From positions 6,634,001 through 6,698,000 of the forward strand of contig NZ_CP068595.1 of the NCBI RefSeq assembly GCF_016772475.1: DNA of 64,000 bases, read 5' to 3'. The stretch comes from Paenibacillus sonchi (GTDB lineage Bacteria; Bacillota; Bacilli; Paenibacillales; Paenibacillaceae). Positions 1-64,000 of this stretch are shown here, piece after piece. Numbering within the stretch: position 1 is the stretch's first letter; every line of letters starts with the position of its first letter. Both the position numbers and the translations under genes were made by a program. A model generated the notes under the pieces. It worked only from the letters and a program-made list of their open reading frames with translations, was not told the DNA's origin and made no database searches.

Positions 1-4
1 GAGC

Positions 5-1084
5 TTATTTAGCGTCAGCTACATTATCTTTGGTGATCTTTTTGTAGGAAATCCAGACATATTGGTTGTCAGTGATGTCAAAGCCCACATTTTCCTTGGT
101 TGGAGCTTCGCCTTTGGCCAGCAGCGCAGCCAGTGTAATCGCCGCTTTACCTTGGTTGTTGGCATCGTTCAGCACCGTACCGAGCATGGTTCCATCCTGC
201 AGCGCTTGAACCGCCGGAGCTGTGGCGTCCACCCCTACAACCGGCATGTACTTGTCGCCAGTAAAATATCCGGCAGCCTTCAGAGCTTCGATCGCACCGA
301 GGGCCATGTCATCGTTGTTCGCAAGGACGGCTTCAATCTTGTCGCCATGGGAGCCGAGGAAGGCTGCCATTTTTTCCTGCCCTTTGACACGGTCCCACAA
401 TGCTGTATCTTCAGCTAACTTTTCCACCTTGATGCCGGCATCTTCGATTGCCTGGATGGAGTATGTGGTGCGCAGCTCTGCATCCTGATGTCCCGGTTCA
501 CCTTTCAGCATTACATATTGGAGCACGCCGTCTTTGTTTTTGTCCGCTTCAGGGTGGGCCTTCCAGTAATCCACAATCAGCTGGCCGGACATGGTGCCGG
601 ACTCTTCTGCTTTAGCGCCGACATAGTATACTTTGTCCCATTTCTTCATATCTTCCGGAAGCGGTTCACGGTTCAGGAACACCACCGGAATGTCCGCGGT
701 TTTGGCTTTATCGATAATTACGCCTGCTGCTGTGCGGTCAACCGGGTTGATCAGCATGCCGTCGTATTTTTTCGTGATGAAGAGGTCAACCTTGTCGTTC
801 TGCGTAGGCTGAGAGTTTTGGCTGTCTACGATATCCACGGTAGCAATGCCTTTAGCCGCCGTGTCAATCGCGTTGCGGACACCGGTCATGAACGTGTCGT
901 CAAATTTGTAGATGGCTACGCCGACCTTTGGAGTTTCACCCCCGGCAGCACCGGAGTTTGCACTGTTGGTGGCTTTGGCAGCATTGCCTTTATTTCCTGT
1001 ATCGGCATTATTGTTGCCGCCGCAGCCTGCCAGAGCCGCACCCAGCAAAGCACTGGCGAGTAAAACGGAAGTGATTTTTTTCAT
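5..1084 (-). CDS. mglB: Galactose/methyl-galactoside ABC transporter substrate-binding lipoprotein (MglB-like)
   Basis: This 359-residue lipoprotein should capture galactose or a related hexose outside the membrane and hand it to an MglA/MglC permease. A signal peptide ends in a lipobox around LAGC, followed by a Gly/Asn/Ala linker and a type I periplasmic-binding fold from about residue 50 (VGVAIYKFDDTF) with the typical NNDDMALGAIEAL stretch near residue 260. The length is normal for the family. The start has AGGAGGTC a few bases upstream. It follows the YesN-YesM-binding protein genes on the same strand, and mglA/mglC would lie just outside the window. A cre-like site upstream suggests CcpA control. 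The sugar specificity is inferred from sequence resemblance only. Confidence 0.9.
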   Translation of the reverse strand: MKKITSVLLASALLGAALAGCGGNNNADTGNKGNAAKATNSANSGAAGGETPKVGVAIYKFDDTFMTGVRNAIDTAAKGIATVDIVDSQNSQPTQNDKVDLFITKKYDGMLINPVDRTAAGVIIDKAKTADIPVVFLNREPLPEDMKKWDKVYYVGAKAEESGTMSGQLIVDYWKAHPEADKNKDGVLQYVMLKGEPGHQDAELRTTYSIQAIEDAGIKVEKLAEDTALWDRVKGQEKMAAFLGSHGDKIEAVLANNDDMALGAIEALKAAGYFTGDKYMPVVGVDATAPAVQALQDGTMLGTVLNDANNQGKAAITLAALLAKGEAPTKENVGFDITDNQYVWISYKKITKDNVADAK

Positions 1085-1162
1085 AATTATTTGACCTCCT
1101 GATCATATTTCTTTTTAGTTGTATCCGTTTATGTACCGGGTACGTCTTTATTATGCCCGACG

Positions 1163-1176
1163 TGAAAACGATTGCG
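1163..1176. promoter_or_regulatory. Candidate CcpA (cre) site upstream of mglB
   Basis: The sequence TGAAAACGATTGCG matches the Bacillus cre consensus TGWAANCGNTNWCA at 12 of 14 positions, about 80 bp upstream of the mglB start. Catabolite repression of a sugar transporter is the expected logic. No binding evidence is available from sequence alone. Confidence 0.35.
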
Positions 1177-1288
1177 AATATAAAATCCTCATCTGTTGTA
1201 TGAAAATTCTCATATGCTGAAAGCACCAAAAAAGCTTCCCGATTTTGGCATAACCGCAGCCTTTAGAAAAAATAATGTGCACGCAAAC

Positions 1289-1326
1289 AGGCCCGCTCTC
1301 CAATTGCAGTGGAAATACGGGCCTCT
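1289..1326 (-). terminator. Possible terminator after the sugar-binding protein gene
   Basis: An inverted repeat AGGCCCG ... CGGGCCT lies about 30 bp past the stop of the binding-protein gene. The run of T after the stem on the minus strand is short, so termination may be partial and allow read-through into mglB. Confidence 0.4.
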
Positions 1327-1353
1327 TGCTCCGGTCTGATATTTGAAGCTCTG

Positions 1354-2373
1354 CTACCTTACAAACGGAAACAGCAGCTTTTGATTCTCCGGCCACAGCA
1401 TATTGTCCAGGTCAATCAGCTTCGTTCCGGTATCTACGCGCTCCGGCACATCCATGCCTTCTGTGGCCTCTACCGCGTATTTGACCGCTAAATATCCGTT
1501 ATTGAAGGGATTCTGGATCACTGTGGCCTGAACCGTACCGTCCTGCAGCATCTCCAGCATGGAAGGCGAACTGTCAAAAGCCACCATCTTCAGCGGACCG
1601 GGGCCCAATTCCTGAATTACTTTGCCTGCACCCTGGGAAGCTGTTTCATTCAATGTGGCGATCCCGCGAAGACGGGGATGGTTGCGAAGCATGTCCCGGG
1701 TCAGCTGTTCCGCATCGGCAGTGTTGGAGGAAGTATAAGAAATCTGCACCACTTCAACATTGGGAAAACGGGCAGCATAGTTGAGAAACCCTTTTTCCCG
1801 TTCATCCGCATCCCGTGCGCCGTAATCAATCGTCCCCGTTGAACTGGTCTGTCCGCTTGTGGAGTTGGTGAAATTAATGATTCCGATCTCCCCATATCCG
1901 TTCAACAGATCAATCAGTCTTTCCGCGGATTTTTGCCCCGCCTCATAGCCGTTGGAGCCCACATAGGTTTTCACCTTGGCCGAGCCCACCTCCGCATCGA
2001 CTGAAATCACCGGAATCCTGTAGTATTCCGCCTGATCCACAACCTGTGCAAGCCCCATATAGCTGCTGGCTGCAAGGATGATTACATCGGCCTTTTGCTT
2101 GATGGACTCTTCCACCATGGTGATCTGCTCATCAATGTCGCTTTCCGAATCCGGCGCCTTGAACGTCAGCTTCACATTGAACTCCCTGGCGGCCGCTTCT
2201 GCACCCAGCTTCACCGTATTCCAGTAATCGCCCCGGTTCATTTTTACAATCATATGGACTTTGTGTGTTTTATTTGTGCTGATGTATGCCGGAGAGGTGC
2301 CCAGACAGGAAGTAACCGCAAGCGCCAATACCGCGCACAGCAGCAGCACAAGCCCTAAGCGCAAGCTTTTCAT
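1354..2373 (-). CDS. Sugar-binding lipoprotein encoded with YesM/YesN, probable sensor partner
   Basis: The 339-residue product has a lipoprotein signal (LALAVTSC) and a type I periplasmic-binding (Peripla_BP_4) fold, e.g. DVIILAASS near residue 100 and VAFDSSP near 275. The ATG at 2373 is chosen because GGGAGGA lies about 7-10 bases upstream; the longer frame would add 20 atypical residues. Its ATG overlaps the histidine kinase stop by four bases (ATGA), so translation is coupled to the kinase. No permease gene adjoins it directly. I infer a role in presenting a sugar to the YesM-type kinase, as described for XylFII-LytS in clostridia, though it could also be a second transporter subunit. 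The ligand is unknown. Confidence 0.8.
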   Translation of the reverse strand: MKSLRLGLVLLLCAVLALAVTSCLGTSPAYISTNKTHKVHMIVKMNRGDYWNTVKLGAEAAAREFNVKLTFKAPDSESDIDEQITMVEESIKQKADVIILAASSYMGLAQVVDQAEYYRIPVISVDAEVGSAKVKTYVGSNGYEAGQKSAERLIDLLNGYGEIGIINFTNSTSGQTSSTGTIDYGARDADEREKGFLNYAARFPNVEVVQISYTSSNTADAEQLTRDMLRNHPRLRGIATLNETASQGAGKVIQELGPGPLKMVAFDSSPSMLEMLQDGTVQATVIQNPFNNGYLAVKYAVEATEGMDVPERVDTGTKLIDLDNMLWPENQKLLFPFVR

Positions 2374-4196
2374 TGTACGGATTCCTCCCTTCCTTCTTCC
2401 GGCCCTTCTCCGGATTTGACCGCAGGAAAGCAAATGGTCACTGTCGTTCCCTCTTCAAGCTCACTCTCAAAAGCAAGTCCGTATTCCCGCCCGTAGACCA
2501 ATCCAATCCGTTCATTCACATTCCGCACGCCTACACCTGAACCGCTGCTGCTCTTGCCGCCACCGCTGAGCAGGGTACCCAGCGTCTCCTTGCTCATGCC
2601 AAGCCCGTTATCGCTGACCCGGATGACAATCAGACCCTCCTGCAGCCCGGCGGTAATAGTAATCAGACCCTCATCCGGGAGCATTTCGATGCCATGGTAG
2701 AGGGCATTCTCCACAATCGGCTGCAGAATCAGCTTAATCGTCTGGCAGGCCAGCACTTCGTCCTCAGCCCGAATCTCATAACGGAATTTATTTTTGAAGC
2801 GGAAGCTCTGAATGACCAGATAATGCCGGATATGATCCAGCTCCTCCTGCATAGTGATCATATTCTTCCCTTTGCTCAGACTGATGCGGAAAAATTTCGA
2901 CAGCGATTGAATCATCGTCACCACCTCATCCGTTTTGCCGCGTTCTGCCAGCCGGATGACCGAATTCAGCGTGTTGTACAGAAAATGGGGGTTGATCTGT
3001 GACTGAAGAACTTCAAGCTCACCCTTGCGCTTGGTTTCCTGCTCGTAGATAATCTGGTCCATCAGCTGCCTGATCCGCTGCAGCATCATGTTGAAACGCC
3101 GCGACAGCTGCTCCACCTCGTAGGCACCGCTGACATGGATCGGCGTATTGAGATCCCCCTCCCCTACCAGCTTGACGGTACGCTCCAGCTTGCGGATGGG
3201 ACTGGCAATCAGCCAGGAGAGGAGGATGGATAACACGATCACACCTACAATCACGACACCCAGAAACCAGGCCAAAAAATGGTTCAGGTCACGTTTGGTG
3301 GTCACAATCTCATCGTAATATGCCACGCCCACAATCTTCCATCCTGTCAAATCCAGGGTGCGCACCGTAATAAAACGTTTCTCTCCTGTCGATTCGTCCA
3401 GATAGCTGCGGAATTTATACTCAAGCACAGGCTCCACATTCTCATACTTCAGCCCGGCATAGATCAGCTGCTGCTGCGGATGATAGACAATGTTCCCTAA
3501 CGGGTCAAGGATGTAAGCGTAGCCCCTATTCCCCAGCTTAACCTGTCTGCTGAGCTCATCAATGGTACGGAAGTTGAAATCGATCAGCAGAATCCCTTTC
3601 CTGATTTGCCCGTTCTCTTTGTATTCAATCATTTTGCTGATCGAGACCACCCAGGTGTAGCGTCCTTTGAATAAATTCTGTATGTGGGGAGCGGAATAGG
3701 AGATTTCAGGATTTTTGACCGCCGAGGTGAACCAGCTCTGACTCTGCAGTTGGGTGTTGATCCGCATGCTCTGCCCGGGGGTGCCGACAACATATTTTCC
3801 CTGGGGAGTGAATACCGCTACTGAAACCAGGTCCTCACGGCTGCTCATCAGCATATCCATCCGTTCGCTAAGCAGGGGTGAATCAATGGAAGGGCTGGAG
3901 GTAATATGCTCCTCTGCCGTTTCAAAAATGTTCCCCATCCCTTTGACATAAAGCTCCAGGTTGTAATTCACCTGCTCAATGATCTGCTGCATGTTCATAT
4001 TGGCATTCGCTTCGGCCGTTGCGGCAAACTTGTTGTACAGCATAAAACTGACGATCACCGCAACAAGCACTGTGACCGCCGTAAAGGTTAAGGTTATGAT
4101 GAGCTGAATACTCCGCAGCTTAGAGGGCAATCGGAGCTTGCCTTTTCTGCGCGGCTGCGGGCGGTGCGGAAAAAAATAAGCCTTCGGCTTGTTCAT
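2370..4196 (-). CDS. YesM/LytS-type sensor histidine kinase
   Basis: The 608-residue membrane kinase has a basic N-terminus, a first transmembrane helix near residues 33-53, a long extracellular sensor region of dCache type, a second helix near 305-330, a HAMP domain (about 330-385), a His_kinase domain with NPHFLYNTLNSV (phospho-acceptor His) and a HATPase_c domain with N box IVENALYHG and G box DNGLGMS. It should phosphorylate the YesN-type regulator encoded three bases upstream. The downstream binding-protein gene overlaps its stop by four bases. The likely input is an extracellular sugar, and the likely target is the mgl transport genes. Family assignment is firm; the signal is inferred. 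Confidence 0.9.
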   Translation of the reverse strand: MNKPKAYFFPHRPQPRRKGKLRLPSKLRSIQLIITLTFTAVTVLVAVIVSFMLYNKFAATAEANANMNMQQIIEQVNYNLELYVKGMGNIFETAEEHITSSPSIDSPLLSERMDMLMSSREDLVSVAVFTPQGKYVVGTPGQSMRINTQLQSQSWFTSAVKNPEISYSAPHIQNLFKGRYTWVVSISKMIEYKENGQIRKGILLIDFNFRTIDELSRQVKLGNRGYAYILDPLGNIVYHPQQQLIYAGLKYENVEPVLEYKFRSYLDESTGEKRFITVRTLDLTGWKIVGVAYYDEIVTTKRDLNHFLAWFLGVVIVGVIVLSILLSWLIASPIRKLERTVKLVGEGDLNTPIHVSGAYEVEQLSRRFNMMLQRIRQLMDQIIYEQETKRKGELEVLQSQINPHFLYNTLNSVIRLAERGKTDEVVTMIQSLSKFFRISLSKGKNMITMQEELDHIRHYLVIQSFRFKNKFRYEIRAEDEVLACQTIKLILQPIVENALYHGIEMLPDEGLITITAGLQEGLIVIRVSDNGLGMSKETLGTLLSGGGKSSSGSGVGVRNVNERIGLVYGREYGLAFESELEEGTTVTICFPAVKSGEGPEEGREESVQ

Positions 4197-4199
4197 GGC

Positions 4200-5849
4200 T
4201 TATCCTCCCCGGGAGCTGTTTTTGTACTCTTTTGGCGATTGTCCATATTTCTTGCGGAAGCAGAAGCTGAAATAGTTCGGGTCGGCAAAGCCGATTCGTT
4301 CGGCGATTTCAAACGCCTTTAGTTCTGTCGAACGCAACAGCTCTTTGGCGGCCTCAAGACGGATCTGCAGCAGGTAGCTGACAAAGGTCATCTTCATTTC
4401 TTTTTTGAAAATGCTGCTGAAATAGCCTGTACTGATGTGCAAATGCTGACAGACTCTGCCGATGGAAATATCGGATTCCTCATAATGGCTGCGGATATAG
4501 TCCTTGGCCTGATCGATAAGCTGCTTGTAGCTGGACTGGCGTTCCATAGCAATCGAATCCATCAGCCGGCTGCATACCCCGATAATCCATTCTCTGGCTT
4601 CACCCATATTGTTGAACTTATGAATCTCTGACAGTGAAGAAAACCCTAAGTCCGGATAATCGTTCAGCTCACTGCCCGACTCCTTGGCCACCCGCAGAAT
4701 CGTGGTGATGATCTCCAGCAGGAAAATCTGGTATTCCTGTGTGCTTACCTGTGCCGCATCCAATCCGCCAAACAGCTCGTCCACGACCTCCTTCAGTTCC
4801 TGGAGGGTGCCCAGCTTAATGGTGCGGATCAGCGACTGCTGGGTCAGCTCGTCATAGGCGAGCATGCGTCCAACCCGGGATTCCACATCTTCAATCCAGA
4901 TGACCCGGTTGTTGCCAAGGATCAGCCGGTAATCCAGCGCCTGCAGCGCATCATTGAAAGATTGGGACAAAAGAGACGGCGAATGGCATGCCGTACCGGA
5001 ACCCGCAGTTACCGTCAGTTTAAGAAAACGCTGGACATTCTGGCGGATTTCTTCGAGGATGGCATACGTCCTGCCGGTAATGGATGCCTCTTCCTTCTCT
5101 TCGCTTACCGAGAGCAGCACCACATTATCCCGGTGGATAAATACTTTGCCGAAGCTGTGCTTCTGGCATATTTCTTCAGCAATATTCAGCACAGCGAAGA
5201 GCTGCAGATTGCGGTCTCCGGTATCCCTGAGCGATACCGGTCTGCTGCCAACAGCGCCCGTTCCGCCGCCTTCACGGATATAATCGACACTGATTACGGA
5301 AGCCTGAAACAGCTCTCCGTTAAGATGGATTCCGTATTCCGCGCTTTTCTCGGCAATTTCTTCCAGCCGGAGCCTGCGGGAAACCAGGGAGGAAAGGAAC
5401 TGTTCACGGAGCACTGGCAGGCTTTTGCGGTAATGCTCACTGAGTACGAACACATTCTCCTTCTCGGCAATCTCCGCCTCAATCGCCGACCTTACCTTAA
5501 GCAGTACGTCGATCAGCTCCTGTGCAGAAAACGGTTTCAAAATATATTCATCAATTTGCAGCTTGATGGCCTTTTGGGCATATTCGAATTCATCGTAGCC
5601 GGTCAGTATAATGATCTTCGTATTAGGATGACGGCTGCGAATCCACTCAGCCAGCTGCAGCCCGTTCATAAATGGCATCTGAATATCGGTAACGACCACA
5701 TCCGGCAGCAGCCGGTCAATGGAGTCCGCGGCTTCCCGTCCGTTCTCGGCCTGATCCACAACCTCAAACCCGTAATGTTCCCAGTCGATCTGCGCGATAA
5801 TCCCTTCTCTTACATCTTCTTCGTCCTCGGCAAGTATCAATTTATACAT
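4200..5849 (-). CDS. YesN-type response regulator (REC + AraC-family HTH)
   Basis: The 549-residue regulator begins with a receiver domain (acidic residues LAEDEED, phospho-acceptor Asp near 55 in VVTDIQMP, conserved Lys near 105 in ILKPF). A long linker of about 300 residues of the kind typical of YesN proteins follows, and then a C-terminal AraC double helix-turn-helix (about 445-545) ending in GFADPNYFSFCFRKKYGQSPKEYK. AGAGGG lies just upstream of the ATG. It is the first gene of the minus-strand cluster yesN-yesM-binding protein-mglB and probably activates the transporter genes. Paenibacillus genomes carry many such paralogous pairs, so no gene symbol is given. Confidence 0.9.
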   Translation of the reverse strand: MYKLILAEDEEDVREGIIAQIDWEHYGFEVVDQAENGREAADSIDRLLPDVVVTDIQMPFMNGLQLAEWIRSRHPNTKIIILTGYDEFEYAQKAIKLQIDEYILKPFSAQELIDVLLKVRSAIEAEIAEKENVFVLSEHYRKSLPVLREQFLSSLVSRRLRLEEIAEKSAEYGIHLNGELFQASVISVDYIREGGGTGAVGSRPVSLRDTGDRNLQLFAVLNIAEEICQKHSFGKVFIHRDNVVLLSVSEEKEEASITGRTYAILEEIRQNVQRFLKLTVTAGSGTACHSPSLLSQSFNDALQALDYRLILGNNRVIWIEDVESRVGRMLAYDELTQQSLIRTIKLGTLQELKEVVDELFGGLDAAQVSTQEYQIFLLEIITTILRVAKESGSELNDYPDLGFSSLSEIHKFNNMGEAREWIIGVCSRLMDSIAMERQSSYKQLIDQAKDYIRSHYEESDISIGRVCQHLHISTGYFSSIFKKEMKMTFVSYLLQIRLEAAKELLRSTELKAFEIAERIGFADPNYFSFCFRKKYGQSPKEYKNSSRGG

Positions 5850-6244
5850 CCTTCATCCCTCTTTGAATCAGGTTTAGGTCATACTACAACCATTCTAGCT
5901 GATTCGAACGGCTCAATCTATGGGTAAGTTGAGGAAGTGGCAGGGATAAGGAAATACATAAAATTACAGGCAGGTCCGCATACTAAGGGCGGTGTTGCAG
6001 TGTTTTTGCGGGGAAGGAATCGTTAGTACCCTTGCGCAGGCTGCGTTTTTGACGAAGCAGCAGTAAGGAATTCTCAGCCTAATTGCACTTTGTGCAGCAG
6101 AATTTCAATAAAAGTGCCCTCAAATCCCATTCTGCTGTAATTCGTACAATTGATTTCTGGAATTTCCGGTCCAAACCGCTATTCCCGCATAATCTGCTGC
6201 ACAGAATACAGCAGATTGAATTTTTCGGCGGATTTAGAGACGAA

Positions 6245-6265
6245 CAATTGCAGAAAGTGCAATTG
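6245..6265. repeat. Perfect 8-bp inverted repeat (hairpin)
   Basis: CAATTGCA and TGCAATTG arms are separated by GAAAG. The hairpin is the right-most element of a cluster of related inverted motifs that starts near 6082. There is no T-run on either side, so it is not an obvious terminator. Confidence 0.6.
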
Positions 6266-6427
6266 ATCCATGCCGCCAGGCGGCACCCAGAGGATGGAAG
6301 TATAAGCATTCATTGAATATGCAGCATAGATTACAGCTCCGGCTAAATTTAAAATCATACACTAGAAGAATCAGCTGTGAGGTGTACTATTTCCTTTATT
6401 GCGTGGAGCATATAATACTGCTTAAAT

Positions 6428-6458
6428 TAAAAAAACCATCCCGCTTGACCCGGGATGG
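6428..6458 (-). terminator. Rho-independent terminator of the purT-acetyltransferase unit
   Basis: On the minus strand a CATCCCG...CGGGATG stem is followed by GTTTTTTT, about 22 bp after the acetyltransferase stop. Confidence 0.85.
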
Positions 6459-6479
6459 GGATGATTGGTGCATATAGGC

Positions 6480-6944
6480 CTATAGCAATGATTTGTTGAA
6501 ACGGTAACCGGCGGTTTTTTCGAACCCGATATGGCGGTAAAAAGCATGTGCCGGCGCACGCTCCACGCGGTTGCCGCTTCTCAGGAAAAGTTCGCAGCAG
6601 CCCTTCTGGCGGGCCCATTCCTCTGCTGCGGCTACGAGTCTTTTACCAAGGCCGTTGCCTCTGAGCTCCTCTGCTACAATCAGTGCGGTAATTTCCGTAA
6701 TACAATCTGCTTGTTTGTAATACGATCTTACCTTGCGTAGTCCAACCATTCCCACAACTTCATTATCCAATTCTGCAACCAGTGTACAATGGAACGGATC
6801 TGTCTCCATGTCTTCCATTCTTTCTTTCATCACGCTAAGCGTTGTCGGATAGCCGAATTCCCGCAAAAGGGCTGTGACTCTCTCCAGATCATTTAAGCCG
6901 CATTTGCGAATTTGCAGTACCTGCTCCTGAGTACTACTGTTCAT
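6480..6944 (-). CDS. GNAT-family N-acetyltransferase
   Basis: The 154-residue protein has a GNAT fold, with the acetyl-CoA-binding motif A visible as [18 protein letters not shown] around residues 90-107 (R/Q-x-x-G-x-G/A signature) and a C-terminal [18 protein letters not shown] typical of the fold's end. The substrate cannot be read from sequence. The frame opens six bases earlier with TTG, but the ATG at 6944 is preferred because GGAGG sits nine bases before it and only three before the TTG. It overlaps the end of purT by 11 bp and is probably co-transcribed with it. Confidence 0.85.
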
Positions 6945-8124
6945 CCTCAATAACCTCCACTTTTAGCATAGACGCCGCCTGCTTGGCTGCTGTCCGCGCG
7001 ATCTCCACATCTTCCGCTGCACTTAATGCTACGGCCATCCGCCGCCCGGGACGGATCTCCGGTTTGCCGAACACTCTGACCTGCGTACGGGGAAGCGCCA
7101 GCGCTTCGCCAATACCGGTCACCCGAAAAGCTTGTCCGGCTGTTTCTGCCTTCAATGTTGCTGATGCGCCCGGTGACAGCAAATGCACCGGGTCGAGCGG
7201 AAACCCAAGAATGGCTCTGACATGCAGAGCAAATTCCGATAAATCCTGTGTAATCATGGTAACCATGCCGGTATCATGCGGTCTCGGCGAAACTTCGCTG
7301 AACAACACCCCATGATCCGTAAGAAACAGTTCCACTCCAAAAATCCCAAATCCGCCAAGCTGGTCCGTTACTGCCCTGGCTATGTCTTCAGCCTCAGCCA
7401 GCTGGGCTGCGCTCATGTGATGGGGCTGCCAGGATTCCACATAATCGCCGTCCTTCTGGATATGGCCGATGGGAGGACAGAATACCGTTCCGCTGACCGA
7501 ACGGACGGTCAAGAGTGTGATTTCACTCTCGAAGGTGACAAAAGCTTCTACGATCACCCTTGTTCCTTTGGCGCGTGCACCTTCAAGCGCTGTGTTCCAG
7601 CAGCTCTCCGCATCCTCCAGCTTCCTGCAGATGCTCTGCCCTTTGCCGGAAGAGCTCATGATCGGCTTAATCACGCAAGGGGTGCCCAAGATCTCTACGG
7701 CCTGACGCAGCTCATCCAGACTGTCCGCAAAGCGGTAGCCGGCCGTCGGCAAGCCGAGTTCCTCGGCAGCCAGCCGGCGGATGCCTTCCCGGTCCATGGT
7801 CAGCCGGGCCGCACGGGCGGTGGGAACCACCAGGAATCCTTCTTCCTCCAGCTCCTGCAGCGCATGTGTGGCGATGGCCTCAATCTCCGGCACGATCAGA
7901 TCCGGCTTCTCGGCACGAATAAGCTTCTTCAGCGCTTCCGCATCGAGCATATCAATCACATGCGAACGATGGGCCACCCCCATCGCCGGTGCAGCTTCGT
8001 AACGGTCAACAGCTACGGTCTCTACGCCAAGGCGCTGAGCTTCGATAATGACTTCCTTGCCCAATTCCCCGCTGCCCAAGAGCAGCAGCTTACGGCTCTG
8101 GGATGAAAAAGGAGCTCCCCACAT
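6934..8124 (-). CDS. purT: Formate-dependent phosphoribosylglycinamide formyltransferase 2
   Basis: PurT converts GAR to formyl-GAR with formate and ATP in purine synthesis, a folate-independent alternative to PurN. The 396-residue protein shows [12 protein letters not shown] at the N-terminus, an ATP-grasp domain with [12 protein letters not shown] near residue 155, and [15 protein letters not shown] near 275. It aligns with E. coli PurT from end to end. The ATG at 8124 is chosen because GAGG is about 12 bases upstream; a TTG 12 bases earlier sits directly against the ribosome site. I looked for a purine riboswitch in the leader and did not find one. Confidence 0.95.
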
Positions 8125-8270
8125 TGTCGATTCCAACCTCTTTCAGCAATTTGACTGCTTTGTTCTTTTTTCTGTAAAAAAAGCAGTTCTAATTGTAAAT
8201 TTTCAGGCTCCTTTATTTTCTTCCATCATCCGTCAGAATGCAAGTGTTCTCCGACATTTTCCTACAACCT

Positions 8271-11200
8271 TCACAGATCATTGTCCACGATATTGTCGAA
8301 AGCTTCTTCCAGGCGCAGCAATTCTCCGCTGAGTCTGTGCCAGTGCTCTGCTGAATCACCCCCTTTCAGGAGTTCTGTGATCGCCGCTTCCCGTTCAGTC
8401 AGGCTCTCGCGCAGTGCATCCCCTGCACGTGACAATGCGGCTTCCACGCTGCCTGCATAGAAATCGAGAAGGAAGGATTCCAGCTCTTCGGCTGCTCCTG
8501 CTACAGATTCCTTCATCCAGGGCTCTGCCGCTGCCCTGACCTCATTCCGCCCTGCCCCTTCGAAGAAGTGGCGCGGCGATTTGAACCGGCTCCAGAGCGC
8601 CGGCCAGTCCAGCGGGTTCAGCCTGCATTCCAGCTTGGCCGGAGAAGGCCAGGGGTCCTTGTCATTCTGCAGGAACTGCAGGTCCTCTGCGGGTATGGAC
8701 AGTTCTTCTGCCGCAGCGGCCGCTGCCGCGTGCGCAAGCCGCCGTCCGGCCGCCTCCAGCCGCAGTGTGGTTGCCCACAGCTCCTGCTCCAGCTCACGCT
8801 GGACCGTCCGTTCCAGCTCTCTTCCGCAGGCTGTGAAGATCTCTTTCAGATTCCCGCCATCCTCACGGAGCAGCGAAGGATGGAAAGACTCCTGGAAGAA
8901 ACGGCCGAAAGCAAAGGAAATCCGCTGGCGGACATGATACAGCAATTCTTCGCCTTCCCGGCGCAAATCCCGGCCCGGCCGCTCCTCTCCGGCCAGCAGA
9001 CGCAGCCGCTGCTCAGCTATGCGGCGCTGGTCCTCCAGCTCCCGCATTTGCGCTTCACGCTGCCCGGCCGCCTGGCGGGCCTTCTCCTGCCACTCCTCTG
9101 TCCGGCGGCGGACTGTGCTGAGGCTGTCTTTGGCTGCGGCCAGAGACAGCCGCGGCAGCTCTCCTCCGGCAAAATCCGCCAGCGCCTGCTCAAAGCTGCT
9201 GAACCGGGAAGCCTCGTACAGCTCCCGGCTGCCAGCCGTTTTGCCTTCCAGTGCAAGCAGGCTGGAGAGGGAATACATTTGCGGCTTCATCAGGCCGCCG
9301 GCCCGCAGATTCTGCGCAACATGCTGCTGAACCTCCTGCAGCTCCTCTTCATCCGAGGCCAGATCGGAGGCATTGATGATAAAAAACATTTTATCCAGCG
9401 CGAAGCTGTCTTTGATCCGTCCCAATTGGGCCAGCAGGCCCCGGTCCGCCTTGGAGAAGGCATGATTGTAATAGGTTACAAAACATATCGCATCCGCATT
9501 TTTCATGTAACCAAAGGTCACTCCGGTATGACGTGCATGAAGAGAATCCGCGCCGGGGGTATCCACCAGTACAATCCCGCTGGCTGTCAGCGGACAGTCA
9601 TAGTAAAGGTCAATCCCCTGAATGAAGCAAGCCCGTGTCTCTTCGGCGACCAGGGTCCGGTATTCCTGCAGATCGACGGTACGCACCGTGCCAAGCAGCG
9701 CTTCGGCTTCCTGCCAGCCTGCGGCTGCCGCCCGCAGAAAACCGGCATGCGGGAGTGCCGAAGGGTGGAGTCCGCCAACCTGCAGCTCCGCGGCCGCAGC
9801 GGTCCAGGTCTCCGGCTGCGGAGCGGCCAGCTGCAGCACGCTGAAGGAATGGAGGATATCCTCCCAGAAATCCTCTCTGCTCTTCATGGTGACAACCGCG
9901 CTGGCGTGACGGAAGTCCCCTTCCGGCGCCAATATGCGGTTGACCGCCGCTGTGGCGGGATGCGGCGACACAGGCAGCACTTCTTCGCCCAGCAGGGCAT
10001 TGGCGAAGGAGGACTTTCCGGCGCTGAACGCTCCGAACAGCGCCAGGGTGAAGCGGCCGCCGGCGAGATCCGCCGCCCGCGCCGCCAGGCTGCGCGCAGC
10101 CGAGGCCATGGCCGGCTCGCGGCGCAGCAGCTCCGCCGCAGCGTCCAGCACCGCTGCGGCCTCCCCGAGCCGGCGGCGCCCGCCCGCCGGCGAAGCCGTG
10201 CCCGCCGCCAGGCCGGCGGCGGGGCTTCCAGCCGCAGCCTGGCGCAGCGGCTGGGGCTTGACCGGCGCGGCGCGGAGCGCGCCGGCCTGCGGGGTGACCC
10301 TCACCTCCGGCAGGGTGCCGGGGGTGAGGGTGCGGCGCGGCGGCAGCTGCGCCGCGAGCTCTGCCGCGCGGGCGTCCGCCGCGCGGTCAAGGGCAGCCAG
10401 CGCGGCCAAGGCGCGCGCCTGCCGCTGCAAGGCGGCCTCGCGGCGCGCCAGCTCCGCGCGCTGCCCGTCAAGAAGCGGCGGAAGCTTCGCCAGCAGCTCA
10501 TCGCCTGCACCCAGCGCGGCACGGCGGAACTGCGTCTCAATATCAGCCGCAAGCGTGCGGCAGAAATTAAGCAGCGCCTCCCCGCTGAAGCCGGTTCCCG
10601 GCTTGACGGCAGCCGCCAGTCCCTCGGGGCTGACCGCCGGGAACGCCTGCTTAAGCTGCGTCTCTGCCGCCTCATCCCAGACGCCGAGTCCTTCTCCCCA
10701 TTGCCGCACGAGCTGAAGCAGATGCCACTCCAGCTGGGCGGCAATCTCCCGGGTCTGCAGCGTATGCCACGCGGCCAGCCGCTTCTGCTGCTCCTTCTCC
10801 CGCTTCGCAGCCGTGAAGAGCAGCCCCTTGCGGAAGCCGGGACTGACACTTTCGGCGTAGGCTCCAGCCGCTTCCCGGACCTCTGCCGGCATCAGGCTGC
10901 TGTTCCCCAGCAGCGCATCCACACCGGTGCGCAGATTCAGGCGCGCCTCCTCCCCAGCCCGTCAAGTCTTACCCGTTCCTCCGCGCATTTCTGAAGCTCC
11001 TGCTCTACGGAATCCGGACCCTCCCCTCCTGCTTCCTCCAGCAGGCGTTCTCTTTCCTCCCGCTGCTCTTCTTCCCTGTACGCTCCCAGAGCTGCGTCAG
11101 CGGTGTGATAGAGAGAGCGGGACAGGCTGTATTGCAGCAGCTCTTCCCGCTGCTTCAGAAGGCTGTCAATCAGGCTCAGCAGATGCTCCCATTGATTCAG

Positions 11201-11962
11201 CGGATGCTCCTGGACCTTAAGGGAAGTAAAAAGAATACCTGCCGGGTGAATCCCCCATTGGCCGAAAGCGCTTTCCAGTTGCCGGCGGTACAACTCGATG
11301 GTGATCTCCTGTTCACGGTGTTTGTCAATCTGATTGATGATGAGATACAGCGGTTTGCCCCATTCACTGAGAGCTTTCGCAAAGGCGAGATTATTCTCGG
11401 ACTGCACATGATTGTAATCCATGACATAAAAAACGACATCAGCCAGATGGAGCGCCGAATGCGTTGCTGCCTGATGTCCGTTATCAGTGGAATCCACGCC
11501 GGGAGTGTCCATCAGAACCCCGTGGCTCCCCAGCAGCGGGACATCCTCCCACACGGAAATCGCTGCATATTCCCCGCCCTTGCGGCAAAAATCCTGGAGC
11601 TGCTCCGGCGTTGTCTCCCATGGTGACGGTTGGACTCCAGTCTCAAGGGCATGCGGATATAGTAGAACGCGGGGGGACCCGCTACGGATGGATACGATAT
11701 TGGCACTGGTTGGCACCGGACCTGACGGCAGGACCTGTTTGCCGCACAGCTGATTAATCATACTCGACTTTCCTGCCGAGAAATGGCCGCAAAAAGCAAA
11801 CGTCAACTCACCGGCAGCTGCTTTTGTCTCCAAATCTGTGATAATTTGCACTGCAGCAGGGTCTTCCCACTGTTCCAATAGCTTTCTAAGCCCAAGGTAA
11901 GACTGCTCTTTCAAGATCTCATTCGGCATTTCAGCCCGACCCGTTCCCACATTAACTCCCAC
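8271..11962 (-). pseudogene. dynA: Two-module dynamin-like GTPase, frameshifted (likely base-call artefact)
   Basis: DynA is a membrane-binding dynamin with two GTPase modules, linked in B. subtilis to membrane fusion and repair. Module 1 (11962 to about 10950) has P-loop CGHFSAGKSS, DTPGVDS and NQID. Module 2 (to 8271) has FGAFSAGKSS, DTPGADS and an NASD motif. The frame breaks at a C run at 10952-10955 (GGGG on the coding strand). One extra G turns the early stop into ...GLGEEARLNLRTGVDALLG and gives about 1230 residues, close to the 1193 of B. subtilis DynA. As written there are two pieces, 10937-11962 and 8271 to about 10922. GTG at 11962 is preferred as the start because TGGAGG lies eight bases before it. 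The module-2 linker (about 9930-10600) is unusually GC- and Ala/Arg-rich. Confidence 0.85.
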
Positions 11963-12249
11963 CTTCGCTGCCTCCAGTATCGTACGGTTATCAAGAATAG
12001 AATAATTACATTTTATCACCAGTCTGCCACATTTCAAATCAGAACAATTTACAAAATCCCCTATAATCCTCTACGAATCACGCCGGTCCGGTTGATACGC
12101 TTTACAAAACTGCGGATTACCTCCCTTATTTCTTCAGACATAGGGAGAGTATGAACTAACGTTTAGCAGAGCAATAGTTCGAGCCTATTTATAATTTGGG
12201 TCTTTGCGCGGAACGATAAGCAATAAATGTGATGGATATGTAATACCAA

Positions 12250-12279
12250 TTGCAATATAACACCTTATGGTGTTACTAT
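12250..12279 (+). promoter_or_regulatory. Promoter of the SRPBCC-arsR unit
   Basis: TTGCAA at 12250-12255 and TACTAT at 12274-12279 are separated by 18 bp, a sigma-A-like arrangement. The spacer is filled by the palindrome annotated separately. Confidence 0.5.
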
Positions 12280-12302
12280 AAACATGAAACCAAAAGGTGT
12301 TA
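12258..12302. promoter_or_regulatory. Probable operator of the ArsR-family regulator
   Basis: A perfect inverted repeat TAACACC-TTAT-GGTGTTA spans 12258-12275, between the -35 and -10 boxes. A third half-site GGTGTTA lies at 12296-12302. Repressor binding here would block RNA polymerase. The downstream ArsR protein is the natural candidate, giving autoregulation of both genes. Assignment is by position and symmetry. Confidence 0.6.
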
Positions 12303-12322
12303 TAAAAAACAGGAGGTACATC

Positions 12323-12747
12323 ATGCACACTGAAGAAACATTGCCCGAAATCCGCAAAACTATAGTCCTTAACGCTCCTATTGATAAAGTATGGAAGGCT
12401 GTTGCCACTTCCGGGGGCCTTGCCGCCTGGTGGATGGACAATACCTTTGAGCCCGTCTTAGGCCAGGAGTTTATTCTCCGGTCCGGACAATTCGGCGATT
12501 CGCCTTGCAAAGTCACCGAACTTGAGCCGCCTTACCGGCTAGGCTTCGATTGGGGAAAGACTGGCATCTCGCTTTTAAGTTGAAAGAGCTGGAGAACCAA
12601 CAGACAGAATTCACTCTGATTCATTCCGGCTGGGATGAAGCAAAGGTCACTGAATTTGGACAACCCCATTCGGTTATCCGCGGCATCATGAACGGGGGCT
12701 GGGAAAAAATCGTCAATCAAAGTCTTGTCAGCTATATAGAGGCTTAA
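12323..12747 (+). pseudogene. SRPBCC (AHSA1-like) domain protein, frameshifted (likely base-call artefact)
   Basis: The intact product would be about 141 residues of the START-like SRPBCC fold: IRKTIVLNAPIDKVWKAVA at the start and WW-x-x-x-TFEPVLGQEF in the middle, with FTLIHSGWDEA and GGWEKIVNQSLVSYIE at the end. Ligands of such proteins vary and cannot be read here. The frame breaks at GGGG (12552-12555): as written it ends early after FDWGKTGISLLS, while one more G gives FDWGKDWHLAFKLKELE. The ATG at 12323 is used because AGGAGG precedes it by six to seven bases. An upstream ATG (12284) overlaps the operator region. It is paired with the arsR gene four bases downstream. Confidence 0.8.
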
Positions 12748-12750
12748 GCA

Positions 12751-13077
12751 GTGTCTGCCCCAGCCCTCAAGCATGATGTGTTTCAGGCGATTGCCGATCC
12801 TACCCGCCGCACTGTATTACAGCTGCTCGCCCGCAACGATATGCCCATTGTGGCCATCTCGGAGAACTTCCCGCTTTCGCGGACCGCTATTAACAAACAT
12901 CTGCATATCTTGTCTGATGCAGGTCTTGTCAGCTCACGGCGGGTAGGCAGGGAGACAAGGTACAGGCTTCAACCAGAGCGGCTTATTGAGCTAAAAGACT
13001 GGCTTGCATTTTTTGAAACATATTGGGACGACAGATTGTCACTGCTGAAGGAATTTGTGGAGAACGATTCCCCATGA
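12751..13077 (+). CDS. ArsR-family winged-helix transcriptional regulator
   Basis: The 108-residue protein is a compact winged helix, VFQAIADPTRRTVLQLL at the start and ISENFPLSRTAINKHLHILSDAGLV as the recognition region, followed by a wing (SSRRVGRETRYRLQP). The metal-binding ELCVCDL motif of metal-sensing ArsR proteins is absent, so it is of the SRPBCC-associated type rather than an arsenic sensor. It starts with GTG three bases after the SRPBCC stop and is translated from the same message. It probably represses its own promoter through the TAACACC/GGTGTTA palindrome upstream of the unit. Confidence 0.85.
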   Translation: MSAPALKHDVFQAIADPTRRTVLQLLARNDMPIVAISENFPLSRTAINKHLHILSDAGLVSSRRVGRETRYRLQPERLIELKDWLAFFETYWDDRLSLLKEFVENDSP

Positions 13078-13095
13078 ATCCTACGGCAACTTTTT

Positions 13096-13280
13096 AAGTG
13101 GAAAAAGGTTAACTAATTTGCCGAAGTACCCTACCCTCGGGCAGATGAAGTGGAAAAGGGACACTAATTCAGCCCATTTTGCCATTGGAGCAGAAATGTG
13201 GCCCAATTAGATATACTTTTTCCACTTCACTCTCAGAATTTCTTAATTTCCGGAAAAATAAGTTCCCTTTTTCCAACTAG
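13096..13280. repeat. Four-copy repeat, two direct and two inverted, about 52-bp spacing
   Basis: AAGTGGAAAAAGG at 13096 and AAGTGGAAAAGGG at 13148 are followed by CTAATT-type words. The reverse complements ACTTTTTCCACTT (near 13215) and CCCTTTTTCCAACT (near 13267) repeat the theme on the other strand, again about 52 bp apart. The whole resembles a degenerate large inverted repeat. Confidence 0.6.
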
Positions 13281-13477
13281 CGCCTGCGAAGAAGACGGTA
13301 AAGACGGATCGCCCTATTCCTTCGCGATCGATTCGCAGCCGTTATGGATAGAAGATTCGGCTATTCCGCAGGACTAACGGACCCAAGATATCCATATTTT
13401 TTACACTGTATAATTTTCTAATACAATTAAATTAGGGGTAAGCTTCGCTTCCCCCAAAACAAATAAATTCTTTTCAG

Positions 13478-13505
13478 AAAAAGCCGGCCCAAGGGCCGGC
13501 TTTTT
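13478..13505. terminator. Strong bidirectional terminator hairpin
   Basis: Perfect stem AAAAAGCCGGCCC and GGGCCGGCTTTTT around a two-base loop. It ends the minus-strand nth-small gene unit and could also stop plus-strand transcription from arsR. Confidence 0.9.
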
Positions 13506-13548
13506 CACATCACATATCGCTATCTCTATTGTCCACCAAGCTGACTAA

Positions 13549-13815
13549 TCAGGCAGTTTCCAGAACAGGCAGCAAAATTTCGAATACTTTGCCATGCTGA
13601 AGAATCGTCAGGCCACGGGATTTGTCTCTCATCACTACAACTTCAGGTTTTTGAGACATACGTTCCAGATAGTGCTCAGGCACATCGCCGGAGTGGCTGA
13701 TTGTGATGCCTTCCACTTCCTGCTCTTCATTTTCCTCCAGCGGACTTTCAACTACACGTTCAAAAATATCGGAAAAAGCTTCAAAATTATCGGTATATAC
13801 AGAAATGCACTTCAT
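13549..13815 (-). CDS. Conserved hypothetical small protein downstream of nth
   Basis: The 88-residue acidic protein (MKCISVYTDNFEAFSDIFERV...) has no signal peptide or membrane segment. Its C-terminal half reads VVVMRDKSRGLTILQHGKVFEILLPVLE. It has an ATG start preceded by an AGAGG-type site and is followed by a strong terminator, so it is the last gene after nth. I do not recognise a characterised family, and no function is proposed. The regular codon usage and clean boundaries support it as real. Confidence 0.65.
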   Translation of the reverse strand: MKCISVYTDNFEAFSDIFERVVESPLEENEEQEVEGITISHSGDVPEHYLERMSQKPEVVVMRDKSRGLTILQHGKVFEILLPVLETA

Positions 13816-13859
13816 CTCTATCCCATCCTCTTCTTCATCTCTAACTCTTAACTAATTGT

Positions 13860-14531
13860 TCACGTATGACTCTTAGCTTTCCTGATTACAGCAGTTTTCA
13901 TACGTTTCTTGCCTTCCCGGCAGACATCCAGCAGCGGGCATACCTGACACTTGGGATTCTGGGCTTTGCAGTGATAACGTCCGAAAAAGATCAGCCGGTG
14001 GTGCGTGAGTGTCCACTCGTCACGCGGCACCGCCTTCATCAGCTTCTTTTCCACTTCCAGCACGGAATCCTTCCAGCCCGCAAGGGCCAGCCTTTTGGCT
14101 ACCCGCTCGACATGGGTATCCACTGCAATAGCCGGAACTCCAAAAGCGTTGGAAACAACCACATTGGCGGTCTTTCGCCCGACACCCGGCAGGGTTACCA
14201 GCAAGTCGTGGGCCTGCGGCACCTCGCCGCCATACTGCTCTATCAGGATGGAGCACAGACTTTGAATATGCTTCGCCTTATTGCGGTATAATCCGATACG
14301 CCGGATGTCACTCTCCAGTTCCTCGATGGGTACAGAAATGTAATCGAGCGGAGTTTTGTACTTTTGAAACAGGTCCTCGGTGACTTTGTTCACTGTTGCG
14401 TCCGTACACTGGGCTGAGAGCAGCACGGCGATCGTCAATTCAAAAGCGTTGCTGTGGTTCAGCTCACAATGCGCATCAGGAAATAGCTCACCGATGGTAT
14501 CCAGGATGTGGCGGACCTCTGCAGCTTTCAT
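13860..14531 (-). CDS. nth: Endonuclease III (DNA glycosylase/AP lyase)
   Basis: Nth removes oxidised pyrimidines and nicks abasic sites in base-excision repair. The 223-residue protein carries the helix-hairpin-helix LVTLPGVGRKTANVV with the following catalytic Asp in AVDTHVERVAKRL, and the C-terminal [4Fe-4S] cysteines C-x6-C-x2-C-x5-C in CKAQNPKCQVCPLLDVC. The frame is open 30 codons further, but the ATG at 14531 with GTGGAGGGG upstream matches the family start. In B. subtilis nth follows dnaD directly; here dnaD lies about 15 kb away, past wall, leu and pro genes. Confidence 0.95.
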   Translation of the reverse strand: MKAAEVRHILDTIGELFPDAHCELNHSNAFELTIAVLLSAQCTDATVNKVTEDLFQKYKTPLDYISVPIEELESDIRRIGLYRNKAKHIQSLCSILIEQYGGEVPQAHDLLVTLPGVGRKTANVVVSNAFGVPAIAVDTHVERVAKRLALAGWKDSVLEVEKKLMKAVPRDEWTLTHHRLIFFGRYHCKAQNPKCQVCPLLDVCREGKKRMKTAVIRKAKSHT

Positions 14532-14595
14532 AGTGTCCCCTCCACGGATTGTTACCCCGCCAGCACGGGTGCAACTTCTCGATTGTAAATATTTC

Positions 14596-14640
14596 AAAAA
14601 AAACGTCTTGAAGCAGGACAAACGCCTGAATCAAGACGGT
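14596..14640 (-). terminator. Terminator of the SLH protein gene
   Basis: CGTCTTGATTCAGG and CCTGCTTCAAGACG arms are followed by eight T on the minus strand, about 30 bp beyond the SLH gene stop. Confidence 0.9.
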
Positions 14641-14666
14641 GTTTCACGCGGAAAATCACCAAGCTC

Positions 14667-17419
14667 TTATTGTTTCGCAATCTCAACAAGAATATTATTA
14701 TTGAAATACATTATAATTTTATCATTTTCTTTGAGAGATTGCACGGGTAAAGTCGTGTCGCCTTGATGAATATATACATTCGGACCCGGAACAAAGCGGT
14801 AATTACTATCGGAAGCACTTGCGCGTTTTACCAGAATCTCATTTGTTCCACTCTCGTAACGCCAGAATACACGGCTCTGCTGGCTGAGTACACGGATAAT
14901 TGTCGACCCGTCCGAATCCTTGCGTACTTCCACACGGTCAGCTGTGGTCAGTGAACCCAGTGATGTGGTTGTAGAACCGTCACGGATAATTTTGACCCCG
15001 CCAGCCGCTGAGAACGTCTGTGCACCGCCTTTGTAATCCTTCAAGGTAAATGTTCCGGCAGCCGCATCTACTGCGGTCAGTTGGCCTGAATTAAGTTTTA
15101 CCGCCCGGAGAGCAAGCGGCGCACTTCCATTAAAGGTGATATTCACAAAATCCCCCACCTTCAAATCACCGATCTTGATGCTTTTTCCGCTTTCATCTGT
15201 CATAGGCAGTGTGTAAGTATTCAGTACTGTGGTTCCCCCGTCCATTTCACTCCCAGCTTATTTGCTGTTGCATCCAGAGTAGCAATCTCCAATTGCATGG
15301 ATGAGTTTACACGGAGAACCGATACCCCGCTCTGATTATCCGCAAGAACCGCAGTTACTGCACTGTCAAGTGCTACATCTGTAATGGTCGAAGAAGTACG
15401 ACCGAAGATTTCCACCGACTGCGGATAAGGCAATGTAACCTGCTGTGCATTGGCAAGCTTCAGTGTGATCGTTCTGTTCGCCACATTAACAGCGGTCAAA
15501 GTGCCGTCATATTTGGTGCTTGTTTCCACAGATAATGCGCGCTGGCCTGCAGCTACTACATCCACTTTGCGGCCTTCCGCAAGTCTGTAACCCATATTAG
15601 CCAGAGAAGTGGTCGTAGCTCCATCATAAGCAAGCTTCGTATTCGCATCGATCTTTACCAATTGTGCTTTGCCGCTGCTGTCCGTAACAGTCAGAAGCTG
15701 GGTTTTTGCACTGTAATCAACCACTGTTGCACCGGTGAACTGGCTGATCTGCCGGCTTAAAACTTCAATTTTGGTCACCTGGTCACTGCTGTTCAAGGTG
15801 AGCTGTACATTGTCTCCTGCCGTTGCATCAGCGACCAGATCTCCGATGCCCGGTGAGGCAACGCCGGGAATGATGACGGCTGGCGAGGTGCCAAGCAGAT
15901 TCACTTCACGTGTACCATCAGCCTTTTTGTAAACAATCGTTGAGTTTGTCAGTTCAGTAATCGCTCCCTGGACAGTACGTTCCACACCGGATGTTACTTC
16001 CACTGTCCGGATCAGATTATCTTTGACTGTATACTTGACGGCAGCCCCCGCCTTCAGATCAGCCGGCAGCAGCACTGCATTTTGCGAACTGAACAGGGTC
16101 GTGCCATCCTCCCATTTGAAGGTTTCAGTTGCACCCTCTGCTGTTTTGAACGTAATACTCTTTGCTGCATTATCTACACTTTGAATGGTTCCATTTGCCG
16201 TTTTATTGACAATTCCCGAGGTCACCTGTACTTTCACGATCTTGCCCGTACCGCTGAACGTTTCCCGAAGCAGAGCAATCTTGCTGGCAGCGGTAATCGA
16301 GGAGGCGGAAATGGCAGCACCGTTCACATCCACAAAGGCTGTGCTTCCATCATAGCTGTACTGGTCATATCCGGTTGGAGAATCCAGCCAGATTGTTCCT
16401 GGAGTAACTTTGGCAAATACACCTTCAATAGTTTGTACCTGCTGGACCGGATCTGTCACTTCTACATAAGCGGCATTATAGGTAGCTCCAATCACAGTCA
16501 CTTTGGTATATGGCTTAAGATCGCTAAAATTAATTCTGGTATCAACCGTACTGGTAAAGTAGGCGGTGCTGTAGGTTACATTGAATACAGATGTGCTGCC
16601 ATTGTTGAACAGCGTTAATTTCCCGTCCTGCATTGCGCTGATGGTCCCTTTGACAGTGTTGTCATAATCCAGCGTATTGTGTGCTTCTGCCCGGCTGAAG
16701 AAGGTGGCCAATTGCGCCCGGGTTACAGCACCCTGCGGATCAAAGCGGTTGCCGTCCAGACCGTTGGCCAGCCCCAGACCTACTGCAGCATTAATATATC
16801 CCCGTTTATTGGCGGCAACCTTCGCATCATCTGCGAACCCGGTAGGTTTGCCCGATACAACAGCGGCTTCCGTAGTTTTGCCGAGTGCCCGGATCAGGAG
16901 CTCTGCTACCCATTCACGGCTGGCTTTACGTTCTCCCCAGGAGGTTTTGAGGTTATCAGGCGCCATTTCTGCCGCTTTGTCCAGCAACCCCTGCTGGAAA
17001 GCAAGCACGACATAAGGCTTATAATAGTTGGTTACTTTGAAATCCGTTGGAAAGACTACATCGGAATCGCTTTGGACATTGCCTTGCAGCTTCATGAAAC
17101 GCAGCGCCATCAGCACTGCTTCCTGCTGGGTAACGGAATCCCCAGGACGGAACAGACCGTTATTACCTACAACAATTCCTTGAGAAGCCAGCTTATAGAT
17201 ATGTTTTTCGGCCCAGAAGCCATTTTTTACATCGGTAAAAATTCCTGACGCGGCTGTTGGAGCAGAACCATTATTTGCTCCAGAGGTTGCTGCCGGTGCA
17301 GCAGTTGCAGCAAAAGCCGCACCTGCTCCGCCGAGCACCATCGTGCCGGCCAGAATTGCGGCTGCCGCTTTGCTGGAGTAAGTATGAATTAAACGTTTTG
17401 ACCTTTTTTGCCCGGACAA
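14667..17419 (-). pseudogene. SLH-domain surface protein, frameshifted (likely base-call artefact)
   Basis: The intact product would be about 917 residues: a basic signal peptide (KRSKRLIHTYSSKAAAAILA), then three S-layer-homology motifs (IFTDVKNGFWAEKHIYKLA, a middle copy around FPTDFKVTNYYKPY, and FADDAKVAANKRGYINAAV) that anchor to wall polymers. About 650 residues of beta-rich repeats containing recurring TVKGTISAMQDGKLTL-like units follow. The frame breaks at CCCCC (15235-15239; GGGGG on the coding strand): one extra G joins VKWT to GGTTVLNTYTLP. TTG at 17419 is chosen because GAGAGGGG is nine bases upstream. The ligand or enzymatic role is unknown; it is probably an envelope structural protein. 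Confidence 0.8.
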
Positions 17420-17499
17420 TAGGTTATTCCCCTCTCTATGGATCAATTTAGATAGACTGTAGTACTTCGCCAGTCAGCAAGCCTATTCCTGCATTTCCC

Positions 17500-18165
17500 T
17501 TACAAACCGCTGTTCTCTCTGGTAAGCGGATGTTCCAGATCCACATGGCCCATGAGACTTTCCACCTGCTCACCGTCCAGTAGAACCTCAACACTCTTCA
17601 CTTCATCGAATTGAAAGAGGGTTTGGGCCAGCGCGCTGATGGCAAAAGCTTCGCCGCCTGCCCCAAGCTGTGCCTCATCCGGCTTATGGATATCCATAAT
17701 AATCTGCCCGTCAGTGAATTTAAGCGATTTAAGCTCAATTTTTCCCCATAAAGGCACTTGATCAGGATTGCTGCTGCTCTGCAGCGATTTATATGCCTCA
17801 CTGTATTTCTCCACAGCATCTGCATAGCTTATATCGGTCTTGGCAGAAACCAGCTCCATTTGCTGAGGATCCGTATAATACACAGAAATGCTCTGGCTCT
17901 TTTTGGCTGGTGCTGTCGGCTGCTCTGTAGCTGCAGGGGAGGCAGTAGGTTCTGCTGTCGGCTGGGCGGATGCAGATGGGGATGCCGTTGCAGTAGCGGT
18001 AGCCGTAGCGTCCTCTCCTCCTTCATTGCTGCCTGCGCCATTGACAACCGTTGTGGAATCCTGACCTTGTTCATTGGCTGGAGCTGCTGTAGGTTTATCT
18101 CCGCAGCCGGATATCACAAGCAGAAGCAAAGCTGCAATACCTGCATATGTCAATTTCTTGTTCAT
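17500..18165 (-). CDS. GerMN-domain lipoprotein
   Basis: The 221-residue protein starts with a lipobox signal (LLLLVISGCGD), followed by a low-complexity Ala/Thr/Ser/Pro/Glu linker up to about residue 95 and a C-terminal GerMN domain (SISVYYTDPQQMELVSAKTD ... FQFDEVKSVEVLLDGEQVESLMGHVDL). GerMN domains occur in spore germination (GerM) and other envelope proteins. Of several adjacent start codons, the ATG at 18165 has GAGGGGG nine bases upstream. It sits between an amidase gene and the SLH gene, which suggests a role in the cell envelope or peptidoglycan remodelling. Confidence 0.85.
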   Translation of the reverse strand: MNKKLTYAGIAALLLLVISGCGDKPTAAPANEQGQDSTTVVNGAGSNEGGEDATATATATASPSASAQPTAEPTASPAATEQPTAPAKKSQSISVYYTDPQQMELVSAKTDISYADAVEKYSEAYKSLQSSSNPDQVPLWGKIELKSLKFTDGQIIMDIHKPDEAQLGAGGEAFAISALAQTLFQFDEVKSVEVLLDGEQVESLMGHVDLEHPLTRENSGL

Positions 18166-18199
18166 CAACAATTACCCCCTCTGGATGAATATGGGCAGA

Positions 18200-18254
18200 C
18201 AGGGCCGCAAAGCCTTTTTGACCTGCTGAGGCCCAAGCTGACTTTGCGGCCCTG
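18200..18254. repeat. 13-bp perfect inverted repeat between amidase and gerM-like genes
   Basis: CAGGGCCGCAAAG (18200-18212) and CTTTGCGGCCCTG (18242-18254) flank a 29-base loop. On the minus strand it follows the amidase stop by about 20 bp but lacks a T-run, so it may serve as an RNA-stability or processing element, or as a weak terminator. Confidence 0.6.
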
Positions 18255-18273
18255 CTGTGCCGCTTGGCTGCTG

Positions 18274-19713
18274 CTATAATTTGAGATATTCCTTAATGCC
18301 GGCGACCATGCCAGCGGCTACCTTGTTCTGCAGATCTTCTGAGAACAACAGGGCTTCGTCTCCCTTATTGCTCAGATAGCCGACCTCCAGCAACACGGCA
18401 GGCATCGTAGTCTCCCGAATCACATGAAAGTTGCCGTAACGAACTCCCCTGTCGCTTAATCCGGTAGCTTGGACCAGATACTTATGCATTACATTCGCCA
18501 GAGCCTTGCTTGCCGCCCGCTGATAATAGGTTTCCGAGCCGCTGGCCGCAGATGATGATCCACTGTTCGCATGAACGGATATAAACAGGTCGGCTTTGAG
18601 ATTATTGGCCATTCCTGCCCGTTCCTTCAATTCCAGGAAAGTATCATCGCTGCGGGTAAGCACGACGTCAACCTTGTTTTCCTGCTTCAGCAGTGCAGCC
18701 GCCTTAAGGACAACGGCCAGATTGAAGTTTTTCTCGTATTTGCCTGTAACCCCGACTGCCCCGGAATCCTTGGCGCCATGCCCCGCATCCAGCACCACAA
18801 GCTTACGTCCGTTGTTCCCGGGCAAGGTGGCAGGGTCGTCAGTGCTTGCCGCATTCAAATCCACGACGACAAGCTTGGAGACATCTCCCGATACATTAAC
18901 ACTATAATTCTTGGCATAATTCAAATCAATCACAAACCGAACGGTGTACGGATTAGTGCTGTAAAGCGAGTAGCGCACTCCTGAAACATCCGGATAATCT
19001 GTTACGGCAAGCGAGCCGTTCAGATCCGGACTCAGCACCTGCCCCGTTCCGAATACATCTGAGAACGTGGCATTCGGAAGATCAATGACAATGCGGTCCG
19101 GCCCGGTTACTTTGGATACCACTGGCTGCGAATTCCCATCCATTGCAATGGTCAGCCGGTTTTCACTAAAGCTGACGCCATTGACCATGGTTAGATTTGC
19201 CGTTGTATCCACCGGAGGCACGACTACGCTTGTCCCGCCGTCTCCGGAACTTTCTCCCGTATTGCTGGTGCTGTCGGGAATTTCCGGGGTAATAAGATTT
19301 ACAACCTTGGTTGTGTTGTCCCAGGTAACCTTCAGGCCAAACTGTTCACCGATAAACCGGATCGGTACTAACGTCGTGTCGCTCCTAAGCAGCGGCGCTG
19401 TCGTAAGTACTACAGTCTTGTCGTCGACGGAAGCCGCAGTCTGATCGACAATCAGCTTGATGGTCTTGCCTTGCTGTTCAATTGTAACCGTCTTGCTCTT
19501 CTGATCCCAATTCACCTGGTAACCCAGGTTCTCGGCAATCATTCTTAGCGGCACCATAATGGAGTTGTTCACATTTTCAACTGGAACGTCTAGTCCTGCC
19601 GTCAGCTCCTTGCCATCGAGAAAAATCTTGTTGCTCACGCCAGCGGCATGTCCTTGCCCCGGCAGAACAACTACAAAGAGCAGCAGCAACAGCATAAAAG
19701 CAAATTTCTTCAT
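18274..19713 (-). CDS. N-acetylmuramoyl-L-alanine amidase with stalk and AMIN domains (copy 1)
   Basis: This secreted 479-residue enzyme should cleave the amide bond between MurNAc and the peptide stem. Order: signal peptide (to about 24), copper-amine-oxidase-N-like stalk domain (about 30-140, GKELTAGLDVPVENVNNSI), Ser/Thr linker, AMIN domain (about 180-285) and Amidase_3 (about 303-478). Catalytic zinc ligands and glutamate are visible as DAGHGAKDSGAVG, EKNFNLAV, FISVHANSG and LLEVGYLSN. It is a tandem paralogue of the gene at 19875. Together with the GerMN and SLH genes it forms an envelope cluster. Confidence 0.92.
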   Translation of the reverse strand: MKKFAFMLLLLLFVVVLPGQGHAAGVSNKIFLDGKELTAGLDVPVENVNNSIMVPLRMIAENLGYQVNWDQKSKTVTIEQQGKTIKLIVDQTAASVDDKTVVLTTAPLLRSDTTLVPIRFIGEQFGLKVTWDNTTKVVNLITPEIPDSTSNTGESSGDGGTSVVVPPVDTTANLTMVNGVSFSENRLTIAMDGNSQPVVSKVTGPDRIVIDLPNATFSDVFGTGQVLSPDLNGSLAVTDYPDVSGVRYSLYSTNPYTVRFVIDLNYAKNYSVNVSGDVSKLVVVDLNAASTDDPATLPGNNGRKLVVLDAGHGAKDSGAVGVTGKYEKNFNLAVVLKAAALLKQENKVDVVLTRSDDTFLELKERAGMANNLKADLFISVHANSGSSSAASGSETYYQRAASKALANVMHKYLVQATGLSDRGVRYGNFHVIRETTMPAVLLEVGYLSNKGDEALLFSEDLQNKVAAGMVAGIKEYLKL

Positions 19714-19874
19714 TCTTCACCTCAAGAATCTAGTATTCCGCCCAAAAAAGCGTTCATGATGCCAGTCTGCCTGACAGCCTTCGACAATGATTAGACGCCG
19801 GGTTTCCTTAAAAGTTGCGAATATATACCATATCCAAACCTATTTCCTCTCTTGCATCATCCGGTAGAGCCCCG

Positions 19875-21446
19875 TTACAAGCCGAGATATTCCATAATTC
19901 CGGCAACAATTTCCCGGGCCAGACTGTCCTGAAGCTGTTCACTGTACATAGCCGATTCATTTCCCGGATTAGTAAGGTAACCTACCTCCAGAAGCACTGC
20001 CGGCATGCTGGTTTCTCTCGTGACATGCAGACTTTTACTTCTTATTCCGTTGTCCTTGAACCCCGTCGCCGCTACCAGGTGTTTGTGCATGATCTGGGCA
20101 AGCGGCAGGCTTTCCGCCCGTGAATAATAAGTCTCGCTCCCATTAACTTTATTCCTGTTCGGGTAATCTGCAGGCAAAGAGTTGCCATGGACGGATACAA
20201 ACAGATTGGCCTTCGCCCTTTCCGCAATGTTTACACGCTCCTGAAGTCCAAGTGTAACGTCCTCTGTGCGGGTGAATACTACGTCAACCAGTCCTGCCTG
20301 CATCAGCAGTGCGCCCGTCTTTTGAATCACAGCGAGGTTGAAGTTTTTTTCGAGCTTGCCTGTAAGACTGACGGCTCCGGATTGTGTGCCGCCATGACCG
20401 GCGTCAAGTACGACTACCGGTTTGCCGCTGAGTCCTGTCCCCCCTGTGGGAGGTGTTCCGCTGCTTACAACGTTCAAGTCAACGGTTACCAGTCCTGTAC
20501 TATCATCCTTACTCACCTGGTAAGGCTGGCTGCCAACGGTCTGGATTACAAATCTGGCGGTGGGCGGACTCACACTGAAGAGCGCGTAACGCACTTCGGT
20601 AACCAGCGGATATCCGCTGACATCGAGCTTGCCCTGAGGGCTTCCGCTGGTGGACACTCCCGGAAAGCTGCCAGCAAAATCGGGGGCAAAGACAGCGCCA
20701 GGAAAATCAATGACAATCCGGTCCGGGCTGCCCATTTGGGTCACATTAGGCTTAGCTGCCCCTGCCACAGAGATGATCAGCCGGTTCTCGCTGAACACCG
20801 CACCCATGACCTGCGGCGAACCGGCAGCCGTACCTGCACTGCCAGGAATCGGCGTAGGAGTAGGTGCTGTCACTCCGGTTACAATATCTCCATCTGTCCC
20901 TTGGCTGTCTGCCGGAACAGAGGTTGGCTCCGGTACAGCTGTCGGGTCCGGTGCAGCAGAAGGCTGGGGACTGCTTGGAGCTGCTGTGCTGTCGGCGGCC
21001 CCGCCGCTCAGGTAGACGGTCTTGTCACTGTTGTCCCAGCCCACCTTCAGCCCGAACTGCTCACTGACAAAACGGATAGGCACCAATACCGTTCCGCCCG
21101 TCTGCTTCGGTGCCGCATTCAGTGCCAGTGTAACTCCATCGGCATCGGCCGTTTTGCTGCCTACAGCCAGTTGTACACTCTTGCCGTCCTGCTGGACCGT
21201 TACTTTGCGGGACTTCTGCTCCCAGAGCACCTCAAATCCCAGATTCTCAACAACTACCCGGATGGGAATCATAACGCTTCCATTTACATTCTCTAATGTG
21301 ATTCCCTTGGGGATTTCCAGCTCCCTGTTGTCCATAACAATTCTGCCCGCGCTGTTCCCGGCAGCTGCGGCTTCATGGCCGGCGAATGATAGCAGTAGCA
21401 GTGGCAGCAGCAATAGAAATAGCACTCGTTGTCCGGCTCTTCTCAT
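19875..21446 (-). CDS. N-acetylmuramoyl-L-alanine amidase with stalk and AMIN domains (copy 2)
   Basis: The 523-residue paralogue has the same order: signal peptide, copper-amine-oxidase-N-like stalk (about 35-150), a longer Pro/Ala/Ser linker with PTPTPIPGS, AMIN, then Amidase_3 with DAGHGGTQSGAV, EKNFNLAV, FVSVHGNSL and LLEVGYLTN. All catalytic positions are kept. ATG at 21446 is preferred over an upstream start because AGGAGAGG directly precedes it. It lies 161 bp upstream of copy 1, and the main differences are in the linker and the signal peptide, which suggests an old tandem duplication. Confidence 0.92.
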   Translation of the reverse strand: MRRAGQRVLFLLLLPLLLLSFAGHEAAAAGNSAGRIVMDNRELEIPKGITLENVNGSVMIPIRVVVENLGFEVLWEQKSRKVTVQQDGKSVQLAVGSKTADADGVTLALNAAPKQTGGTVLVPIRFVSEQFGLKVGWDNSDKTVYLSGGAADSTAAPSSPQPSAAPDPTAVPEPTSVPADSQGTDGDIVTGVTAPTPTPIPGSAGTAAGSPQVMGAVFSENRLIISVAGAAKPNVTQMGSPDRIVIDFPGAVFAPDFAGSFPGVSTSGSPQGKLDVSGYPLVTEVRYALFSVSPPTARFVIQTVGSQPYQVSKDDSTGLVTVDLNVVSSGTPPTGGTGLSGKPVVVLDAGHGGTQSGAVSLTGKLEKNFNLAVIQKTGALLMQAGLVDVVFTRTEDVTLGLQERVNIAERAKANLFVSVHGNSLPADYPNRNKVNGSETYYSRAESLPLAQIMHKHLVAATGFKDNGIRSKSLHVTRETSMPAVLLEVGYLTNPGNESAMYSEQLQDSLAREIVAGIMEYLGL

Positions 21447-21548
21447 CCTTTCCTCTCCTTCTGGCAAATGTTAGATGCTTAGATAAGATTAAGACGACAG
21501 AAATCTCCAAAAGTTGCCTTCTCGGGCAATGAATATATCGATTATAGC

Positions 21549-21588
21549 AAAAAAACTTCTATTTCCGACACCCGGAAATAGAAGTTTT
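21549..21588 (-). terminator. Terminator of leuCD
   Basis: Perfect 14-bp arms (AACTTCTATTTCCG/CGGAAATAGAAGTT) are followed by a T-run on the minus strand, 36 bp after the leuD stop. Confidence 0.9.
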
Positions 21589-21623
21589 GTGTAAATCTTG
21601 TAAAGTTTTTATGTTGACTTTTC

Positions 21624-22226
21624 TTACCCAAACAGCTTGGCAGCGTGGCGTTCCTCGTAGGCGGCGATTTCGTCCGCATGCTGAAGCGTCAGCCCGATAT
21701 CATCCAGACCCTGCAGCAGGAATTGGCGGCGGTGCTCATCCAGCTCAAAGGTAATACTGAGTCCATGATCATCGCTCAGCAGGTTATTTTCCAGATCCAC
21801 TGTCAATTTGTAGCCATCGTGCTCTGCTGTGCGTTTGAACAGCTCATCTACCTGGGATTCCGACAGTTTAATCGGCAAAATCCCGTTTTTGAAGCAGTTA
21901 TTGTAGAAAATATCGGCATACGAAGGGGCAATGACGACCCGGAAGCCGTAATCCATAATGGCCCAAGGCGCGTGCTCACGTGAGGAGCCACAGCCGAAAT
22001 TGGCCCGCGAGATCAGAATCGAAGCCCCTTTATAGCGGGGTTTGTTCATTTCAAACGCAGCATTGTCATTTCCGGCTTCGTCAAAACGCCATTCGTAGAA
22101 CAAAAATTGTCCAAAGCCCGTGCGTTCAATCCGTTTCAAAAATTGCTTAGGGATAATAGCGTCCGTATCTACATTTACCCGGTCTACCGGGGCAACGATT
22201 CCGGTTAATTTTTTGAATGCTTCCAT
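21624..22226 (-). CDS. leuD: 3-isopropylmalate dehydratase small subunit
   Basis: LeuD pairs with LeuC to isomerise 2-isopropylmalate to 3-isopropylmalate in leucine synthesis. The 200-residue protein shows the swivel-domain signature [21 protein letters not shown] and [15 protein letters not shown], and has standard length. ATG at 22226 with AGGAGG seven bases upstream is used, eight codons inside the longest frame. It lies 27 bp after the leuC stop and ends at a strong terminator. Confidence 0.95.
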
Positions 22227-22253
22227 GATTAGTTCCTCCTGCTCTCTCAAGTT

Positions 22254-23678
22254 CTATGCGTTGACGGCTTCCGCCTTGTAGTTCCAGTCGCGGACATCGG
22301 TAAAATGGCCTTTGATCGCAGCCGCAGCCGCCATGGCAGGAGATACCAGATGCGTGCGTCCGCCGCGCCCCTGACGTCCTTCAAAGTTCCGGTTCGAGGT
22401 GGATGCGCAGCGCTGTCCAGGCTGCAGGACATCCGGGTTCATGGCCAGGCACATGCTGCAGCCCGCTTCGCGCCATTCAAAACCTGCTTCAGTAAATACT
22501 TTGTCAAGCCCTTCCTTCTCGGCCTGCAGCTTCACGCGTCCCGAGCCCGGAACCACAATTGCCGTAACCTTATCCGATACCTTATGGCCCTTGGCTACCT
22601 CAGCCGCAGCACGGAGATCTTCAATGCGTCCATTCGTGCAGGAGCCGATGAAGACATAGTCAATACCGATTTCGGAAATCGGCGTTCCCGGTACCAGGTC
22701 CATATATTCAAGCGCTTTTTCAGCCGCCTTGCGTTCGTTCTCCGTCGTGAAATCCGCCGGGTTCGGCACAGTGGAGGTAATATCCGTACCCATACCCGGG
22801 CTGGTTCCCCAGGTTACCTGCGGAATCAACGTTTCCACATCAAATTCAACAACGGTATCATACTGGGCGCCTTCGTCGCTGACAAGCTCCTTCCAGGTTT
22901 CAACCGCAGCTTCATAGGCTGCGCCCTGCGGCACATACTGGCGTCCGCGCAGATAGTTGAAGGTAGTCTCATCCGGAGCGATCAGCCCTGCTCTTGCCCC
23001 GCCTTCAATCGACATGTTGCAGACCGTCATGCGTTCTTCCATCGACAGCTCACGGATGGCTTCGCCGGTATATTCAATAACATAACCTGTTGCAAAATCG
23101 GTGCCATACTTGGCGATAACACCAAGAATCATATCCTTGGCTGTTACGCCGGGATTGCGTTTGCCCGTGAAACGGACTTCCATCGTTTTGGCCTTGGACT
23201 GCTGCAGACACTGGGTCGCCAGCACATGCTCAACCTCACTGGTGCCGATCCCGAATGCCAGCGCGCCGAATGCGCCATGTGTAGATGTATGGCTGTCGCC
23301 GCAGACGATGGTTTTGCCGGGATGAGTCAAGCCGATTTCCGGACCCATAACATGGACTACACCTTGGTCAATATCGTTCAGATCGAACAATTTCACGCCA
23401 AAATCGCGGCAGTTCTGCGACAATGTATCAATCTGCTGCTTGGAGATAGGATCGGTAATATTGTAACGGTCCTTGGTGGGAACGTTATGATCCATAGTTG
23501 CAAAAGTAAGGCCCGGACGGCGCACCTTGCGGCCGCTGAGGCGAAGTCCTTCAAAAGCCTGCGGGGATGTGACCTCATGCACCAGATGCAGATCGATGTA
23601 AATGATGCTTGGCTTGCCTTCCTCCTGATGGATTACGTGATTGTCCCAAATCTTTTCAAACATTGTCTTGTTGCCCAT
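22254..23678 (-). CDS. leuC: 3-isopropylmalate dehydratase large subunit
   Basis: The 474-residue aconitase-family subunit carries the [4Fe-4S] cluster: cysteines are seen in FIGSCTNGR near residue 350 and in GCSMCLAMN near 410. Other landmarks are [19 protein letters not shown] near 130 and [17 protein letters not shown] near 435. The length matches the family. It is the first gene of leuCD and diverges from a LysR-type gene. The 5' region holds an imperfect hairpin (about 23701-23741) and a possible LysR operator further upstream. Confidence 0.95.
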
Positions 23679-23794
23679 GTCTTCACCTCATAAAGTAGAA
23701 TCGTTCATTGGAAGAGAAAGTGGAGTCTCTCTTGAATGATCTAAATATAACATCGCGGTGTTTATAATTCCAAGATATGATTTCTATAAAAGTC

Positions 23795-23809
23795 ATAGGT
23801 TTGGCCTAT
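23795..23809. promoter_or_regulatory. Possible LysR-type operator, leuC side
   Basis: ATAGG-TTTGG-CCTAT has the T-N11-A symmetry of LysR-family sites and lies about 117 bp upstream of leuC. Its half-site is shared with the inverted repeat before lysR. The assignment rests on symmetry and position only. Confidence 0.35.
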
Positions 23810-23843
23810 AAGCAGCAAGCCTGTCCTTCATTTTTTATTAAAA

Positions 23844-24083
23844 ATGGTCCAAGCAATCTTCCGAAATTCAACCCAGATCTTTACTACTGTCTATCAAAAG
23901 CCTGCATCTCAGGCGATGACAGAGCTGACGTATGAGATGGCCGGTATTACGGCCGTTGATTTCCCTCCCGCTGCCGATGTGCTCGCAGGCCAAATCCGCT
24001 ATATCATTAGCGTTACTACAAATTATGGCGTCACTTTAGGAGCCAGAAGCTTTTCCGGAATTGCAGTTGCAGGCAATGGATAA
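23844..24083 (+). CDS. Doubtful small hypothetical protein (79 residues)
   Basis: The frame reads MVQAIFRNSTQIFTT ... AGQIRYIISVTTNYGVTLG and ends in ARSFSGIAVAGNG. This has the feel of a small beta-sandwich domain seen in some secreted or exosporium-type proteins, but I cannot name a family. There is no signal peptide and the ribosome site is weak (no GGAGG before 23844). It may be a remnant or a chance frame in the leuC-lysR gap. Confidence 0.35.
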   Translation: MVQAIFRNSTQIFTTVYQKPASQAMTELTYEMAGITAVDFPPAADVLAGQIRYIISVTTNYGVTLGARSFSGIAVAGNG

Positions 24084-24138
24084 CCTTTGGCTTGAGCATC
24101 GGCTGTCGTGTTTCTGGCTCATCCTTCTTGGTAATACC

Positions 24139-24166
24139 ACCTATATTAATAACAATATTTATAGGT
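24139..24166. promoter_or_regulatory. Possible LysR-type operator, regulator side
   Basis: Inverted repeat ACCTATA (24139-24145) and TATAGGT (24160-24166) about 45 bp before the regulator's ATG; LysR proteins commonly autoregulate from such sites. The half-site ATAGG/CCTAT recurs on the leuC side. Confidence 0.4.
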
Positions 24167-24210
24167 TATACTTATAAGCGACATACTATTTAAAGGTGAG
24201 GAATCTGTTT

Positions 24211-25122
24211 ATGGAACTCAGACAGTTGCAATATGCCCTGCAAATTGCGGCAGAGCGGAATTTTTCCCGGGCAGCGGACAAACTGCATATCGCCCAGCCT
24301 TCACTCAGCCAGCAGCTTTCAAAACTGGAAAAAGAGCTGGGTGTCCTCCTGTTCCAGCGCAACACCAGCTCAGTAGAACTTACGCACGCCGGGGAGAAGT
24401 TTGTGGAGCAGGCCCAGACGATTATTGATGCCGTGGAGCTGCTGCGCCAGGAGATGTCGGATATTTCCCAGCTGCGGACAGGGCGTGTAGTTGTAGGAAG
24501 CATGCCCATCACCGGTGCCCATCTGCTCCCGCATGTACTTCCCGTATTCAAAAGTAAATATGCCGAGGTTGAAATTACCCTGCTGGAGGATTCCTCCATG
24601 AACCTGGAAAAGCTCACCGCCAGCGGCCAGACCGACCTGAGCCTGCTTTCTCTGCCGCTGGAGATCCCTACACTTGCTTACGAGGTGCTGGGAGAAGAGC
24701 GGATTGACCTTGCCGTCCCTCCAGAGCATCCCCTCGCTTCGCGAAGCGCCTCAGGGATTCGCACTGCCTTGGAGGAATTAAGCGATGAACCGTTTATTGT
24801 CCTTAAGGAAGGCCAGGGCTTCCGTAAAATGACCGTGGAATTATGCCGTGCAGCCGGATTTGAGCCGCGTATTGTCTTTGAGAGCAATAATATGGAGACG
24901 GTTCAATCGCTCGTTGCTACCGGAATGGGTGTGACGCTGGTTCCCCATTTTATCGCCCGGGCGCCGCGCAGTGAATTTGTTCCTGTATACCTGCCGCTGG
25001 CCGATCCGGTGCCCAGCCGTACACTGGTTGTGGCCTACCGGAGGGGCCGCTATTTATCCCACGCAGCGGAGGCTTTTATGGAAACGTTCAGAACGACGGT
25101 CAAAGGTCTTTCCGTAGAGTAG
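24211..25122 (+). CDS. LysR-family transcriptional regulator divergent from leuCD
   Basis: The 303-residue protein has the N-terminal LysR winged helix-turn-helix (FSRAADKLHIAQPSLSQQLSKLEKEL, residues about 18-43) and a two-lobed effector domain from about residue 90 (TGRVVVGSMPITGAHLLPHVL). The ATG at 24211 has GGTGAGG 8-10 bases before it; the frame opens five codons earlier at a GTG. The divergent layout with leuCD and shared half-sites suggests it may control leucine synthesis. The effector is unknown, and the leuCD link is inference. Confidence 0.88.
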   Translation: MELRQLQYALQIAAERNFSRAADKLHIAQPSLSQQLSKLEKELGVLLFQRNTSSVELTHAGEKFVEQAQTIIDAVELLRQEMSDISQLRTGRVVVGSMPITGAHLLPHVLPVFKSKYAEVEITLLEDSSMNLEKLTASGQTDLSLLSLPLEIPTLAYEVLGEERIDLAVPPEHPLASRSASGIRTALEELSDEPFIVLKEGQGFRKMTVELCRAAGFEPRIVFESNNMETVQSLVATGMGVTLVPHFIARAPRSEFVPVYLPLADPVPSRTLVVAYRRGRYLSHAAEAFMETFRTTVKGLSVE

Positions 25123-25230
25123 CATGTGATTTTATGATCGAGTCCGAAACAGCCCGATAAGGTTGTGTTTTCGCCAAAACGCCTTCTCTACAAGTAGAAG
25201 GGGCTGTGCCGTCCTTATAAGGACAGCCTC

Positions 25231-25313
25231 GACGCTCCAACAACGGTATTTCTGCCGTTGTTTTCAGGTAAACCGGCCTTCGCCGCTCCAACAACGGTAA
25301 TTTTGCCGTTGTT
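25231..25313. repeat. 51-bp hairpin repeat, two copies
   Basis: CAACGGTATTTCTGCCGTTG at 25241 and CAACGGTAATTTTGCCGTTG at 25292 are 51 bp apart with similar spacers (CCGGCCTTCGCCGCTC-type). Each contains a hairpin with AACGG/CCGTT arms. The same family occurs at 39346-39517. Confidence 0.7.
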
Positions 25314-25360
25314 CCGCTATAAATTCGTCCAAAGGTATTTGGAGGTTATGAGATCCGCAT

Positions 25361-25540
25361 TTGTTGTACAACATACAGGATTTTCGGCCATTAGGTAAAG
25401 TCAGGCCCACATTGTTGTATCATTCGCACGATTTTTGTCCATTTAGCGTGCTTAGGACAAGGATTGTTGTATAACGTACAAGATGTTCATCCATTCGGTC
25501 TGCTTAGGACACACTTTGTTGTATTCCGTGCAAGATTTTC
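25361..25540. repeat. 51-52-bp tandem repeat, four copies (TTGTTGTA family)
   Basis: TTGTTGTA begins at 25361, 25412, 25464 and 25516, followed each time by a variant of an ACGTACAAGATTTTC word and, in the later copies, GTGCTTAGGACA. Spacing is 51, 52 and 52 bp. The sequence is unrelated to the neighbouring AACGG hairpin family, but the unit length is the same. Confidence 0.7.
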
Positions 25541-25637
25541 GAGGGTTAACCCCTAAGGGGAACCCAGGCTTCTTATTTACACTGCTAAACTTCCAGGTTG
25601 TCCACATTTTTGGTATTGAATAATTTCCTGTTATAAG

Positions 25638-25679
25638 TAAAGCCCTTCCGGCTCACCTATGTGGCTGGAAGGGCTTTTC
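25638..25679. terminator. Terminator hairpin, possibly bidirectional
   Basis: AAAGCCCTTCC ... GGAAGGGCTTTT stem with T on the right and A on the left. It lies about 105 bp past the small minus-strand gene and could also end plus-strand transcripts. Confidence 0.75.
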
Positions 25680-25784
25680 AAATAAATGAAGCTTTACATA
25701 CCGGGAGCTATAACGGTTCTTACTGTTTCTCATTGAAACGGAACGCCTCTTGCCGAGAGCTCCGCAGCCGTTTCGGCCTGCTGC

Positions 25785-25982
25785 TTATTTACGCAGATTA
25801 TGCTGTGTGATCAGGCGGTTCTGATCATCGGACAACCGGGCTGTGCTCTCGTCGACCAGACCTTTTGTGCGTGAATCCACGGTGTTCTCCTCAACAAATT
25901 CCCGCATCGCCTTGTTTTGAACCTCGGCCGCTTCTATGGAATTTCGCTTCTGTTCCTGCTGGACGTTGTTGTTCTTACCCAA
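25785..25982 (-). CDS. Small conserved-type hydrophilic protein, unknown function
   Basis: The 65-residue Gln/Asn/Glu-rich protein (MGKNNNVQQEQKRNSIEAAEVQ ...) is hydrophilic and probably helical, without membrane segments. It starts with TTG, but an excellent AGGAGG sits nine bases upstream, which supports translation. No family is recognised. It has the look of the small acidic or stress/spore-associated peptides common in this lineage, but no function is claimed. Confidence 0.6.
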   Translation of the reverse strand: MGKNNNVQQEQKRNSIEAAEVQNKAMREFVEENTVDSRTKGLVDESTARLSDDQNRLITQHNLRK

Positions 25983-26091
25983 GTCTATCCACCTCCTGGT
26001 AACAGATTATAAGTATTTTACCCCATCCCCCAAAGGATAAACATCAGATTCACCGCCGCGCTCCTGGAAAAAATATTACCGCCGGGACTCT

Positions 26092-26120
26092 TTGCAAACC
26101 TGACTACTCCATGGTATTCT
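26092..26120 (+). promoter_or_regulatory. Promoter of the proBA T-box transcript
   Basis: TTGCAA (26092-26097) and TATTCT (26115-26120) with a 17-bp spacer, immediately before the T-box leader. Confidence 0.5.
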
Positions 26121-26129
26121 AAATGTCAA

Positions 26130-26378
26130 ACAGTGAAACGTGCAGACGGGACCAGTACGAATAGACGATTATCCGCGCTCAGAGAGTGAATTCCGGCAGG
26201 CTGGAAGAATTCACCGCGGTTGTCCATTCGGAATTCCTACCCCCGAGCGGCCTGCCCCGGCAGGACGGAAACTCCCGTTATGAGAATGAAGTCGGATGAA
26301 CCCTCATCAATGAAGGTGGTACCGCGGAAGTTAACAAGCTTTCGTCCTTTGCTAAGTCTAAGGATGGGGGCTTTTTGT
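26130..26378 (+). promoter_or_regulatory. T-box riboswitch, probably tRNA-Pro, upstream of proBA
   Basis: The conserved T-box sequence AAGGTGGTACCGCGG lies at 26313-26327. Upstream is a long stem I with a GACC-AGTACGA start, an AGAGAG distal motif and a 3' arm containing GGAATTCCTACCC, where CCT (proline) is the likely specifier codon. An intrinsic terminator (about 26335-26378, AAGGATGGGGGCTTTTT) can be prevented by uncharged tRNA binding. Proline starvation would therefore allow proBA expression, as known for the proBA leader in B. subtilis. The specifier position is my reading of the loop. Confidence 0.9.
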
Positions 26379-26419
26379 CATTTTCAGCGTGAAATATTGT
26401 AAAATCAAGAAGGAAGTGA

Positions 26420-27528
26420 ATGACATTGACGACAAGAATCGTGGTCAAAATCGGCAGCAGCTCGCTTACCGGACCTGAAGGCGGGCTGAACCGTGAAGCG
26501 GTTGCTTTCTTTGCCGCTGAAATCGCCGGGCTGCAGAAGGACGGATGTGAAGTGCTGCTGGTTACCTCCGGAGCTGTAGCTGCCGGATTCCGGGGCATCG
26601 GATATCCCGCACGTCCCAAGCTGCTGCATGAGAAGCAGGCGGCGGCAGCGGTGGGCCAGGTGATGCTGATGCAGGCTTATCAGGAGGCTTTTGCGGAATA
26701 TGGCATTCCTACCGCGCAGATCCTGCTGACAAGGACCGACTTTTGCAGCCGACGGGCCATGAATAATGCTGTAATGACGGTAGAAGAGCTGCTCCGGCAG
26801 GGAGCTGTGCCCATATTCAACGAAAATGATACCGTTTCGGTAGATGAGCTGAAATTCGGTGATAACGACACCTTGTCCGCGCTGGTGGCCAATCTTCTGA
26901 AAGCTTCCCATCTTCTCGTTCTGACGGATATGGACGGCTTGTACAGCGGAGATCCGCGCAAGCATCGGGAAGCCACGCGGTATGAGCGTGTTGAGGAGAT
27001 TACCCCGGAGATTTATGCCATTGCCGGGGAGCAGGCTCCAGTGTAGGCACTGGCGGCATGCGCTCCAAGATCGATGCGGCCAAAATCGCCACACGCGGCG
27101 GAGTCCCCGTCTTTGTAGGCAGAGCAACCGAACCCGGCGATTTGCAGCTGGCAGCGGCAGGCACCGGCAAAGGTACCTATTTTGACACCACGCTCTCTTC
27201 CCTGCCGGTTAAGAAACAGTGGCTCGGCTTCATGTCCACCCCGCTGGGCTCCCTGTATGTAGATGAAGGTGCAGTAGAAGCGCTGCTCCATGGCGGGCAC
27301 AGCCTGCTGCCGGTTGGGGTTAAGCGGATCGAAGGCAGCTTTCATTCCGGTGATGTGGTAGAGGTCCTTGGTCCCGACGCCAGGCTGCTCGGGCGGGGAA
27401 TTGTGAATTACGACGACTCCCAGCTGCGCACGATCCAGGGGCTGCCCAGCAGTCAGATTGTGCCGAAGCTGGGCGAGGTTCACCGGCTGGAGGTCATCCA
27501 CCGTGATGAATGGATTACGTTGCGCTAA
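26420..27528 (+). pseudogene. proB: Glutamate 5-kinase, frameshifted (likely base-call artefact)
   Basis: ProB phosphorylates glutamate, the first step of proline synthesis. The intact product would be about 369 residues: amino-acid-kinase domain (VVKIGSSSLTGPEGG, FNENDTVSVDELKFGDNDTLSA, LTDMDGLYSGDPR) and a C-terminal PUA domain (about 275-365). The frame breaks at GGGG (27026-27029). As written it stops just after AIAGEQAPV, while one extra G gives AIAGGAGSSVGTGGM followed by RSKIDAAKIA. The first piece is 26420-27046; the second is open from about 27031 to 27528. It is the first gene after the proline T-box, 22 bp before proA. Confidence 0.9.
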
Positions 27529-27550
27529 CAAATCTTTTAGGAGGGTTAAT

Positions 27551-28798
27551 ATGAGTGAGGTTGTTAACAAGGCAGCATTAGCTAAGGAAACTGCCGGTGT
27601 GCTGGCCAGTCTGAGCACCGCAGACAAAAATGAGGCCTTGCGAATCATGGCGGAAGCCCTGATCCGTGAAGCCCCAGCCATCATCGCCGCCAATGCTGAA
27701 GATTTGGAGCGTGGACGGCTGGGCGGCACTCCTGAATCGATGCTGGACCGTCTGGCGCTGGATGTCAGCCGGATCACAGGCATCGCGGAAGGGCTTCAGC
27801 AAATAGCCGAGCTTCCAGATCCTATTGGCGACCGCTTGGAAACCTTCGAACGTCCGAATGGGCTGTATATCGAAAAGATCCGCGTTCCACTGGGAGTCAT
27901 CGGCATTATCTATGAGGCGCGGCCCAACGTAACCGTGGATGCCGCCGGCTTATGTCTGAAAACCGGAAATGCTGTTGTCCTGCGCGGCGGCTCCTCCGCT
28001 CTGTCATCCAACCGCAAAATTATCGAAGTGCTGCACGGGGCACTTGCCGAAACGGCTATTCCAAGCCAGGCGCTGCAGCTGATCGAAGATCCGAACCGCT
28101 CCTCCGTGGATGAAATGCTGAAGCTGAACGGACTGCTTGATGTCATAATTCCACGCGGCGGGAGCGCGCTGATCCAGAACGTCGTACTTAACGCTACAGT
28201 ACCCGTCATCGAAACGGGAGCAGGCATATGCCATACCTACCTTGATGCCGGCGCTGACCCGGAGATGGCATTATCCATCAGCTTGAACGCCAAGGCCCAA
28301 CGCCCTTCTGTCTGCAACTCCATGGAAACGCTGCTGGTCCACAGGGACTACGCTGCGAAGCATCTTCTTCCTTTAGCAGAAGCCTTCCGCAAGATCCCTG
28401 TGGAATTTCGCGGCTGCCCGGAGACCACAGCCCTGATTCCCTGGGCATTACCCGCGGCCAGAGAAGATTTTGCCACCGAATACAATGACTATATTCTTAA
28501 CATCAAAATTGTCGGTGGCTTGGACGAGGCATTGCAGCACATTGCCGAATTCAGCACCAAGCATTCCGAATGCATTGTAACCAGGGATGTCGGAAACGCC
28601 GAGCGTTTCCTGCAGGAAGTGGATGCCGCTGCTGTCTATCATAACGCCTCAACGCGTTTCACCGACGGCTTCGAGTTCGGATTCGGGGCAGAGATCGGCA
28701 TCAGCACCCAGAAGCTGCATGCCCGCGGCCCAATGGGACTGCCGGCGCTGACATCATCCAAATACAAAATTCACGGCTCTGGACAAATCCGGGGATAA
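27551..28798 (+). CDS. proA: Glutamate-5-semialdehyde dehydrogenase (gamma-glutamyl phosphate reductase)
   Basis: ProA reduces gamma-glutamyl phosphate with NADPH to glutamate semialdehyde. The 415-residue protein shows IYEARPNVTVDAAGLCLKTG near residue 120, the catalytic Cys in KAQRPSVCNS near 255, and FGAEIGISTQKLHARGPMG near the C-terminus. The ATG at 27551 with AGGAGGG upstream matches the family, while the frame extends about 31 codons further into proB. It is co-transcribed with proB under the T-box. Confidence 0.95.
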   Translation: MSEVVNKAALAKETAGVLASLSTADKNEALRIMAEALIREAPAIIAANAEDLERGRLGGTPESMLDRLALDVSRITGIAEGLQQIAELPDPIGDRLETFERPNGLYIEKIRVPLGVIGIIYEARPNVTVDAAGLCLKTGNAVVLRGGSSALSSNRKIIEVLHGALAETAIPSQALQLIEDPNRSSVDEMLKLNGLLDVIIPRGGSALIQNVVLNATVPVIETGAGICHTYLDAGADPEMALSISLNAKAQRPSVCNSMETLLVHRDYAAKHLLPLAEAFRKIPVEFRGCPETTALIPWALPAAREDFATEYNDYILNIKIVGGLDEALQHIAEFSTKHSECIVTRDVGNAERFLQEVDAAAVYHNASTRFTDGFEFGFGAEIGISTQKLHARGPMGLPALTSSKYKIHGSGQIRG

Positions 28799-28826
28799 GC
28801 AATAATTACTGTGAAGCCTATATAGA

Positions 28827-28877
28827 TTGAACTTGAAATCTGAATAGTCTTCTTTTTGGGTAATGATTCAAGTTCAA
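28827..28877. repeat. Long inverted repeat in the proC leader
   Basis: TTGAACTTGAA (28827-28837) and TTCAAGTTCAA (28867-28877) form a perfect 11-bp stem that continues with one or two mismatches to about 18 bp, around a 29-base loop. It sits between the proA stop and the proC ribosome site. It is not a standard terminator because a T-run is missing. It could control proC, or be bound by a regulator. Confidence 0.6.
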
Positions 28878-28912
28878 ATTATATCGCTCACAAAATTTTA
28901 GGGGGACAAACC

Positions 28913-29779
28913 ATGTGTCAGCAGCCTGCAATTCCATTACTTAATCACCAGATTGTTTTTTACGGGGCGGGTTCGATGGCGGAAGCGATTGTGCGCGGGA
29001 TGATTGCCCGCAATGTCGTGGAGTCCGGCAATATCGTGATGCTGAACCGCAGCAGCAGTGAACGCCTGAGCGAGCTGCGCAGCCGGTACGGAGTCCTCGG
29101 CAGTAACGATCCTGAACAAAAAAATGAATATCTCCGCACCGCCCCGGTCATCGTGCTTGCCATGAAACCCAAGGATGCTGCCGAGGCTCTCCGCAGCCTG
29201 GGCCCCCTGCTCTCTCCGGATCAGCTGGTGATTTCCATGATCGCCGGGATGACCATCCGCACGATGCAGGGCTTGCTCGGCAAGTCCCAGCCGGTAGTCC
29301 GCACCATGCCTAATACATCCAGTTCCATTGGGCTGGGGGCAACCGGCATCGCTTATTCCAAAGAGGTGGACGAGCAGAGCCGCCGGACGGCGCTCAATAT
29401 CTTTGAGGCTGTCGGACTAACCTCGGTCATTGATGAAGAACGTATGGAAACCCTGACCGGAATTTCGGGCAGCGGTCCAGCGTACATCTATTACATGATG
29501 GAAGCGATGATCGCCGCTGGAATCCGTGGAGGCCTGCCGGCAGAACAGAGCAGAGAGCTTACGGTTCAGACTGTCCTTGGCGCGGCCCGAATGGTGCAGC
29601 AGACCGGTGAAGAACCAGCCGCCCTGCGCAAAAAAGTGACCTCGCCGAACGGCTCCACACAAGCAGCTCTTGAAGTGCTTGAGAAGGGCGATTTCTTCGA
29701 GACGGTAATTTCCGCTGTGAACCGCTGTGCCGAACGCTCCCGTGAAATGGGTCTGGCCCTGGAAAAAGAGCTCTCATAA
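28913..29779 (+). CDS. proC: Pyrroline-5-carboxylate reductase
   Basis: ProC reduces pyrroline-5-carboxylate to proline. The 288-residue protein has the Rossmann start FYGAGSMAEAIVRGMI, RTMPNTSSSIGLGATG, and the family signature GISGSGPAYIYYMMEAMIAAG with TVLGAARMV and VTSPNGSTQAAL. The ATG at 28913 follows AGGGGGAC by five to eight bases; the frame opens 19 codons earlier. It lies 114 bp after proA with its own leader hairpin and ends at a bidirectional terminator. Confidence 0.95.
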   Translation: MCQQPAIPLLNHQIVFYGAGSMAEAIVRGMIARNVVESGNIVMLNRSSSERLSELRSRYGVLGSNDPEQKNEYLRTAPVIVLAMKPKDAAEALRSLGPLLSPDQLVISMIAGMTIRTMQGLLGKSQPVVRTMPNTSSSIGLGATGIAYSKEVDEQSRRTALNIFEAVGLTSVIDEERMETLTGISGSGPAYIYYMMEAMIAAGIRGGLPAEQSRELTVQTVLGAARMVQQTGEEPAALRKKVTSPNGSTQAALEVLEKGDFFETVISAVNRCAERSREMGLALEKELS

Positions 29780-29826
29780 ATGATGGATCATGTATAACAA
29801 TAAGCGAGTCTATAAATCTTAAATCG

Positions 29827-29880
29827 AAAACACCCGTACTTCCAGGCTGAGGCAGCCAGGTAAAGTACGGGTGTTTTTTA
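29827..29880. terminator. Bidirectional terminator between proC and dnaD
   Basis: AAAACACCCGTACTT and AAAGTACGGGTGTTTTTT stem with A- and T-runs at its ends lies between the converging proC (plus) and dnaD (minus) genes. Confidence 0.9.
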
Positions 29881-29932
29881 TTAAATATAAGACTAATTCG
29901 CTGTGCGCAATAATGTCTTTCCGGGTTTCCTT

Positions 29933-30688
29933 TTATCTCCCGCCACCGCGGAACTTCTGGGTATAGGTTTTGACATCCTGGGCATTTTTCACCCGGTTGC
30001 GGGCCCACTCCAGGAGGATGCGGTCAATATAGCGGAAATGAATCTTTCCGGCGAATACGGACTCTTTTAGAGCCAGCAGAATCAATTCTTCCGGGTAATT
30101 GTCCTGGTCTACCCAGCCGGAGATGGTTTCACATTCCATCGGGGACAGCGGGCGTCCGAATTCCTTCTCAAAAATGGTGAACAGGCTGCGGTTCTCTTCA
30201 GCGTCCTTACCCGCTGCAGAAGTGAATGCTCTGCCGTATCCGCCATCCGGAGCAGGAGCTCCGGTATGCAGGCTTGGCACAGTGCCAGCAGGCTTGCTGC
30301 TGTCCTGGGCCGGGCCTTGAACAGCCCCTGCCAAAAATGCGCCAAGCTTGCCGTACAATCCGGAGAAATTATAGCGTTCATAGTGGATATCTCTCAGCTC
30401 ATCGATGTCTTCATCAATGCTGATGAAGCCTTCCTTCATAAGCTTCTGCAGTTCTCCTGCTATTGCTGCAATACTCCGCCCCGTCACCGTCTGCAGTTCC
30501 TCCAGGGAAGGAAACTCCATTCCCTCCACTTGGCGGAAAGAGAGCAGATGAATCAGCAGCATCGCTTCACTGCCGGTCAAATTCAGCTTCCGGTAATACT
30601 TCAAGAGCGCGTAAGGAATGACGGCCATCCCGTTCTGGAGGCCAAAAGACACGCCTTCGCCCCAGGCATTCCATTCTTTGCCGTCCAT
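29933..30688 (-). CDS. dnaD: DnaD-like replication initiation protein
   Basis: DnaD helps load the replicative helicase at the origin and at stalled forks. The 251-residue protein has an N-terminal winged-helix part (KYYRKLNLTGSEAMLLIHLLSF ... LEELQTVTGRSIAAIAGELQKLMKEGFI), a variable linker, and the DnaB_2/DnaD C-terminal domain (FEKEFGRPLSPMECETISGW ... FRYIDRILLEWARN). The ATG at 30688 has AAGGGGG upstream; the frame extends 29 codons earlier into asnS. It follows asnS by 20 bp as in B. subtilis, but nth has moved away. Confidence 0.92.
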   Translation of the reverse strand: MDGKEWNAWGEGVSFGLQNGMAVIPYALLKYYRKLNLTGSEAMLLIHLLSFRQVEGMEFPSLEELQTVTGRSIAAIAGELQKLMKEGFISIDEDIDELRDIHYERYNFSGLYGKLGAFLAGAVQGPAQDSSKPAGTVPSLHTGAPAPDGGYGRAFTSAAGKDAEENRSLFTIFEKEFGRPLSPMECETISGWVDQDNYPEELILLALKESVFAGKIHFRYIDRILLEWARNRVKNAQDVKTYTQKFRGGGR

Positions 30689-30708
30689 GCGCAGCCCCCT
30701 TTGCCAGC

Positions 30709-32004
30709 CTATGGATACAGACGGTACAACGTACGAGGGAACGGAATCGTTTCCCGCACATGGTCCAAACCGCAAATCCAGGCCACCGTCCGTTCAAGTC
30801 CAAGGCCGAAACCGGAGTGCGGCACAGAACCATATGTGCGCAGATCCATGTACCATTTGTAGGCATCCATTGAAAGATTATGTTCCTTGAAGCGCTCTTC
30901 GAGCAATGCCGGATCGTCGATACGCTGGGATCCGCCAATGATCTCCCCATAGCCTTCAGGAGCAATCATATCCGCGCAGAGCACAACCTCAGGGCGTTCA
31001 GGATGCGGCTTCATATAGAATGCCTTGAACGAGGCCGGATAATGCGTAATGAAAACCGGTTTGTCATTGGCTTCTGCAATCGCCGTTTCATGCGGTGCCC
31101 CGAAGTCTTCACCCCAGGCAATCTCATATCCTTTTTCATTCAGGAACTTGATCGCATCATCATAGGTGATCCGCGGGAACGGCGCTTTGATATTCTCAAG
31201 CTTGGAGACATCGCGGCCAACCGCTTCCAGCTCTGCACGGCAGTTCTTCAGCACGGACTGCACTACAAAGCTGATGAATTCCTCCTGCACACGCAAGCTT
31301 TCTTCATGGTCCGTGAAGGCCATCTCCGGCTCAATCATCCAGAACTCGATCAGATGACGGCGGGTTTTGGACTTCTCGGCACGGAAGGTCGGACCGAAGG
31401 AATAGACACGGCCGAGCGCCATTGCCGCAGCTTCCATGTACAGCTGTCCGCTTTGCGTCAGGTAGGCATCTTCTTCAAAATACTTGGTGTGGAACAGATT
31501 GGTAGTTCCTTCTGCCGAGGTTGGCGTCAGGATTGGCGGGTCTACTTTTGTAAACCCGTTCTCGTTGAAAAATTGCTGGACCGCGCGGATGATCTCCGCA
31601 CGAATCACGAGCACTGCCCGCTGCTTCGCGGAACGAAGCCAGAGATGACGGTGATCCATCAGGAAATCCACGCCATGCTCCTTCGGGGTAATCGGATAAT
31701 TCTCTGTAAGATGCAATACTTCGATACCCGTTACAGTCATTTCATAGCCGGATTGACTGCGCGGCTCCTCGCGGATGATTCCGGTCACATACAGTGAGCT
31801 TTCCTGGGTAAGGCTTTTGGCATCATCCCATACTTGCTCCGGTACTTCCGATTTCACCACGACGCCCTGGATATAGCCTGTACCATCCCGGAGCTGCAGG
31901 AACTGAATTTTACCGCTGGAGCGCTTGTTATTGACCCAACATCCAATCACAACAGCCTCTCCAACATGCTCATTCACGTTCTTGATTACACTCTTGTTAG
32001 CCAT
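30709..32004 (-). CDS. asnS: Asparaginyl-tRNA synthetase
   Basis: AsnS charges tRNA-Asn. The 431-residue class II enzyme has an N-terminal OB-fold ([26 protein letters not shown]), motif 2 [22 protein letters not shown] and motif 3 [15 protein letters not shown]. The frame begins 61 codons upstream inside ackA; the ATG at 32004 ([13 protein letters not shown]) with GAGGAGAG before it fits the family. It is co-oriented with ackA (22 bp) and dnaD (20 bp). No separate T-box leader is present. Confidence 0.95.
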
Positions 32005-32026
32005 GCCTACTGATCTCTCCTCTGAT

Positions 32027-33235
32027 TTAGCCGTTAATTCCTTGCACAATGCGATATGTATCGCGTGCAATGACAAGCTCTTCGTTTGTCGGAACCACGA
32101 GCACCTGCACCTTGGACTCTGCCGTAGAGATACGGCGCGGATCACCGGAGCGGACCTTATTGGCTTCAGCATCCAGTTCAATTCCAAGGAACGTAAGGTT
32201 ATTCAGCACTTTGGCACGCAGCACGGCGGCATTCTCGCCAACACCGGCAGTAAATACGATTACATCTACCCCGTTCATCGCTGCAGCGTAAGAACCGATA
32301 TACTTCCGCAGACGGTACTCATACATATCAAAAGCAAGCGTAGAGTTAGGCTCGCCTTTTTCCGCACCATCAATAATATCACGCATGTCGCTGCTGACGC
32401 CAGAAATAGCCAAAAGGCCGCTGTGCTTGTTCAGCATCGAATTGACTTCACCCACGGACAGCTCTTCCTTATTCATTACGTAAGGAACGACAGCCGGGTC
32501 CAGGTCACCGCTGCGGGTACCCATCATCAGACCTTCAAGCGGTGTCATCCCCATCGAAGTGTCAACCGACAGGCCGCCGTCAACGGCAGTCACGCTCGCA
32601 CCGTTACCGATGTGGCAAGTAATGATCTTAAGGTCTTCAAGCGGGCGATCCAGGAATTCGGCAGCAGCCTTGCTGACGAAATCATGGGAGGTGCCGTGTG
32701 CGCCATAGCGGCGGACCTTGTATTTGTTGTACAGCACTCTAGGAATGGCATACATATAAGCCTTCTCAGGCATCGTCTGATGGAATGCAGTGTCAAAAAC
32801 AACAACCTGCGGCACACCGGGCATGTTCACTTCAGTTGCTGAAATCCCCATTACTGCAGCCGGATTGTGCAGCGGTGCAAGGTCGAACAGCTGGCGGATC
32901 TTGGTCTTGGCATCGGCATCAACCAGTGCGGAAGCCTTGAAGAATTCGCCCCCGTGAACTACGCGGTGACCCACAGCATTGATCTCGTCGATCGAAGAGA
33001 TTACGCCGTGCTCCTTGTCGGTCAGACAGGCAAGCACTTTGCGGATCGCTGTATTGTGTTCAAGAATTTCGCTGACTTCGGTAACTTCCTGTTTGCCGGT
33101 CGGCTTGTGGTTCAGAATGGAGGAATCCATCCCGATGCGCTCTACCAGACCCTTGGCAAGCACGGATTCATCGGTCATATTGTAAAGCTGGTATTTTAAA
33201 GAAGAACTGCCTGAGTTAATCACTAGAATATTCAT
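32027..33235 (-). CDS. ackA: Acetate kinase
   Basis: AckA interconverts acetyl phosphate and ADP with acetate and ATP. The 402-residue protein carries the ASKHA-fold signatures [16 protein letters not shown] at the start, [26 protein letters not shown] and [14 protein letters not shown]. Its start overlaps the stop of the upstream dehydrogenase gene by four bases, so the two are translationally coupled. It lies upstream of asnS, an uncommon neighbour. Confidence 0.95.
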
Positions 33236-34104
33236 ACACGGTCACCATCCTTGTCATACTTGAAGAAGCCTTCGCCTGATTTCATGCCCAGTTGTCCCGC
33301 GCGGACCATTTTCTTAAGAATCGTGGAAGGACGGTATTTCAGCTCACCGTACTCACGGAACATATTTTCCAGTGCGGCCAGAACGGAATCCAGACCAAAA
33401 CGGTCAGCCATTTCAAGCGGCCCATGCTGGAACTGGTAGCCGATGCGCATAGCATCGTCGATATCTTCAGGAGAAGCCACACCCTCTTGCAGGACATGCA
33501 TAGCTTCGTTAATGAACAGGCAAATGAGGCGTGAAGATACAAACCCCGGGGATTCGTAAATCATAACGCCTTTTTTCTCAACAATTTCATCTACAAAGGC
33601 TTTGGTATCTTCAAAAGTGCTGTCGGAAGTTTTCAGTCCGCGCACAATCTCAACGAGATCCACCTTCGCTACCGGATGTATGAAATGCATGCCGATGACG
33701 CGTTCCGGGTACATTGTAGAACTGGCAAGCTCAGTCAAGCTGAGTGTAGACGTGTTGCTGGCCAGAATAATGTGGCTCGGACACACCTGATCGAGCTGAT
33801 TGAATACCTTTTGCTTCGCTTCCAGGTCCTCGGTAATGGTCTCAATAACCATATCACAGGAGCTGAGTTCTGCGAAATGTGTCACTTTTTGAATACGGCT
33901 GAGAATAAGCTTCTTTTCGGCTTGGGTAATTGCCCATTTCTCCAGCTGCTTGTCGAGACTTGTCTCGATCATTCCATAAGAATAGTCCAGTCTTTCAGCG
34001 GTTTTCTCCACCAGCATTACATCCAGGCCCTTGGCTGCCAGCATTTCAGCAATCCCTTGACCCATTGTGCCACCACCGATGACACCAATTTTCTTAAAAT
34101 TCAT
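33232..34104 (-). CDS. 3-hydroxybutyryl-CoA dehydrogenase
   Basis: The 290-residue enzyme should oxidise or form 3-hydroxyacyl-CoA with NAD(P). The Rossmann motif IGVIGGGTMGQGIAEMLAAKG opens the protein, IASNTSTLSLTELA lies near residue 118 and GMHFIHPVAKVDLVEIVRG near 140, with a C-terminal helical domain (FKYD end). AAGGATGGAG precedes the ATG. It is coupled to ackA by a four-base overlap, pointing to short-chain acyl-CoA and acetate metabolism. It could be called hbd or mmgB; I leave the symbol open. Confidence 0.92.
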   Translation of the reverse strand: MNFKKIGVIGGGTMGQGIAEMLAAKGLDVMLVEKTAERLDYSYGMIETSLDKQLEKWAITQAEKKLILSRIQKVTHFAELSSCDMVIETITEDLEAKQKVFNQLDQVCPSHIILASNTSTLSLTELASSTMYPERVIGMHFIHPVAKVDLVEIVRGLKTSDSTFEDTKAFVDEIVEKKGVMIYESPGFVSSRLICLFINEAMHVLQEGVASPEDIDDAMRIGYQFQHGPLEMADRFGLDSVLAALENMFREYGELKYRPSTILKKMVRAGQLGMKSGEGFFKYDKDGDRV

Positions 34105-34211
34105 CTAGAAGTCTCCATCCTTTCAGGTATCTATACTTTTGTATTGTACCTTGTCTGTCGTAAAAAATAAGTAGCCCGACATATAATAATATCTTAGCAT
34201 GTCTGAAAAGT

Positions 34212-34246
34212 AAAAAAAAATAACCGGCATAAAGAATTATGCCGGT
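34212..34246 (-). terminator. Terminator of the FtsH-like protease gene
   Basis: ACCGGCATAA...TTATGCCGGT stem followed by nine T on the minus strand. The stem overlaps the last codons and the stop of the protease gene. Confidence 0.9.
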
Positions 34247-35739
34247 AAAAGGACACTGTCACGAAATTGACAACGAAATTGCTCTCCGGAGAGAACTTCT
34301 TCTTTCATTAAAATGTCAAGAGAGTAATCAAATACATTCCGCTGCTTGCCGAGCAGCTCATGCGTGCGTTCCATTAACTCGTCCAGAATTTTACTGTTTT
34401 CCTTCATTAATTCTTCTGTGGTAACCATTTGCAGATTTGCGATACCCAGAGAGGTTAGCCCTGACTTCATCATCGTCTCCACGATATTGAGCGCCTGGTC
34501 AAAATCCCCGCGTGATCCTGTGCTTCGGCCGCCGTAATACATTTCTTCCGCCACAGCGCCGCCCAGGGCAATCATGATCTGATTTTCCAGGTAATCCTTA
34601 GTGTACAGATACTGTTCGGTCTGCGGATTATGCCGCACGTAACCTAGCGCTTGTCCACGGGGTGTAAGCGTAACCTGGCTAACGCTTCCCGGACGCAGCA
34701 GCTCCGCCATAATGGCATGTCCCAGCTCATGGATAGCTACCCGCTTCTTCTCTTCGTGGTTGGTTTCCCGGTCTGTCTTCTCGCCCATCATGACCTTGTC
34801 GATCGCGAGCGAGAGATGGCGCTGCTCCACTTGGGTCAGGTTCTCGCGCATCATGTAGATCGCCGCTTCGTTCATCACGCTCTCAAGCTGGGCACCGGAG
34901 AAGCCATATGCCTCTTCCGCGATCTTGTCCAGGTCGACCTCCTCATGCAGCGGCTTGTTCTGGGCATGCAGATCGAGGATGGACCGGCGGCCCTTCTTGT
35001 CCGGCATGTCCACCTGGATATGACGGTCGAAGCGGCCGGGGCGCAGCAGCGCAGAATCCAGCATCTCCTTGCGGTTCGTTGCCGCAACCAGCAGGATGCG
35101 CGGCGTATCATTGTTGTAAATCCCGTCCATCTCCGTCAGCAGCTGATTGAGCGTCTGATCATATTCACGCTGCTGTCCGCCTTCGCGTTTGCCGCCGATG
35201 ACGTCAATTTCATCGATAAAAATAATCGCGCTTTGTTTATTTTCCTTGAGGGCACGCGCACGCGCATCTTTGAACAGATCGCGGACACGTCCGGCGCCGA
35301 CACCCACATACATCTCAACGAACTCGCTGCCTGATGCGGCTACGAATACGGAGTTGGTATAATGGGCTGCCGCTTTGGCCATCAGGGTCTTCCCGGTTCC
35401 CGGAGGGCCTGTAAGCAGAATCCCCTTCAGCGGGCGGATGCCGAACTTGCTGATTTCTTCGTGGCGGATCAGGAAATCCAGCGCTTCGCGCAGCTCCTGC
35501 TTGGCATTGTCCTGTCCTCCGATTTCTTCAAAGGTCAGCTTCGACGGGCCGTTCTTTTTACGTTTCTTGTCTCCTCCGGCATTCACGGTCAGCCCCCCGC
35601 GCAGATGGGCAATGAGCAGAAGTGCGCCAACCATCCCTGCCGCGATGATTACCGGGAAAATATTAATCCCGACAAAAGCCATAAATATCACCAGCACAGG
35701 AACAAACCCGATTAATACCTCTTTCCAGAACTTAGGCAT
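34237..35739 (-). CDS. FtsH-like AAA+ zinc metalloprotease with minimal ectodomain
   Basis: The 500-residue protein has two close transmembrane helices (about 8-25 and 27-45) with almost no outside loop, then an AAA domain (Walker A GPPGTGKT, Walker B IIFIDEIDVIGG, SRH NRKEMLDSALLRPGRFDRH) and an M41 protease part with HELGH and the downstream acidic ligand region GSRGDFDQA. Canonical FtsH is about 610-660 residues with an extracytoplasmic domain of about 75 residues, missing here. The Walker and zinc sites are intact, so it should be active. It overlaps the upstream membrane-anchored gene by eight bases, suggesting that the partner supplies the missing outside part. It is not the housekeeping ftsH by context. 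Confidence 0.85.
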   Translation of the reverse strand: MPKFWKEVLIGFVPVLVIFMAFVGINIFPVIIAAGMVGALLLIAHLRGGLTVNAGGDKKRKKNGPSKLTFEEIGGQDNAKQELREALDFLIRHEEISKFGIRPLKGILLTGPPGTGKTLMAKAAAHYTNSVFVAASGSEFVEMYVGVGAGRVRDLFKDARARALKENKQSAIIFIDEIDVIGGKREGGQQREYDQTLNQLLTEMDGIYNNDTPRILLVAATNRKEMLDSALLRPGRFDRHIQVDMPDKKGRRSILDLHAQNKPLHEEVDLDKIAEEAYGFSGAQLESVMNEAAIYMMRENLTQVEQRHLSLAIDKVMMGEKTDRETNHEEKKRVAIHELGHAIMAELLRPGSVSQVTLTPRGQALGYVRHNPQTEQYLYTKDYLENQIMIALGGAVAEEMYYGGRSTGSRGDFDQALNIVETMMKSGLTSLGIANLQMVTTEELMKENSKILDELMERTHELLGKQRNVFDYSLDILMKEEVLSGEQFRCQFRDSVLLPA

Positions 35740-36292
35740 TATTCCACACTCCCATCGTTGCCGCAGCGCGTGGCAAAATCATAAATTTGCTTTTCTTACC
35801 GTCGCTCAGGCTCACATATACGTTATTATCATCAATTTCGGTTGCTGCAGTTACACTGCTGTATTTGGAATTCTGGGCTTTCAGTTCATCCAGCTTCGCA
35901 GGAATTAATGTATATTTACGGCTCTCCATGGCTTCAGCAACGGAGAACATCGCCTGGTCCCAATATTCATCCAGCAGTTCGCTGGAATGCTGCTCCACAT
36001 CCAGTTTCAGGGTACGGCCGTCAATCGCCGATCTGCCTTCCGTATTCACATACTGCACCAGCTCGCGCAATTTAGTGCCCGGCTGCAAATCAAGTTTCAA
36101 AGTAACCTCATTGCGTTTAATAGAGATATGGGAATCATTCACTCCCTCATAAGCAGATACAATTTTCTGCAGCGGCTCCTGCACCACGAACTCCCGATAG
36201 GAATACCAGCCGCCAAACAAAAGCGCAGCCGACAGCAGAGACGTTAGCAGTACTGGCATAAGACGTAGTTTCAAGAAACGTCCTCCTCTCAA
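35732..36292 (-). CDS. Membrane-anchored hypothetical protein coupled to the FtsH-like protease
   Basis: The 186-residue protein has one N-terminal transmembrane helix (about 10-28, LMPVLLTSLLSAALLFGGW), then a soluble extracellular part with VNDSHISIKRNEVTLKLDLQPG and a mixed alpha/beta composition. I recognise no family. Its stop overlaps the protease start by eight bases, so both are made together. It may act as an adaptor or ectodomain subunit of the protease; this is inference from gene fusion-like context. Confidence 0.75.
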   Translation of the reverse strand: MRGGRFLKLRLMPVLLTSLLSAALLFGGWYSYREFVVQEPLQKIVSAYEGVNDSHISIKRNEVTLKLDLQPGTKLRELVQYVNTEGRSAIDGRTLKLDVEQHSSELLDEYWDQAMFSVAEAMESRKYTLIPAKLDELKAQNSKYSSVTAATEIDDNNVYVSLSDGKKSKFMILPRAAATMGVWNNA

Positions 36293-36707
36293 TGATAAGA
36301 AAAATGTGAAAAAATATAATAAATTTTATAAAATAGCGTGCCTAGCGCTCTTCCGAGACTAGCATGCTCTTAAGCATGCCGTAGTACAAATAGTAGTATA
36401 TCACAGGTGTATATACGAATTCGAAGAAAAGTGTGAATATATTTAAAATTTTCAGTACTAATTTTTGGGCAAAATGACAGCCCGTTTCCCCTTATATCGA
36501 CAGCAACGACCGCAACGATTAGCGCTGCGGCCGTTTTGGCGATGCTTAAGAGATTCACATCTTTATCACCAGATGCTGCTGATTCTGCACCAAAGGTATA
36601 TACCCGAAGATATATTCAGCTCTCTACTTAGTCCGCTAATTTCCTGTATGTAAAAAAAGCAGGCAGACAAATACTTGTCCACCCGCTCTAAATTAGTCAT
36701 GCGCTTA
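36293..36707. other. 415-bp gap without a supported gene
   Basis: I see no coding potential. A small perfect hairpin GCATGCT-CTTA-AGCATGC lies at 36362-36379, and a GC-rich stem (CGACCGCA ... TGCGGCCG) near 36505-36537. Neither has a convincing T-run on the relevant strand. Confidence 0.5.
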
Positions 36708-37226
36708 TTATTTTTTCGGCAGGCTGTAGCCGTCGCCAATTGCACTTCCGTCCGCAAAACGGTAAAACTTGTAATAATAGCGTCCCTCCAGCTTGTAAAA
36801 CAGCTGCCACGCATATTCTCCGTTGTACACACCCGGCAGCAGGCGCTTAATGGTGCTCCCTGGTAAGTCTGAGGCAATGATGGAACGGATCTTCTGCTCC
36901 GACATGCCTTTGGCCACTTCTTCAGCGTACACACCATTGTCTCCCCCTGCAGGCTTGCCGTCCCGTGTAAAGCGGACCCAGACCATCAGCTCCGTCCCGG
37001 CTGCGTTACGGCCTGTAAGTACCCAGTAAATCGAATTTTCATCCCAAACGGACTTCTGGGCCCGGGTCACCTCTGTCAGTCCTGCTCTGGCTTCAGCAAT
37101 CTCTGTGGCTGCGCTGCGTTCGCTCCACTGGTCTTTCATCACATAAGCATAGAACTGGCTTAGTCCGAACAGAAGGAGAAGAACCAGGAGTATCCCCAGC
37201 AGAAGCCATTTTCTTCTTTTCTTCAA
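36708..37226 (-). CDS. ypmB: YpmB-like membrane protein (DUF5590)
   Basis: The 172-residue protein has one N-terminal transmembrane segment (about 6-26) and an extracellular PepSY-like domain (KSVWDENSIYWVLTGRNAAGTELMVWVRF) with SEQKIRSIIASDLPGSTIKRLLPGVYNGEYAWQLFYK. The position near dinG and asnS matches B. subtilis ypmB. The function is unknown; DUF5590/PepSY-like proteins are thought to act outside the membrane. Start at 37226 is preceded by AAGGGAG. Confidence 0.8.
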   Translation of the reverse strand: MKKRRKWLLLGILLVLLLLFGLSQFYAYVMKDQWSERSAATEIAEARAGLTEVTRAQKSVWDENSIYWVLTGRNAAGTELMVWVRFTRDGKPAGGDNGVYAEEVAKGMSEQKIRSIIASDLPGSTIKRLLPGVYNGEYAWQLFYKLEGRYYYKFYRFADGSAIGDGYSLPKK

Positions 37227-37271
37227 AGTACAGCTCCCTTTCTTTCAAAATGCCTCATCGATCATGTTCAT

Positions 37272-38573
37272 TTACCGCTTCAGCAGGCCCTCAAAGGTCT
37301 CCTGCGCCTTGCGGCGGATTTGTTCCTCATCCAGCGTCAGGCACTGCCCATGCTTCACAACCTGCTTGCCGTCCACCCAGACATGCGCAACATCCTTGGC
37401 GCTTGCCGAGTATACGGCATGGGACAGATGATCCGTATGCGGCAGGAAATGCGGCTGGTCGATATCCAGGGCAATGAAATCAGCCTTCATTCCCGGAGCA
37501 AGCCGTCCGACTCCTTCCAGAAAAATTGACTGTGCGCCGTATTCAGTCGCCATCAGCAGCGCTTCCGGTGCCGGAACCGCCGTCGGGTCACCGCTCACGC
37601 CTTTGTGGATCAAGGCGGCAAGACGCATCTCCTCAAACATATCGAGATTATTATTGCTCGCCGCGCCATCGGTGCCAAGCGATACCGTGACTCCTGCACG
37701 CAGCAGCTCCGGAACCCGGGCTACTCCGCTCGCCAGCTTCAGATTGCTGCCCGGGTTATGGGATACCCCTACATGGTAACGGGCCAGAATCTCAATCTCT
37801 TCATCGTTTAAATGAACACCATGAGCGACCAGGGACGGGCGGGTGAACATTCCCAGCTTCTCTAGATGCGCAACCGGACGCAAGCCGTAATCGGCCGCAT
37901 TCTGCTCAACTTCCCGCCGGGTTTCCGACATGTGGGTATGCATAGGCAGATCCAGATCATGGGCGGCTTGCACAAACTTCATGAAAAACTCCGGCGGACA
38001 AGTGTACGGGGCATGCGGTGAAATCATCGTTGTGATTCTTCCGTCCGCTTTTCCGTGCCAGTTCCGCGCAAAAGCAACCGCTTCCGCCAGCTTATGGTTC
38101 TGCACGTCCTCCGGACAGAGCCCGATCACCCCGCGCATCAGCACCGCACGGATGCCCGATTGCTCGGAAACCTCGGCCACACGGTCCATGTGGTCATACA
38201 TATCCAGGAAGGTGGTTGTGCCGCCTTTCAGCATTTCCAGTACAGACAAGGCGGTGCCCCAATAGACATCGTCTCCGGTGAATTTTTCTTCCATAGGCCA
38301 CATTTTTTCCTGCAGCCAATTCTGCAGCACCATGTCATCCCCGTAGCCGCGCAGCAGGGACATCGCCGTATGACCATGGGTATTGACCAGACCCGGCATG
38401 AACAGCAGACGGCTGCCGTCAATGGTCTGAGTACCTTCTTCTATGACAGGCTTGACTTCTCCTATGTATGTGATGAGATCCTTTTCTATAGTCATATAAC
38501 CGCTAAGGACAGGCTGCGCCGTTCCCGGCACCAGAAAACGCCCATTTACAATTACAGTTTTATTGCTGCTCAT
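37272..38573 (-). CDS. mtaD: Amidohydrolase, MTA/SAH deaminase type
   Basis: The 433-residue protein is a metal-dependent amidohydrolase that probably deaminates 5-methylthioadenosine or S-adenosylhomocysteine. Metal and active-site residues are seen in VNTHGHTAMSLLRGYGDDM (HxH), MHTHMSETRREVEQN, HGVHLNDEEIE and SLGTDGAASNNNLDMFEEM. The ATG at 38573 starts the family-like SNKTVIVNGRFLVPG; the frame extends 24 codons earlier into rex. It overlaps the end of rex by 14 bp. Substrate assignment rests on family resemblance, and related guanine/chlorohydrolase-type enzymes are alternatives. Confidence 0.82.
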   Translation of the reverse strand: MSSNKTVIVNGRFLVPGTAQPVLSGYMTIEKDLITYIGEVKPVIEEGTQTIDGSRLLFMPGLVNTHGHTAMSLLRGYGDDMVLQNWLQEKMWPMEEKFTGDDVYWGTALSVLEMLKGGTTTFLDMYDHMDRVAEVSEQSGIRAVLMRGVIGLCPEDVQNHKLAEAVAFARNWHGKADGRITTMISPHAPYTCPPEFFMKFVQAAHDLDLPMHTHMSETRREVEQNAADYGLRPVAHLEKLGMFTRPSLVAHGVHLNDEEIEILARYHVGVSHNPGSNLKLASGVARVPELLRAGVTVSLGTDGAASNNNLDMFEEMRLAALIHKGVSGDPTAVPAPEALLMATEYGAQSIFLEGVGRLAPGMKADFIALDIDQPHFLPHTDHLSHAVYSASAKDVAHVWVDGKQVVKHGQCLTLDEEQIRRKAQETFEGLLKR

Positions 38574-39212
38574 CTTCCGCCTCGTCCTTTCCATCATGCA
38601 AATAATAAGCCAAGCTCTGCAAATCAGTGGTAAAATCAGCGGCATGAATCCGGATGTTGGCAGGCGTTTTCAGAATCACCGGTGCAAAATTAAGGATGGC
38701 CTCGATGCCTGAATCCACCAGGATATCTGCAACGTTCTGCGCTTCGCTGTCCGGTACAGTAATAATGCCGATGCGGATGCCCTGCTCGCGGATTGTGCTC
38801 CCCAGCTCTTCCATAGGCTGAACCGTCAGCGAGTTGATTTTCTGCCCGATCTTGGGGGATAGGAATCAAAAACCGCGGTGATTTTCATTGTGTCCTTCAA
38901 ATAGGCATTGTAATTGGATAAAGCGTGTCCAAGATTACCTGCGCCCACGAGTGCCACATTGATCTGCTGGTCAAGCTTCAGGATATGGCGGATTTTCTCA
39001 ATCAGATACGATACATCGTACCCGATGCCTTTTCTGCCGAAATCGCCGAAATAGGCCAAATCCTTGCGGATTTGCGCCGGATTCAGATCCAGCTTCTGTC
39101 CCAGCTCCTGCGAAGACACGGTGGAGATTTCACGCTTCTGGAGATCGTTCAGGAAACGCAGGTACACAGGCAGCCTGCGCACCACGGCCTCTGATATTTT
39201 ATCCGATTTCAT
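38560..39212 (-). pseudogene. rex: Redox-sensing repressor Rex, frameshifted (likely base-call artefact)
   Basis: Rex binds DNA when NADH/NAD is low and represses fermentation and respiration genes. The intact product would be about 217 residues: winged helix (VSSQELGQKLDLNPAQIRKDLAYFG, residues about 36-60) and Rossmann NADH domain (VALVGAGNLGHALSNY ... GIRIGIITVPDSEAQNVADILVDSGI). The frame breaks at GGGGG (38854-38858; CCCCC on the coding strand). As written it ends in PPRSGRKSTR, whereas one extra C gives DSYPPKIGQKINSLTVQPMEELG. AGGAGG precedes the ATG at 39212. The downstream mtaD-type gene overlaps it. Confidence 0.9.
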
Positions 39213-39581
39213 ATTTTCTCCTCCTAAAAGTATTGTTAGCGTAACCTTAAATTTAAAGAGCTGCAGCTAATTAGTAATCATTCCCGGCACCCCTACAAAA
39301 CAGAAGGCGCCTAAGGAATGATCCTCTGTGCAACATCCATGAACAAACTAGCCGGCCTGCGGTGCTCTAACAACGGCATTTCTGCCGTTATTCCTGGAGA
39401 AACCAGCCTTCAACGCTCCAACAACAGCATTTCTGCCGTTATTTCTGGAGAAACCATCCTTCAACGCTCCAACAACGGCATTTCTGCCGTTATTTCTGGA
39501 CTAGCCGGCCTGCGGTGCATTTCTTCTCCGCAGCAGAAAAATCATAATTTCTAAATAATAAAATTTGAACGTATAGCGGAA
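39213..39581. other. Intergenic repeat array between rex and dinG
   Basis: Only repeats are visible: three hairpin units at 51-bp spacing flanked by direct repeats (39346-39517). The rest is AT-rich with no gene. Confidence 0.6.
39346..39517. repeat. 51-bp hairpin repeat array (same family as 25231-25313)
   Basis: CAACGGCATTTCTGCCGTTA-type hairpins begin at 39371, 39422 and 39473, exactly 51 bp apart. The second copy has CAACAGC, one substitution in the left arm. A direct repeat CTAGCCGGCCTGCGGTGC flanks the array at about 39348 and 39500 and is itself a divergent form of the spacer. Spacers read TGGAGAAACCAGCCTTCAAC-like. Confidence 0.75.
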
Positions 39582-42442
39582 TCAGGACACACTGCCGTCT
39601 TCAAGCCATTCGGCAATACGCGGGACCATCTGATCGGTGAGCATATGCTCCATTTTGGGTCCAGGGAGCGAGTACAGGAAGTACTTTCCATAATAAGATT
39701 CGATAACCCTGGTATCATATACAATAACAATCCCCCGGTCCTGTGCAGTGCGAACCAGTCTGCCGAAGCCCTGTTTGAACCGGATGACCGCCTGGGGAAC
39801 CGACAGCTTCATAAACGGGTTCTTTTTCTGCGCCTGCAGCAGCTCAGCCTTCGCCTCTGCAAGCGGATGGTTAGGCGGTTGAAAGGGCAGCCTGACAATA
39901 GCCAGACAGGTCAGCGCCTCACCGGGAATATCTACCCCTTCCCAGAAACTGCTTGTCCCCAGCAGCACGGAGGCGGCACTGTCCTGAAAACGCCGGATCA
40001 GCTTGCTGCGGCTTCCGCCCTCTACACCCTGACCCAGAACAGCGATGTCCCGGGAGGCAAGCGCCTCCTTCAGAGGATCATAGACCTGGCGCAGCATTTT
40101 ATAAGATGTGAACAGCACCAGCATCCGGCCCTGTGTCGCCACTGCAGCCTCCGCCAGCGAATGCACCAGCTTATCGACAAACCGGGCATCCCCCACGCTG
40201 CCTTTGACACTGGGAAAATCGCGCGGGATAACGAGGAGTGCCTGTTCACGATACTTAAACGGCGACGGCAGCAGCGCTGTCATCAGACGCCCCTGTTCTG
40301 CGGACTCGCCCAGGCCGAGATTGTCAATCATGAACTGAAAGGACTTATCCACGGACAATGTGGCCGAGGTCAGGACAATGCTTTTCTTTTTATCGAAAAA
40401 CAGATCCTTGAGCTGGGCACTGACATCCACCGGAACAGCATACAGCTGCAGCGATTTCCCGCGGTAATTCCCGCTGCCCTCCATCCAGTAGACAATATTC
40501 TCGTCGTTCAGATTCATAAAAAACCTTACCTGCTCGCGGATCGAAGCCAAATCCTTGAAAAGCCCGCCGATATCGGTCACCAGACTGTCCGAGGACGACT
40601 GGCTCTCCGATTCGCGCATTTCGCTGAGCATCTTGTCGCCCCTGCGGATAATTTCGCCCAGGCTCAGGTTCAGGGTGTTCTCCAGTGCGGCTATTTCTTC
40701 CCAGCCCTTGGGCTGAGCGCCCGGCAGAAGACGCGTAACCAGCTGTCCCGCTTCACCTGCTGCGGCATCGCTGCGCTCAGGCAGCAAGGCAAACAGCTTG
40801 TCGCTAAGCGCATCCCAAGATTCCTTAACCGTAAGCAGATCCGGGTAGATCCTGTCGATCACCCCGCTCCATTCAGCCGCCTGCTCGCTGCCTGAGGACT
40901 GCAGGGTCTGGCGCAGAACGGGCAGCTGTCCGCTTTTGCTGTCCTTATAGAGGCGTGTAAGCGTATGGGCTACCGTGAAGTATTTCATCTGCATGCCCAG
41001 ATGCTTGCCGGCAATGTCCTCCAGATGATGGGCTTCATCAATAACAAGGTGCTCATACGCAGGAAGCAGCTGATGGCCGGCCTTGACGTCTGCGAACAGC
41101 TTGGAGTGATTGGTTACTACAACATCAGCTATTCCGGCTTCGTGTTTGGCCCGGTGGTAATAGCATTTGCGGAACCATGGGCAGGAACGTCCGAGACAAG
41201 AATCCGTGTCACTGGCCACGGTCTCCCAGAAATCACCGCCGCGTCCGTTCAGATTCAGCTCCTCGTCATCCCCTGACTGGGTCTGTGTCAGCCATACAAT
41301 CATTTGCGCTGCAGTAAGCGCTTCTTCCCGGGACTCGCGAAGTCCTTTTTATTTATTTTATGTTCAAACTTGCGCAGACACAAATAGTGTCCTCTGCCCT
41401 TGAAGACCGCAGCCTTAAACGGGAATGGCACAACATTCGTCAAAAGCGGGATGTCGCGCTCACGCAGCTGGTCCTGCAGGTTGATGGTATGCGTACTCAC
41501 CATGACCTTCTGTCCCGAGCGCACACTGTGGTAGATGGCCGGAAGCAGATAGCCCAGCGATTTGCCGGTGCCCGTTCCCGCCTCAATTAAGAGATGCTTG
41601 TCAGTTTCCAGTGCAGTCATCACCTCATGGATCATAATTTCCTGGGCTTCACGGCTTTCGTATTGGGGCAAGGTCTCCTTAAGCCGCAGGGTCACCTCTT
41701 CCATATATTCCTCAAAGGTAATATTCTGCACAGGATTGCCGGTTCCTTCCTCTCTGGGAGGCATCAGCTCTGTCCAGTCTCCTACAGCCAGCGCCAGCTG
41801 GCGGTAAAAGGTCAGCTCACCCTCAGGCTGGAAGGTCTCCATTTCCCGCTCATGCAGCAGCCCGTCAAAATACCAGGCAAGATCGCTGTCCTCGTCCGCA
41901 AACAGTTCATTGAGGCGCTGGATGGTCAGCAGGGGCAGGCTGTACAGCTCCTCCAGGCATTTCAGGAGCACCAGCGCAGTTGCAAGGGCATCGCTGTCCG
42001 CCTGGTGCGGACGCTCATGCGTGAGGCCGAAATGGGCGCTTACAGCTCCGAGCTGATAGGTGGTCAGTGACGGAAAACATATCTTGAGGAAATCAATCGT
42101 ATCCAGAATCCGGCCCTGGAACGGCAAATAACCGCACCGGTCAAGCGCATTCTGCAGAAAATGAAAGTCAAAAGCCACATTGTGGCCGACCAGCACAACA
42201 TCGTCGAGCAGCGGAACCAGCTCCATCATCATCTCATCCAGTTCAGGGGCGTCCTGCACATCACTGTCCGTGATTCCGGTCAATCCCGTAATAAAGGGGG
42301 GAATCGGCGTTCCGGGCTTGACGTAGGAACCATACACCCTGGAGATGGACCGGTCTTCTTCTATAATGGCAAGGCCAACCTGGATGATCTCACCCACGGA
42401 TTGGGTTCCTGTTGTTTCAAAATCAAGCACGGCAAATTTCAT
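39582..42442 (-). pseudogene. dinG: DinG-family exonuclease/helicase, frameshifted (likely base-call artefact)
   Basis: Intact, the product would be about 953 residues: N-terminal DnaQ-like 3'-5' exonuclease (FAVLDFETTGTQS, NVAFDFHFLQNAL, HQADSDALA) fused to an XPD-like superfamily 2 helicase (Walker A EAGTGTGKSLGYLLPA, DEAH in LVIDEAHHLED, C-terminal FKQGFGRLVRTAQDRG). Four cysteines (YLCL, then CLGRSCPWFRKC) are placed like an iron-sulfur cluster. The break is at CCC (41327-41329): as written the first part ends in SPGKKRLLQRK, while one extra G on the coding strand gives SPGEEALTAAQMIVWLTQ. The pieces are 41300-42442 and 39582-41303. Confidence 0.9.
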
Positions 42443-42496
42443 TATAAGTTCTAAATCCTTTCACTTGAGACTCCTTATCAGCATAACAGAAGTTAC

Positions 42497-42540
42497 GAAA
42501 AAAGGCGATGCACACCCCTTGGCAAGCAGGATGCATCGCT
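42497..42540 (-). terminator. Terminator of the TPR gene
   Basis: GCGATGCATCC...GGTGTGCATCGC stem followed by TTTTTT on the minus strand, between the TPR gene stop (42556) and the dinG start (42442), so dinG has its own transcript. Confidence 0.9.
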
Positions 42541-42555
42541 TAAATGGATGAAGAA

Positions 42556-43197
42556 TTATAAAAGCGAAACCAGCTGATGTCCAAATTGAAGCTTCCCGCC
42601 TCTCCTGCGGCAGACCTCCAAATTCACGCTGGGTTCAGGAAGCAGGGGATCATGCTGCAAAGAGAGGCGAAATAGCTCCTGGGCTTCAGGGTAACGCTCC
42701 TGGGAGGCCCGGATACAGCCTAGCGCATTGTAGATCATGGCCTTCAGCTTCCTCTCACGGATCAGGGCCAGCATGTGATGCAGATGCCCCCAGGAGACGT
42801 CCAGCTCCCCTTCCTGCAGATAGGCCATGGCTAAATACAGGTGTGCCGCCAGACTGTCCGGATAACGGGTGATGACTTGCTTGAATTGCTCGATGCATTT
42901 GCGGTACATCAGCAGCTTGTAGTAGCCCTGGCCGCGGACAAAGGAATCCATGGCCAGCTCGGGTGCCTCAATCTGTGGCATTTCTTCCTCGGAAGGTGGT
43001 GAAAAATCCGCATTTTGGCGGAATTCACTCAGCTTCTCGGCAAAGACCAGCCACTCATCCATCACTTCATCGCTAAGCCTGTGCAGCATGTTGTACTTGC
43101 ATAAAAGATCATTCCGGCGGGCGCCCTCCGCAGTTGGAAAGTCTTCGGCGATTTCCTGAAGCATCTTGTTCATCTCAGCAAATAAATGTTGAAACAC
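42556..43197 (-). CDS. TPR-repeat hypothetical protein
   Basis: The 213-residue soluble protein contains tetratricopeptide-like helices (YYKLLMYRKCIEQFKQVITRYPDSLAAHLYLAMAYLQEGELDVS and AMIYNALGCIRASQERYPEAQELFRLSLQHDPLLPEPSVNLEV), so it is probably a protein-protein interaction scaffold. It lies between panD and dinG on the same strand and ends at its own terminator. No specific function can be read. Confidence 0.75.
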   Translation of the reverse strand: MFQHLFAEMNKMLQEIAEDFPTAEGARRNDLLCKYNMLHRLSDEVMDEWLVFAEKLSEFRQNADFSPPSEEEMPQIEAPELAMDSFVRGQGYYKLLMYRKCIEQFKQVITRYPDSLAAHLYLAMAYLQEGELDVSWGHLHHMLALIRERKLKAMIYNALGCIRASQERYPEAQELFRLSLQHDPLLPEPSVNLEVCRRRGGKLQFGHQLVSLL

Positions 43198-43305
43198 GGG
43201 ACACCCCCACCCTTACTGAAAATGAAATCAGCTTAAGCTTGCCTGCCTTCATTTTTCACAAGTACGGGTCTCTTCATCCCTGCCATTCATTGCATGGCTT
43301 AAGCT

Positions 43306-43689
43306 TCAGGCAATCGTGGCATGCAGCTCATGATCCGCCAGCTTGACCGGTTTGTTGTCAGCGTCCACGAATACAACCGTCGGCTTATGGGCAGCCAGCT
43401 CCTCGGAGGACAACATGGCATAGGAGATGATGATCACTGTATCCCCAGGCTGAACCAGCCGGGCGGCAGCGCCGTTCAGACAGATAACGCCGCTGCCGCG
43501 CGGTCCGGGAATGACATAGGTTTCCAGGCGGGAACCGTTGTTGTTGTCGACAATCTGCACTTTTTCATTTTCCAGCAGGTCAGCGGCTTCCATCAGATTC
43601 TCGTCAATGGTAATGCTGCCCACGTAATTCAGGTTGGCTTCCGTTACGGTGGCGCGGTGGATTTTGGATTTCATCATATGTCTAAACAA
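43306..43689 (-). CDS. panD: Aspartate 1-decarboxylase precursor
   Basis: PanD makes beta-alanine from aspartate for pantothenate and CoA. It cleaves itself at the Gly-Ser bond of YVGSITID to form the pyruvoyl cofactor. Starting at TTG 43689 gives [20 protein letters not shown] and a 127-residue protein, the usual length and start. GGAGG is nine bases before that TTG but only three before the ATG at 43695. It overlaps the end of panC by eight bases, so panBCD is translationally coupled. Confidence 0.93.
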
Positions 43690-44572
43690 GGGCATGTACC
43701 TCCTTGGGGATAAAAACATTATTGTCGATCAGCCGGGTCCGGCCGAACTTCACAGCCAGCGCCATGATCACTTCTCCGTCAGCATCGCTTAACAGTGAAC
43801 CACCCTCTAACGTTTCCAGGCCCGGAAAAGAGAGAATTTCCGCATAATCGATGACTGCGAGCGGCGAGGACGAAATAACGGATTCCAGCAGCTTGCGCGC
43901 TTCTTCCACCGTTCTGACAGTCCCTTCTTCAATCGCCTTGCGGGTTTCGCGGAGCGAACGGGACAGCACCAGCGCTTGGGTACGCTCTTCACCGCCCAGA
44001 TACACATTCCGCGAGCTTAATGCCAGTCCATCCTCTTCCCGGACAATCGGACAAGCGATAATTTCCACATTCATGTTAAGATCGGACACCATCCGCCGCA
44101 AAACGGCTACCTGCTGCGCATCCTTCAGTCCGAAGAAAGCATAATCCGGCTGAACCATATTGAACAGCTTGCTGACAACCGTAGTCACGCCGTCAAAATG
44201 GCCGGGGCGGGAAGCTCCGCACAGCTGTGTGGTCAGGGAGCTTACGCTAACTTTGGTGTGAATGGGCTCAGGGTACATCTCTTCAACGCCGGGAATAAAA
44301 ACGATATCTGCCCCTTCCCGCTCTGCCAGCTCCAGATCCCGGCGCTCGTCGCGCGGATAGGAAGAGAAATCCTCGTTCGGCCCGAATTGCAGCGGATTGA
44401 CAAAAATGCTCATCACCACTGTGTTGGCTATTTCTCCCGCTTTGCGGATCAGGCTGGCATGCCCTTCATGAAGATAACCCATAGTCGGCACAAAACCAAT
44501 CGGGGTGTGTCCCCCCATACGCATATAATCCAGCGCTTCGCGCAATTCCAGAACCGTTCTGACTACTCTCAT
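43682..44572 (-). CDS. panC: Pantoate-beta-alanine ligase (pantothenate synthetase)
   Basis: PanC joins pantoate and beta-alanine with ATP. The 296-residue protein shows [20 protein letters not shown] (HIGH-like nucleotide motif), [43 protein letters not shown] and [10 protein letters not shown] (KMSKS-like). The ATG at 44572 lies two bases after the panB stop; the frame opens 23 codons earlier inside panB. It is the middle gene of panBCD. Confidence 0.95.
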
Positions 44573-44573
44573 C

Positions 44574-45440
44574 TTATTCCTCTCCTTTTCCGGCCGCGCC
44601 GTATAACGAATCCAGCACATGCTCATCTGCCTTAAAAACATGACTCTCCGCCGGGAAGGAGCGGTCCTTCACTTCATGGACATAGCTGCTGATTCCCTCA
44701 CGGATTAGAGTGCCCACATCAGCGTAGGTTTTGACAAACCGTTTCTCCCGGTAAGGGGAGGCATAGCGCAGCAAATCATGGAAGACCAGCACCTGGCCAT
44801 CGCAGAAACGGCCTGCGCCAATCCCGATGGTCGGGATGCTGACAGCCTTGGAGATGGCCTCCGCCACTTCTTCGGTCACCAGTTCCAGCACAATTCCGAA
44901 CACTCCGGCAGCTTCAAGCGCCTTCGCTTCATCCATCAGCCGCTGTGCATCCTTGGCGTCTTTGCCTTGAATGCGGTAGCCGCCGATCATATTAACGGAC
45001 TGCGGGGTGAGGCCGATATGGCCAAGGACAGGCACCCCGGCAGACACAACGGCAGACACCGTGCTGCAAATTTCCAGTCCGCCTTCCATTTTGACGGCAT
45101 GTGCGCGTCCTTCCTGCATCAGTCTGCGCACGCTGCGCAGAGTTTCGTCAATACCGCCGTGGTACGTCATAAAAGGCATGTCGGCCACGATAAACGTATT
45201 CCGGGCTCCACGGGTGACTGAGCGGGTGTGATAAACCATATCTTCTATGGTTACCGGCAGGGTGGTATCATAGCCAAGCACCACATTCCCCAGCGAATCA
45301 CCGACCAGAATCAGGTCAATCCCCGCTTCCTCAGCCAGGAGCGCCGAAGGATAATCATAAGCCGTCAGCATGCTCAGCGGCACGCCGTCCGCTTTCATTT
45401 TTTTCATTTTCACAATATTCAGTGCATGTTTGTCAGCCAT
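44574..45440 (-). CDS. panB: 3-methyl-2-oxobutanoate hydroxymethyltransferase
   Basis: PanB adds a hydroxymethyl group from methylene-THF to ketoisovalerate, giving ketopantoate. The 288-residue TIM barrel carries MLTAYDYPSALLAEEAGIDLILVGDSLGNVVLGYD with magnesium-binding acids (VGDSLG), VKMEGG and GHIGLTPQSVN. The ATG at 45440 (MADKHALNIVKMKKMKADG) is used; the frame begins 16 codons earlier. It is preceded by a 260-bp leader with a terminator (see separate entry), so expression may be attenuated. Confidence 0.95.
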   Translation of the reverse strand: MADKHALNIVKMKKMKADGVPLSMLTAYDYPSALLAEEAGIDLILVGDSLGNVVLGYDTTLPVTIEDMVYHTRSVTRGARNTFIVADMPFMTYHGGIDETLRSVRRLMQEGRAHAVKMEGGLEICSTVSAVVSAGVPVLGHIGLTPQSVNMIGGYRIQGKDAKDAQRLMDEAKALEAAGVFGIVLELVTEEVAEAISKAVSIPTIGIGAGRFCDGQVLVFHDLLRYASPYREKRFVKTYADVGTLIREGISSYVHEVKDRSFPAESHVFKADEHVLDSLYGAAGKGEE

Positions 45441-45706
45441 AGGCTCTATTCCCCTTTTCGCAGTTATTACGCGTAAACGCGCAAACAAAAAAACCTTTTA
45501 GCATAGTCCGCTAAAAAGGTCCGAAGGGCAAAAAAGAGTCACTCGCGATCGTCCCTTCTGTCTCGGTCCTTACGGCTCAGAGCAGAATCCAACGTAACCG
45601 TGAAATACAGTTAAGAAGGTGAATCCAAAAGCAAATTCCCTGATTTAAAAGGTTTCTTGCCGAGTACAGCTCGATTCCGATGCCGTCTCTGCCCTTATTA
45701 TAACAA
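45441..45706 (-). promoter_or_regulatory. panB leader with promoter and attenuator-like terminator
   Basis: On the minus strand a promoter with TATAAT (complement of 45698-45706) starts a leader of about 250 bases. It contains stem-loops and a strong terminator at 45486-45520 (ACCTTTTTAGCG...GCTAAAAGGT then seven T). An upstream AAACCTTTTAAA (near 45640-45655) could pair with the terminator's 3' arm and act as antiterminator. Leaders of panB genes in Firmicutes can carry the pan motif; I cannot confirm that consensus, nor a T-box sequence. A regulated leader of uncertain class is the honest call. Confidence 0.6.
45486..45520 (-). terminator. Terminator hairpin in the panB leader
   Basis: A perfect ACCTTTT-TAGC...GCTA-AAAGGT stem is followed by TTTTTTT on the minus strand, 45 bp before the panB ATG. 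Its position inside the leader suggests attenuation rather than the end of the upstream birA transcript. Confidence 0.85.
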
Positions 45707-45759
45707 AATCTGCAAGTATGTACACTAAAAAAGATGACAAGGAATGGAACCTTGCCATC

Positions 45760-46557
45760 TTAGATCATCTCTATTTCTCCAGAGAGCACACTGATGACGC
45801 TCCCCGTACCGTCCTTAAGCAGCAGACCTCCATTATCGTCCAGCCCCACAGCGGTCCCCTCACAGCGTCCCTGCGGGGTATTAAAGCCCACTTGGCGCCC
45901 CAGTGTGACTGACATAGACTCCCACAGTTCACGGATCGGTGCAAATCCCTGTTCCCTATATACCAGATATAAGTACTCCAGTTCGGTCAGGACAGCCGCT
46001 GTAAGCGCTGAACGGTCAACAGGAATGCCGCCGCCTTCGATCAGCAGCGAGGTGCCGATGCCCTGCAAATCCGGCGGGTAATCTTCTTCCGTCAGATTGG
46101 CCGCAATCCCAATCCCGGCGATTGCATAATGAAGCCTGCCTTCACGCAGGGAGGATTCCAGCAGGATGCCGCATATTTTGCGCCCGCCCGCCAGCAGGTC
46201 ATTCGGCCACTTGATTCCTGCCTGGACACCCGTGACCTCCCGGATGGCTAAGCAGACGGCAACCCCGGCCAGCAAGGTAAGCTGCGGAGTCAATGACAAG
46301 GGAAGCTCCGGGCGCAGCACCACGCTCATCCAGATGCCTTTGCCGCGCGGAGAATGCCATTTCCGGCCCATCCGCCCCCTTCCGCCGGTCTGTTCTTCCG
46401 CCCGGACGGTGGTGCCTTGGGGAGCGCCGCTTTCCGCAAGCTTTTTGGCCTCTTCCTGCGTGGACACTACGGTTTCCAGCAGTTGCACACGGTCCAGCCA
46501 GCCGGGTACAAATGAATCCCGCCCACCCGCCAGCCGGAGCCTCTCATTACGGTTCAT
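45760..46557 (-). CDS. birA: Biotin-[acetyl-CoA carboxylase] ligase lacking the N-terminal DNA-binding domain
   Basis: BirA attaches biotin to acetyl-CoA carboxylase, and in many bacteria also represses biotin genes through an N-terminal helix-turn-helix. This 265-residue protein begins directly with the catalytic part: TVVSTQEEAKKLAESGAPQG, GGRGRMGRKWHSP (biotinyl-AMP loop), IKWPNDLLAGGRKICGILLE. The B. subtilis protein has about 60-70 extra N-terminal residues with the winged helix. Here the gene starts (ATG 46557) 11 bp inside the end of cca, so there is no room for that domain. It should act as a ligase without repressor function. Confidence 0.9.
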   Translation of the reverse strand: MNRNERLRLAGGRDSFVPGWLDRVQLLETVVSTQEEAKKLAESGAPQGTTVRAEEQTGGRGRMGRKWHSPRGKGIWMSVVLRPELPLSLTPQLTLLAGVAVCLAIREVTGVQAGIKWPNDLLAGGRKICGILLESSLREGRLHYAIAGIGIAANLTEEDYPPDLQGIGTSLLIEGGGIPVDRSALTAAVLTELEYLYLVYREQGFAPIRELWESMSVTLGRQVGFNTPQGRCEGTAVGLDDNGGLLLKDGTGSVISVLSGEIEMI

Positions 46558-47944
46558 TATGATCCATCCTTTTTGCTTCCTGCAGCAATGATTGATTGTC
46601 ATTGGGAATGTCACCCGCAGCGGCAGCCAGCAGCAGCTGCTGCAGCCGCTCGCCCAGCCACGGACCCGGACGCTTATTCAGCGCCCCGGCCAGCTCATTC
46701 CCTGTCACGGCAAGCTCCGCCAGTGTGTGCAGCGGCATCTCCGCGGTCCAGGACCGCAGGAGGGCTGGGGTGGGCCGCTGCGCGGCGGGGGCGCCTATAT
46801 CCGGCGCGTTAGGCCGCCGTACGGCGGGGGCGCCTGTATCCGGCGCCCCCAATGCAGGCGCAGGCGGCTGCGCAACGCCTGCCGCGCAAGGCGCGGCGGC
46901 CTGCGGCAGCGCCGCAAGCAGCGTCAGCCACCCTTCGGCGGCTGACTGGCCGCAGGCCAGCACGGCGGCGATCCAGCGCCGCCGCAGGGCCTCTGTGCCG
47001 CCCGGGGAGCCCGGCGGCTCAGAGGCCAGCGCCGCGTCCCACGCTTCGCGGACGCGCAGCACCCCGGCGACAGCGCTGCGCGTCGCCCCCGGGAAGGTCC
47101 ATGCCCGCAGCAGCTCGCCGGCCTCCGGGGCCGTCTGCTTCAGGGCATGCAGCAGGAGCGCCCACCGCAGGTGGGCGTCCTGCAGGTCCCCGATCCCGGC
47201 CGTCAGGGCGGCGGCTGCCGCCATGTCGCTGCCGGTCCAGGGGAACGGCGCCTTGCCGCGCGGCAGCAGCCCGCTGCGCGCCACGAGACCGAGGCCGCGC
47301 TGCGGGTGCGGGCCGAGGACGATGCGTTCAAGCTCCGCGCGAACGCGTTCTACGGCAATATGCGCCAGCTTGTCCCGCTGGCGCAGGAGTCCCCGCCAAG
47401 TATTCTTGGCGATGCTGAAATCAAGAACGGAGGCGAAGCGCACACACCGCAGCATGCGCAGCGCATCCTCCCCGAATCGGGCCTCGGCATCGCCCACACA
47501 GCGGATCAGCCGGCGCTCCGAGTCCTCTTGTCCGCCATAGGGATCAACGACAACCCCATCCAATCCGCGGCACATCGCATTGATCGTGAAATCGCGGCGG
47601 CGCAGGTCCTCCTTCACATCACTTACAAATAAAACTTGCTCCGGACGGCGGTGGTCCGCATAACCGCTCTCCGTCCGGTACGTCGTCACTTCAAAGCTCC
47701 AGCCATCCTGTAGAACAGTGATGGTGCCATGCGCAAGTCCGGTTGGGACACAGCGCGGAAAAATACCCATGACCTCTTCAGGCCGAGCCGAAGTCGTCAG
47801 GTCCATATCATGCACCGGCCGGCCCAGCAGCTCATCACGGACGCAGCCTCCAACAAAATATGCCTCATATCCCTGCTCCAAGAGACCCGCTAATACCAGG
47901 TTACCCGCTGCAACCATTCCGGAAGGGGCCATTGTCCAGTCCAT
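46547..47944 (-). CDS. cca: CCA tRNA nucleotidyltransferase
   Basis: The enzyme adds or repairs the 3' CCA end of tRNA. The 465-residue protein has the class II nucleotidyltransferase core AYFVGGCVRDELLGRPVHDMDLTTSA with the DxD carboxylates, RRRDFTINAM, and a C-terminal ELAVTGNELAGALNKRPGPWLGE helix region. An unusual insertion near residues 345-390 (APALGAPDTGAPAVRRP and APDIGAPAAQRP) is Ala/Pro/Gly-rich, is encoded by a very GC-rich internal repeat at about 46780-46860, and is not expected in the core enzyme. It precedes birA by overlap and follows bshA by 14 bp. Confidence 0.93.
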   Translation of the reverse strand: MDWTMAPSGMVAAGNLVLAGLLEQGYEAYFVGGCVRDELLGRPVHDMDLTTSARPEEVMGIFPRCVPTGLAHGTITVLQDGWSFEVTTYRTESGYADHRRPEQVLFVSDVKEDLRRRDFTINAMCRGLDGVVVDPYGGQEDSERRLIRCVGDAEARFGEDALRMLRCVRFASVLDFSIAKNTWRGLLRQRDKLAHIAVERVRAELERIVLGPHPQRGLGLVARSGLLPRGKAPFPWTGSDMAAAAALTAGIGDLQDAHLRWALLLHALKQTAPEAGELLRAWTFPGATRSAVAGVLRVREAWDAALASEPPGSPGGTEALRRRWIAAVLACGQSAAEGWLTLLAALPQAAAPCAAGVAQPPAPALGAPDTGAPAVRRPNAPDIGAPAAQRPTPALLRSWTAEMPLHTLAELAVTGNELAGALNKRPGPWLGERLQQLLLAAAAGDIPNDNQSLLQEAKRMDHNEP

Positions 47945-47958
47945 AGTTCAAGCACTCC

Positions 47959-49116
47959 CTACCTCTGGATTGTATCCAGACCATGCACCTTGCATCCAAG
48001 CACCCGGTAATAGATATCTTCATATTGGTTGGTGATCACATCTCTGCTGAAATCATTACAGGAACGTTTCAGACATGCTGCTCTGAACTGCTCCTCCATC
48101 AGGGGATCAGACAACAGCTTTACAGCATACTTCGCCATGGTAGCCGTATCCCCGATCGGGGCCAGAAACCCGGTTTTGCCATGCTGGATCAGTTCCGGAA
48201 TGCCTCCGGCCTCAGAGCCGATGGTCGGAACCCCGCAAGCCATCGCTTCCAGCGCCACCAGACCAAAGCTCTCCTTCTCCGACGGCAGCAGCAGCAGATC
48301 CGCCAGGGAAATCACCTGGGCGATCTCATCCTGCTTGCCGAGGAAACGAACCTTGCCTTCCAGCCCCATTTCACAGATCTTCGCCTGGATTTTGGGCAGT
48401 TCCGGGCCCTCCCCCACCAGCAGCAGCCGTGAAGGAAGCTCCTGGCTCACTTTTGCAAAAATATCGACCACATCCGATACCCGCTTAACCGGCCGGAAGT
48501 TGCTGATATGCATTAGAATTTTCTCATGAGGCTCCGCGAAGTCCCCGCGCAGATCCGTCACATCCCGGGGATAATACACACGTTTGTCGACAAAATTATA
48601 AGTCAGGTCAATTTCCCGGGTGATATCCAGCACTTTGCGGGTCTCTTTGATCAGATCCTGCGAAACCGCTGTCACCGCATCGCTCTCGTTGATGCCGAGC
48701 CGGATCAGGTCCTTCAGTGATTCATCCTGTCCAAGAACCGTAATGTCGGTCCCGTGCAGAGTAGTTACTACCTTGATATCATTGCCCAGCATCTGTTTGG
48801 CGAGATAAGCGCATACTGCATGCGGCACCGCATAATGGACATGGAACAGGTCCAGTCCCACCATTTTGGCTACTTGAGCCATTTTGGTCGCCAGTGCCAG
48901 GTCATAAGGCGGGTAACGGAAGACGTAATAATCGTTGACCTCAACCTCATGATAAAAAATATTCTTCTGAAACGTTCCCAAGCGGAACGGGATACTATGT
49001 GTAATAAAATGGACCTCATGGCCCTTCTCGGCCAAAAGCTTGCCCAGTTCCGTCGCCACAACACCCGAGCCGCCAAGAGACGGATAACAGGTGATGCCTA
49101 TTTTTAAACGGTCCAT
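47959..49116 (-). CDS. bshA: N-acetyl-alpha-D-glucosaminyl L-malate synthase (bacillithiol synthesis)
   Basis: BshA joins UDP-GlcNAc to L-malate as the first step of bacillithiol synthesis. The 385-residue GT4 glycosyltransferase starts ITCYPSLGGSGVVATELGKLLAEKGHEVHFIT, with VVTTLHGTDITVLGQD near 115 and the donor-binding ESFGLVALEAMACGVPTIGS near 285-304. It lies between bshB1 and cca, as in B. subtilis. The start has a GGGG-type site upstream. Confidence 0.93.
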   Translation of the reverse strand: MDRLKIGITCYPSLGGSGVVATELGKLLAEKGHEVHFITHSIPFRLGTFQKNIFYHEVEVNDYYVFRYPPYDLALATKMAQVAKMVGLDLFHVHYAVPHAVCAYLAKQMLGNDIKVVTTLHGTDITVLGQDESLKDLIRLGINESDAVTAVSQDLIKETRKVLDITREIDLTYNFVDKRVYYPRDVTDLRGDFAEPHEKILMHISNFRPVKRVSDVVDIFAKVSQELPSRLLLVGEGPELPKIQAKICEMGLEGKVRFLGKQDEIAQVISLADLLLLPSEKESFGLVALEAMACGVPTIGSEAGGIPELIQHGKTGFLAPIGDTATMAKYAVKLLSDPLMEEQFRAACLKRSCNDFSRDVITNQYEDIYYRVLGCKVHGLDTIQR

Positions 49117-49203
49117 TGCTCCGTCCCCTTTGTAAGACTTAAGTTCATTACTTAGTGTAATGATATGAATATATTATAGTGGTTCATAACCATTTAATAA
49201 AGA

Positions 49204-49917
49204 TTATCGGACTTGATTAATCGGGTTAGTGAACAGATCAACGGTGTGAGGCACTTTGCTCGCGAAGCCCTCAGCGTAAGGAATAAGCCGCCGCTGTCCA
49301 AGCAGCATATCTCTGGAGCGGACACGTTCGATATATCCTTCATTTAAAGGAGTGGATACTACGTCTTCCCCCGGACTTTTCTCAAATTGTGAGCGGTAGC
49401 AGGACAGCGCCTGCTCCTTAAGGCTGTATTGCCCGGTCACATCAACAATAAGGTCAGTACGCCCCAAATCATTAATGAAATAAAAATACAGCTGTGGCGC
49501 AGGGACAGCAGGCTTGTCCGGCATATATTTGCGCAGCTTCGCATTAAAAACCGCTTCTTCCACCAGCTTGCTGCAGGCGATATGATCCGGATGCCGGTCT
49601 TCCCAATAAGGGGCAAATACGATATCCGGAGCAAACCGGCGGATCTCCAGCGTCACTGCCGCCAGATGCTCCTCAGTCATATATAGTCCCCGGTCCGGCA
49701 ACCCCAGATTCGTACGAACGGATGCACCGAGGAGATCGGCAGCCTGTTGGGCTTCCATTCTACGGCGCTCCACAGTTCCGTTCGAGGACATTTCCGCTGC
49801 CGTCAAATCACACAAGCCTACCTTGAATCCTGCAGCCGTATGTTTGGCAATAGTTCCGGCCATGCCGATTTCGGCATCGTCAGCATGCGCACCGAATACA
49901 AGAATGTCCAGCTTCAT
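49204..49917 (-). CDS. bshB1: Bacillithiol biosynthesis deacetylase BshB1
   Basis: BshB1 removes the acetyl group from GlcNAc-malate. The 237-residue LmbE/PIG-L-type zinc deacetylase shows [21 protein letters not shown] (the AHxDD zinc motif), [27 protein letters not shown], and [12 protein letters not shown] near 145. Its ATG overlaps the mgsA stop by four bases. The gene pair bshA/bshB1 sits in the conserved dapB-mgsA-bsh-cca order. Confidence 0.93.
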
Positions 49918-50336
49918 TCATCCACACCCGGCTTATACTTATGTACAAGCTCACGCCAGGCGAAGTCGCCGCGGTCGATGGCTTTGACCAGAATCTCAGC
50001 TGTGGCAATATTGGTTGCCACCGGGATACCGTATACGTCACAAAGACGAAGCAATGCTGTAATATCCGGTTCATGAGGCTGTGCCATAAGCGGGTCGCGC
50101 AGAAAAATAATCAGGTCCAGCTCGTCCATCGCCACCATAGAACCGATCTGCTGATCGCCGCCAAGCGGCCCGGACATATAGCGGTGGATAGAGAGATTTG
50201 TCACTTCCATAATGCGTTGACCCGTAGTTCCCGTTGAATACAGCTGATGCCCGACAAATACATGCTCATAAGCAGTTACAAAATTAACCATTTCATCTTT
50301 TTTCCGGTCATGCGCGATAAATGCGATTTTCAACAT
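49914..50336 (-). CDS. mgsA: Methylglyoxal synthase
   Basis: MgsA converts dihydroxyacetone phosphate into methylglyoxal and phosphate. The 140-residue protein has [18 protein letters not shown], the phosphate-binding [26 protein letters not shown] with the catalytic Asp, and [18 protein letters not shown]. It lies 15 bp after dapB and is coupled to bshB1 by a four-base overlap. Bacillithiol helps detoxify methylglyoxal, so the adjacency makes sense functionally. Confidence 0.95.
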
Positions 50337-50351
50337 GGTGTATTCCCCCGT

Positions 50352-51155
50352 CTATTCAATAAAATGCTCAAAACCATAAATTAATCCGGTGTAGCCCATC
50401 ACCTTCTGGACTCCCATTTTGACACCGGGCATGTAGCCTGCCCGCTCATAGGAATCATGACGGATTTTCAGGGATTGCCCATACCCGCCAAAAACCACTT
50501 CTTCCTGGGCAAAAACACCCGGAAGCCGGACGCTGTGAATGCGGAACCCGTTATAATAGCCTCCGCGCGCACCCTCAATCACTTCCTCTTCCTTCGGATT
50601 GCCCTGCCGCAGCTCCTGCCTTACCTCTGAAATCATCTCTGCCGTTTTAATTGCCGTACCTGAAGGAGCATCCAGCTTCTGGTCCCCATGGTATTCGATA
50701 ATTTCCAGATGCGGAAAATATTTCGCCGCCTGAGCCGCAAATTTCATCATCAGAATGGCTCCGATCGAGAAGTTGGGGGCAATGAGCCCTCCGATCCCCC
50801 GTTCCCGGCATTGCTTGTCCAACTCAGTAATCTGCTCCGGAGAGAACCCGGTAGTACCGATTACCGGACGGACTCCATATTTTATGGCAAGCAGTGTATT
50901 GGGATAGGCCGACTGCGGGGTGGTGAAATCCACGAGAACCTCTCCGCCGCTCTCTGCCAGGGCAGTTTCCAAATCAGATACAACCACAATGCCGCTCTCT
51001 TCCAATCCAACCAGACGGCCGGCATCGCTGCCGCTTGACGAACGGTCTACAGCAGCAGCCAGCTCCAGTTCTTCATCCTGCAGTACCAGCTTCACAACTT
51101 CTTTGCCCATTCTGCCTCCCGCACCGGAGACGATAACTCTGATCTTGGCCTTCAC
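50352..51155 (-). CDS. dapB: 4-hydroxy-tetrahydrodipicolinate reductase
   Basis: DapB reduces HTPA with NAD(P)H on the lysine and diaminopimelate pathway. The 267-residue protein has the Rossmann VIVSGAGGRMGKEVV, LVDFTTPQSA, the catalytic-region EYHGDQKLDAPSGTAIKTAE, and FAQEEVVFGGYGQSLKIRHDSY at the dimer end. The length is standard. It is preceded by a TPR gene and followed closely by mgsA. Confidence 0.95.
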   Translation of the reverse strand: MKAKIRVIVSGAGGRMGKEVVKLVLQDEELELAAAVDRSSSGSDAGRLVGLEESGIVVVSDLETALAESGGEVLVDFTTPQSAYPNTLLAIKYGVRPVIGTTGFSPEQITELDKQCRERGIGGLIAPNFSIGAILMMKFAAQAAKYFPHLEIIEYHGDQKLDAPSGTAIKTAEMISEVRQELRQGNPKEEEVIEGARGGYYNGFRIHSVRLPGVFAQEEVVFGGYGQSLKIRHDSYERAGYMPGVKMGVQKVMGYTGLIYGFEHFIE

Positions 51156-51187
51156 CCTTATTCCTCCTCGCTTTCACTGGTTCCAAA

Positions 51188-51709
51188 TTACTGAATATAT
51201 TTTTGCAACGATTTCTGAAGGTCCTTCATAAGCTGCCGCAGCCCGTTATCATCAGGATGCAGCGACATCACTTCTTTTAGCGCGGCTATTGCCTGCACAT
51301 GCTCATTCATCCGGCTGTGTGCAATGGCAAGCCAAACATAGGCATCCCCGTACAAGGGGTCAAGAGCTATTGCTTCTTTCAATAAGGTAACCGGATGATA
51401 CGGGTTATGGGTCTCCGTAACTTCATCCTCCAGGAGCTTTTTGGCCTCCTGCACGAACTGCAGCGCCTGCAAATGCTGCAGGTGGAGCCGATACTCCGGT
51501 TTCTCTCCGTCCAGCTTCACTGCCGCCCGGACATGCTCCAGCGCTTTGACCAGCATACCGCTTCGGGCATACGTTATAGAGCAGCGGTACCTTACTTCGG
51601 CATCGTCCGGACTGGCCGCAATTGCTTTTTCGAACAATGTGATCGCTTCGGCGAAGTCACTGCGGAGTATAGAGCGGTATGCCGCTTTGATATAGTCGTT
51701 ATGATCCAT
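51188..51709 (-). CDS. TPR-repeat protein between mazG and dapB
   Basis: The 173-residue protein consists of tetratricopeptide repeats (FAEAITLFEKAIAASPDDAEVRYRCSITYARSGMLVKALEHV, and PLYGDAYVWLAIAHSRMNEHVQAIAALKEVMSLHPDD). It has no signal or membrane segment and is likely a scaffold. It is inserted between the ypjD-type mazG gene and dapB, a position not occupied in B. subtilis. No specific partner can be proposed. Confidence 0.75.
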   Translation of the reverse strand: MDHNDYIKAAYRSILRSDFAEAITLFEKAIAASPDDAEVRYRCSITYARSGMLVKALEHVRAAVKLDGEKPEYRLHLQHLQALQFVQEAKKLLEDEVTETHNPYHPVTLLKEAIALDPLYGDAYVWLAIAHSRMNEHVQAIAALKEVMSLHPDDNGLRQLMKDLQKSLQKYIQ

Positions 51710-51768
51710 TTGCCCACCATCCTCACGGCTAAATCCCGTTCGTTTGGTACAGCATATGTTATAGATAC

Positions 51769-52098
51769 CTAATCGGTGTTTTTAGGAGTCCATCGACCGG
51801 CATCGCGGGTATTGAACTTATGCATCACTTTATTGTGAGCTTCAGTTAGATCAATTCCCAGTGAATTGGCAAAGCAAACTGTAATAAACAAAATATCACC
51901 CAGTTCAAGCTCAATCGAATTTTCTGCTTCATCCACTTTTTTGGGCTTTTCGCCAAACTGATGGTTAACTTCCCGGGCAAGCTCGCCTACCTCCTCCGAC
52001 ATCCGGGCCAGCATGGAAAGCGGGCTGAAGTAACCTTCTTTAAATTGTGAGATATAAGCATCAACTTCACGCTGTATGTCACCAAGACTTTTATCCAT
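51769..52098 (-). CDS. ypjD: MazG-like nucleotide pyrophosphohydrolase (YpjD type)
   Basis: The 109-residue protein belongs to the all-alpha NTP-pyrophosphatase family: SMLARMSEEVGELAREVNH carries the ExxE metal motif, IELELGDILFITVCFANSLGIDL the second acidic motif. It should hydrolyse nucleoside triphosphates to monophosphate and pyrophosphate, possibly cleaning the nucleotide pool. It lies in the ypj block before dapB as in B. subtilis. The exact substrate is unknown. Confidence 0.88.
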   Translation of the reverse strand: MDKSLGDIQREVDAYISQFKEGYFSPLSMLARMSEEVGELAREVNHQFGEKPKKVDEAENSIELELGDILFITVCFANSLGIDLTEAHNKVMHKFNTRDAGRWTPKNTD

Positions 52099-52304
52099 AA
52101 TTTGTTTCTCAGCCCCCTGTATGATCTTGCCTTCTGTTTGCCCCTATGTTATCGTAAAGACGTTTTGAAGACAAATCTTTTTTAGAATATAAGGAATTTC
52201 TCCAGGTCCCGGACAAACCGGTAAATGCAATAATCTGACAAAAAGCAACCTATAAAAAGGGATACTAATACACTATGCCCTAAACGGGCCAGGCGAGGGA
52301 TTAC

Positions 52305-53180
52305 ATGAATTCATCTTCCAAAGTAGCTTCCACTATTGTCAAAACGGCAGCACCGATCATGCTGGGAGCCGCCGTATACGCTTTTGGCCTGCTCTATTTC
52401 ATCATACCTAACCAGTTGATGGAAGGCGGCGTAACCGGGATCACCATCCTGCTTAACTATGCTTTCAACATCCCTGTCTTTTTGACCACTTTGCTTCTCA
52501 ACCTCCCGCTCTTTTTACTGGGCTGGAAAGTACTGGGCGGACGGCAAATCGCCTACACCGGTGTCGGGATCGGCGCGTTGTCCCTTTTCCTCTGGCTGTT
52601 CGAGCGGATGATCGATGCCGGCTGGATCGTAACCTTCAGTACCGAGCATGATTTTATTCTCGCTTCATTATATGCAGGGGTTACGCTCGGTTTGGGACTG
52701 GGCATCGTGTTCCGTTTCGGAGGCACTACAGGCGGTGTAGATATTGTAGCCCGAATTCTCGGCCGCAAGTTCGGTTGGAGCATGGGGCAGATTATTCTGG
52801 CCGTCGACGTTATCATTATAGGCGCATCACTGCTCTATATTCCCCGTGAAAAGATCCTTTACACTCTGGTGGCCGTCTTTATTTCTTCCCGTGTCATCGA
52901 TTTCATTCAAGAGGGCGCCTATGCCGCCAAAGCCTTTACGATTATCAGTGACGACGCCCCGCAGATCGCTGATCTCATTACAGCAGAAATGGACCGGGGC
53001 GTAACTCTGATTCCAGCCATCGGCGCTTACTCCAAGCAAGCCAAGTATATGGTATACTGCGTAGTCTCCAGGCAGGAAATCCGCCGGCTCAGCCAGTTGG
53101 TCAAGTCGGTAGATGCCAAAGCGTTCGTCATCATCAGTGACGTTCACGATGTCCACGGCGAGGGCTTCCGGCAGACTTGA
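52305..53180 (+). CDS. YitT-family membrane protein (YpjC type)
   Basis: The 291-residue protein has five to six transmembrane segments in the first 200 residues (IMLGAAVYAFGLLYFIIPNQLMEGGVTGITIL starts the YitT_membrane domain), with GLGLGIVFRFGGTTGGVDIVARIL typical of the family, and a C-terminal DUF2179 domain from about residue 215 (AAKAFTIISDDAPQIADLI ... DVHGEGF). GAGGGATTAC precedes the ATG. Unlike the B. subtilis ypjC neighbour, it is on the opposite strand to the adjacent ypj genes, which shows a local inversion. Transport function is unknown. Confidence 0.88.
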   Translation: MNSSSKVASTIVKTAAPIMLGAAVYAFGLLYFIIPNQLMEGGVTGITILLNYAFNIPVFLTTLLLNLPLFLLGWKVLGGRQIAYTGVGIGALSLFLWLFERMIDAGWIVTFSTEHDFILASLYAGVTLGLGLGIVFRFGGTTGGVDIVARILGRKFGWSMGQIILAVDVIIIGASLLYIPREKILYTLVAVFISSRVIDFIQEGAYAAKAFTIISDDAPQIADLITAEMDRGVTLIPAIGAYSKQAKYMVYCVVSRQEIRRLSQLVKSVDAKAFVIISDVHDVHGEGFRQT

Positions 53181-53497
53181 CCATTGATAGGCGCTCAGGC
53201 ATACGGCAAAAAAGACTGCCTTACCTTGCAGAATCCTCTGCTGGTATGACAGTCTTCTTTGTTTTTGGGTTTGGTGTACTCTTATTCCTCCCGTTGCACG
53301 TTGTCCCCCCAGCGTCCCATTGCACAAATGCATTCCCGGCTAGGCCGTCAATTTGCGGTTCTGCCTTGTCAAAACTCGATGTTCTGGAGTTCCGCTCTCT
53401 GTCGCAGTGAGCGGTAAACAGGGCCATTCGAAGGAATGCAAGGTATGAGTACCTTTGATTTCACCGTGGACGGGACATTCGGCACCTTACATCAGCT
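53181..53497. other. 317-bp gap with terminator, no gene
   Basis: It contains the yitT terminator and, near 53420-53455, a short hairpin AAGGTA...TACCTT. I see no supportable gene; the plus-strand frame 53177-53410 overlaps the terminator. Confidence 0.55.
53209..53260 (+). terminator. Terminator of the yitT-type gene
   Basis: AAAAAAGACTGCC ... GGTATGACAGTCTTCTTTG stem-loop followed by T-rich sequence, about 30 bp after the stop. Confidence 0.8.
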
Positions 53498-54409
53498 CTA
53501 TACCGGCTTCCAATCCTCATTCTCTCCACGGTACTTGCGGAACGCAGCGTAGGCCAGTGCGGCAATGATGAATCCTCCGGCCAGCAGGCCCCAGGCTCCA
53601 TATCCCTGCTGGGCCAGCGGGAGGGTCAAGGCCGGCTCCTCCCGTTCTTTGCCGAACATCACCCGGGCCGCATCCTGTCCGTAGGAGACAATCTCCAGGA
53701 GACGGGCGCGGCTCACCGGCTGTGAGGATGCCGGGATTCCTGCAGCATAGGACAGCCAGGAATCAAAGGCGTTGACTGTTTCCGGCGGCCGGGAAATGAT
53801 AATCGCAGGCCGGATGTTGTCGTACCGGCTCTGCAGACGTTCCAGCGTGCTCTGCCAGCCTTTGAGATCATTTGCGGCAGCGTTCTGCTCCATATCGTTC
53901 AGATCCTCGCGGATCAGCTTGTAATATTGCAGCCACATTGGCTGGCGCGGATGGCTGAGACTGTTGGCCGCAAGCCGCAGCTTGGCGGCGGCAGCTTCCC
54001 ATTGCTCCGGATGAATCTGCGCAGCGGCCAGCGTTGCCTTCAAGTCAATAATGACATCAGACATCGCATTTATTCCTTCCACAGAAGTCAGGCCTTCAAA
54101 TGAAGAGGAGAGAAAAATCTGTGAAACCTTCTCACTCTCCTGTCTCGCCTTCATCACATCACCCTCAAGCACATAACCATACAGTGCCTCAGCCGCTTCA
54201 TCCAGCCGCTGGGCAGCATTTCTGCCGGTAAGCGCCGGTGCAAGACTGGCAGCGGAACCGGCTGCGGAGTTCCCAGCCCGGACAGTGACTTCCCCGCCTG
54301 CCCCTTGCACAACCGCCTTGGCATCCGCGTGAACTACACCTGCATTCATGCCGGCCAGCAGCCAGCACAACATCAATCCTGTCAGCACAACATATCTCCT
54401 GCGCGGCAT
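53498..54409 (-). CDS. ypjB: Sporulation protein YpjB
   Basis: The 303-residue membrane protein has an N-terminal signal or membrane helix (about 6-24), a large extracellular helical part, and a C-terminal transmembrane helix around GYGAWGLLAGGFIIAALAYAAF (near residue 270-292) with a short cytoplasmic tail. It matches the YpjB family (SpoYpjB) linked to sporulation in Bacillus. It starts 57 bp after ypjA, and GGAGG precedes the ATG. Confidence 0.85.
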   Translation of the reverse strand: MPRRRYVVLTGLMLCWLLAGMNAGVVHADAKAVVQGAGGEVTVRAGNSAAGSAASLAPALTGRNAAQRLDEAAEALYGYVLEGDVMKARQESEKVSQIFLSSSFEGLTSVEGINAMSDVIIDLKATLAAAQIHPEQWEAAAAKLRLAANSLSHPRQPMWLQYYKLIREDLNDMEQNAAANDLKGWQSTLERLQSRYDNIRPAIIISRPPETVNAFDSWLSYAAGIPASSQPVSRARLLEIVSYGQDAARVMFGKEREEPALTLPLAQQGYGAWGLLAGGFIIAALAYAAFRKYRGENEDWKPV

Positions 54410-54465
54410 GAGACATCCCTCCTACCTTAAATGTATGGCAGGAGGACAAGAGTTAGAACAGCCTG

Positions 54466-55122
54466 TCAGCGTCGTCCCACAGTGGGCTTGTCCAGCGGCT
54501 CAACCCTTCTGGACCTTCCCCCGAACAGCCAAGCTGCTGCAGTGCTAAAGAAGGTTAAGCCAATGGTGAAATATTGAACTTCGTTTACATTGTCCTCCAG
54601 CACATCCGGCAGCCAGGGATAAACACCCTTCGAGTAATCCACCATGTCATTGGCAAATGCCCAGAACAATGCCAAGGGAAGCATTCTGCGGAAGGAAAAA
54701 AAACGCGCGTAGATCAGTGCCTCAACCGCCATTCCGGTGTGCGAAACCACCAGCATCCAGTCCTTCCAGCTCACTGTATCTCCCTGGTATCCGCCGGCAA
54801 AAATGATGCCGACCGCCCAAATGCCGTATTTCACGGATGTAACCACCGCCAGCGCCTCAATCAGCTCGCGTACGAGTGTTCCTTTGATCCCTTTTGGAGG
54901 ATAGAGCAGCAGCAGTAAGGCAAGCGTAAAAAACAGGCTCGCTGTCGGGCTGTCCGGAACAAAGGGAAGCAGCCATGCGGGATAATTATCCGCTGTAAAT
55001 TCCAGTTGATTGCCATACCATATGTACCCGTAAATCGTTCCGAGGAAATTCACAATAAAGAGCAGCCACATGACTCCCCGATGCCTAAACAGTCTCTCAA
55101 ACCAGTGAACCGGCATATACAA
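54466..55122 (-). CDS. ypjA: DUF1405 membrane protein YpjA
   Basis: The 218-residue protein has about six transmembrane helices (e.g. GVMWLLFIVNFLGTIYGYIW, SLFFTLALLLLLYP, WMLVVSHTGMAVEALIYARF). It belongs to DUF1405, whose function is unknown. A TTG at 55122 is favoured because GGGAGG lies seven bases upstream; the ATG two codons later would leave 13 bases. It separates ypjB from the qcr operon, as in B. subtilis. Confidence 0.82.
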   Translation of the reverse strand: MYMPVHWFERLFRHRGVMWLLFIVNFLGTIYGYIWYGNQLEFTADNYPAWLLPFVPDSPTASLFFTLALLLLLYPPKGIKGTLVRELIEALAVVTSVKYGIWAVGIIFAGGYQGDTVSWKDWMLVVSHTGMAVEALIYARFFSFRRMLPLALFWAFANDMVDYSKGVYPWLPDVLEDNVNEVQYFTIGLTFFSTAAAWLFGGRSRRVEPLDKPTVGRR

Positions 55123-55163
55123 TCTTTAACCTCCCGAATGTGGCAGCTTCTTAGGATTACATA

Positions 55164-55193
55164 CAAAAACCCGACCGCAGGTACGATCAGGTT
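55164..55193 (-). terminator. Terminator of the qcrABC operon
   Basis: ACCTGATCG...CGGTCGGGT pairs fully with two G-U pairs and is followed by TTTTTG on the minus strand, about 18 bp after the qcrC stop. Confidence 0.75.
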
Positions 55194-55210
55194 GGTGCGT
55201 TATTATTATT

Positions 55211-56083
55211 TTACTGTTCGCTTTTTTGTTTGGCAAGCCAGGCAGCCAGACTGTCAATATCCTGCTCGCTAAGCCCTGCTGCTATAGCAGTATCATGCAT
55301 CGGGGGCATCTGGCCCTGGCCATTTTTGATGATCGCGAGGATCGCTTCCTTATCATGGGTGTCGCCCACACCGCGCAGAGACGGCCCTCCGGCACCTTTC
55401 ATATCCACCGCATGGCAAGTTACGCAGGTGGCTTGCTTGAACAGCCCCATTGCCGGATCATCCTTGTCCACAATAGCAATTTCTTTGGCCTGCACCGCAC
55501 TGGTGGTCGGCAAACCCTTTGCCTTGTTCTCAGCCGCTTTTTCCTCACGCTGCACATCTTCAGGTATCTGGCCGGTTTCGGCCATTTCATGCTTGTATTC
55601 CGTCCAGGCCGTGTTGGTCAGATAGACGATTGCGATCAGGGACAGGAACATCAGCGAGGAAGCAATCGGCCGGCGGTAGAAGCGGCGCTCCCGGCCCGTG
55701 TCGAGGAACGGAGCCAGCAGCAGCGAGCCAAAAGCTACACCGGTCACGCCAAGTGTTCCCAGCACGATATAATCGCCGGATGCATAAGGCAGCTTCAAAT
55801 ACTGGTACAGAAAGAGGAAATACCAGTCGGGAATCGGAATGACCGTGGCGTTGGCATTTGCAGGGAACCCCAGCGGGGCCGGTTCAGAAATCGTCAGAAC
55901 GAGTATGCCCACCAGCACGACCACTCCGACCATCCATTCCTTTAACAGAAAGTTAGGGATAAACGCTTCCGATTTTCCGGGATAGGCTGTGTAATCCGGC
56001 GGCGTAATGAAGCCGCTGCCCCTGCGCACCCGTGAATCCCCCACATATACAATCTTTTCCTTGGAGTTGTCTCCGTGAGCCAT
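55211..56083 (-). CDS. qcrC: Menaquinol:cytochrome c reductase cytochrome b/c subunit
   Basis: The 290-residue protein has the C-terminal half of cytochrome b (three transmembrane helices; PIPDWYFLFLYQYLKLPYASGDYIVLG) fused to a c-type cytochrome domain with ATCVTCHAVDMKGAGGPSLRGVGDTHD (CXXCH haem site, with a distal Met in QMPPM). This arrangement is typical of Bacillus-type bc complexes. It lies in the qcrA-qcrB-qcrC order and ends at a terminator. It passes electrons from menaquinol to cytochrome c. Confidence 0.95.
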   Translation of the reverse strand: MAHGDNSKEKIVYVGDSRVRRGSGFITPPDYTAYPGKSEAFIPNFLLKEWMVGVVVLVGILVLTISEPAPLGFPANANATVIPIPDWYFLFLYQYLKLPYASGDYIVLGTLGVTGVAFGSLLLAPFLDTGRERRFYRRPIASSLMFLSLIAIVYLTNTAWTEYKHEMAETGQIPEDVQREEKAAENKAKGLPTTSAVQAKEIAIVDKDDPAMGLFKQATCVTCHAVDMKGAGGPSLRGVGDTHDKEAILAIIKNGQGQMPPMHDTAIAAGLSEQDIDSLAAWLAKQKSEQ

Positions 56084-56113
56084 TGCATTTCCTCCTTTAG
56101 CTGTGGCCGGAAC

Positions 56114-56785
56114 TCAGAGCGGGCCAGAAATCCCCTGTCTGCGGATCATAATAAAGTGTCCGACGAGCAGAATAAGCAGGACCGCCGGGAGAAAGAATAC
56201 ATGGAGTGCAAAAAACCGGGTCAGCGTTTCCGCTCCGACAATCGTGCCGCCCTGCATCAGCTCCTTCAGCACCGGACCCATGACCGGCACGGAATTTGCA
56301 ATCTCAAGTGTTACCTTGGTGGCAAAATAGGCTTTATTGTCCCAAGGCAGCAGATAACCGGTGAGGCCGAGGCCCAGCATGACGAAAAAAATCAGCATGC
56401 CCACTACCCAGTTCATCTCACGCGGAGCTTTATACGATCCGGTAAAGAATACCCGCATGGTATGCAGGAACATCATGACAATGACGAGGCTCGCTCCCCA
56501 GTGATGCATGCCGCGGACAATTTGCCCGAAAGCTACCTTGGTCTGCAGATACTCCACACTGGCATAAGCGTTGATAATATCCGGGACATAATACATCGTG
56601 AGGAACATGCCGGATAAGATTTGAATGACGGTAATAAAAAAAGTAAGGCCGCCGAAGCAATACACAAATGCCGAAAAGTGATGGGCCGGATTGACATGCT
56701 CAGGAACTTCATGGTCGGCGACATCCCTCCAGATCGGCGTAATATCCAGACGTTCATCAATCCAGTTGTAGACATTTTTAAACAT
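56114..56785 (-). CDS. qcrB: Menaquinol:cytochrome c reductase cytochrome b subunit
   Basis: The 223-residue cytochrome b6-type protein has four transmembrane helices with haem-binding histidines (HHFSAFVYCFGGLTFF near residue 36 and GMHHWGASLVIVMMFLHTMRVFF near 90-110, with further His later). It is the N-terminal part of cytochrome b, complemented by QcrC. It lies 5 bp after qcrA and 30 bp before qcrC. Confidence 0.95.
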   Translation of the reverse strand: MFKNVYNWIDERLDITPIWRDVADHEVPEHVNPAHHFSAFVYCFGGLTFFITVIQILSGMFLTMYYVPDIINAYASVEYLQTKVAFGQIVRGMHHWGASLVIVMMFLHTMRVFFTGSYKAPREMNWVVGMLIFFVMLGLGLTGYLLPWDNKAYFATKVTLEIANSVPVMGPVLKELMQGGTIVGAETLTRFFALHVFFLPAVLLILLVGHFIMIRRQGISGPL

Positions 56786-56790
56786 CAGAT

Positions 56791-57345
56791 CTACGCCTCC
56801 TTTTTAACCTCTGTATTGGGGATGATCTCACCCAGATAGACCCAGTCTCCATCAATTTTGGTTTTGTACTGGTCCAGGGGCTTGGGGGCTACAGCCAGAT
56901 TTTTGCCGAGCTTCGTATACCTGGCTCCATGGCATGGGCAGTGATATTCATCCGGATACGCCTTGTCATTGTTCCAGCCCACCGTACAGCCCAGATGCTT
57001 GCAGATTGGTGAAAGCGCATAAATTTCTCCGTTCTCGTCTTTGCGGATCCACGCCGTCAGCGTAGCTGTACTGGCATACCATCCGTCCTGTTGGGGAAGT
57101 TCGAAGGTGAACTCTTGAGGGACATCGGTAATCTTGGCAGTCTCGGCTACCTTGATGAATTCCCCCGCACCTTTCTTATGTAATACCGGGTCCACCGCGA
57201 AACGGACCATGGGCAGAATAGCACCTGCTCCCATAAATGCCGTTGCCCCTCCCAGTGTATACGTTAAAAACTGCCGCCTGGACATCTCTTTCAGGCTGGG
57301 AGGTCCTTGTGGAATTGACTCGTGCTCGTTATTATGGCTGCTCAT
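56791..57345 (-). CDS. qcrA: Menaquinol:cytochrome c reductase Rieske iron-sulfur subunit
   Basis: The 184-residue protein has a twin-Arg-like MSRRQFLTYTLGGATAFMGAGAILPMV membrane anchor (residues about 24-50) and the Rieske [2Fe-2S] motifs CKHLGC and CPCHGARY near 125-150. The ATG at 57345 is preferred over the frame opening 18 codons earlier. It starts the qcrABC operon of the respiratory chain. Confidence 0.95.
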   Translation of the reverse strand: MSSHNNEHESIPQGPPSLKEMSRRQFLTYTLGGATAFMGAGAILPMVRFAVDPVLHKKGAGEFIKVAETAKITDVPQEFTFELPQQDGWYASTATLTAWIRKDENGEIYALSPICKHLGCTVGWNNDKAYPDEYHCPCHGARYTKLGKNLAVAPKPLDQYKTKIDGDWVYLGEIIPNTEVKKEA

Positions 57346-57569
57346 ACGGTGTGTAACCCCCTTTTCACTTTTGAGAAGGCACCTGCAGTGTAAAAACAAT
57401 GCAATTTTCTGTAAATAATCCGTTTACAATGATAATTATCACATGTCACAAGTTCAATCTAATCATAGCTTAGCCTCCAAAACCCGTCAAGAATATTGTC
57501 TAAATTGTGACGACCCCATTTTAAATTTTCTTTATAAATTGTTGATTTTTTGTCACATTTAGATCTGTT

Positions 57570-57998
57570 TCATTTGTTCCATAACGCCTCGATTTCATCT
57601 CTGATGCAGCTTCTCACCGGCTTTTGCCGAGAAGCCTCAATGTCAGGCAGGGAGAGAACTAAATCGCTTTCAGCAATCCCGCTCCCGGCCAGAGAGATGT
57701 CCGCTGACAGCACAATCACAGACTGGAAACCGCTGGATTTGACTTTTCGGCAAATCTCATTTATATAAGCTGCGCTTTCGGCCCCATTGTACTGTAAAGC
57801 CGGGTAGGTCACGATACGGCCCTGATATGGTTTTTCCACGAGATCCAAAAAGTCCCGCAATCTCTCCAATGCCTCCGCGGCTTCAGGCGGACTCTCCATG
57901 CCGCTAAGTCCGGTATACGGGAGCAGGCAGGTATCATAGTACTTCCGGTTCTCCAGCCAGCTCTCGGCAGTAAAATCACTGAATTTCATCACACTCAC
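57570..57998 (-). CDS. ypiF: DUF2487 protein (YpiF-like)
   Basis: The 142-residue soluble protein (MKFSDFTAESWLENRKYYDTCLLPYTGLSGME...) matches the DUF2487/YpiF family, found just upstream of the qcr operon in Bacillus. It shows a conserved FSDFTAESW start and QSVIVLSADISLAGSG. The frame starts with MSV, and the ATG (MKFSD) two codons later is equally plausible. Function unknown. Confidence 0.8.
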   Translation of the reverse strand: MSVMKFSDFTAESWLENRKYYDTCLLPYTGLSGMESPPEAAEALERLRDFLDLVEKPYQGRIVTYPALQYNGAESAAYINEICRKVKSSGFQSVIVLSADISLAGSGIAESDLVLSLPDIEASRQKPVRSCIRDEIEALWNK

Positions 57999-58040
57999 CC
58001 TTTTTTATGATATAAGTTCCTTATGAGATTTCATTGTAAC

Positions 58041-58067
58041 AAAAAAGAAATGCGCCAGGCGCATTTC
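58041..58067 (-). terminator. Terminator of the IDEAL protein gene
   Basis: GAAATGCGCC-TGGCGCATTTC stem followed by TTTTTT on the minus strand, 12 bp after the stop. Confidence 0.9.
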
Positions 58068-58078
58068 CCGTATTATTC

Positions 58079-58258
58079 TTAGGCCAGACTTTTCAATTCC
58101 TCCGTCAGATTGCGGAACGCCGTCTTATCGCCGGCAGCCAGCGCCGTGTCGATCTCCCGGTACAAGATGTCGGTACGACGCTTTCGCAGCGCTTCATCCC
58201 ACACCATTTCTGCCGCAAGTCCTAGCATCACTTCATAGGTAGCCTTCATTTTGTCCAT
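58079..58258 (-). CDS. Small IDEAL-domain protein
   Basis: The 59-residue protein ends in an IDEAL motif, YREIDTALAAGDKTAFRNLT followed by EEL, matching the IDEAL consensus I-D-x-A-L-x-x-x-D-x-x-x-F. In B. subtilis this motif sits at the C-terminus of the larger YpiB. The ATG at 58258 has GGAGG eight bases upstream; the longer GTG frame would place the site too close. It lies 18 bp after the gamma-carbonic-anhydrase-like gene, upstream of ypiF. Function unknown. Confidence 0.75.
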   Translation of the reverse strand: MDKMKATYEVMLGLAAEMVWDEALRKRRTDILYREIDTALAAGDKTAFRNLTEELKSLA

Positions 58259-58276
58259 TCGATACACCTCCGCTGT

Positions 58277-58783
58277 TTAGATCCTTCCATATTCACTTGC
58301 TTTAAGTACATAGCTCTCGCATGTGCGGGCCATCCTCTGAAGATCCTGCTCCGTTAATTCACGAATCACTCTGGCAGGTGAACCGAGTGATAGGGTATAG
58401 GGCGGAATGATTTTGTTTTCGGTTACAATAGAACCGGCTCCTATTAAAGCATATTCACCAATCTCTGCACCGTTCAATACAATTGCACCCATTCCGATTA
58501 ATGTGCCTTTGCCTATCCTGCAGCCATGGATGATTGCAGAATGGCCGACCGATATGTCATCCCCCAATACCAGCGGCAGTCCTTCAGCCACATGCCCCAC
58601 GGTACCATCCTGGATATTGCAGCGGTCGCCGATCATTACCGGAGCCAAATCCCCCCGGAGTACGGCGTTGAACCAGACACTGGACTGTCGTCCAATTCTT
58701 ACGTCACCTACCAGCTTCGCACCCTCCGCCACGTATACAGACTCGTCAAGCTGCGGTATGTAGTTCCCATAACCAATCCGCAT
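58277..58783 (-). CDS. Gamma-carbonic anhydrase family protein
   Basis: The 168-residue protein is a left-handed beta-helix with hexapeptide repeats (VGDVRIGRQSSVWFNAVLRGD, IGMGAIVLNGAEIGEYALIGAGSIV). Metal-ligand histidines are visible in GHVAEG, VGHSAIIHGC. Such proteins (YrdA/PaaY-like) can be carbonic anhydrases, but activity is often unproven. The ATG at 58783 follows AGGGGGAGAA, 18 codons inside the longest frame. It lies 14 bp after a hypothetical gene. Confidence 0.88.
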   Translation of the reverse strand: MRIGYGNYIPQLDESVYVAEGAKLVGDVRIGRQSSVWFNAVLRGDLAPVMIGDRCNIQDGTVGHVAEGLPLVLGDDISVGHSAIIHGCRIGKGTLIGMGAIVLNGAEIGEYALIGAGSIVTENKIIPPYTLSLGSPARVIRELTEQDLQRMARTCESYVLKASEYGRI

Positions 58784-58797
58784 TCTTCTCCCCCTGC

Positions 58798-59886
58798 CTA
58801 CTTCAGCTGCTTCGGCACAGCCGCCTCCAGCCCCCACGGCGTCATCATAACCACCGGCCCCTCCGGTGTTTCACCGAGGCGGAGCATTCCCAGATGCAGC
58901 ATCATCCGGATGATGCGCTGTTCCAGAATCGAAGCGGCATCATCGTAATAAAACGGCTTGACCAGCCAGCCCAGACTCTCTACAAGTGAGGCCACGGCAA
59001 CCCACTTCCCCGCACTTACACTTATCCAGTATACGAGGGACGGCAGATTTGGTATAGCGCCTTTATACAGTTTTAACCAAAAGGAGTATAACTGTATCAG
59101 CTTTTCAGATTTCCCCTGTTCGAGCAGCGTTTCTCCGGCCAAAGTCAGCTTCAGACGGTAGCCTGCCTCGGTAGTCCAGCGGCGGTGGCGGGCGTAATCC
59201 ACGATCAGAGCCAGTCTGGGCGGGTAATGCTCACAGGCTCTTCCATAGCCGAATCTCCAGCCGCCTTTGCCGAGAAGAGGTTCAGGAATTTGGATCGCGT
59301 TCATGACCCCTTGCTGATACCTTTTGTGCAGCGCACCTTCCTGGTTCAGCTCAGGCTCATTCTCTTGGATATAGCGAAGAAAGAGCAGCAGGTCACCCGC
59401 AAGCATCTCGCCTTCACTCCGGTAAATCGCAGGCTCTCCGCCGGGAGGGATTTGTTCCCTCAGATATTCGCCCATCCGTTCGCGGAAGCGGGTTTTCAGA
59501 TCCTGCGGAACCCGGAACAAATACCTGCTCTGCTGAGAAGCGCCGCTAAAGAGCCAACCGCTGTTTTTGAACCTTGCCACCATCTCCCGGTACCCCCCGC
59601 TTTTGCCGGGAACTGTATCGAAGGAAGCCTGCCTCGCCGCAGCCAGCAAATCCTCAAGACTGAACTGGCTGCGTTCGTCGAACAACAGCGTATTGAGAAA
59701 CCGCAGGTCTTCAGGAGCGCATTCCCGGATATGGGATTCCATAAACTGGCGGCTCCCCAGTGTGATCAATATACTCTGAATCAAATCATGTTTGGAATTC
59801 CGTTTGCAATCACACTGGTAGCGTCCCGCAATGGCGGTAAGCTGACTAATGTCTGCAAAGTTAAGCATATCCGCCAGATTCATCAT
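58798..59886 (-). CDS. Conserved-type hypothetical protein, 362 residues
   Basis: The protein is soluble and helix-rich: ADMLNFADISQLTAIAGRY, CDCKRNSKHDLIQSIL near the start and several hydrophobic helical blocks later (LALIVDYARHRRWTTEAGYRLKLTLAGETLLEQ, and VAVASLVESLGWLVKPFYYDD). Parts resemble winged-helix or helicase-associated modules, but I cannot assign a family. GAGG lies six bases before the ATG. It is upstream of the gamma-carbonic-anhydrase gene on the same strand. No catalytic motif is seen. Confidence 0.7.
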   Translation of the reverse strand: MMNLADMLNFADISQLTAIAGRYQCDCKRNSKHDLIQSILITLGSRQFMESHIRECAPEDLRFLNTLLFDERSQFSLEDLLAAARQASFDTVPGKSGGYREMVARFKNSGWLFSGASQQSRYLFRVPQDLKTRFRERMGEYLREQIPPGGEPAIYRSEGEMLAGDLLLFLRYIQENEPELNQEGALHKRYQQGVMNAIQIPEPLLGKGGWRFGYGRACEHYPPRLALIVDYARHRRWTTEAGYRLKLTLAGETLLEQGKSEKLIQLYSFWLKLYKGAIPNLPSLVYWISVSAGKWVAVASLVESLGWLVKPFYYDDAASILEQRIIRMMLHLGMLRLGETPEGPVVMMTPWGLEAAVPKQLK

Positions 59887-59948
59887 TTATCGCCTCACCG
59901 TTTTACTACCATTATGGGAAATACTGCCCTTTTTATTCCTTATCGCTC

Positions 59949-59976
59949 AAAAAAAATAACCCGAAGGGTCGGGTTA
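59949..59976 (-). terminator. Terminator of the histidine phosphatase gene
   Basis: AACCCGACCCTTCGGGTT hairpin followed by ATTTTTTTT on the minus strand, overlapping the stop region. Confidence 0.8.
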
Positions 59977-60561
59977 ATGCTGTTGTTGCAGAATATGGCG
60001 TGTACAATTGTACAGCAGCGGATTCCATTCCTTTTCTTTCTTCTCCAGTATTGTAAGCGAGAGATTGCCGAGACGCTCTGAGTATTTATCCTTATATAAG
60101 GCGATGTAGAGCTGGGCCAGAAAGCCTCCATGCGAGATAACAAGTAGGTTCTTATCCGGGTAAAGCGCTGCAATTTCCTCCATAAAAGCCAAGGCCCGCG
60201 CTTGAAGCTGCTCATCCGACTCCTGTCCAAGCGGCAGCAGATTCCAGTCCTTGCCCCATTTCTCTTCACGCTGTGCAGCAGTCATCCCCTCAACCTGCCC
60301 ATAGGCCCGCTCACGGATGCGCTCATCCGGTTCAAGCAATGGAATGCCCAGCTTGGCCGCGATAATTTTGCCTGTCTCCGCAGCACGGGAAAGACTGCTG
60401 GTGATACAGTAGTCCCAACGGTAAGTTTCCTGCAGAAGCCGTTCCCCCAGCATCTCAGCCTGACTCCGGCCTTCATCGTTGAGCGGAATGTCGCTTTGTC
60501 CTTGTATCCTGCCTTCCGCATTCCAGTCCGTCAGCCCATGGCGGATTAAGCCAATCAGCAT
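59974..60561 (-). CDS. Histidine phosphatase family protein (phosphoglycerate-mutase-like)
   Basis: The 195-residue enzyme has the catalytic LIRHGLTDWN (phospho-His) near residue 6 and a second histidine in LLVISHGGFLAQ near 150, with the arginine and glutamate region ITSSLSRAAETGKIIA and RERAYGQVEG in between. Substrates of this superfamily vary (cobalamin phosphatase, sugar phosphatases), so none is assigned. The ATG at 60561 with AAGG eight bases upstream is preferred over GTG codons upstream. Confidence 0.85.
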   Translation of the reverse strand: MLIGLIRHGLTDWNAEGRIQGQSDIPLNDEGRSQAEMLGERLLQETYRWDYCITSSLSRAAETGKIIAAKLGIPLLEPDERIRERAYGQVEGMTAAQREEKWGKDWNLLPLGQESDEQLQARALAFMEEIAALYPDKNLLVISHGGFLAQLYIALYKDKYSERLGNLSLTILEKKEKEWNPLLYNCTRHILQQQH

Positions 60562-60668
60562 CACAATCACCTTGCCCTTCCCTTATGTTTGCTTAATAAT
60601 GTAACACGAATGAAAACAAATGTCTTCTTTTTGAAATGTTAATTAGGCTTGTCCTGTAAGATCACAAC

Positions 60669-60704
60669 AAAAAACCCGCTTTACTTGGGAGTAAAGAGGG
60701 CTTC
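60669..60704 (-). terminator. Terminator of the sigma/anti-sigma operon
   Basis: CCCTCTTTACT...AGTAAAGCGGG stem followed by TTTTTTG on the minus strand, directly at the end of the anti-sigma gene. Confidence 0.85.
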
Positions 60705-61297
60705 TTAATGTCTGCGGTAACGGTTCAGCCGGTACAGCAAAAATACCGACAGGCCTACTCCGAGCATGGACAGCATCATCCAATATTGCGGATGGGTTGG
60801 ACCCATGCTCACCACGAGCGGTTCAATGATCCCTCCGCCCGATTCAGAGTCAGGATACGAGGAGGACCAATCCATAGACAAGCCGGCTACACCGGTCTCC
60901 ACAATTCCGCTCTGCGCCACAGTAGTATTGGCGGGTGTTTTGAACATCGTAAAATACAGAAAGCTGGATATAAAAACAGCCAGAAAACAGGCAATCCAGA
61001 GACTGAGCCGGCGACGGAAGGCTGTAGAATTCCCGGCAGATTTACCATCCCCGGCATAAGCCAGGGACTTTCCAGATAAATCCGCTCCATCACCCGAAGA
61101 TTCACAGCCTCCGCACGTTCTTCGCTGATTTCAATCTGTGTTTCCCGCATAAGCTCACTGCTCTCCTGCCACAACGCCCATTCAGCGGAACAGTAGGGAC
61201 AATTCACAATATGCCTTTCAAGCAAAATCCGCCTAGGGTCCGTGGGGGGAGCGTCCCACAAAAGCGGAATGGAATCCTGCGCTTCCCTGCAATTCAT
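60705..61297 (-). pseudogene. Zinc-finger anti-sigma factor, frameshifted (likely base-call artefact)
   Basis: Intact, the product would be about 197 residues: an N-terminal zf-HC2/ZAS motif (HIVNCPYCSAEW, with CREAQDS before it), VMERIYLESPWLMPG, a transmembrane helix (LWIACFLAVFISSFLYF), an outside segment, and a last membrane helix (YWMMLSMLGVGLSVFLLYRL). It should hold the adjacent ECF sigma factor at the membrane. The break is at CCCC (61048-61051; GGGG on the coding strand): as written it runs into VNLPGILQ, while one extra G gives MPGDGKSAGNSTAFRRRLS. It follows the sigma gene by five bases. Confidence 0.85.
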
Positions 61298-61302
61298 AGG
61301 CC

Positions 61303-61896
61303 TTACACCCTCTCAGCCTGCTCATCTTCCTCTATTTCAGGCTCATAAAAATAGGACTCGAGTTGGAGCTTCACACTGCTCCTGGCACGGAACAATAATG
61401 ATTTCACGGAGCTGACACTCTGGTCCAGAATCTCTGCAATTTCCTGATAGTCCATTTGATCGTATTCCCGTAGTATCAGCGCGGAACGCTGTTTCTCCGG
61501 CAGATTATTAATCGCTTCACGGACCAGGTTCATCCGCTCTTTGCGGAGCGCAGCCTGTTCTGGAGCCACCTCAATCGGGGCTACCGGCGTATACCCGCTT
61601 TCCTCAAGTGACACATTTCCGGCACGGTTCTTGCGAAGCTCGCTAAGCACTGTATTCCGGGCAATCGTATACAGCCATGTTGAGAATGATGCATCTACTT
61701 CCCGGAAAGAATGCAGGCTCCGGAACGCCTTGTAAAAGGTCTCCGAGCATAAATCCTCCGCAAGAAGCTCCATGTGGGAATTCTTGAGCATATGGTAGAC
61801 AAAAGCCAGTATTTTACGTTGGTACCGCCGCATTAATTCTGAATATATCTCTGTGTTACCTTGTTTGATTAGCTGGATCAACTGGGAATCCGTCAT
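61303..61896 (-). CDS. ECF-family RNA polymerase sigma factor
   Basis: The 197-residue protein has region 2 (IYSELMRRYQRKILAFVYHML ... LCSETFYKAFRSLHSFREVDASFSTWLYTIARN) and region 4 (INNLPEKQRSALILREYDQMDYQEIAEIL). Extracytoplasmic-function sigma factors direct a stress-specific regulon, and this one is paired with a zinc-finger anti-sigma factor downstream. An ECF-like promoter lies about 55 bp upstream. No specific B. subtilis orthologue (SigW/X/M/V) can be named. Confidence 0.9.
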   Translation of the reverse strand: MTDSQLIQLIKQGNTEIYSELMRRYQRKILAFVYHMLKNSHMELLAEDLCSETFYKAFRSLHSFREVDASFSTWLYTIARNTVLSELRKNRAGNVSLEESGYTPVAPIEVAPEQAALRKERMNLVREAINNLPEKQRSALILREYDQMDYQEIAEILDQSVSSVKSLLFRARSSVKLQLESYFYEPEIEEDEQAERV

Positions 61897-61953
61897 GGTG
61901 AGTTCGGCCCTCCTCGCCCTAGCACGTGTAATCCCGTCCGGTCCATAATTCTT

Positions 61954-61980
61954 ATACCGGCCGGGGCTTAAAAAGTTGCG
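61954..61980 (-). promoter_or_regulatory. Possible ECF-type autoregulated promoter
   Basis: On the minus strand CGCAAC (complement of 61975-61980) followed by TTTTT and, after a 15-base spacer, CGGTAT (complement of 61954-61959) resembles ECF -35 AAC and -10 CGT-like elements. It is about 55 bp before the sigma start. The match is partial. Confidence 0.4.
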
Positions 61981-62324
61981 GTTTTCCTACAAATTTGCAC
62001 ACATTTAAAGGCATTACTTCCTATGTATATTCAGTCACCCGACAAATAAGGCACTCTGTAAGTAAATACAGAAAGAAAAACACAAGTTCATGGATGGATC
62101 GGCAATCCAAATACCGGATCGCTTGTTATATCTCTGGAAACTATAAACATACCTAGTCTAGTATAGCACATATTCTTACAGGATGACATTAATAGACTCA
62201 TTGCAGCAGAATGCGTCGGATTTTCAAGCGTGGGGTCGTGTGGGGTCGAATGAAGGAACGCGGGGCATGAATTCGGAATTTTGCAATATTTATTACATTC
62301 CTCCAAATGATGCTAAAAATAGGC

Positions 62325-62356
62325 AAAAAAAAGACCGCTTACATTATAAGCGGTTA
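62325..62356 (-). terminator. Terminator of the tetR gene
   Basis: ACCGCTTATAATGTAAGCGGT hairpin (arms around ACCGCTTA/TAAGCGGT) followed by eight T on the minus strand. Confidence 0.85.
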
Positions 62357-62480
62357 CAGTTCACAATTTCTTGGAACCGTGTAGTATTTGGATAGGAGTG
62401 GAGAGAAACCATACTGTACCTTTATTATATGTATCCGTTTACATGATGTCAACACTTTTTTAAAAGATTAAAGCCTGAAT

Positions 62481-63053
62481 TTATGGCCTTCCTATTAATC
62501 CGTACAAGAGCAGCCGGTTAAGCTCTGCCATTTTTGCTTTGTAATTTTCTGTACCCGCCCACGATGATTGGACCGTCCCAATCGCATTCAATAATTCCAA
62601 TATGGTTTGCAGAGAAACAGAAGCATCTATAACCCCTTCACTTTTCCCCTGCCTGATGAACTCCTGAATGATCTCGACTCTGATCCGGTTTGTATTTTCA
62701 TTATAGAGACTTGATAACACCTGATCCTCTACTGCCCCCGGGGAACAAAGCAATTGATAATCCTGATCGGCACAGATCTCCAATGCCCGGAGCATTTTAT
62801 CTTTGAATTCGATATTTTGGCCCAGGAGTTCCTTGGCCTTATGGACGGTATTCTGCATCAGGACATTGGCACATTCCCTGACCACTCCTTCTTTGCTGCC
62901 AAAATAATTATATAGTGACACAGAGGATACGCCGGATTCAGCGGCAATGTCTTTTATACTGACGTGGATGAAGCCTTTTTCATGGAAAAGCCTTAGGGCT
63001 GCTGCAACAATTGCATCCTTCTTGGTTTGTGTTCTTATTTCAAATTTGTTCAT
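62481..63053 (-). CDS. TetR-family transcriptional regulator
   Basis: The 190-residue protein has an N-terminal TetR helix-turn-helix (KDAIVAAALRLFHEKGFIHVSIKDIAAESGVSSVSLYNYFGSKE, residues about 12-55) and a ligand-binding C-terminal part. It is divergent from a ketopantoate-reductase-like gene. A palindrome between them, overlapping the -35/-10 of the plus-strand gene, is a plausible operator. The ligand is unknown. Confidence 0.9.
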   Translation of the reverse strand: MNKFEIRTQTKKDAIVAAALRLFHEKGFIHVSIKDIAAESGVSSVSLYNYFGSKEGVVRECANVLMQNTVHKAKELLGQNIEFKDKMLRALEICADQDYQLLCSPGAVEDQVLSSLYNENTNRIRVEIIQEFIRQGKSEGVIDASVSLQTILELLNAIGTVQSSWAGTENYKAKMAELNRLLLYGLIGRP

Positions 63054-63143
63054 ATCGCTTTACCCACATCCCGCATTTTTTAATAAAGTTTACTATAACA
63101 TGAATTCCGAAGTTTTGAAATAATGACTCCTTAATTTAAAAAC

Positions 63144-63176
63144 CTATTGACAGACGGTTTGTGTCAGGAATAGAAT
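63144..63176 (+). promoter_or_regulatory. Promoter and candidate TetR operator of the panE-like gene
   Basis: TTGACA (63147-63152) and TAGAAT (63171-63176) are separated by 18 bp. The spacer carries symmetric sequence: CTATTGACA...TGTCAGGAATAG across 63144-63173. TetR-family sites usually have this size and position. Confidence 0.45.
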
Positions 63177-63189
63177 CGAGCTGTGATAA

Positions 63190-63219
63190 TTTTTAAATAT
63201 ATAACTCAATATTTAAAAA
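63190..63219. repeat. AT-rich perfect inverted repeat in the leader
   Basis: TTTTTAAATAT and ATATTTAAAAA (11 bp each, perfect) around an eight-base loop, about 40 bp before the start of the panE-like gene. It could bind a regulator or form a weak RNA hairpin. Confidence 0.5.
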
Positions 63220-63260
63220 CTTTATTCAAAATATGCAATAGAATATGGAGGAGCGATTCA

Positions 63261-64000
63261 ATGAAAATATTGGTGTACGGGGCCGGAGTGTTGGGAAGCT
63301 ACTTAGCCCATGTGCTGGTGCGGGGAGGCAACAATGTGACCATGCTGGCCAGGGGAGCGCGGCTGGATGAATTGCAAAAGAACGGCAATGTGATCCGGCA
63401 TTATTTTCAGTTCCGTACCACGGCCGATAAAGTACATGTGATCAGTGAACTGCAGCCGGAGGATATTTATGACCTTGTTTTTGTCGTGATGAAATATCCC
63501 GATTTCCATTCGGTACTGCCTGCACTTGCAGCGAACCACAGCAGCCGGGTGGTACTCGTAGGGAATAATGCCAACCCCACAGAGATGAAGGATTATTTGC
63601 AGGCCAACAGTCCGGTTGAAAAGCAGGTTGCCTTTGGATTCCAAGTGAGTGGCGGATGGAGGGAGCCCGGCCGGATGTTCTGCGTGCGTGGACCCCAGGT
63701 GCAAATGACCATCGGCGGCCTGGGTGAAGATTTGCCTTGGCGGACGGTGATTGACCAGGCTTTTGTGAACACCAAATATAAATTGGTCTATCAACAGAAC
63801 ATGGATGAATGGCTGAAAAGCCACTTTATGATGATCCTGCCTTTGAATTTCATTGCGCCTGCCTACAACGGTGATTTGCGCAAGGCTGTAAAAGACAATA
63901 AGCTGCTTCATCAGGTCATTGCTGCTGTAGATGAGGGCCATCAAGTCTTGGAGAAGCTCGGATATACGGTTACGCCTGCAAGTCAACTGAAATTAGCCCG
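63261..64000 (+). CDS. Ketopantoate reductase (ApbA/PanE)-like protein, cut by window end
   Basis: The first 246 residues are present. The Rossmann motif MKILVYGAGVLGSYLAHVLV opens the protein, followed by LARGARLDELQKNG and YDLVFVVMKYPDFHSVLPAL, and the middle region FGFQVSGGWREPG matches the ApbA/PanE fold. GGAGGAGC precedes the ATG by six bases. The classic role is NADPH-dependent reduction of ketopantoate, but many TetR-linked paralogues of this family reduce other substrates. panBCD are elsewhere in the window. The C-terminus lies outside. Confidence 0.82.
   Translation, partial: MKILVYGAGVLGSYLAHVLVRGGNNVTMLARGARLDELQKNGNVIRHYFQFRTTADKVHVISELQPEDIYDLVFVVMKYPDFHSVLPALAANHSSRVVLVGNNANPTEMKDYLQANSPVEKQVAFGFQVSGGWREPGRMFCVRGPQVQMTIGGLGEDLPWRTVIDQAFVNTKYKLVYQQNMDEWLKSHFMMILPLNFIAPAYNGDLRKAVKDNKLLHQVIAAVDEGHQVLEKLGYTVTPASQLKLA

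Follow-up and report, generated by a model that had tools for sequence, protein, structure and literature searches.

Seven genes of the window, the whole 64,000-nucleotide stretch of Paenibacillus sonchi DNA analyzed here, are each present as two open reading frames, which lie in different frames and match consecutive parts of a single-frame protein of the closest relative, G028. The G028 homologues of all seven were compared with Pfam. The single frame break per gene that the initial annotation had described is present in all cases, and recalculation confirmed its statement that every start-to-stop span exceeds a multiple of three by two bases (dynA 3767, SRPBCC 425, SLH 2780, proB 1109, rex 653, dinG 2861 and anti-sigma 593).

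The gene for a bacterial dynamin-like GTPase, dynA (8271..12037, minus strand), is divided into an N part (10937-12037) and a C part (8271-10922) and is interrupted at a short C run (10952-10955). NCBIfam model NF052648 is matched over positions 30-278 in one piece and 329-1117 in the other. The gene forms one frame in G028 and one frame over residues 1-1251 in G015, G031 and G035; at the break G028, G015, G031 and G048 have one base more than the window. The SRPBCC/AHSA1-type gene (12323..12747, plus strand) is split into two frames at a short G run (12552-12555), and the gene for an SLH-domain surface protein (14667..17446, minus strand; frames 15221-17446 and 14667-15245) at a short C run (15235-15239). 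Neither the N piece of the former nor the pieces of the latter matched NCBIfam by themselves; the G028 homologues match AHSA1 (PF08327) and carry SLH (PF00395), respectively. Both genes are single frames in G028, G015, G031, G035 and G048.

For proB, encoding glutamate 5-kinase (26420..27528, plus strand; short G run 27026-27029), the frames 26420-27046 and 27058-27528 correspond to residues 1-203 and 214-369 of 369. Positions 2-200 and 199-362 of TIGR01027 fall into two frames in this assembly and into a single frame in G028, G031 and G015; the sole further TIGR01027 match in the assembly is weak and partial and is also present in the relatives. The gene for the redox-sensing repressor Rex (38560..39212, minus strand; short G run 38854-38858) is split into 38826-39212 (residues 1-125) and 38560-38814 (residues 134-217 of 217), with PF06971 and positions 1-45 of PF02629 in one piece and positions 57-97 of PF02629 in the other. 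The two frames of the dinG-type exonuclease/helicase gene (39582..42442, minus strand; short G run 41330-41332) carry RNase_T plus positions 4-63 of DEAD, and positions 93-140 of DEAD plus Helicase_C_2. In all ten relatives compared with G028, rex is one frame over residues 1-217 and dinG over at least residues 1-950 of 953. The seventh gene (60705..61297, minus strand; two frames, short C run 61049-61052) is anti-sigma factor-like, with a weak match to zf-HC2 (PF13490) below the cut-off both in the N piece and in the G028 homologue, and is one frame in G028, G015, G031 and G048. The run coordinates of the initial annotation stand for five genes and are replaced for dinG, which had been assigned to a C run at 41327-41329, and for the anti-sigma gene, which had been placed at 61048-61051.

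Length differences at the seven sites

In the alignments, every one of the seven sites has one base more in G028, G015 and G031 than in the window. The same applies to G048 at all seven, to G027 at the three sites it aligns (proB, rex and dinG) and to G035 at five of its six sites, dynA in G035 having other gaps and not being clean. In G028 the added base sits within the run; the runs of other relatives are sometimes interrupted, as in rex of G015. None of the seven differences is an insertion, just as the initial annotation had stated, and the alignment with close relatives that it had proposed as a check revealed no shared breaks in G028, G015 and G031, where the genes are in a single frame. 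The possibility that G028 is the odd genome out was rejected, as G015 and G031 match its length at all seven sites and few events are private to G028.

Private frameshifts and shortened runs across the assembly

The sample covered 664 kb of the 7.78-Mb assembly in two blocks, together with the mutL stretch, and the census of frameshifts was polarized with G031 as the outgroup. Genes were taken as coding when an open reading frame of at least 70 amino acids showed third-position-biased substitutions against the outgroup, a definition that excludes fast-evolving, very conserved and unique genes; events that could not be polarized were dropped (in block 2, six for the assembly of interest and 12 for G028). 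On this basis 67 of 422 conserved genes contain private frameshifts, 69 of them shortenings and six lengthenings (58 events in 52 of 287 genes in block 1 and 17 in 15 of 135 in block 2). The private events of G028 amount to 11 in seven of 461 genes (seven in four of 312 plus four in three of 149), and those of G031 in block 1 to 50 in 26 of 299 genes, in both directions. NCBIfam was searched with 30 of the 52 genes broken in block 1 and with 10 of the 15 in block 2, where one more, rpsC, was identified by genome search. A one-base loss within a run of at least four of the lost base accounts for 58 of the 75 events, and some of the remaining 17 may be real mutations.

The 56 conserved window genes in this census contain exactly the seven events and no others, compared with 12.0 expected from the surrounding rate. 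There is no enrichment, and the seven breaks are not special within the assembly. Relative to G028, the aligned DNA of the window as a whole, coding and noncoding alike, shows 21 shortenings by one base and 11 lengthenings.

The direction of change is strongly biased. Among G/C runs of at least four bases in the sampled blocks, 79 were shortened and eight lengthened (P = 8e-16), and among A/T runs of at least five, 45 were shortened and eight lengthened. The proportion of G/C runs that are one base shorter than in G028 rises from 21/2066 (1.02%) at length 4 to 30/466 (6.44%) at length 5 and 27/83 (32.53%) at length 6, while in the reverse comparison G028 is one base shorter in 2/2082, 3/460 and 1/45 runs of these lengths. 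A/T runs are one base shorter in 13/385 cases (3.4%) at length 6, 21/139 (15.1%) at length 7 and 5/28 at lengths of at least 8. The initial annotation had pointed out that none of the breaks lies at an A/T run, which is correct for the seven sites but does not extend to the assembly, where one-base shortenings in sampled coding genes comprise 47 in G/C and 19 in A/T, that is 19 of 66 (A/T: 16/52 in block 1, 3/14 in block 2). Because A/T runs of 6 and 7 are also one base short at the frequencies given, the absence of A/T among the seven is a small-sample effect, and as an argument for under-calling the restriction to G/C is in part due to chance (seven out of seven has P = 0.076 when block 1 contains 36 G/C and 16 A/T losses of one base).

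The base preceding the run provides a new detail. T precedes the C run in 60 of 79 lost cases versus 1,075 of 2,525 kept ones, and C5 runs had lost a base in 26/195 cases after T versus 4/271 after A or G. This T-before-C context, or a G run followed by A on the opposite strand, is found at all seven window sites.

Essential genes and competing explanations

In this assembly rpoC lies in two frames, gltX in two pieces and ligA in three; no intact copy of any of them was found, and G028, G031 and G015 have all three as single frames. All three genes are indispensable in Bacillus. The breaks thus occur in both sampled blocks and fall on genes irrespective of their function, essential ones among them. 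Because genes that the cell needs to live look broken in the same manner, the breaks are very probably due to a systematic sequencing error. That joint loss of proB, rex and dinG is rare, as the initial annotation argued, is a reasonable point, but a broken rpoC carries more weight. Its preference for homopolymer under-calling over gene loss gains support from the rate over 664 kb, the dependence on run length, the nearly exclusive shortening and the state of rpoC, gltX and ligA.

The strongest competitor, though a very improbable one, is that mismatch repair is truly defective in the strain, making it a mutator in which mutL is inactivated and real homopolymer slippage broke the genes. Indeed, mutL is in three pieces here and in one frame in all three relatives searched, and one of its two breaks lies outside a homopolymer; the other falls on a shortened G6 run and so belongs to the class of the seven sites, and mutS is one frame. 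In published mismatch repair-deficient lines all 108 indels fell into single-nucleotide runs, 96.3% of them into G:C runs, at rates rising with run length (PMC4702332), such that the G/C bias by itself and the run-length dependence would fit a mutator as well. However, insertions were 3.32 times as frequent as deletions in those lines, and base changes (0.14 per genome per generation, as opposed to 0.022 indels) consisted of 98.8% transitions (PMC4702332); 97.5% transitions were reported for mutS-defective Pseudomonas (PMC4316635). Neither the preference for insertions nor the abundance of transitions is seen here: shortenings outnumber lengthenings 79 to 8 in G/C runs of at least four, and polarized substitutions amount to 3317 transitions and 1477 transversions on the strain's own branch compared with 4086 and 1859 on that of G028, nearly equal ratios of 2.25 and 2.20 without a transition excess. 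Moreover, a living cell could not tolerate broken copies of rpoC, gltX and ligA.

Ordinary independent decay, in which all or some of the seven genes are true recent pseudogenes, appears slightly less probable still. None of the other genomes compared shares any of the breaks, so that for a given gene recent loss is conceivable, and some events of the sampled blocks, though a minority, lie away from runs. Against this, all seven sites are at G/C runs, with no insertion and no change of more than one base, their number fits the background of the assembly, and the frames are intact in the relatives. Codon differences, counted against G028 only and with a slightly laxer filter for block 1 (426 genes, 359 unbroken and 67 broken), are low in nonsynonymous changes in rex (0 nonsynonymous versus 9 synonymous), dinG (9/49), the SLH gene (11/48) and dynA (18/62); the very small counts for proB (5/7), the SRPBCC gene (4/5) and the anti-sigma gene (3/7) give no sign of strong constraint. 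In broken genes the ratio is 283/719 upstream of the break and 400/1010 downstream, indicating no added relaxation there, although this comparison is insensitive to very recent loss. Both values exceed the 1653/5412 of unbroken genes, and the higher nonsynonymous share of broken genes overall (683/1729; odds ratio 1.29, P = 2e-6) points either to true pseudogenes among a minority of them or only to faster evolution.

It is hardly conceivable that the breaks are real but tolerated, full-length protein arising when transcription slips or the ribosome shifts frame at the G/C runs: slippage of this sort is in principle a known phenomenon and would account for survival with a broken rpoC, but G/C runs of 3-6 are short for efficient slippage, about 16% of the sampled genes including RNA polymerase would need it, and the same genes are unbroken in the relatives. 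We consider equally far-fetched the combined case of a mutL-deficient lineage with real frameshifts, among them those in rpoC, gltX and ligA, that survives because short G/C runs permit slippage or frameshifting.

Under-calling as the preferred explanation and its consequences

Judged by the comparison of sequences, the seven breaks are almost certainly errors of the deposited assembly, and the organism itself would not carry them. Homopolymer length would be under-called in the consensus, chiefly where a G/C run has 4-6 bases or an A/T run 6-8. C runs that follow a T, equivalent to G runs ahead of an A on the opposite strand, are the preferred target, and a base missing from coding DNA would shift the frame and make a healthy gene mimic a pseudogene. 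We infer that base-calling or consensus error is the source; presumably the assembly was built from long reads alone and not polished with short ones.

Systematic nanopore errors are described as consisting largely of homopolymer indels, which disrupt reading frames and raise pseudogene numbers (PMC8011154). Our case resembles those treated with Homopolish in its frame-shifting homopolymer indels, in the resulting excess of pseudogenes and in their recognition via close relatives, the events in the present assembly being almost all shortenings (PMC8011154). For one long-read assembly most indel errors were reported to be false deletions (PMC12007338). The gene-fragmenting errors profiled with Kastor are likewise mostly false deletions, commonest after four to five identical bases and linked to particular k-mers, but more deletions affected A/T than G/C in that data set (PMC12007338), whereas G/C prevails over A/T in the coding genes sampled here.

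At face value about one sixth of the conserved genes in the two sampled parts of the 7.78-Mb assembly would be pseudogenes, a minority of which may be true ones; extrapolated from 664 kb, this corresponds to the order of a thousand genes for the whole genome. Claims of gene loss or about metabolism made from this assembly would therefore be wrong, and a mutator phenotype must not be deduced from a mutL that is broken in an assembly of this kind.

The seven broken genes and their counterparts in relatives

As the initial annotation had proposed, each of seven genes (dynA, an SRPBCC gene, an SLH gene, proB, rex, dinG and an anti-sigma gene) is split into two open reading frames lying in different frames, and in every case the distance from start to stop, divided by three, leaves a remainder of two. 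For dynA, proB, rex and dinG, profile searches placed the two pieces on successive stretches of the same family profiles. The SRPBCC and SLH genes were identified via their intact homologues in the closest relative, G028, and the identity of the anti-sigma gene comes only from a zinc-finger match scoring below the cut-off. Two of the run positions originally given were off: the short run of dinG lies at 41330-41332 and that of the anti-sigma gene at 61049-61052. At all seven sites a T precedes C (or an A follows G).

The Paenibacillus sonchi assembly (7.78 Mb, three contigs) was compared with Paenibacillus relatives. A search of 61 genomes of the genus, P. sonchi included, with 4 kb of the window yielded matches in 60, and the genomes nearest to the window were G028 (~97% identical across it), G015 and the outgroup G031. 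Alignment confirmed that, at all seven sites, these three genomes have one base more than the window, and in each of them every gene forms a single open frame. Further relatives likewise have one frame wherever the fetched stretch holds the gene, with the exception of dynA in another Paenibacillus genome, G048, where the match covers only residues 665-1251. The rex and dinG frames are full or near-full-length in all ten relatives compared with G028. Selective constraint is clear from nonsynonymous/synonymous counts for rex (0/9), dinG (9/49), SLH (11/48) and dynA (18/62), and is not measurable in this way for SRPBCC (4/5), proB (5/7) and the anti-sigma gene (3/7).

Between rex and dinG lies a 51-bp tandem repeat with 2.7 copies (39364-39500), the unit of which contains a AACGGCATTTCTGCCGTT palindrome; among the matches listed, sequence similar to this region of the window occurs again elsewhere in P. 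sonchi and in several close relatives.

Essential genes and the extent of the frame breaks

The strongest argument for an artefact and against biology is provided by the genes that are hit. In P. sonchi rpoC occupies two frames (profile positions 2-1009 and 1007-1146), ligA is broken into three fragments and gltX into two. All three are essential in Bacillus, and each has one frame in G028, G031 and G015. No intact second copy of any of them was found in the P. sonchi assembly; weak extra gltX matches were rejected as a second copy since they fall in genes that the relatives also have. The genes rpoB and mutS are intact, rpsC keeps its domain in an extended frame (230 vs 222 amino acids), a topoisomerase subunit A gene carries a break close to its end, and a ribD gene is also affected. 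The homopolymer under-calling originally suggested is supported by the breaks in rpoC, ligA and gltX, and, judged by sequence comparison, the seven breaks are very probably an assembly artefact rather than biology.

Private frameshifting indels in conserved coding genes were counted against G028, with G031 polarising the differences, in two blocks of contig C1, one of 464 kb (6434001-6898000) that contains the window (6634001-6698000) and one of 200 kb around rpoB (1050001-1250000); the gene set for the P. sonchi counts consisted of the conserved coding genes of G028. P. sonchi carries 58 events in 52 of 287 genes in the larger block and 17 in 15 of 135 in the smaller, and 69 of these 75 are shortenings. 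The reciprocal count for G028 gave 7 in 4/312 and 4 in 3/149 genes, and G031, with its longer branch, has 50 in 26/299 (19 shortenings, 31 lengthenings) and 7 in 5/102 (6 and 1). The frame breaks are not local to the window, which holds 7 events against 12.0 expected from the surrounding rate (P = 0.089 for seven or fewer). Two more C runs, at 52112 and 58789 and not in the conserved coding genes, are short relative to G028 and G015.

Some results run against the artefact reading. Seventeen of the 75 events are other than one-base losses within a run of at least 4. The nonsynonymous share is higher in broken genes (683/1729, nonsynonymous/synonymous) than in unbroken ones (1653/5412), so the broken genes may include a few genuine pseudogenes; within them the counts before (283/719) and after the break (400/1010) are equal in proportion.

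Run length, base and neighbouring base

G/C runs with a length of 4, 5 and 6 in G028 are one shorter in P. sonchi at 21/2066, 30/466 and 27/83 sites, and A/T runs of 6 and 7 at 13/385 and 21/139. In the reverse direction, G/C runs of 4, 5 and 6 are one shorter in G028 at 2/2082, 3/460 and 1/45. That no A/T run is affected holds for the seven genes but not for the sampled coding genes, where one-base shortenings comprise 47 G/C and 19 A/T; the absence of A/T among the seven is a sampling effect. With both strands pooled, C5 runs suffered loss at 26/195 after T vs 4/271 after A or G, and C4 runs at 15/896 vs 6/1162 (P = 0.013); for C6 runs (18/42 vs 9/34) the difference is not significant. Among T runs of at least 6 in the two blocks, C precedes 23 of 39 lost vs 195 of 502 kept. 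This neighbour preference, T before a lost C run and C before a lost T run, might point to the sequencing platform. A run of 21 C at C1:2142874-2142894 is out of character for this assembly, in whose two sampled blocks no G/C run is longer than 7.

A mismatch-repair mutator and published precedents

The possibility that the strain is a true mismatch-repair mutator with a broken mutL was tested because mutL is broken twice (three pieces at C1:5903050-5904916, outside the window) and because published mismatch-repair-deficient lines likewise strike G:C runs (PMC4702332). It is highly improbable and fails on two counts, indel direction and transitions. That source gives 3.32 insertions per deletion, whereas shortenings prevail on the P. 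sonchi branch. It also reports 0.14 base changes vs 0.022 indels per genome per generation, the former nearly all transitions, and a second deficient strain had 97.5% transitions (PMC4316635); yet the P. sonchi branch shows no extra transitions (3317, with 1477 transversions; G028 branch, 4086 with 1859 transversions). Moreover, of the two mutL breaks, one is again a short G6 run; the second, at L235:9202, is a difference of one base and does not lie in a homopolymer.

Under-calling as such is already known, since it is described in two papers: homopolymer indels are the chief kind of systematic error in nanopore assemblies, where they cause frame shifts and inflate pseudogene counts (PMC8011154), and false deletions predominate, most often after 4-5 identical bases (PMC12007338). 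In the latter data, A/T deletions outnumber those of G/C, whereas G/C exceeds A/T in the sampled coding genes of P. sonchi. The present analysis adds the demonstration of homopolymer under-calling for the P. sonchi assembly.
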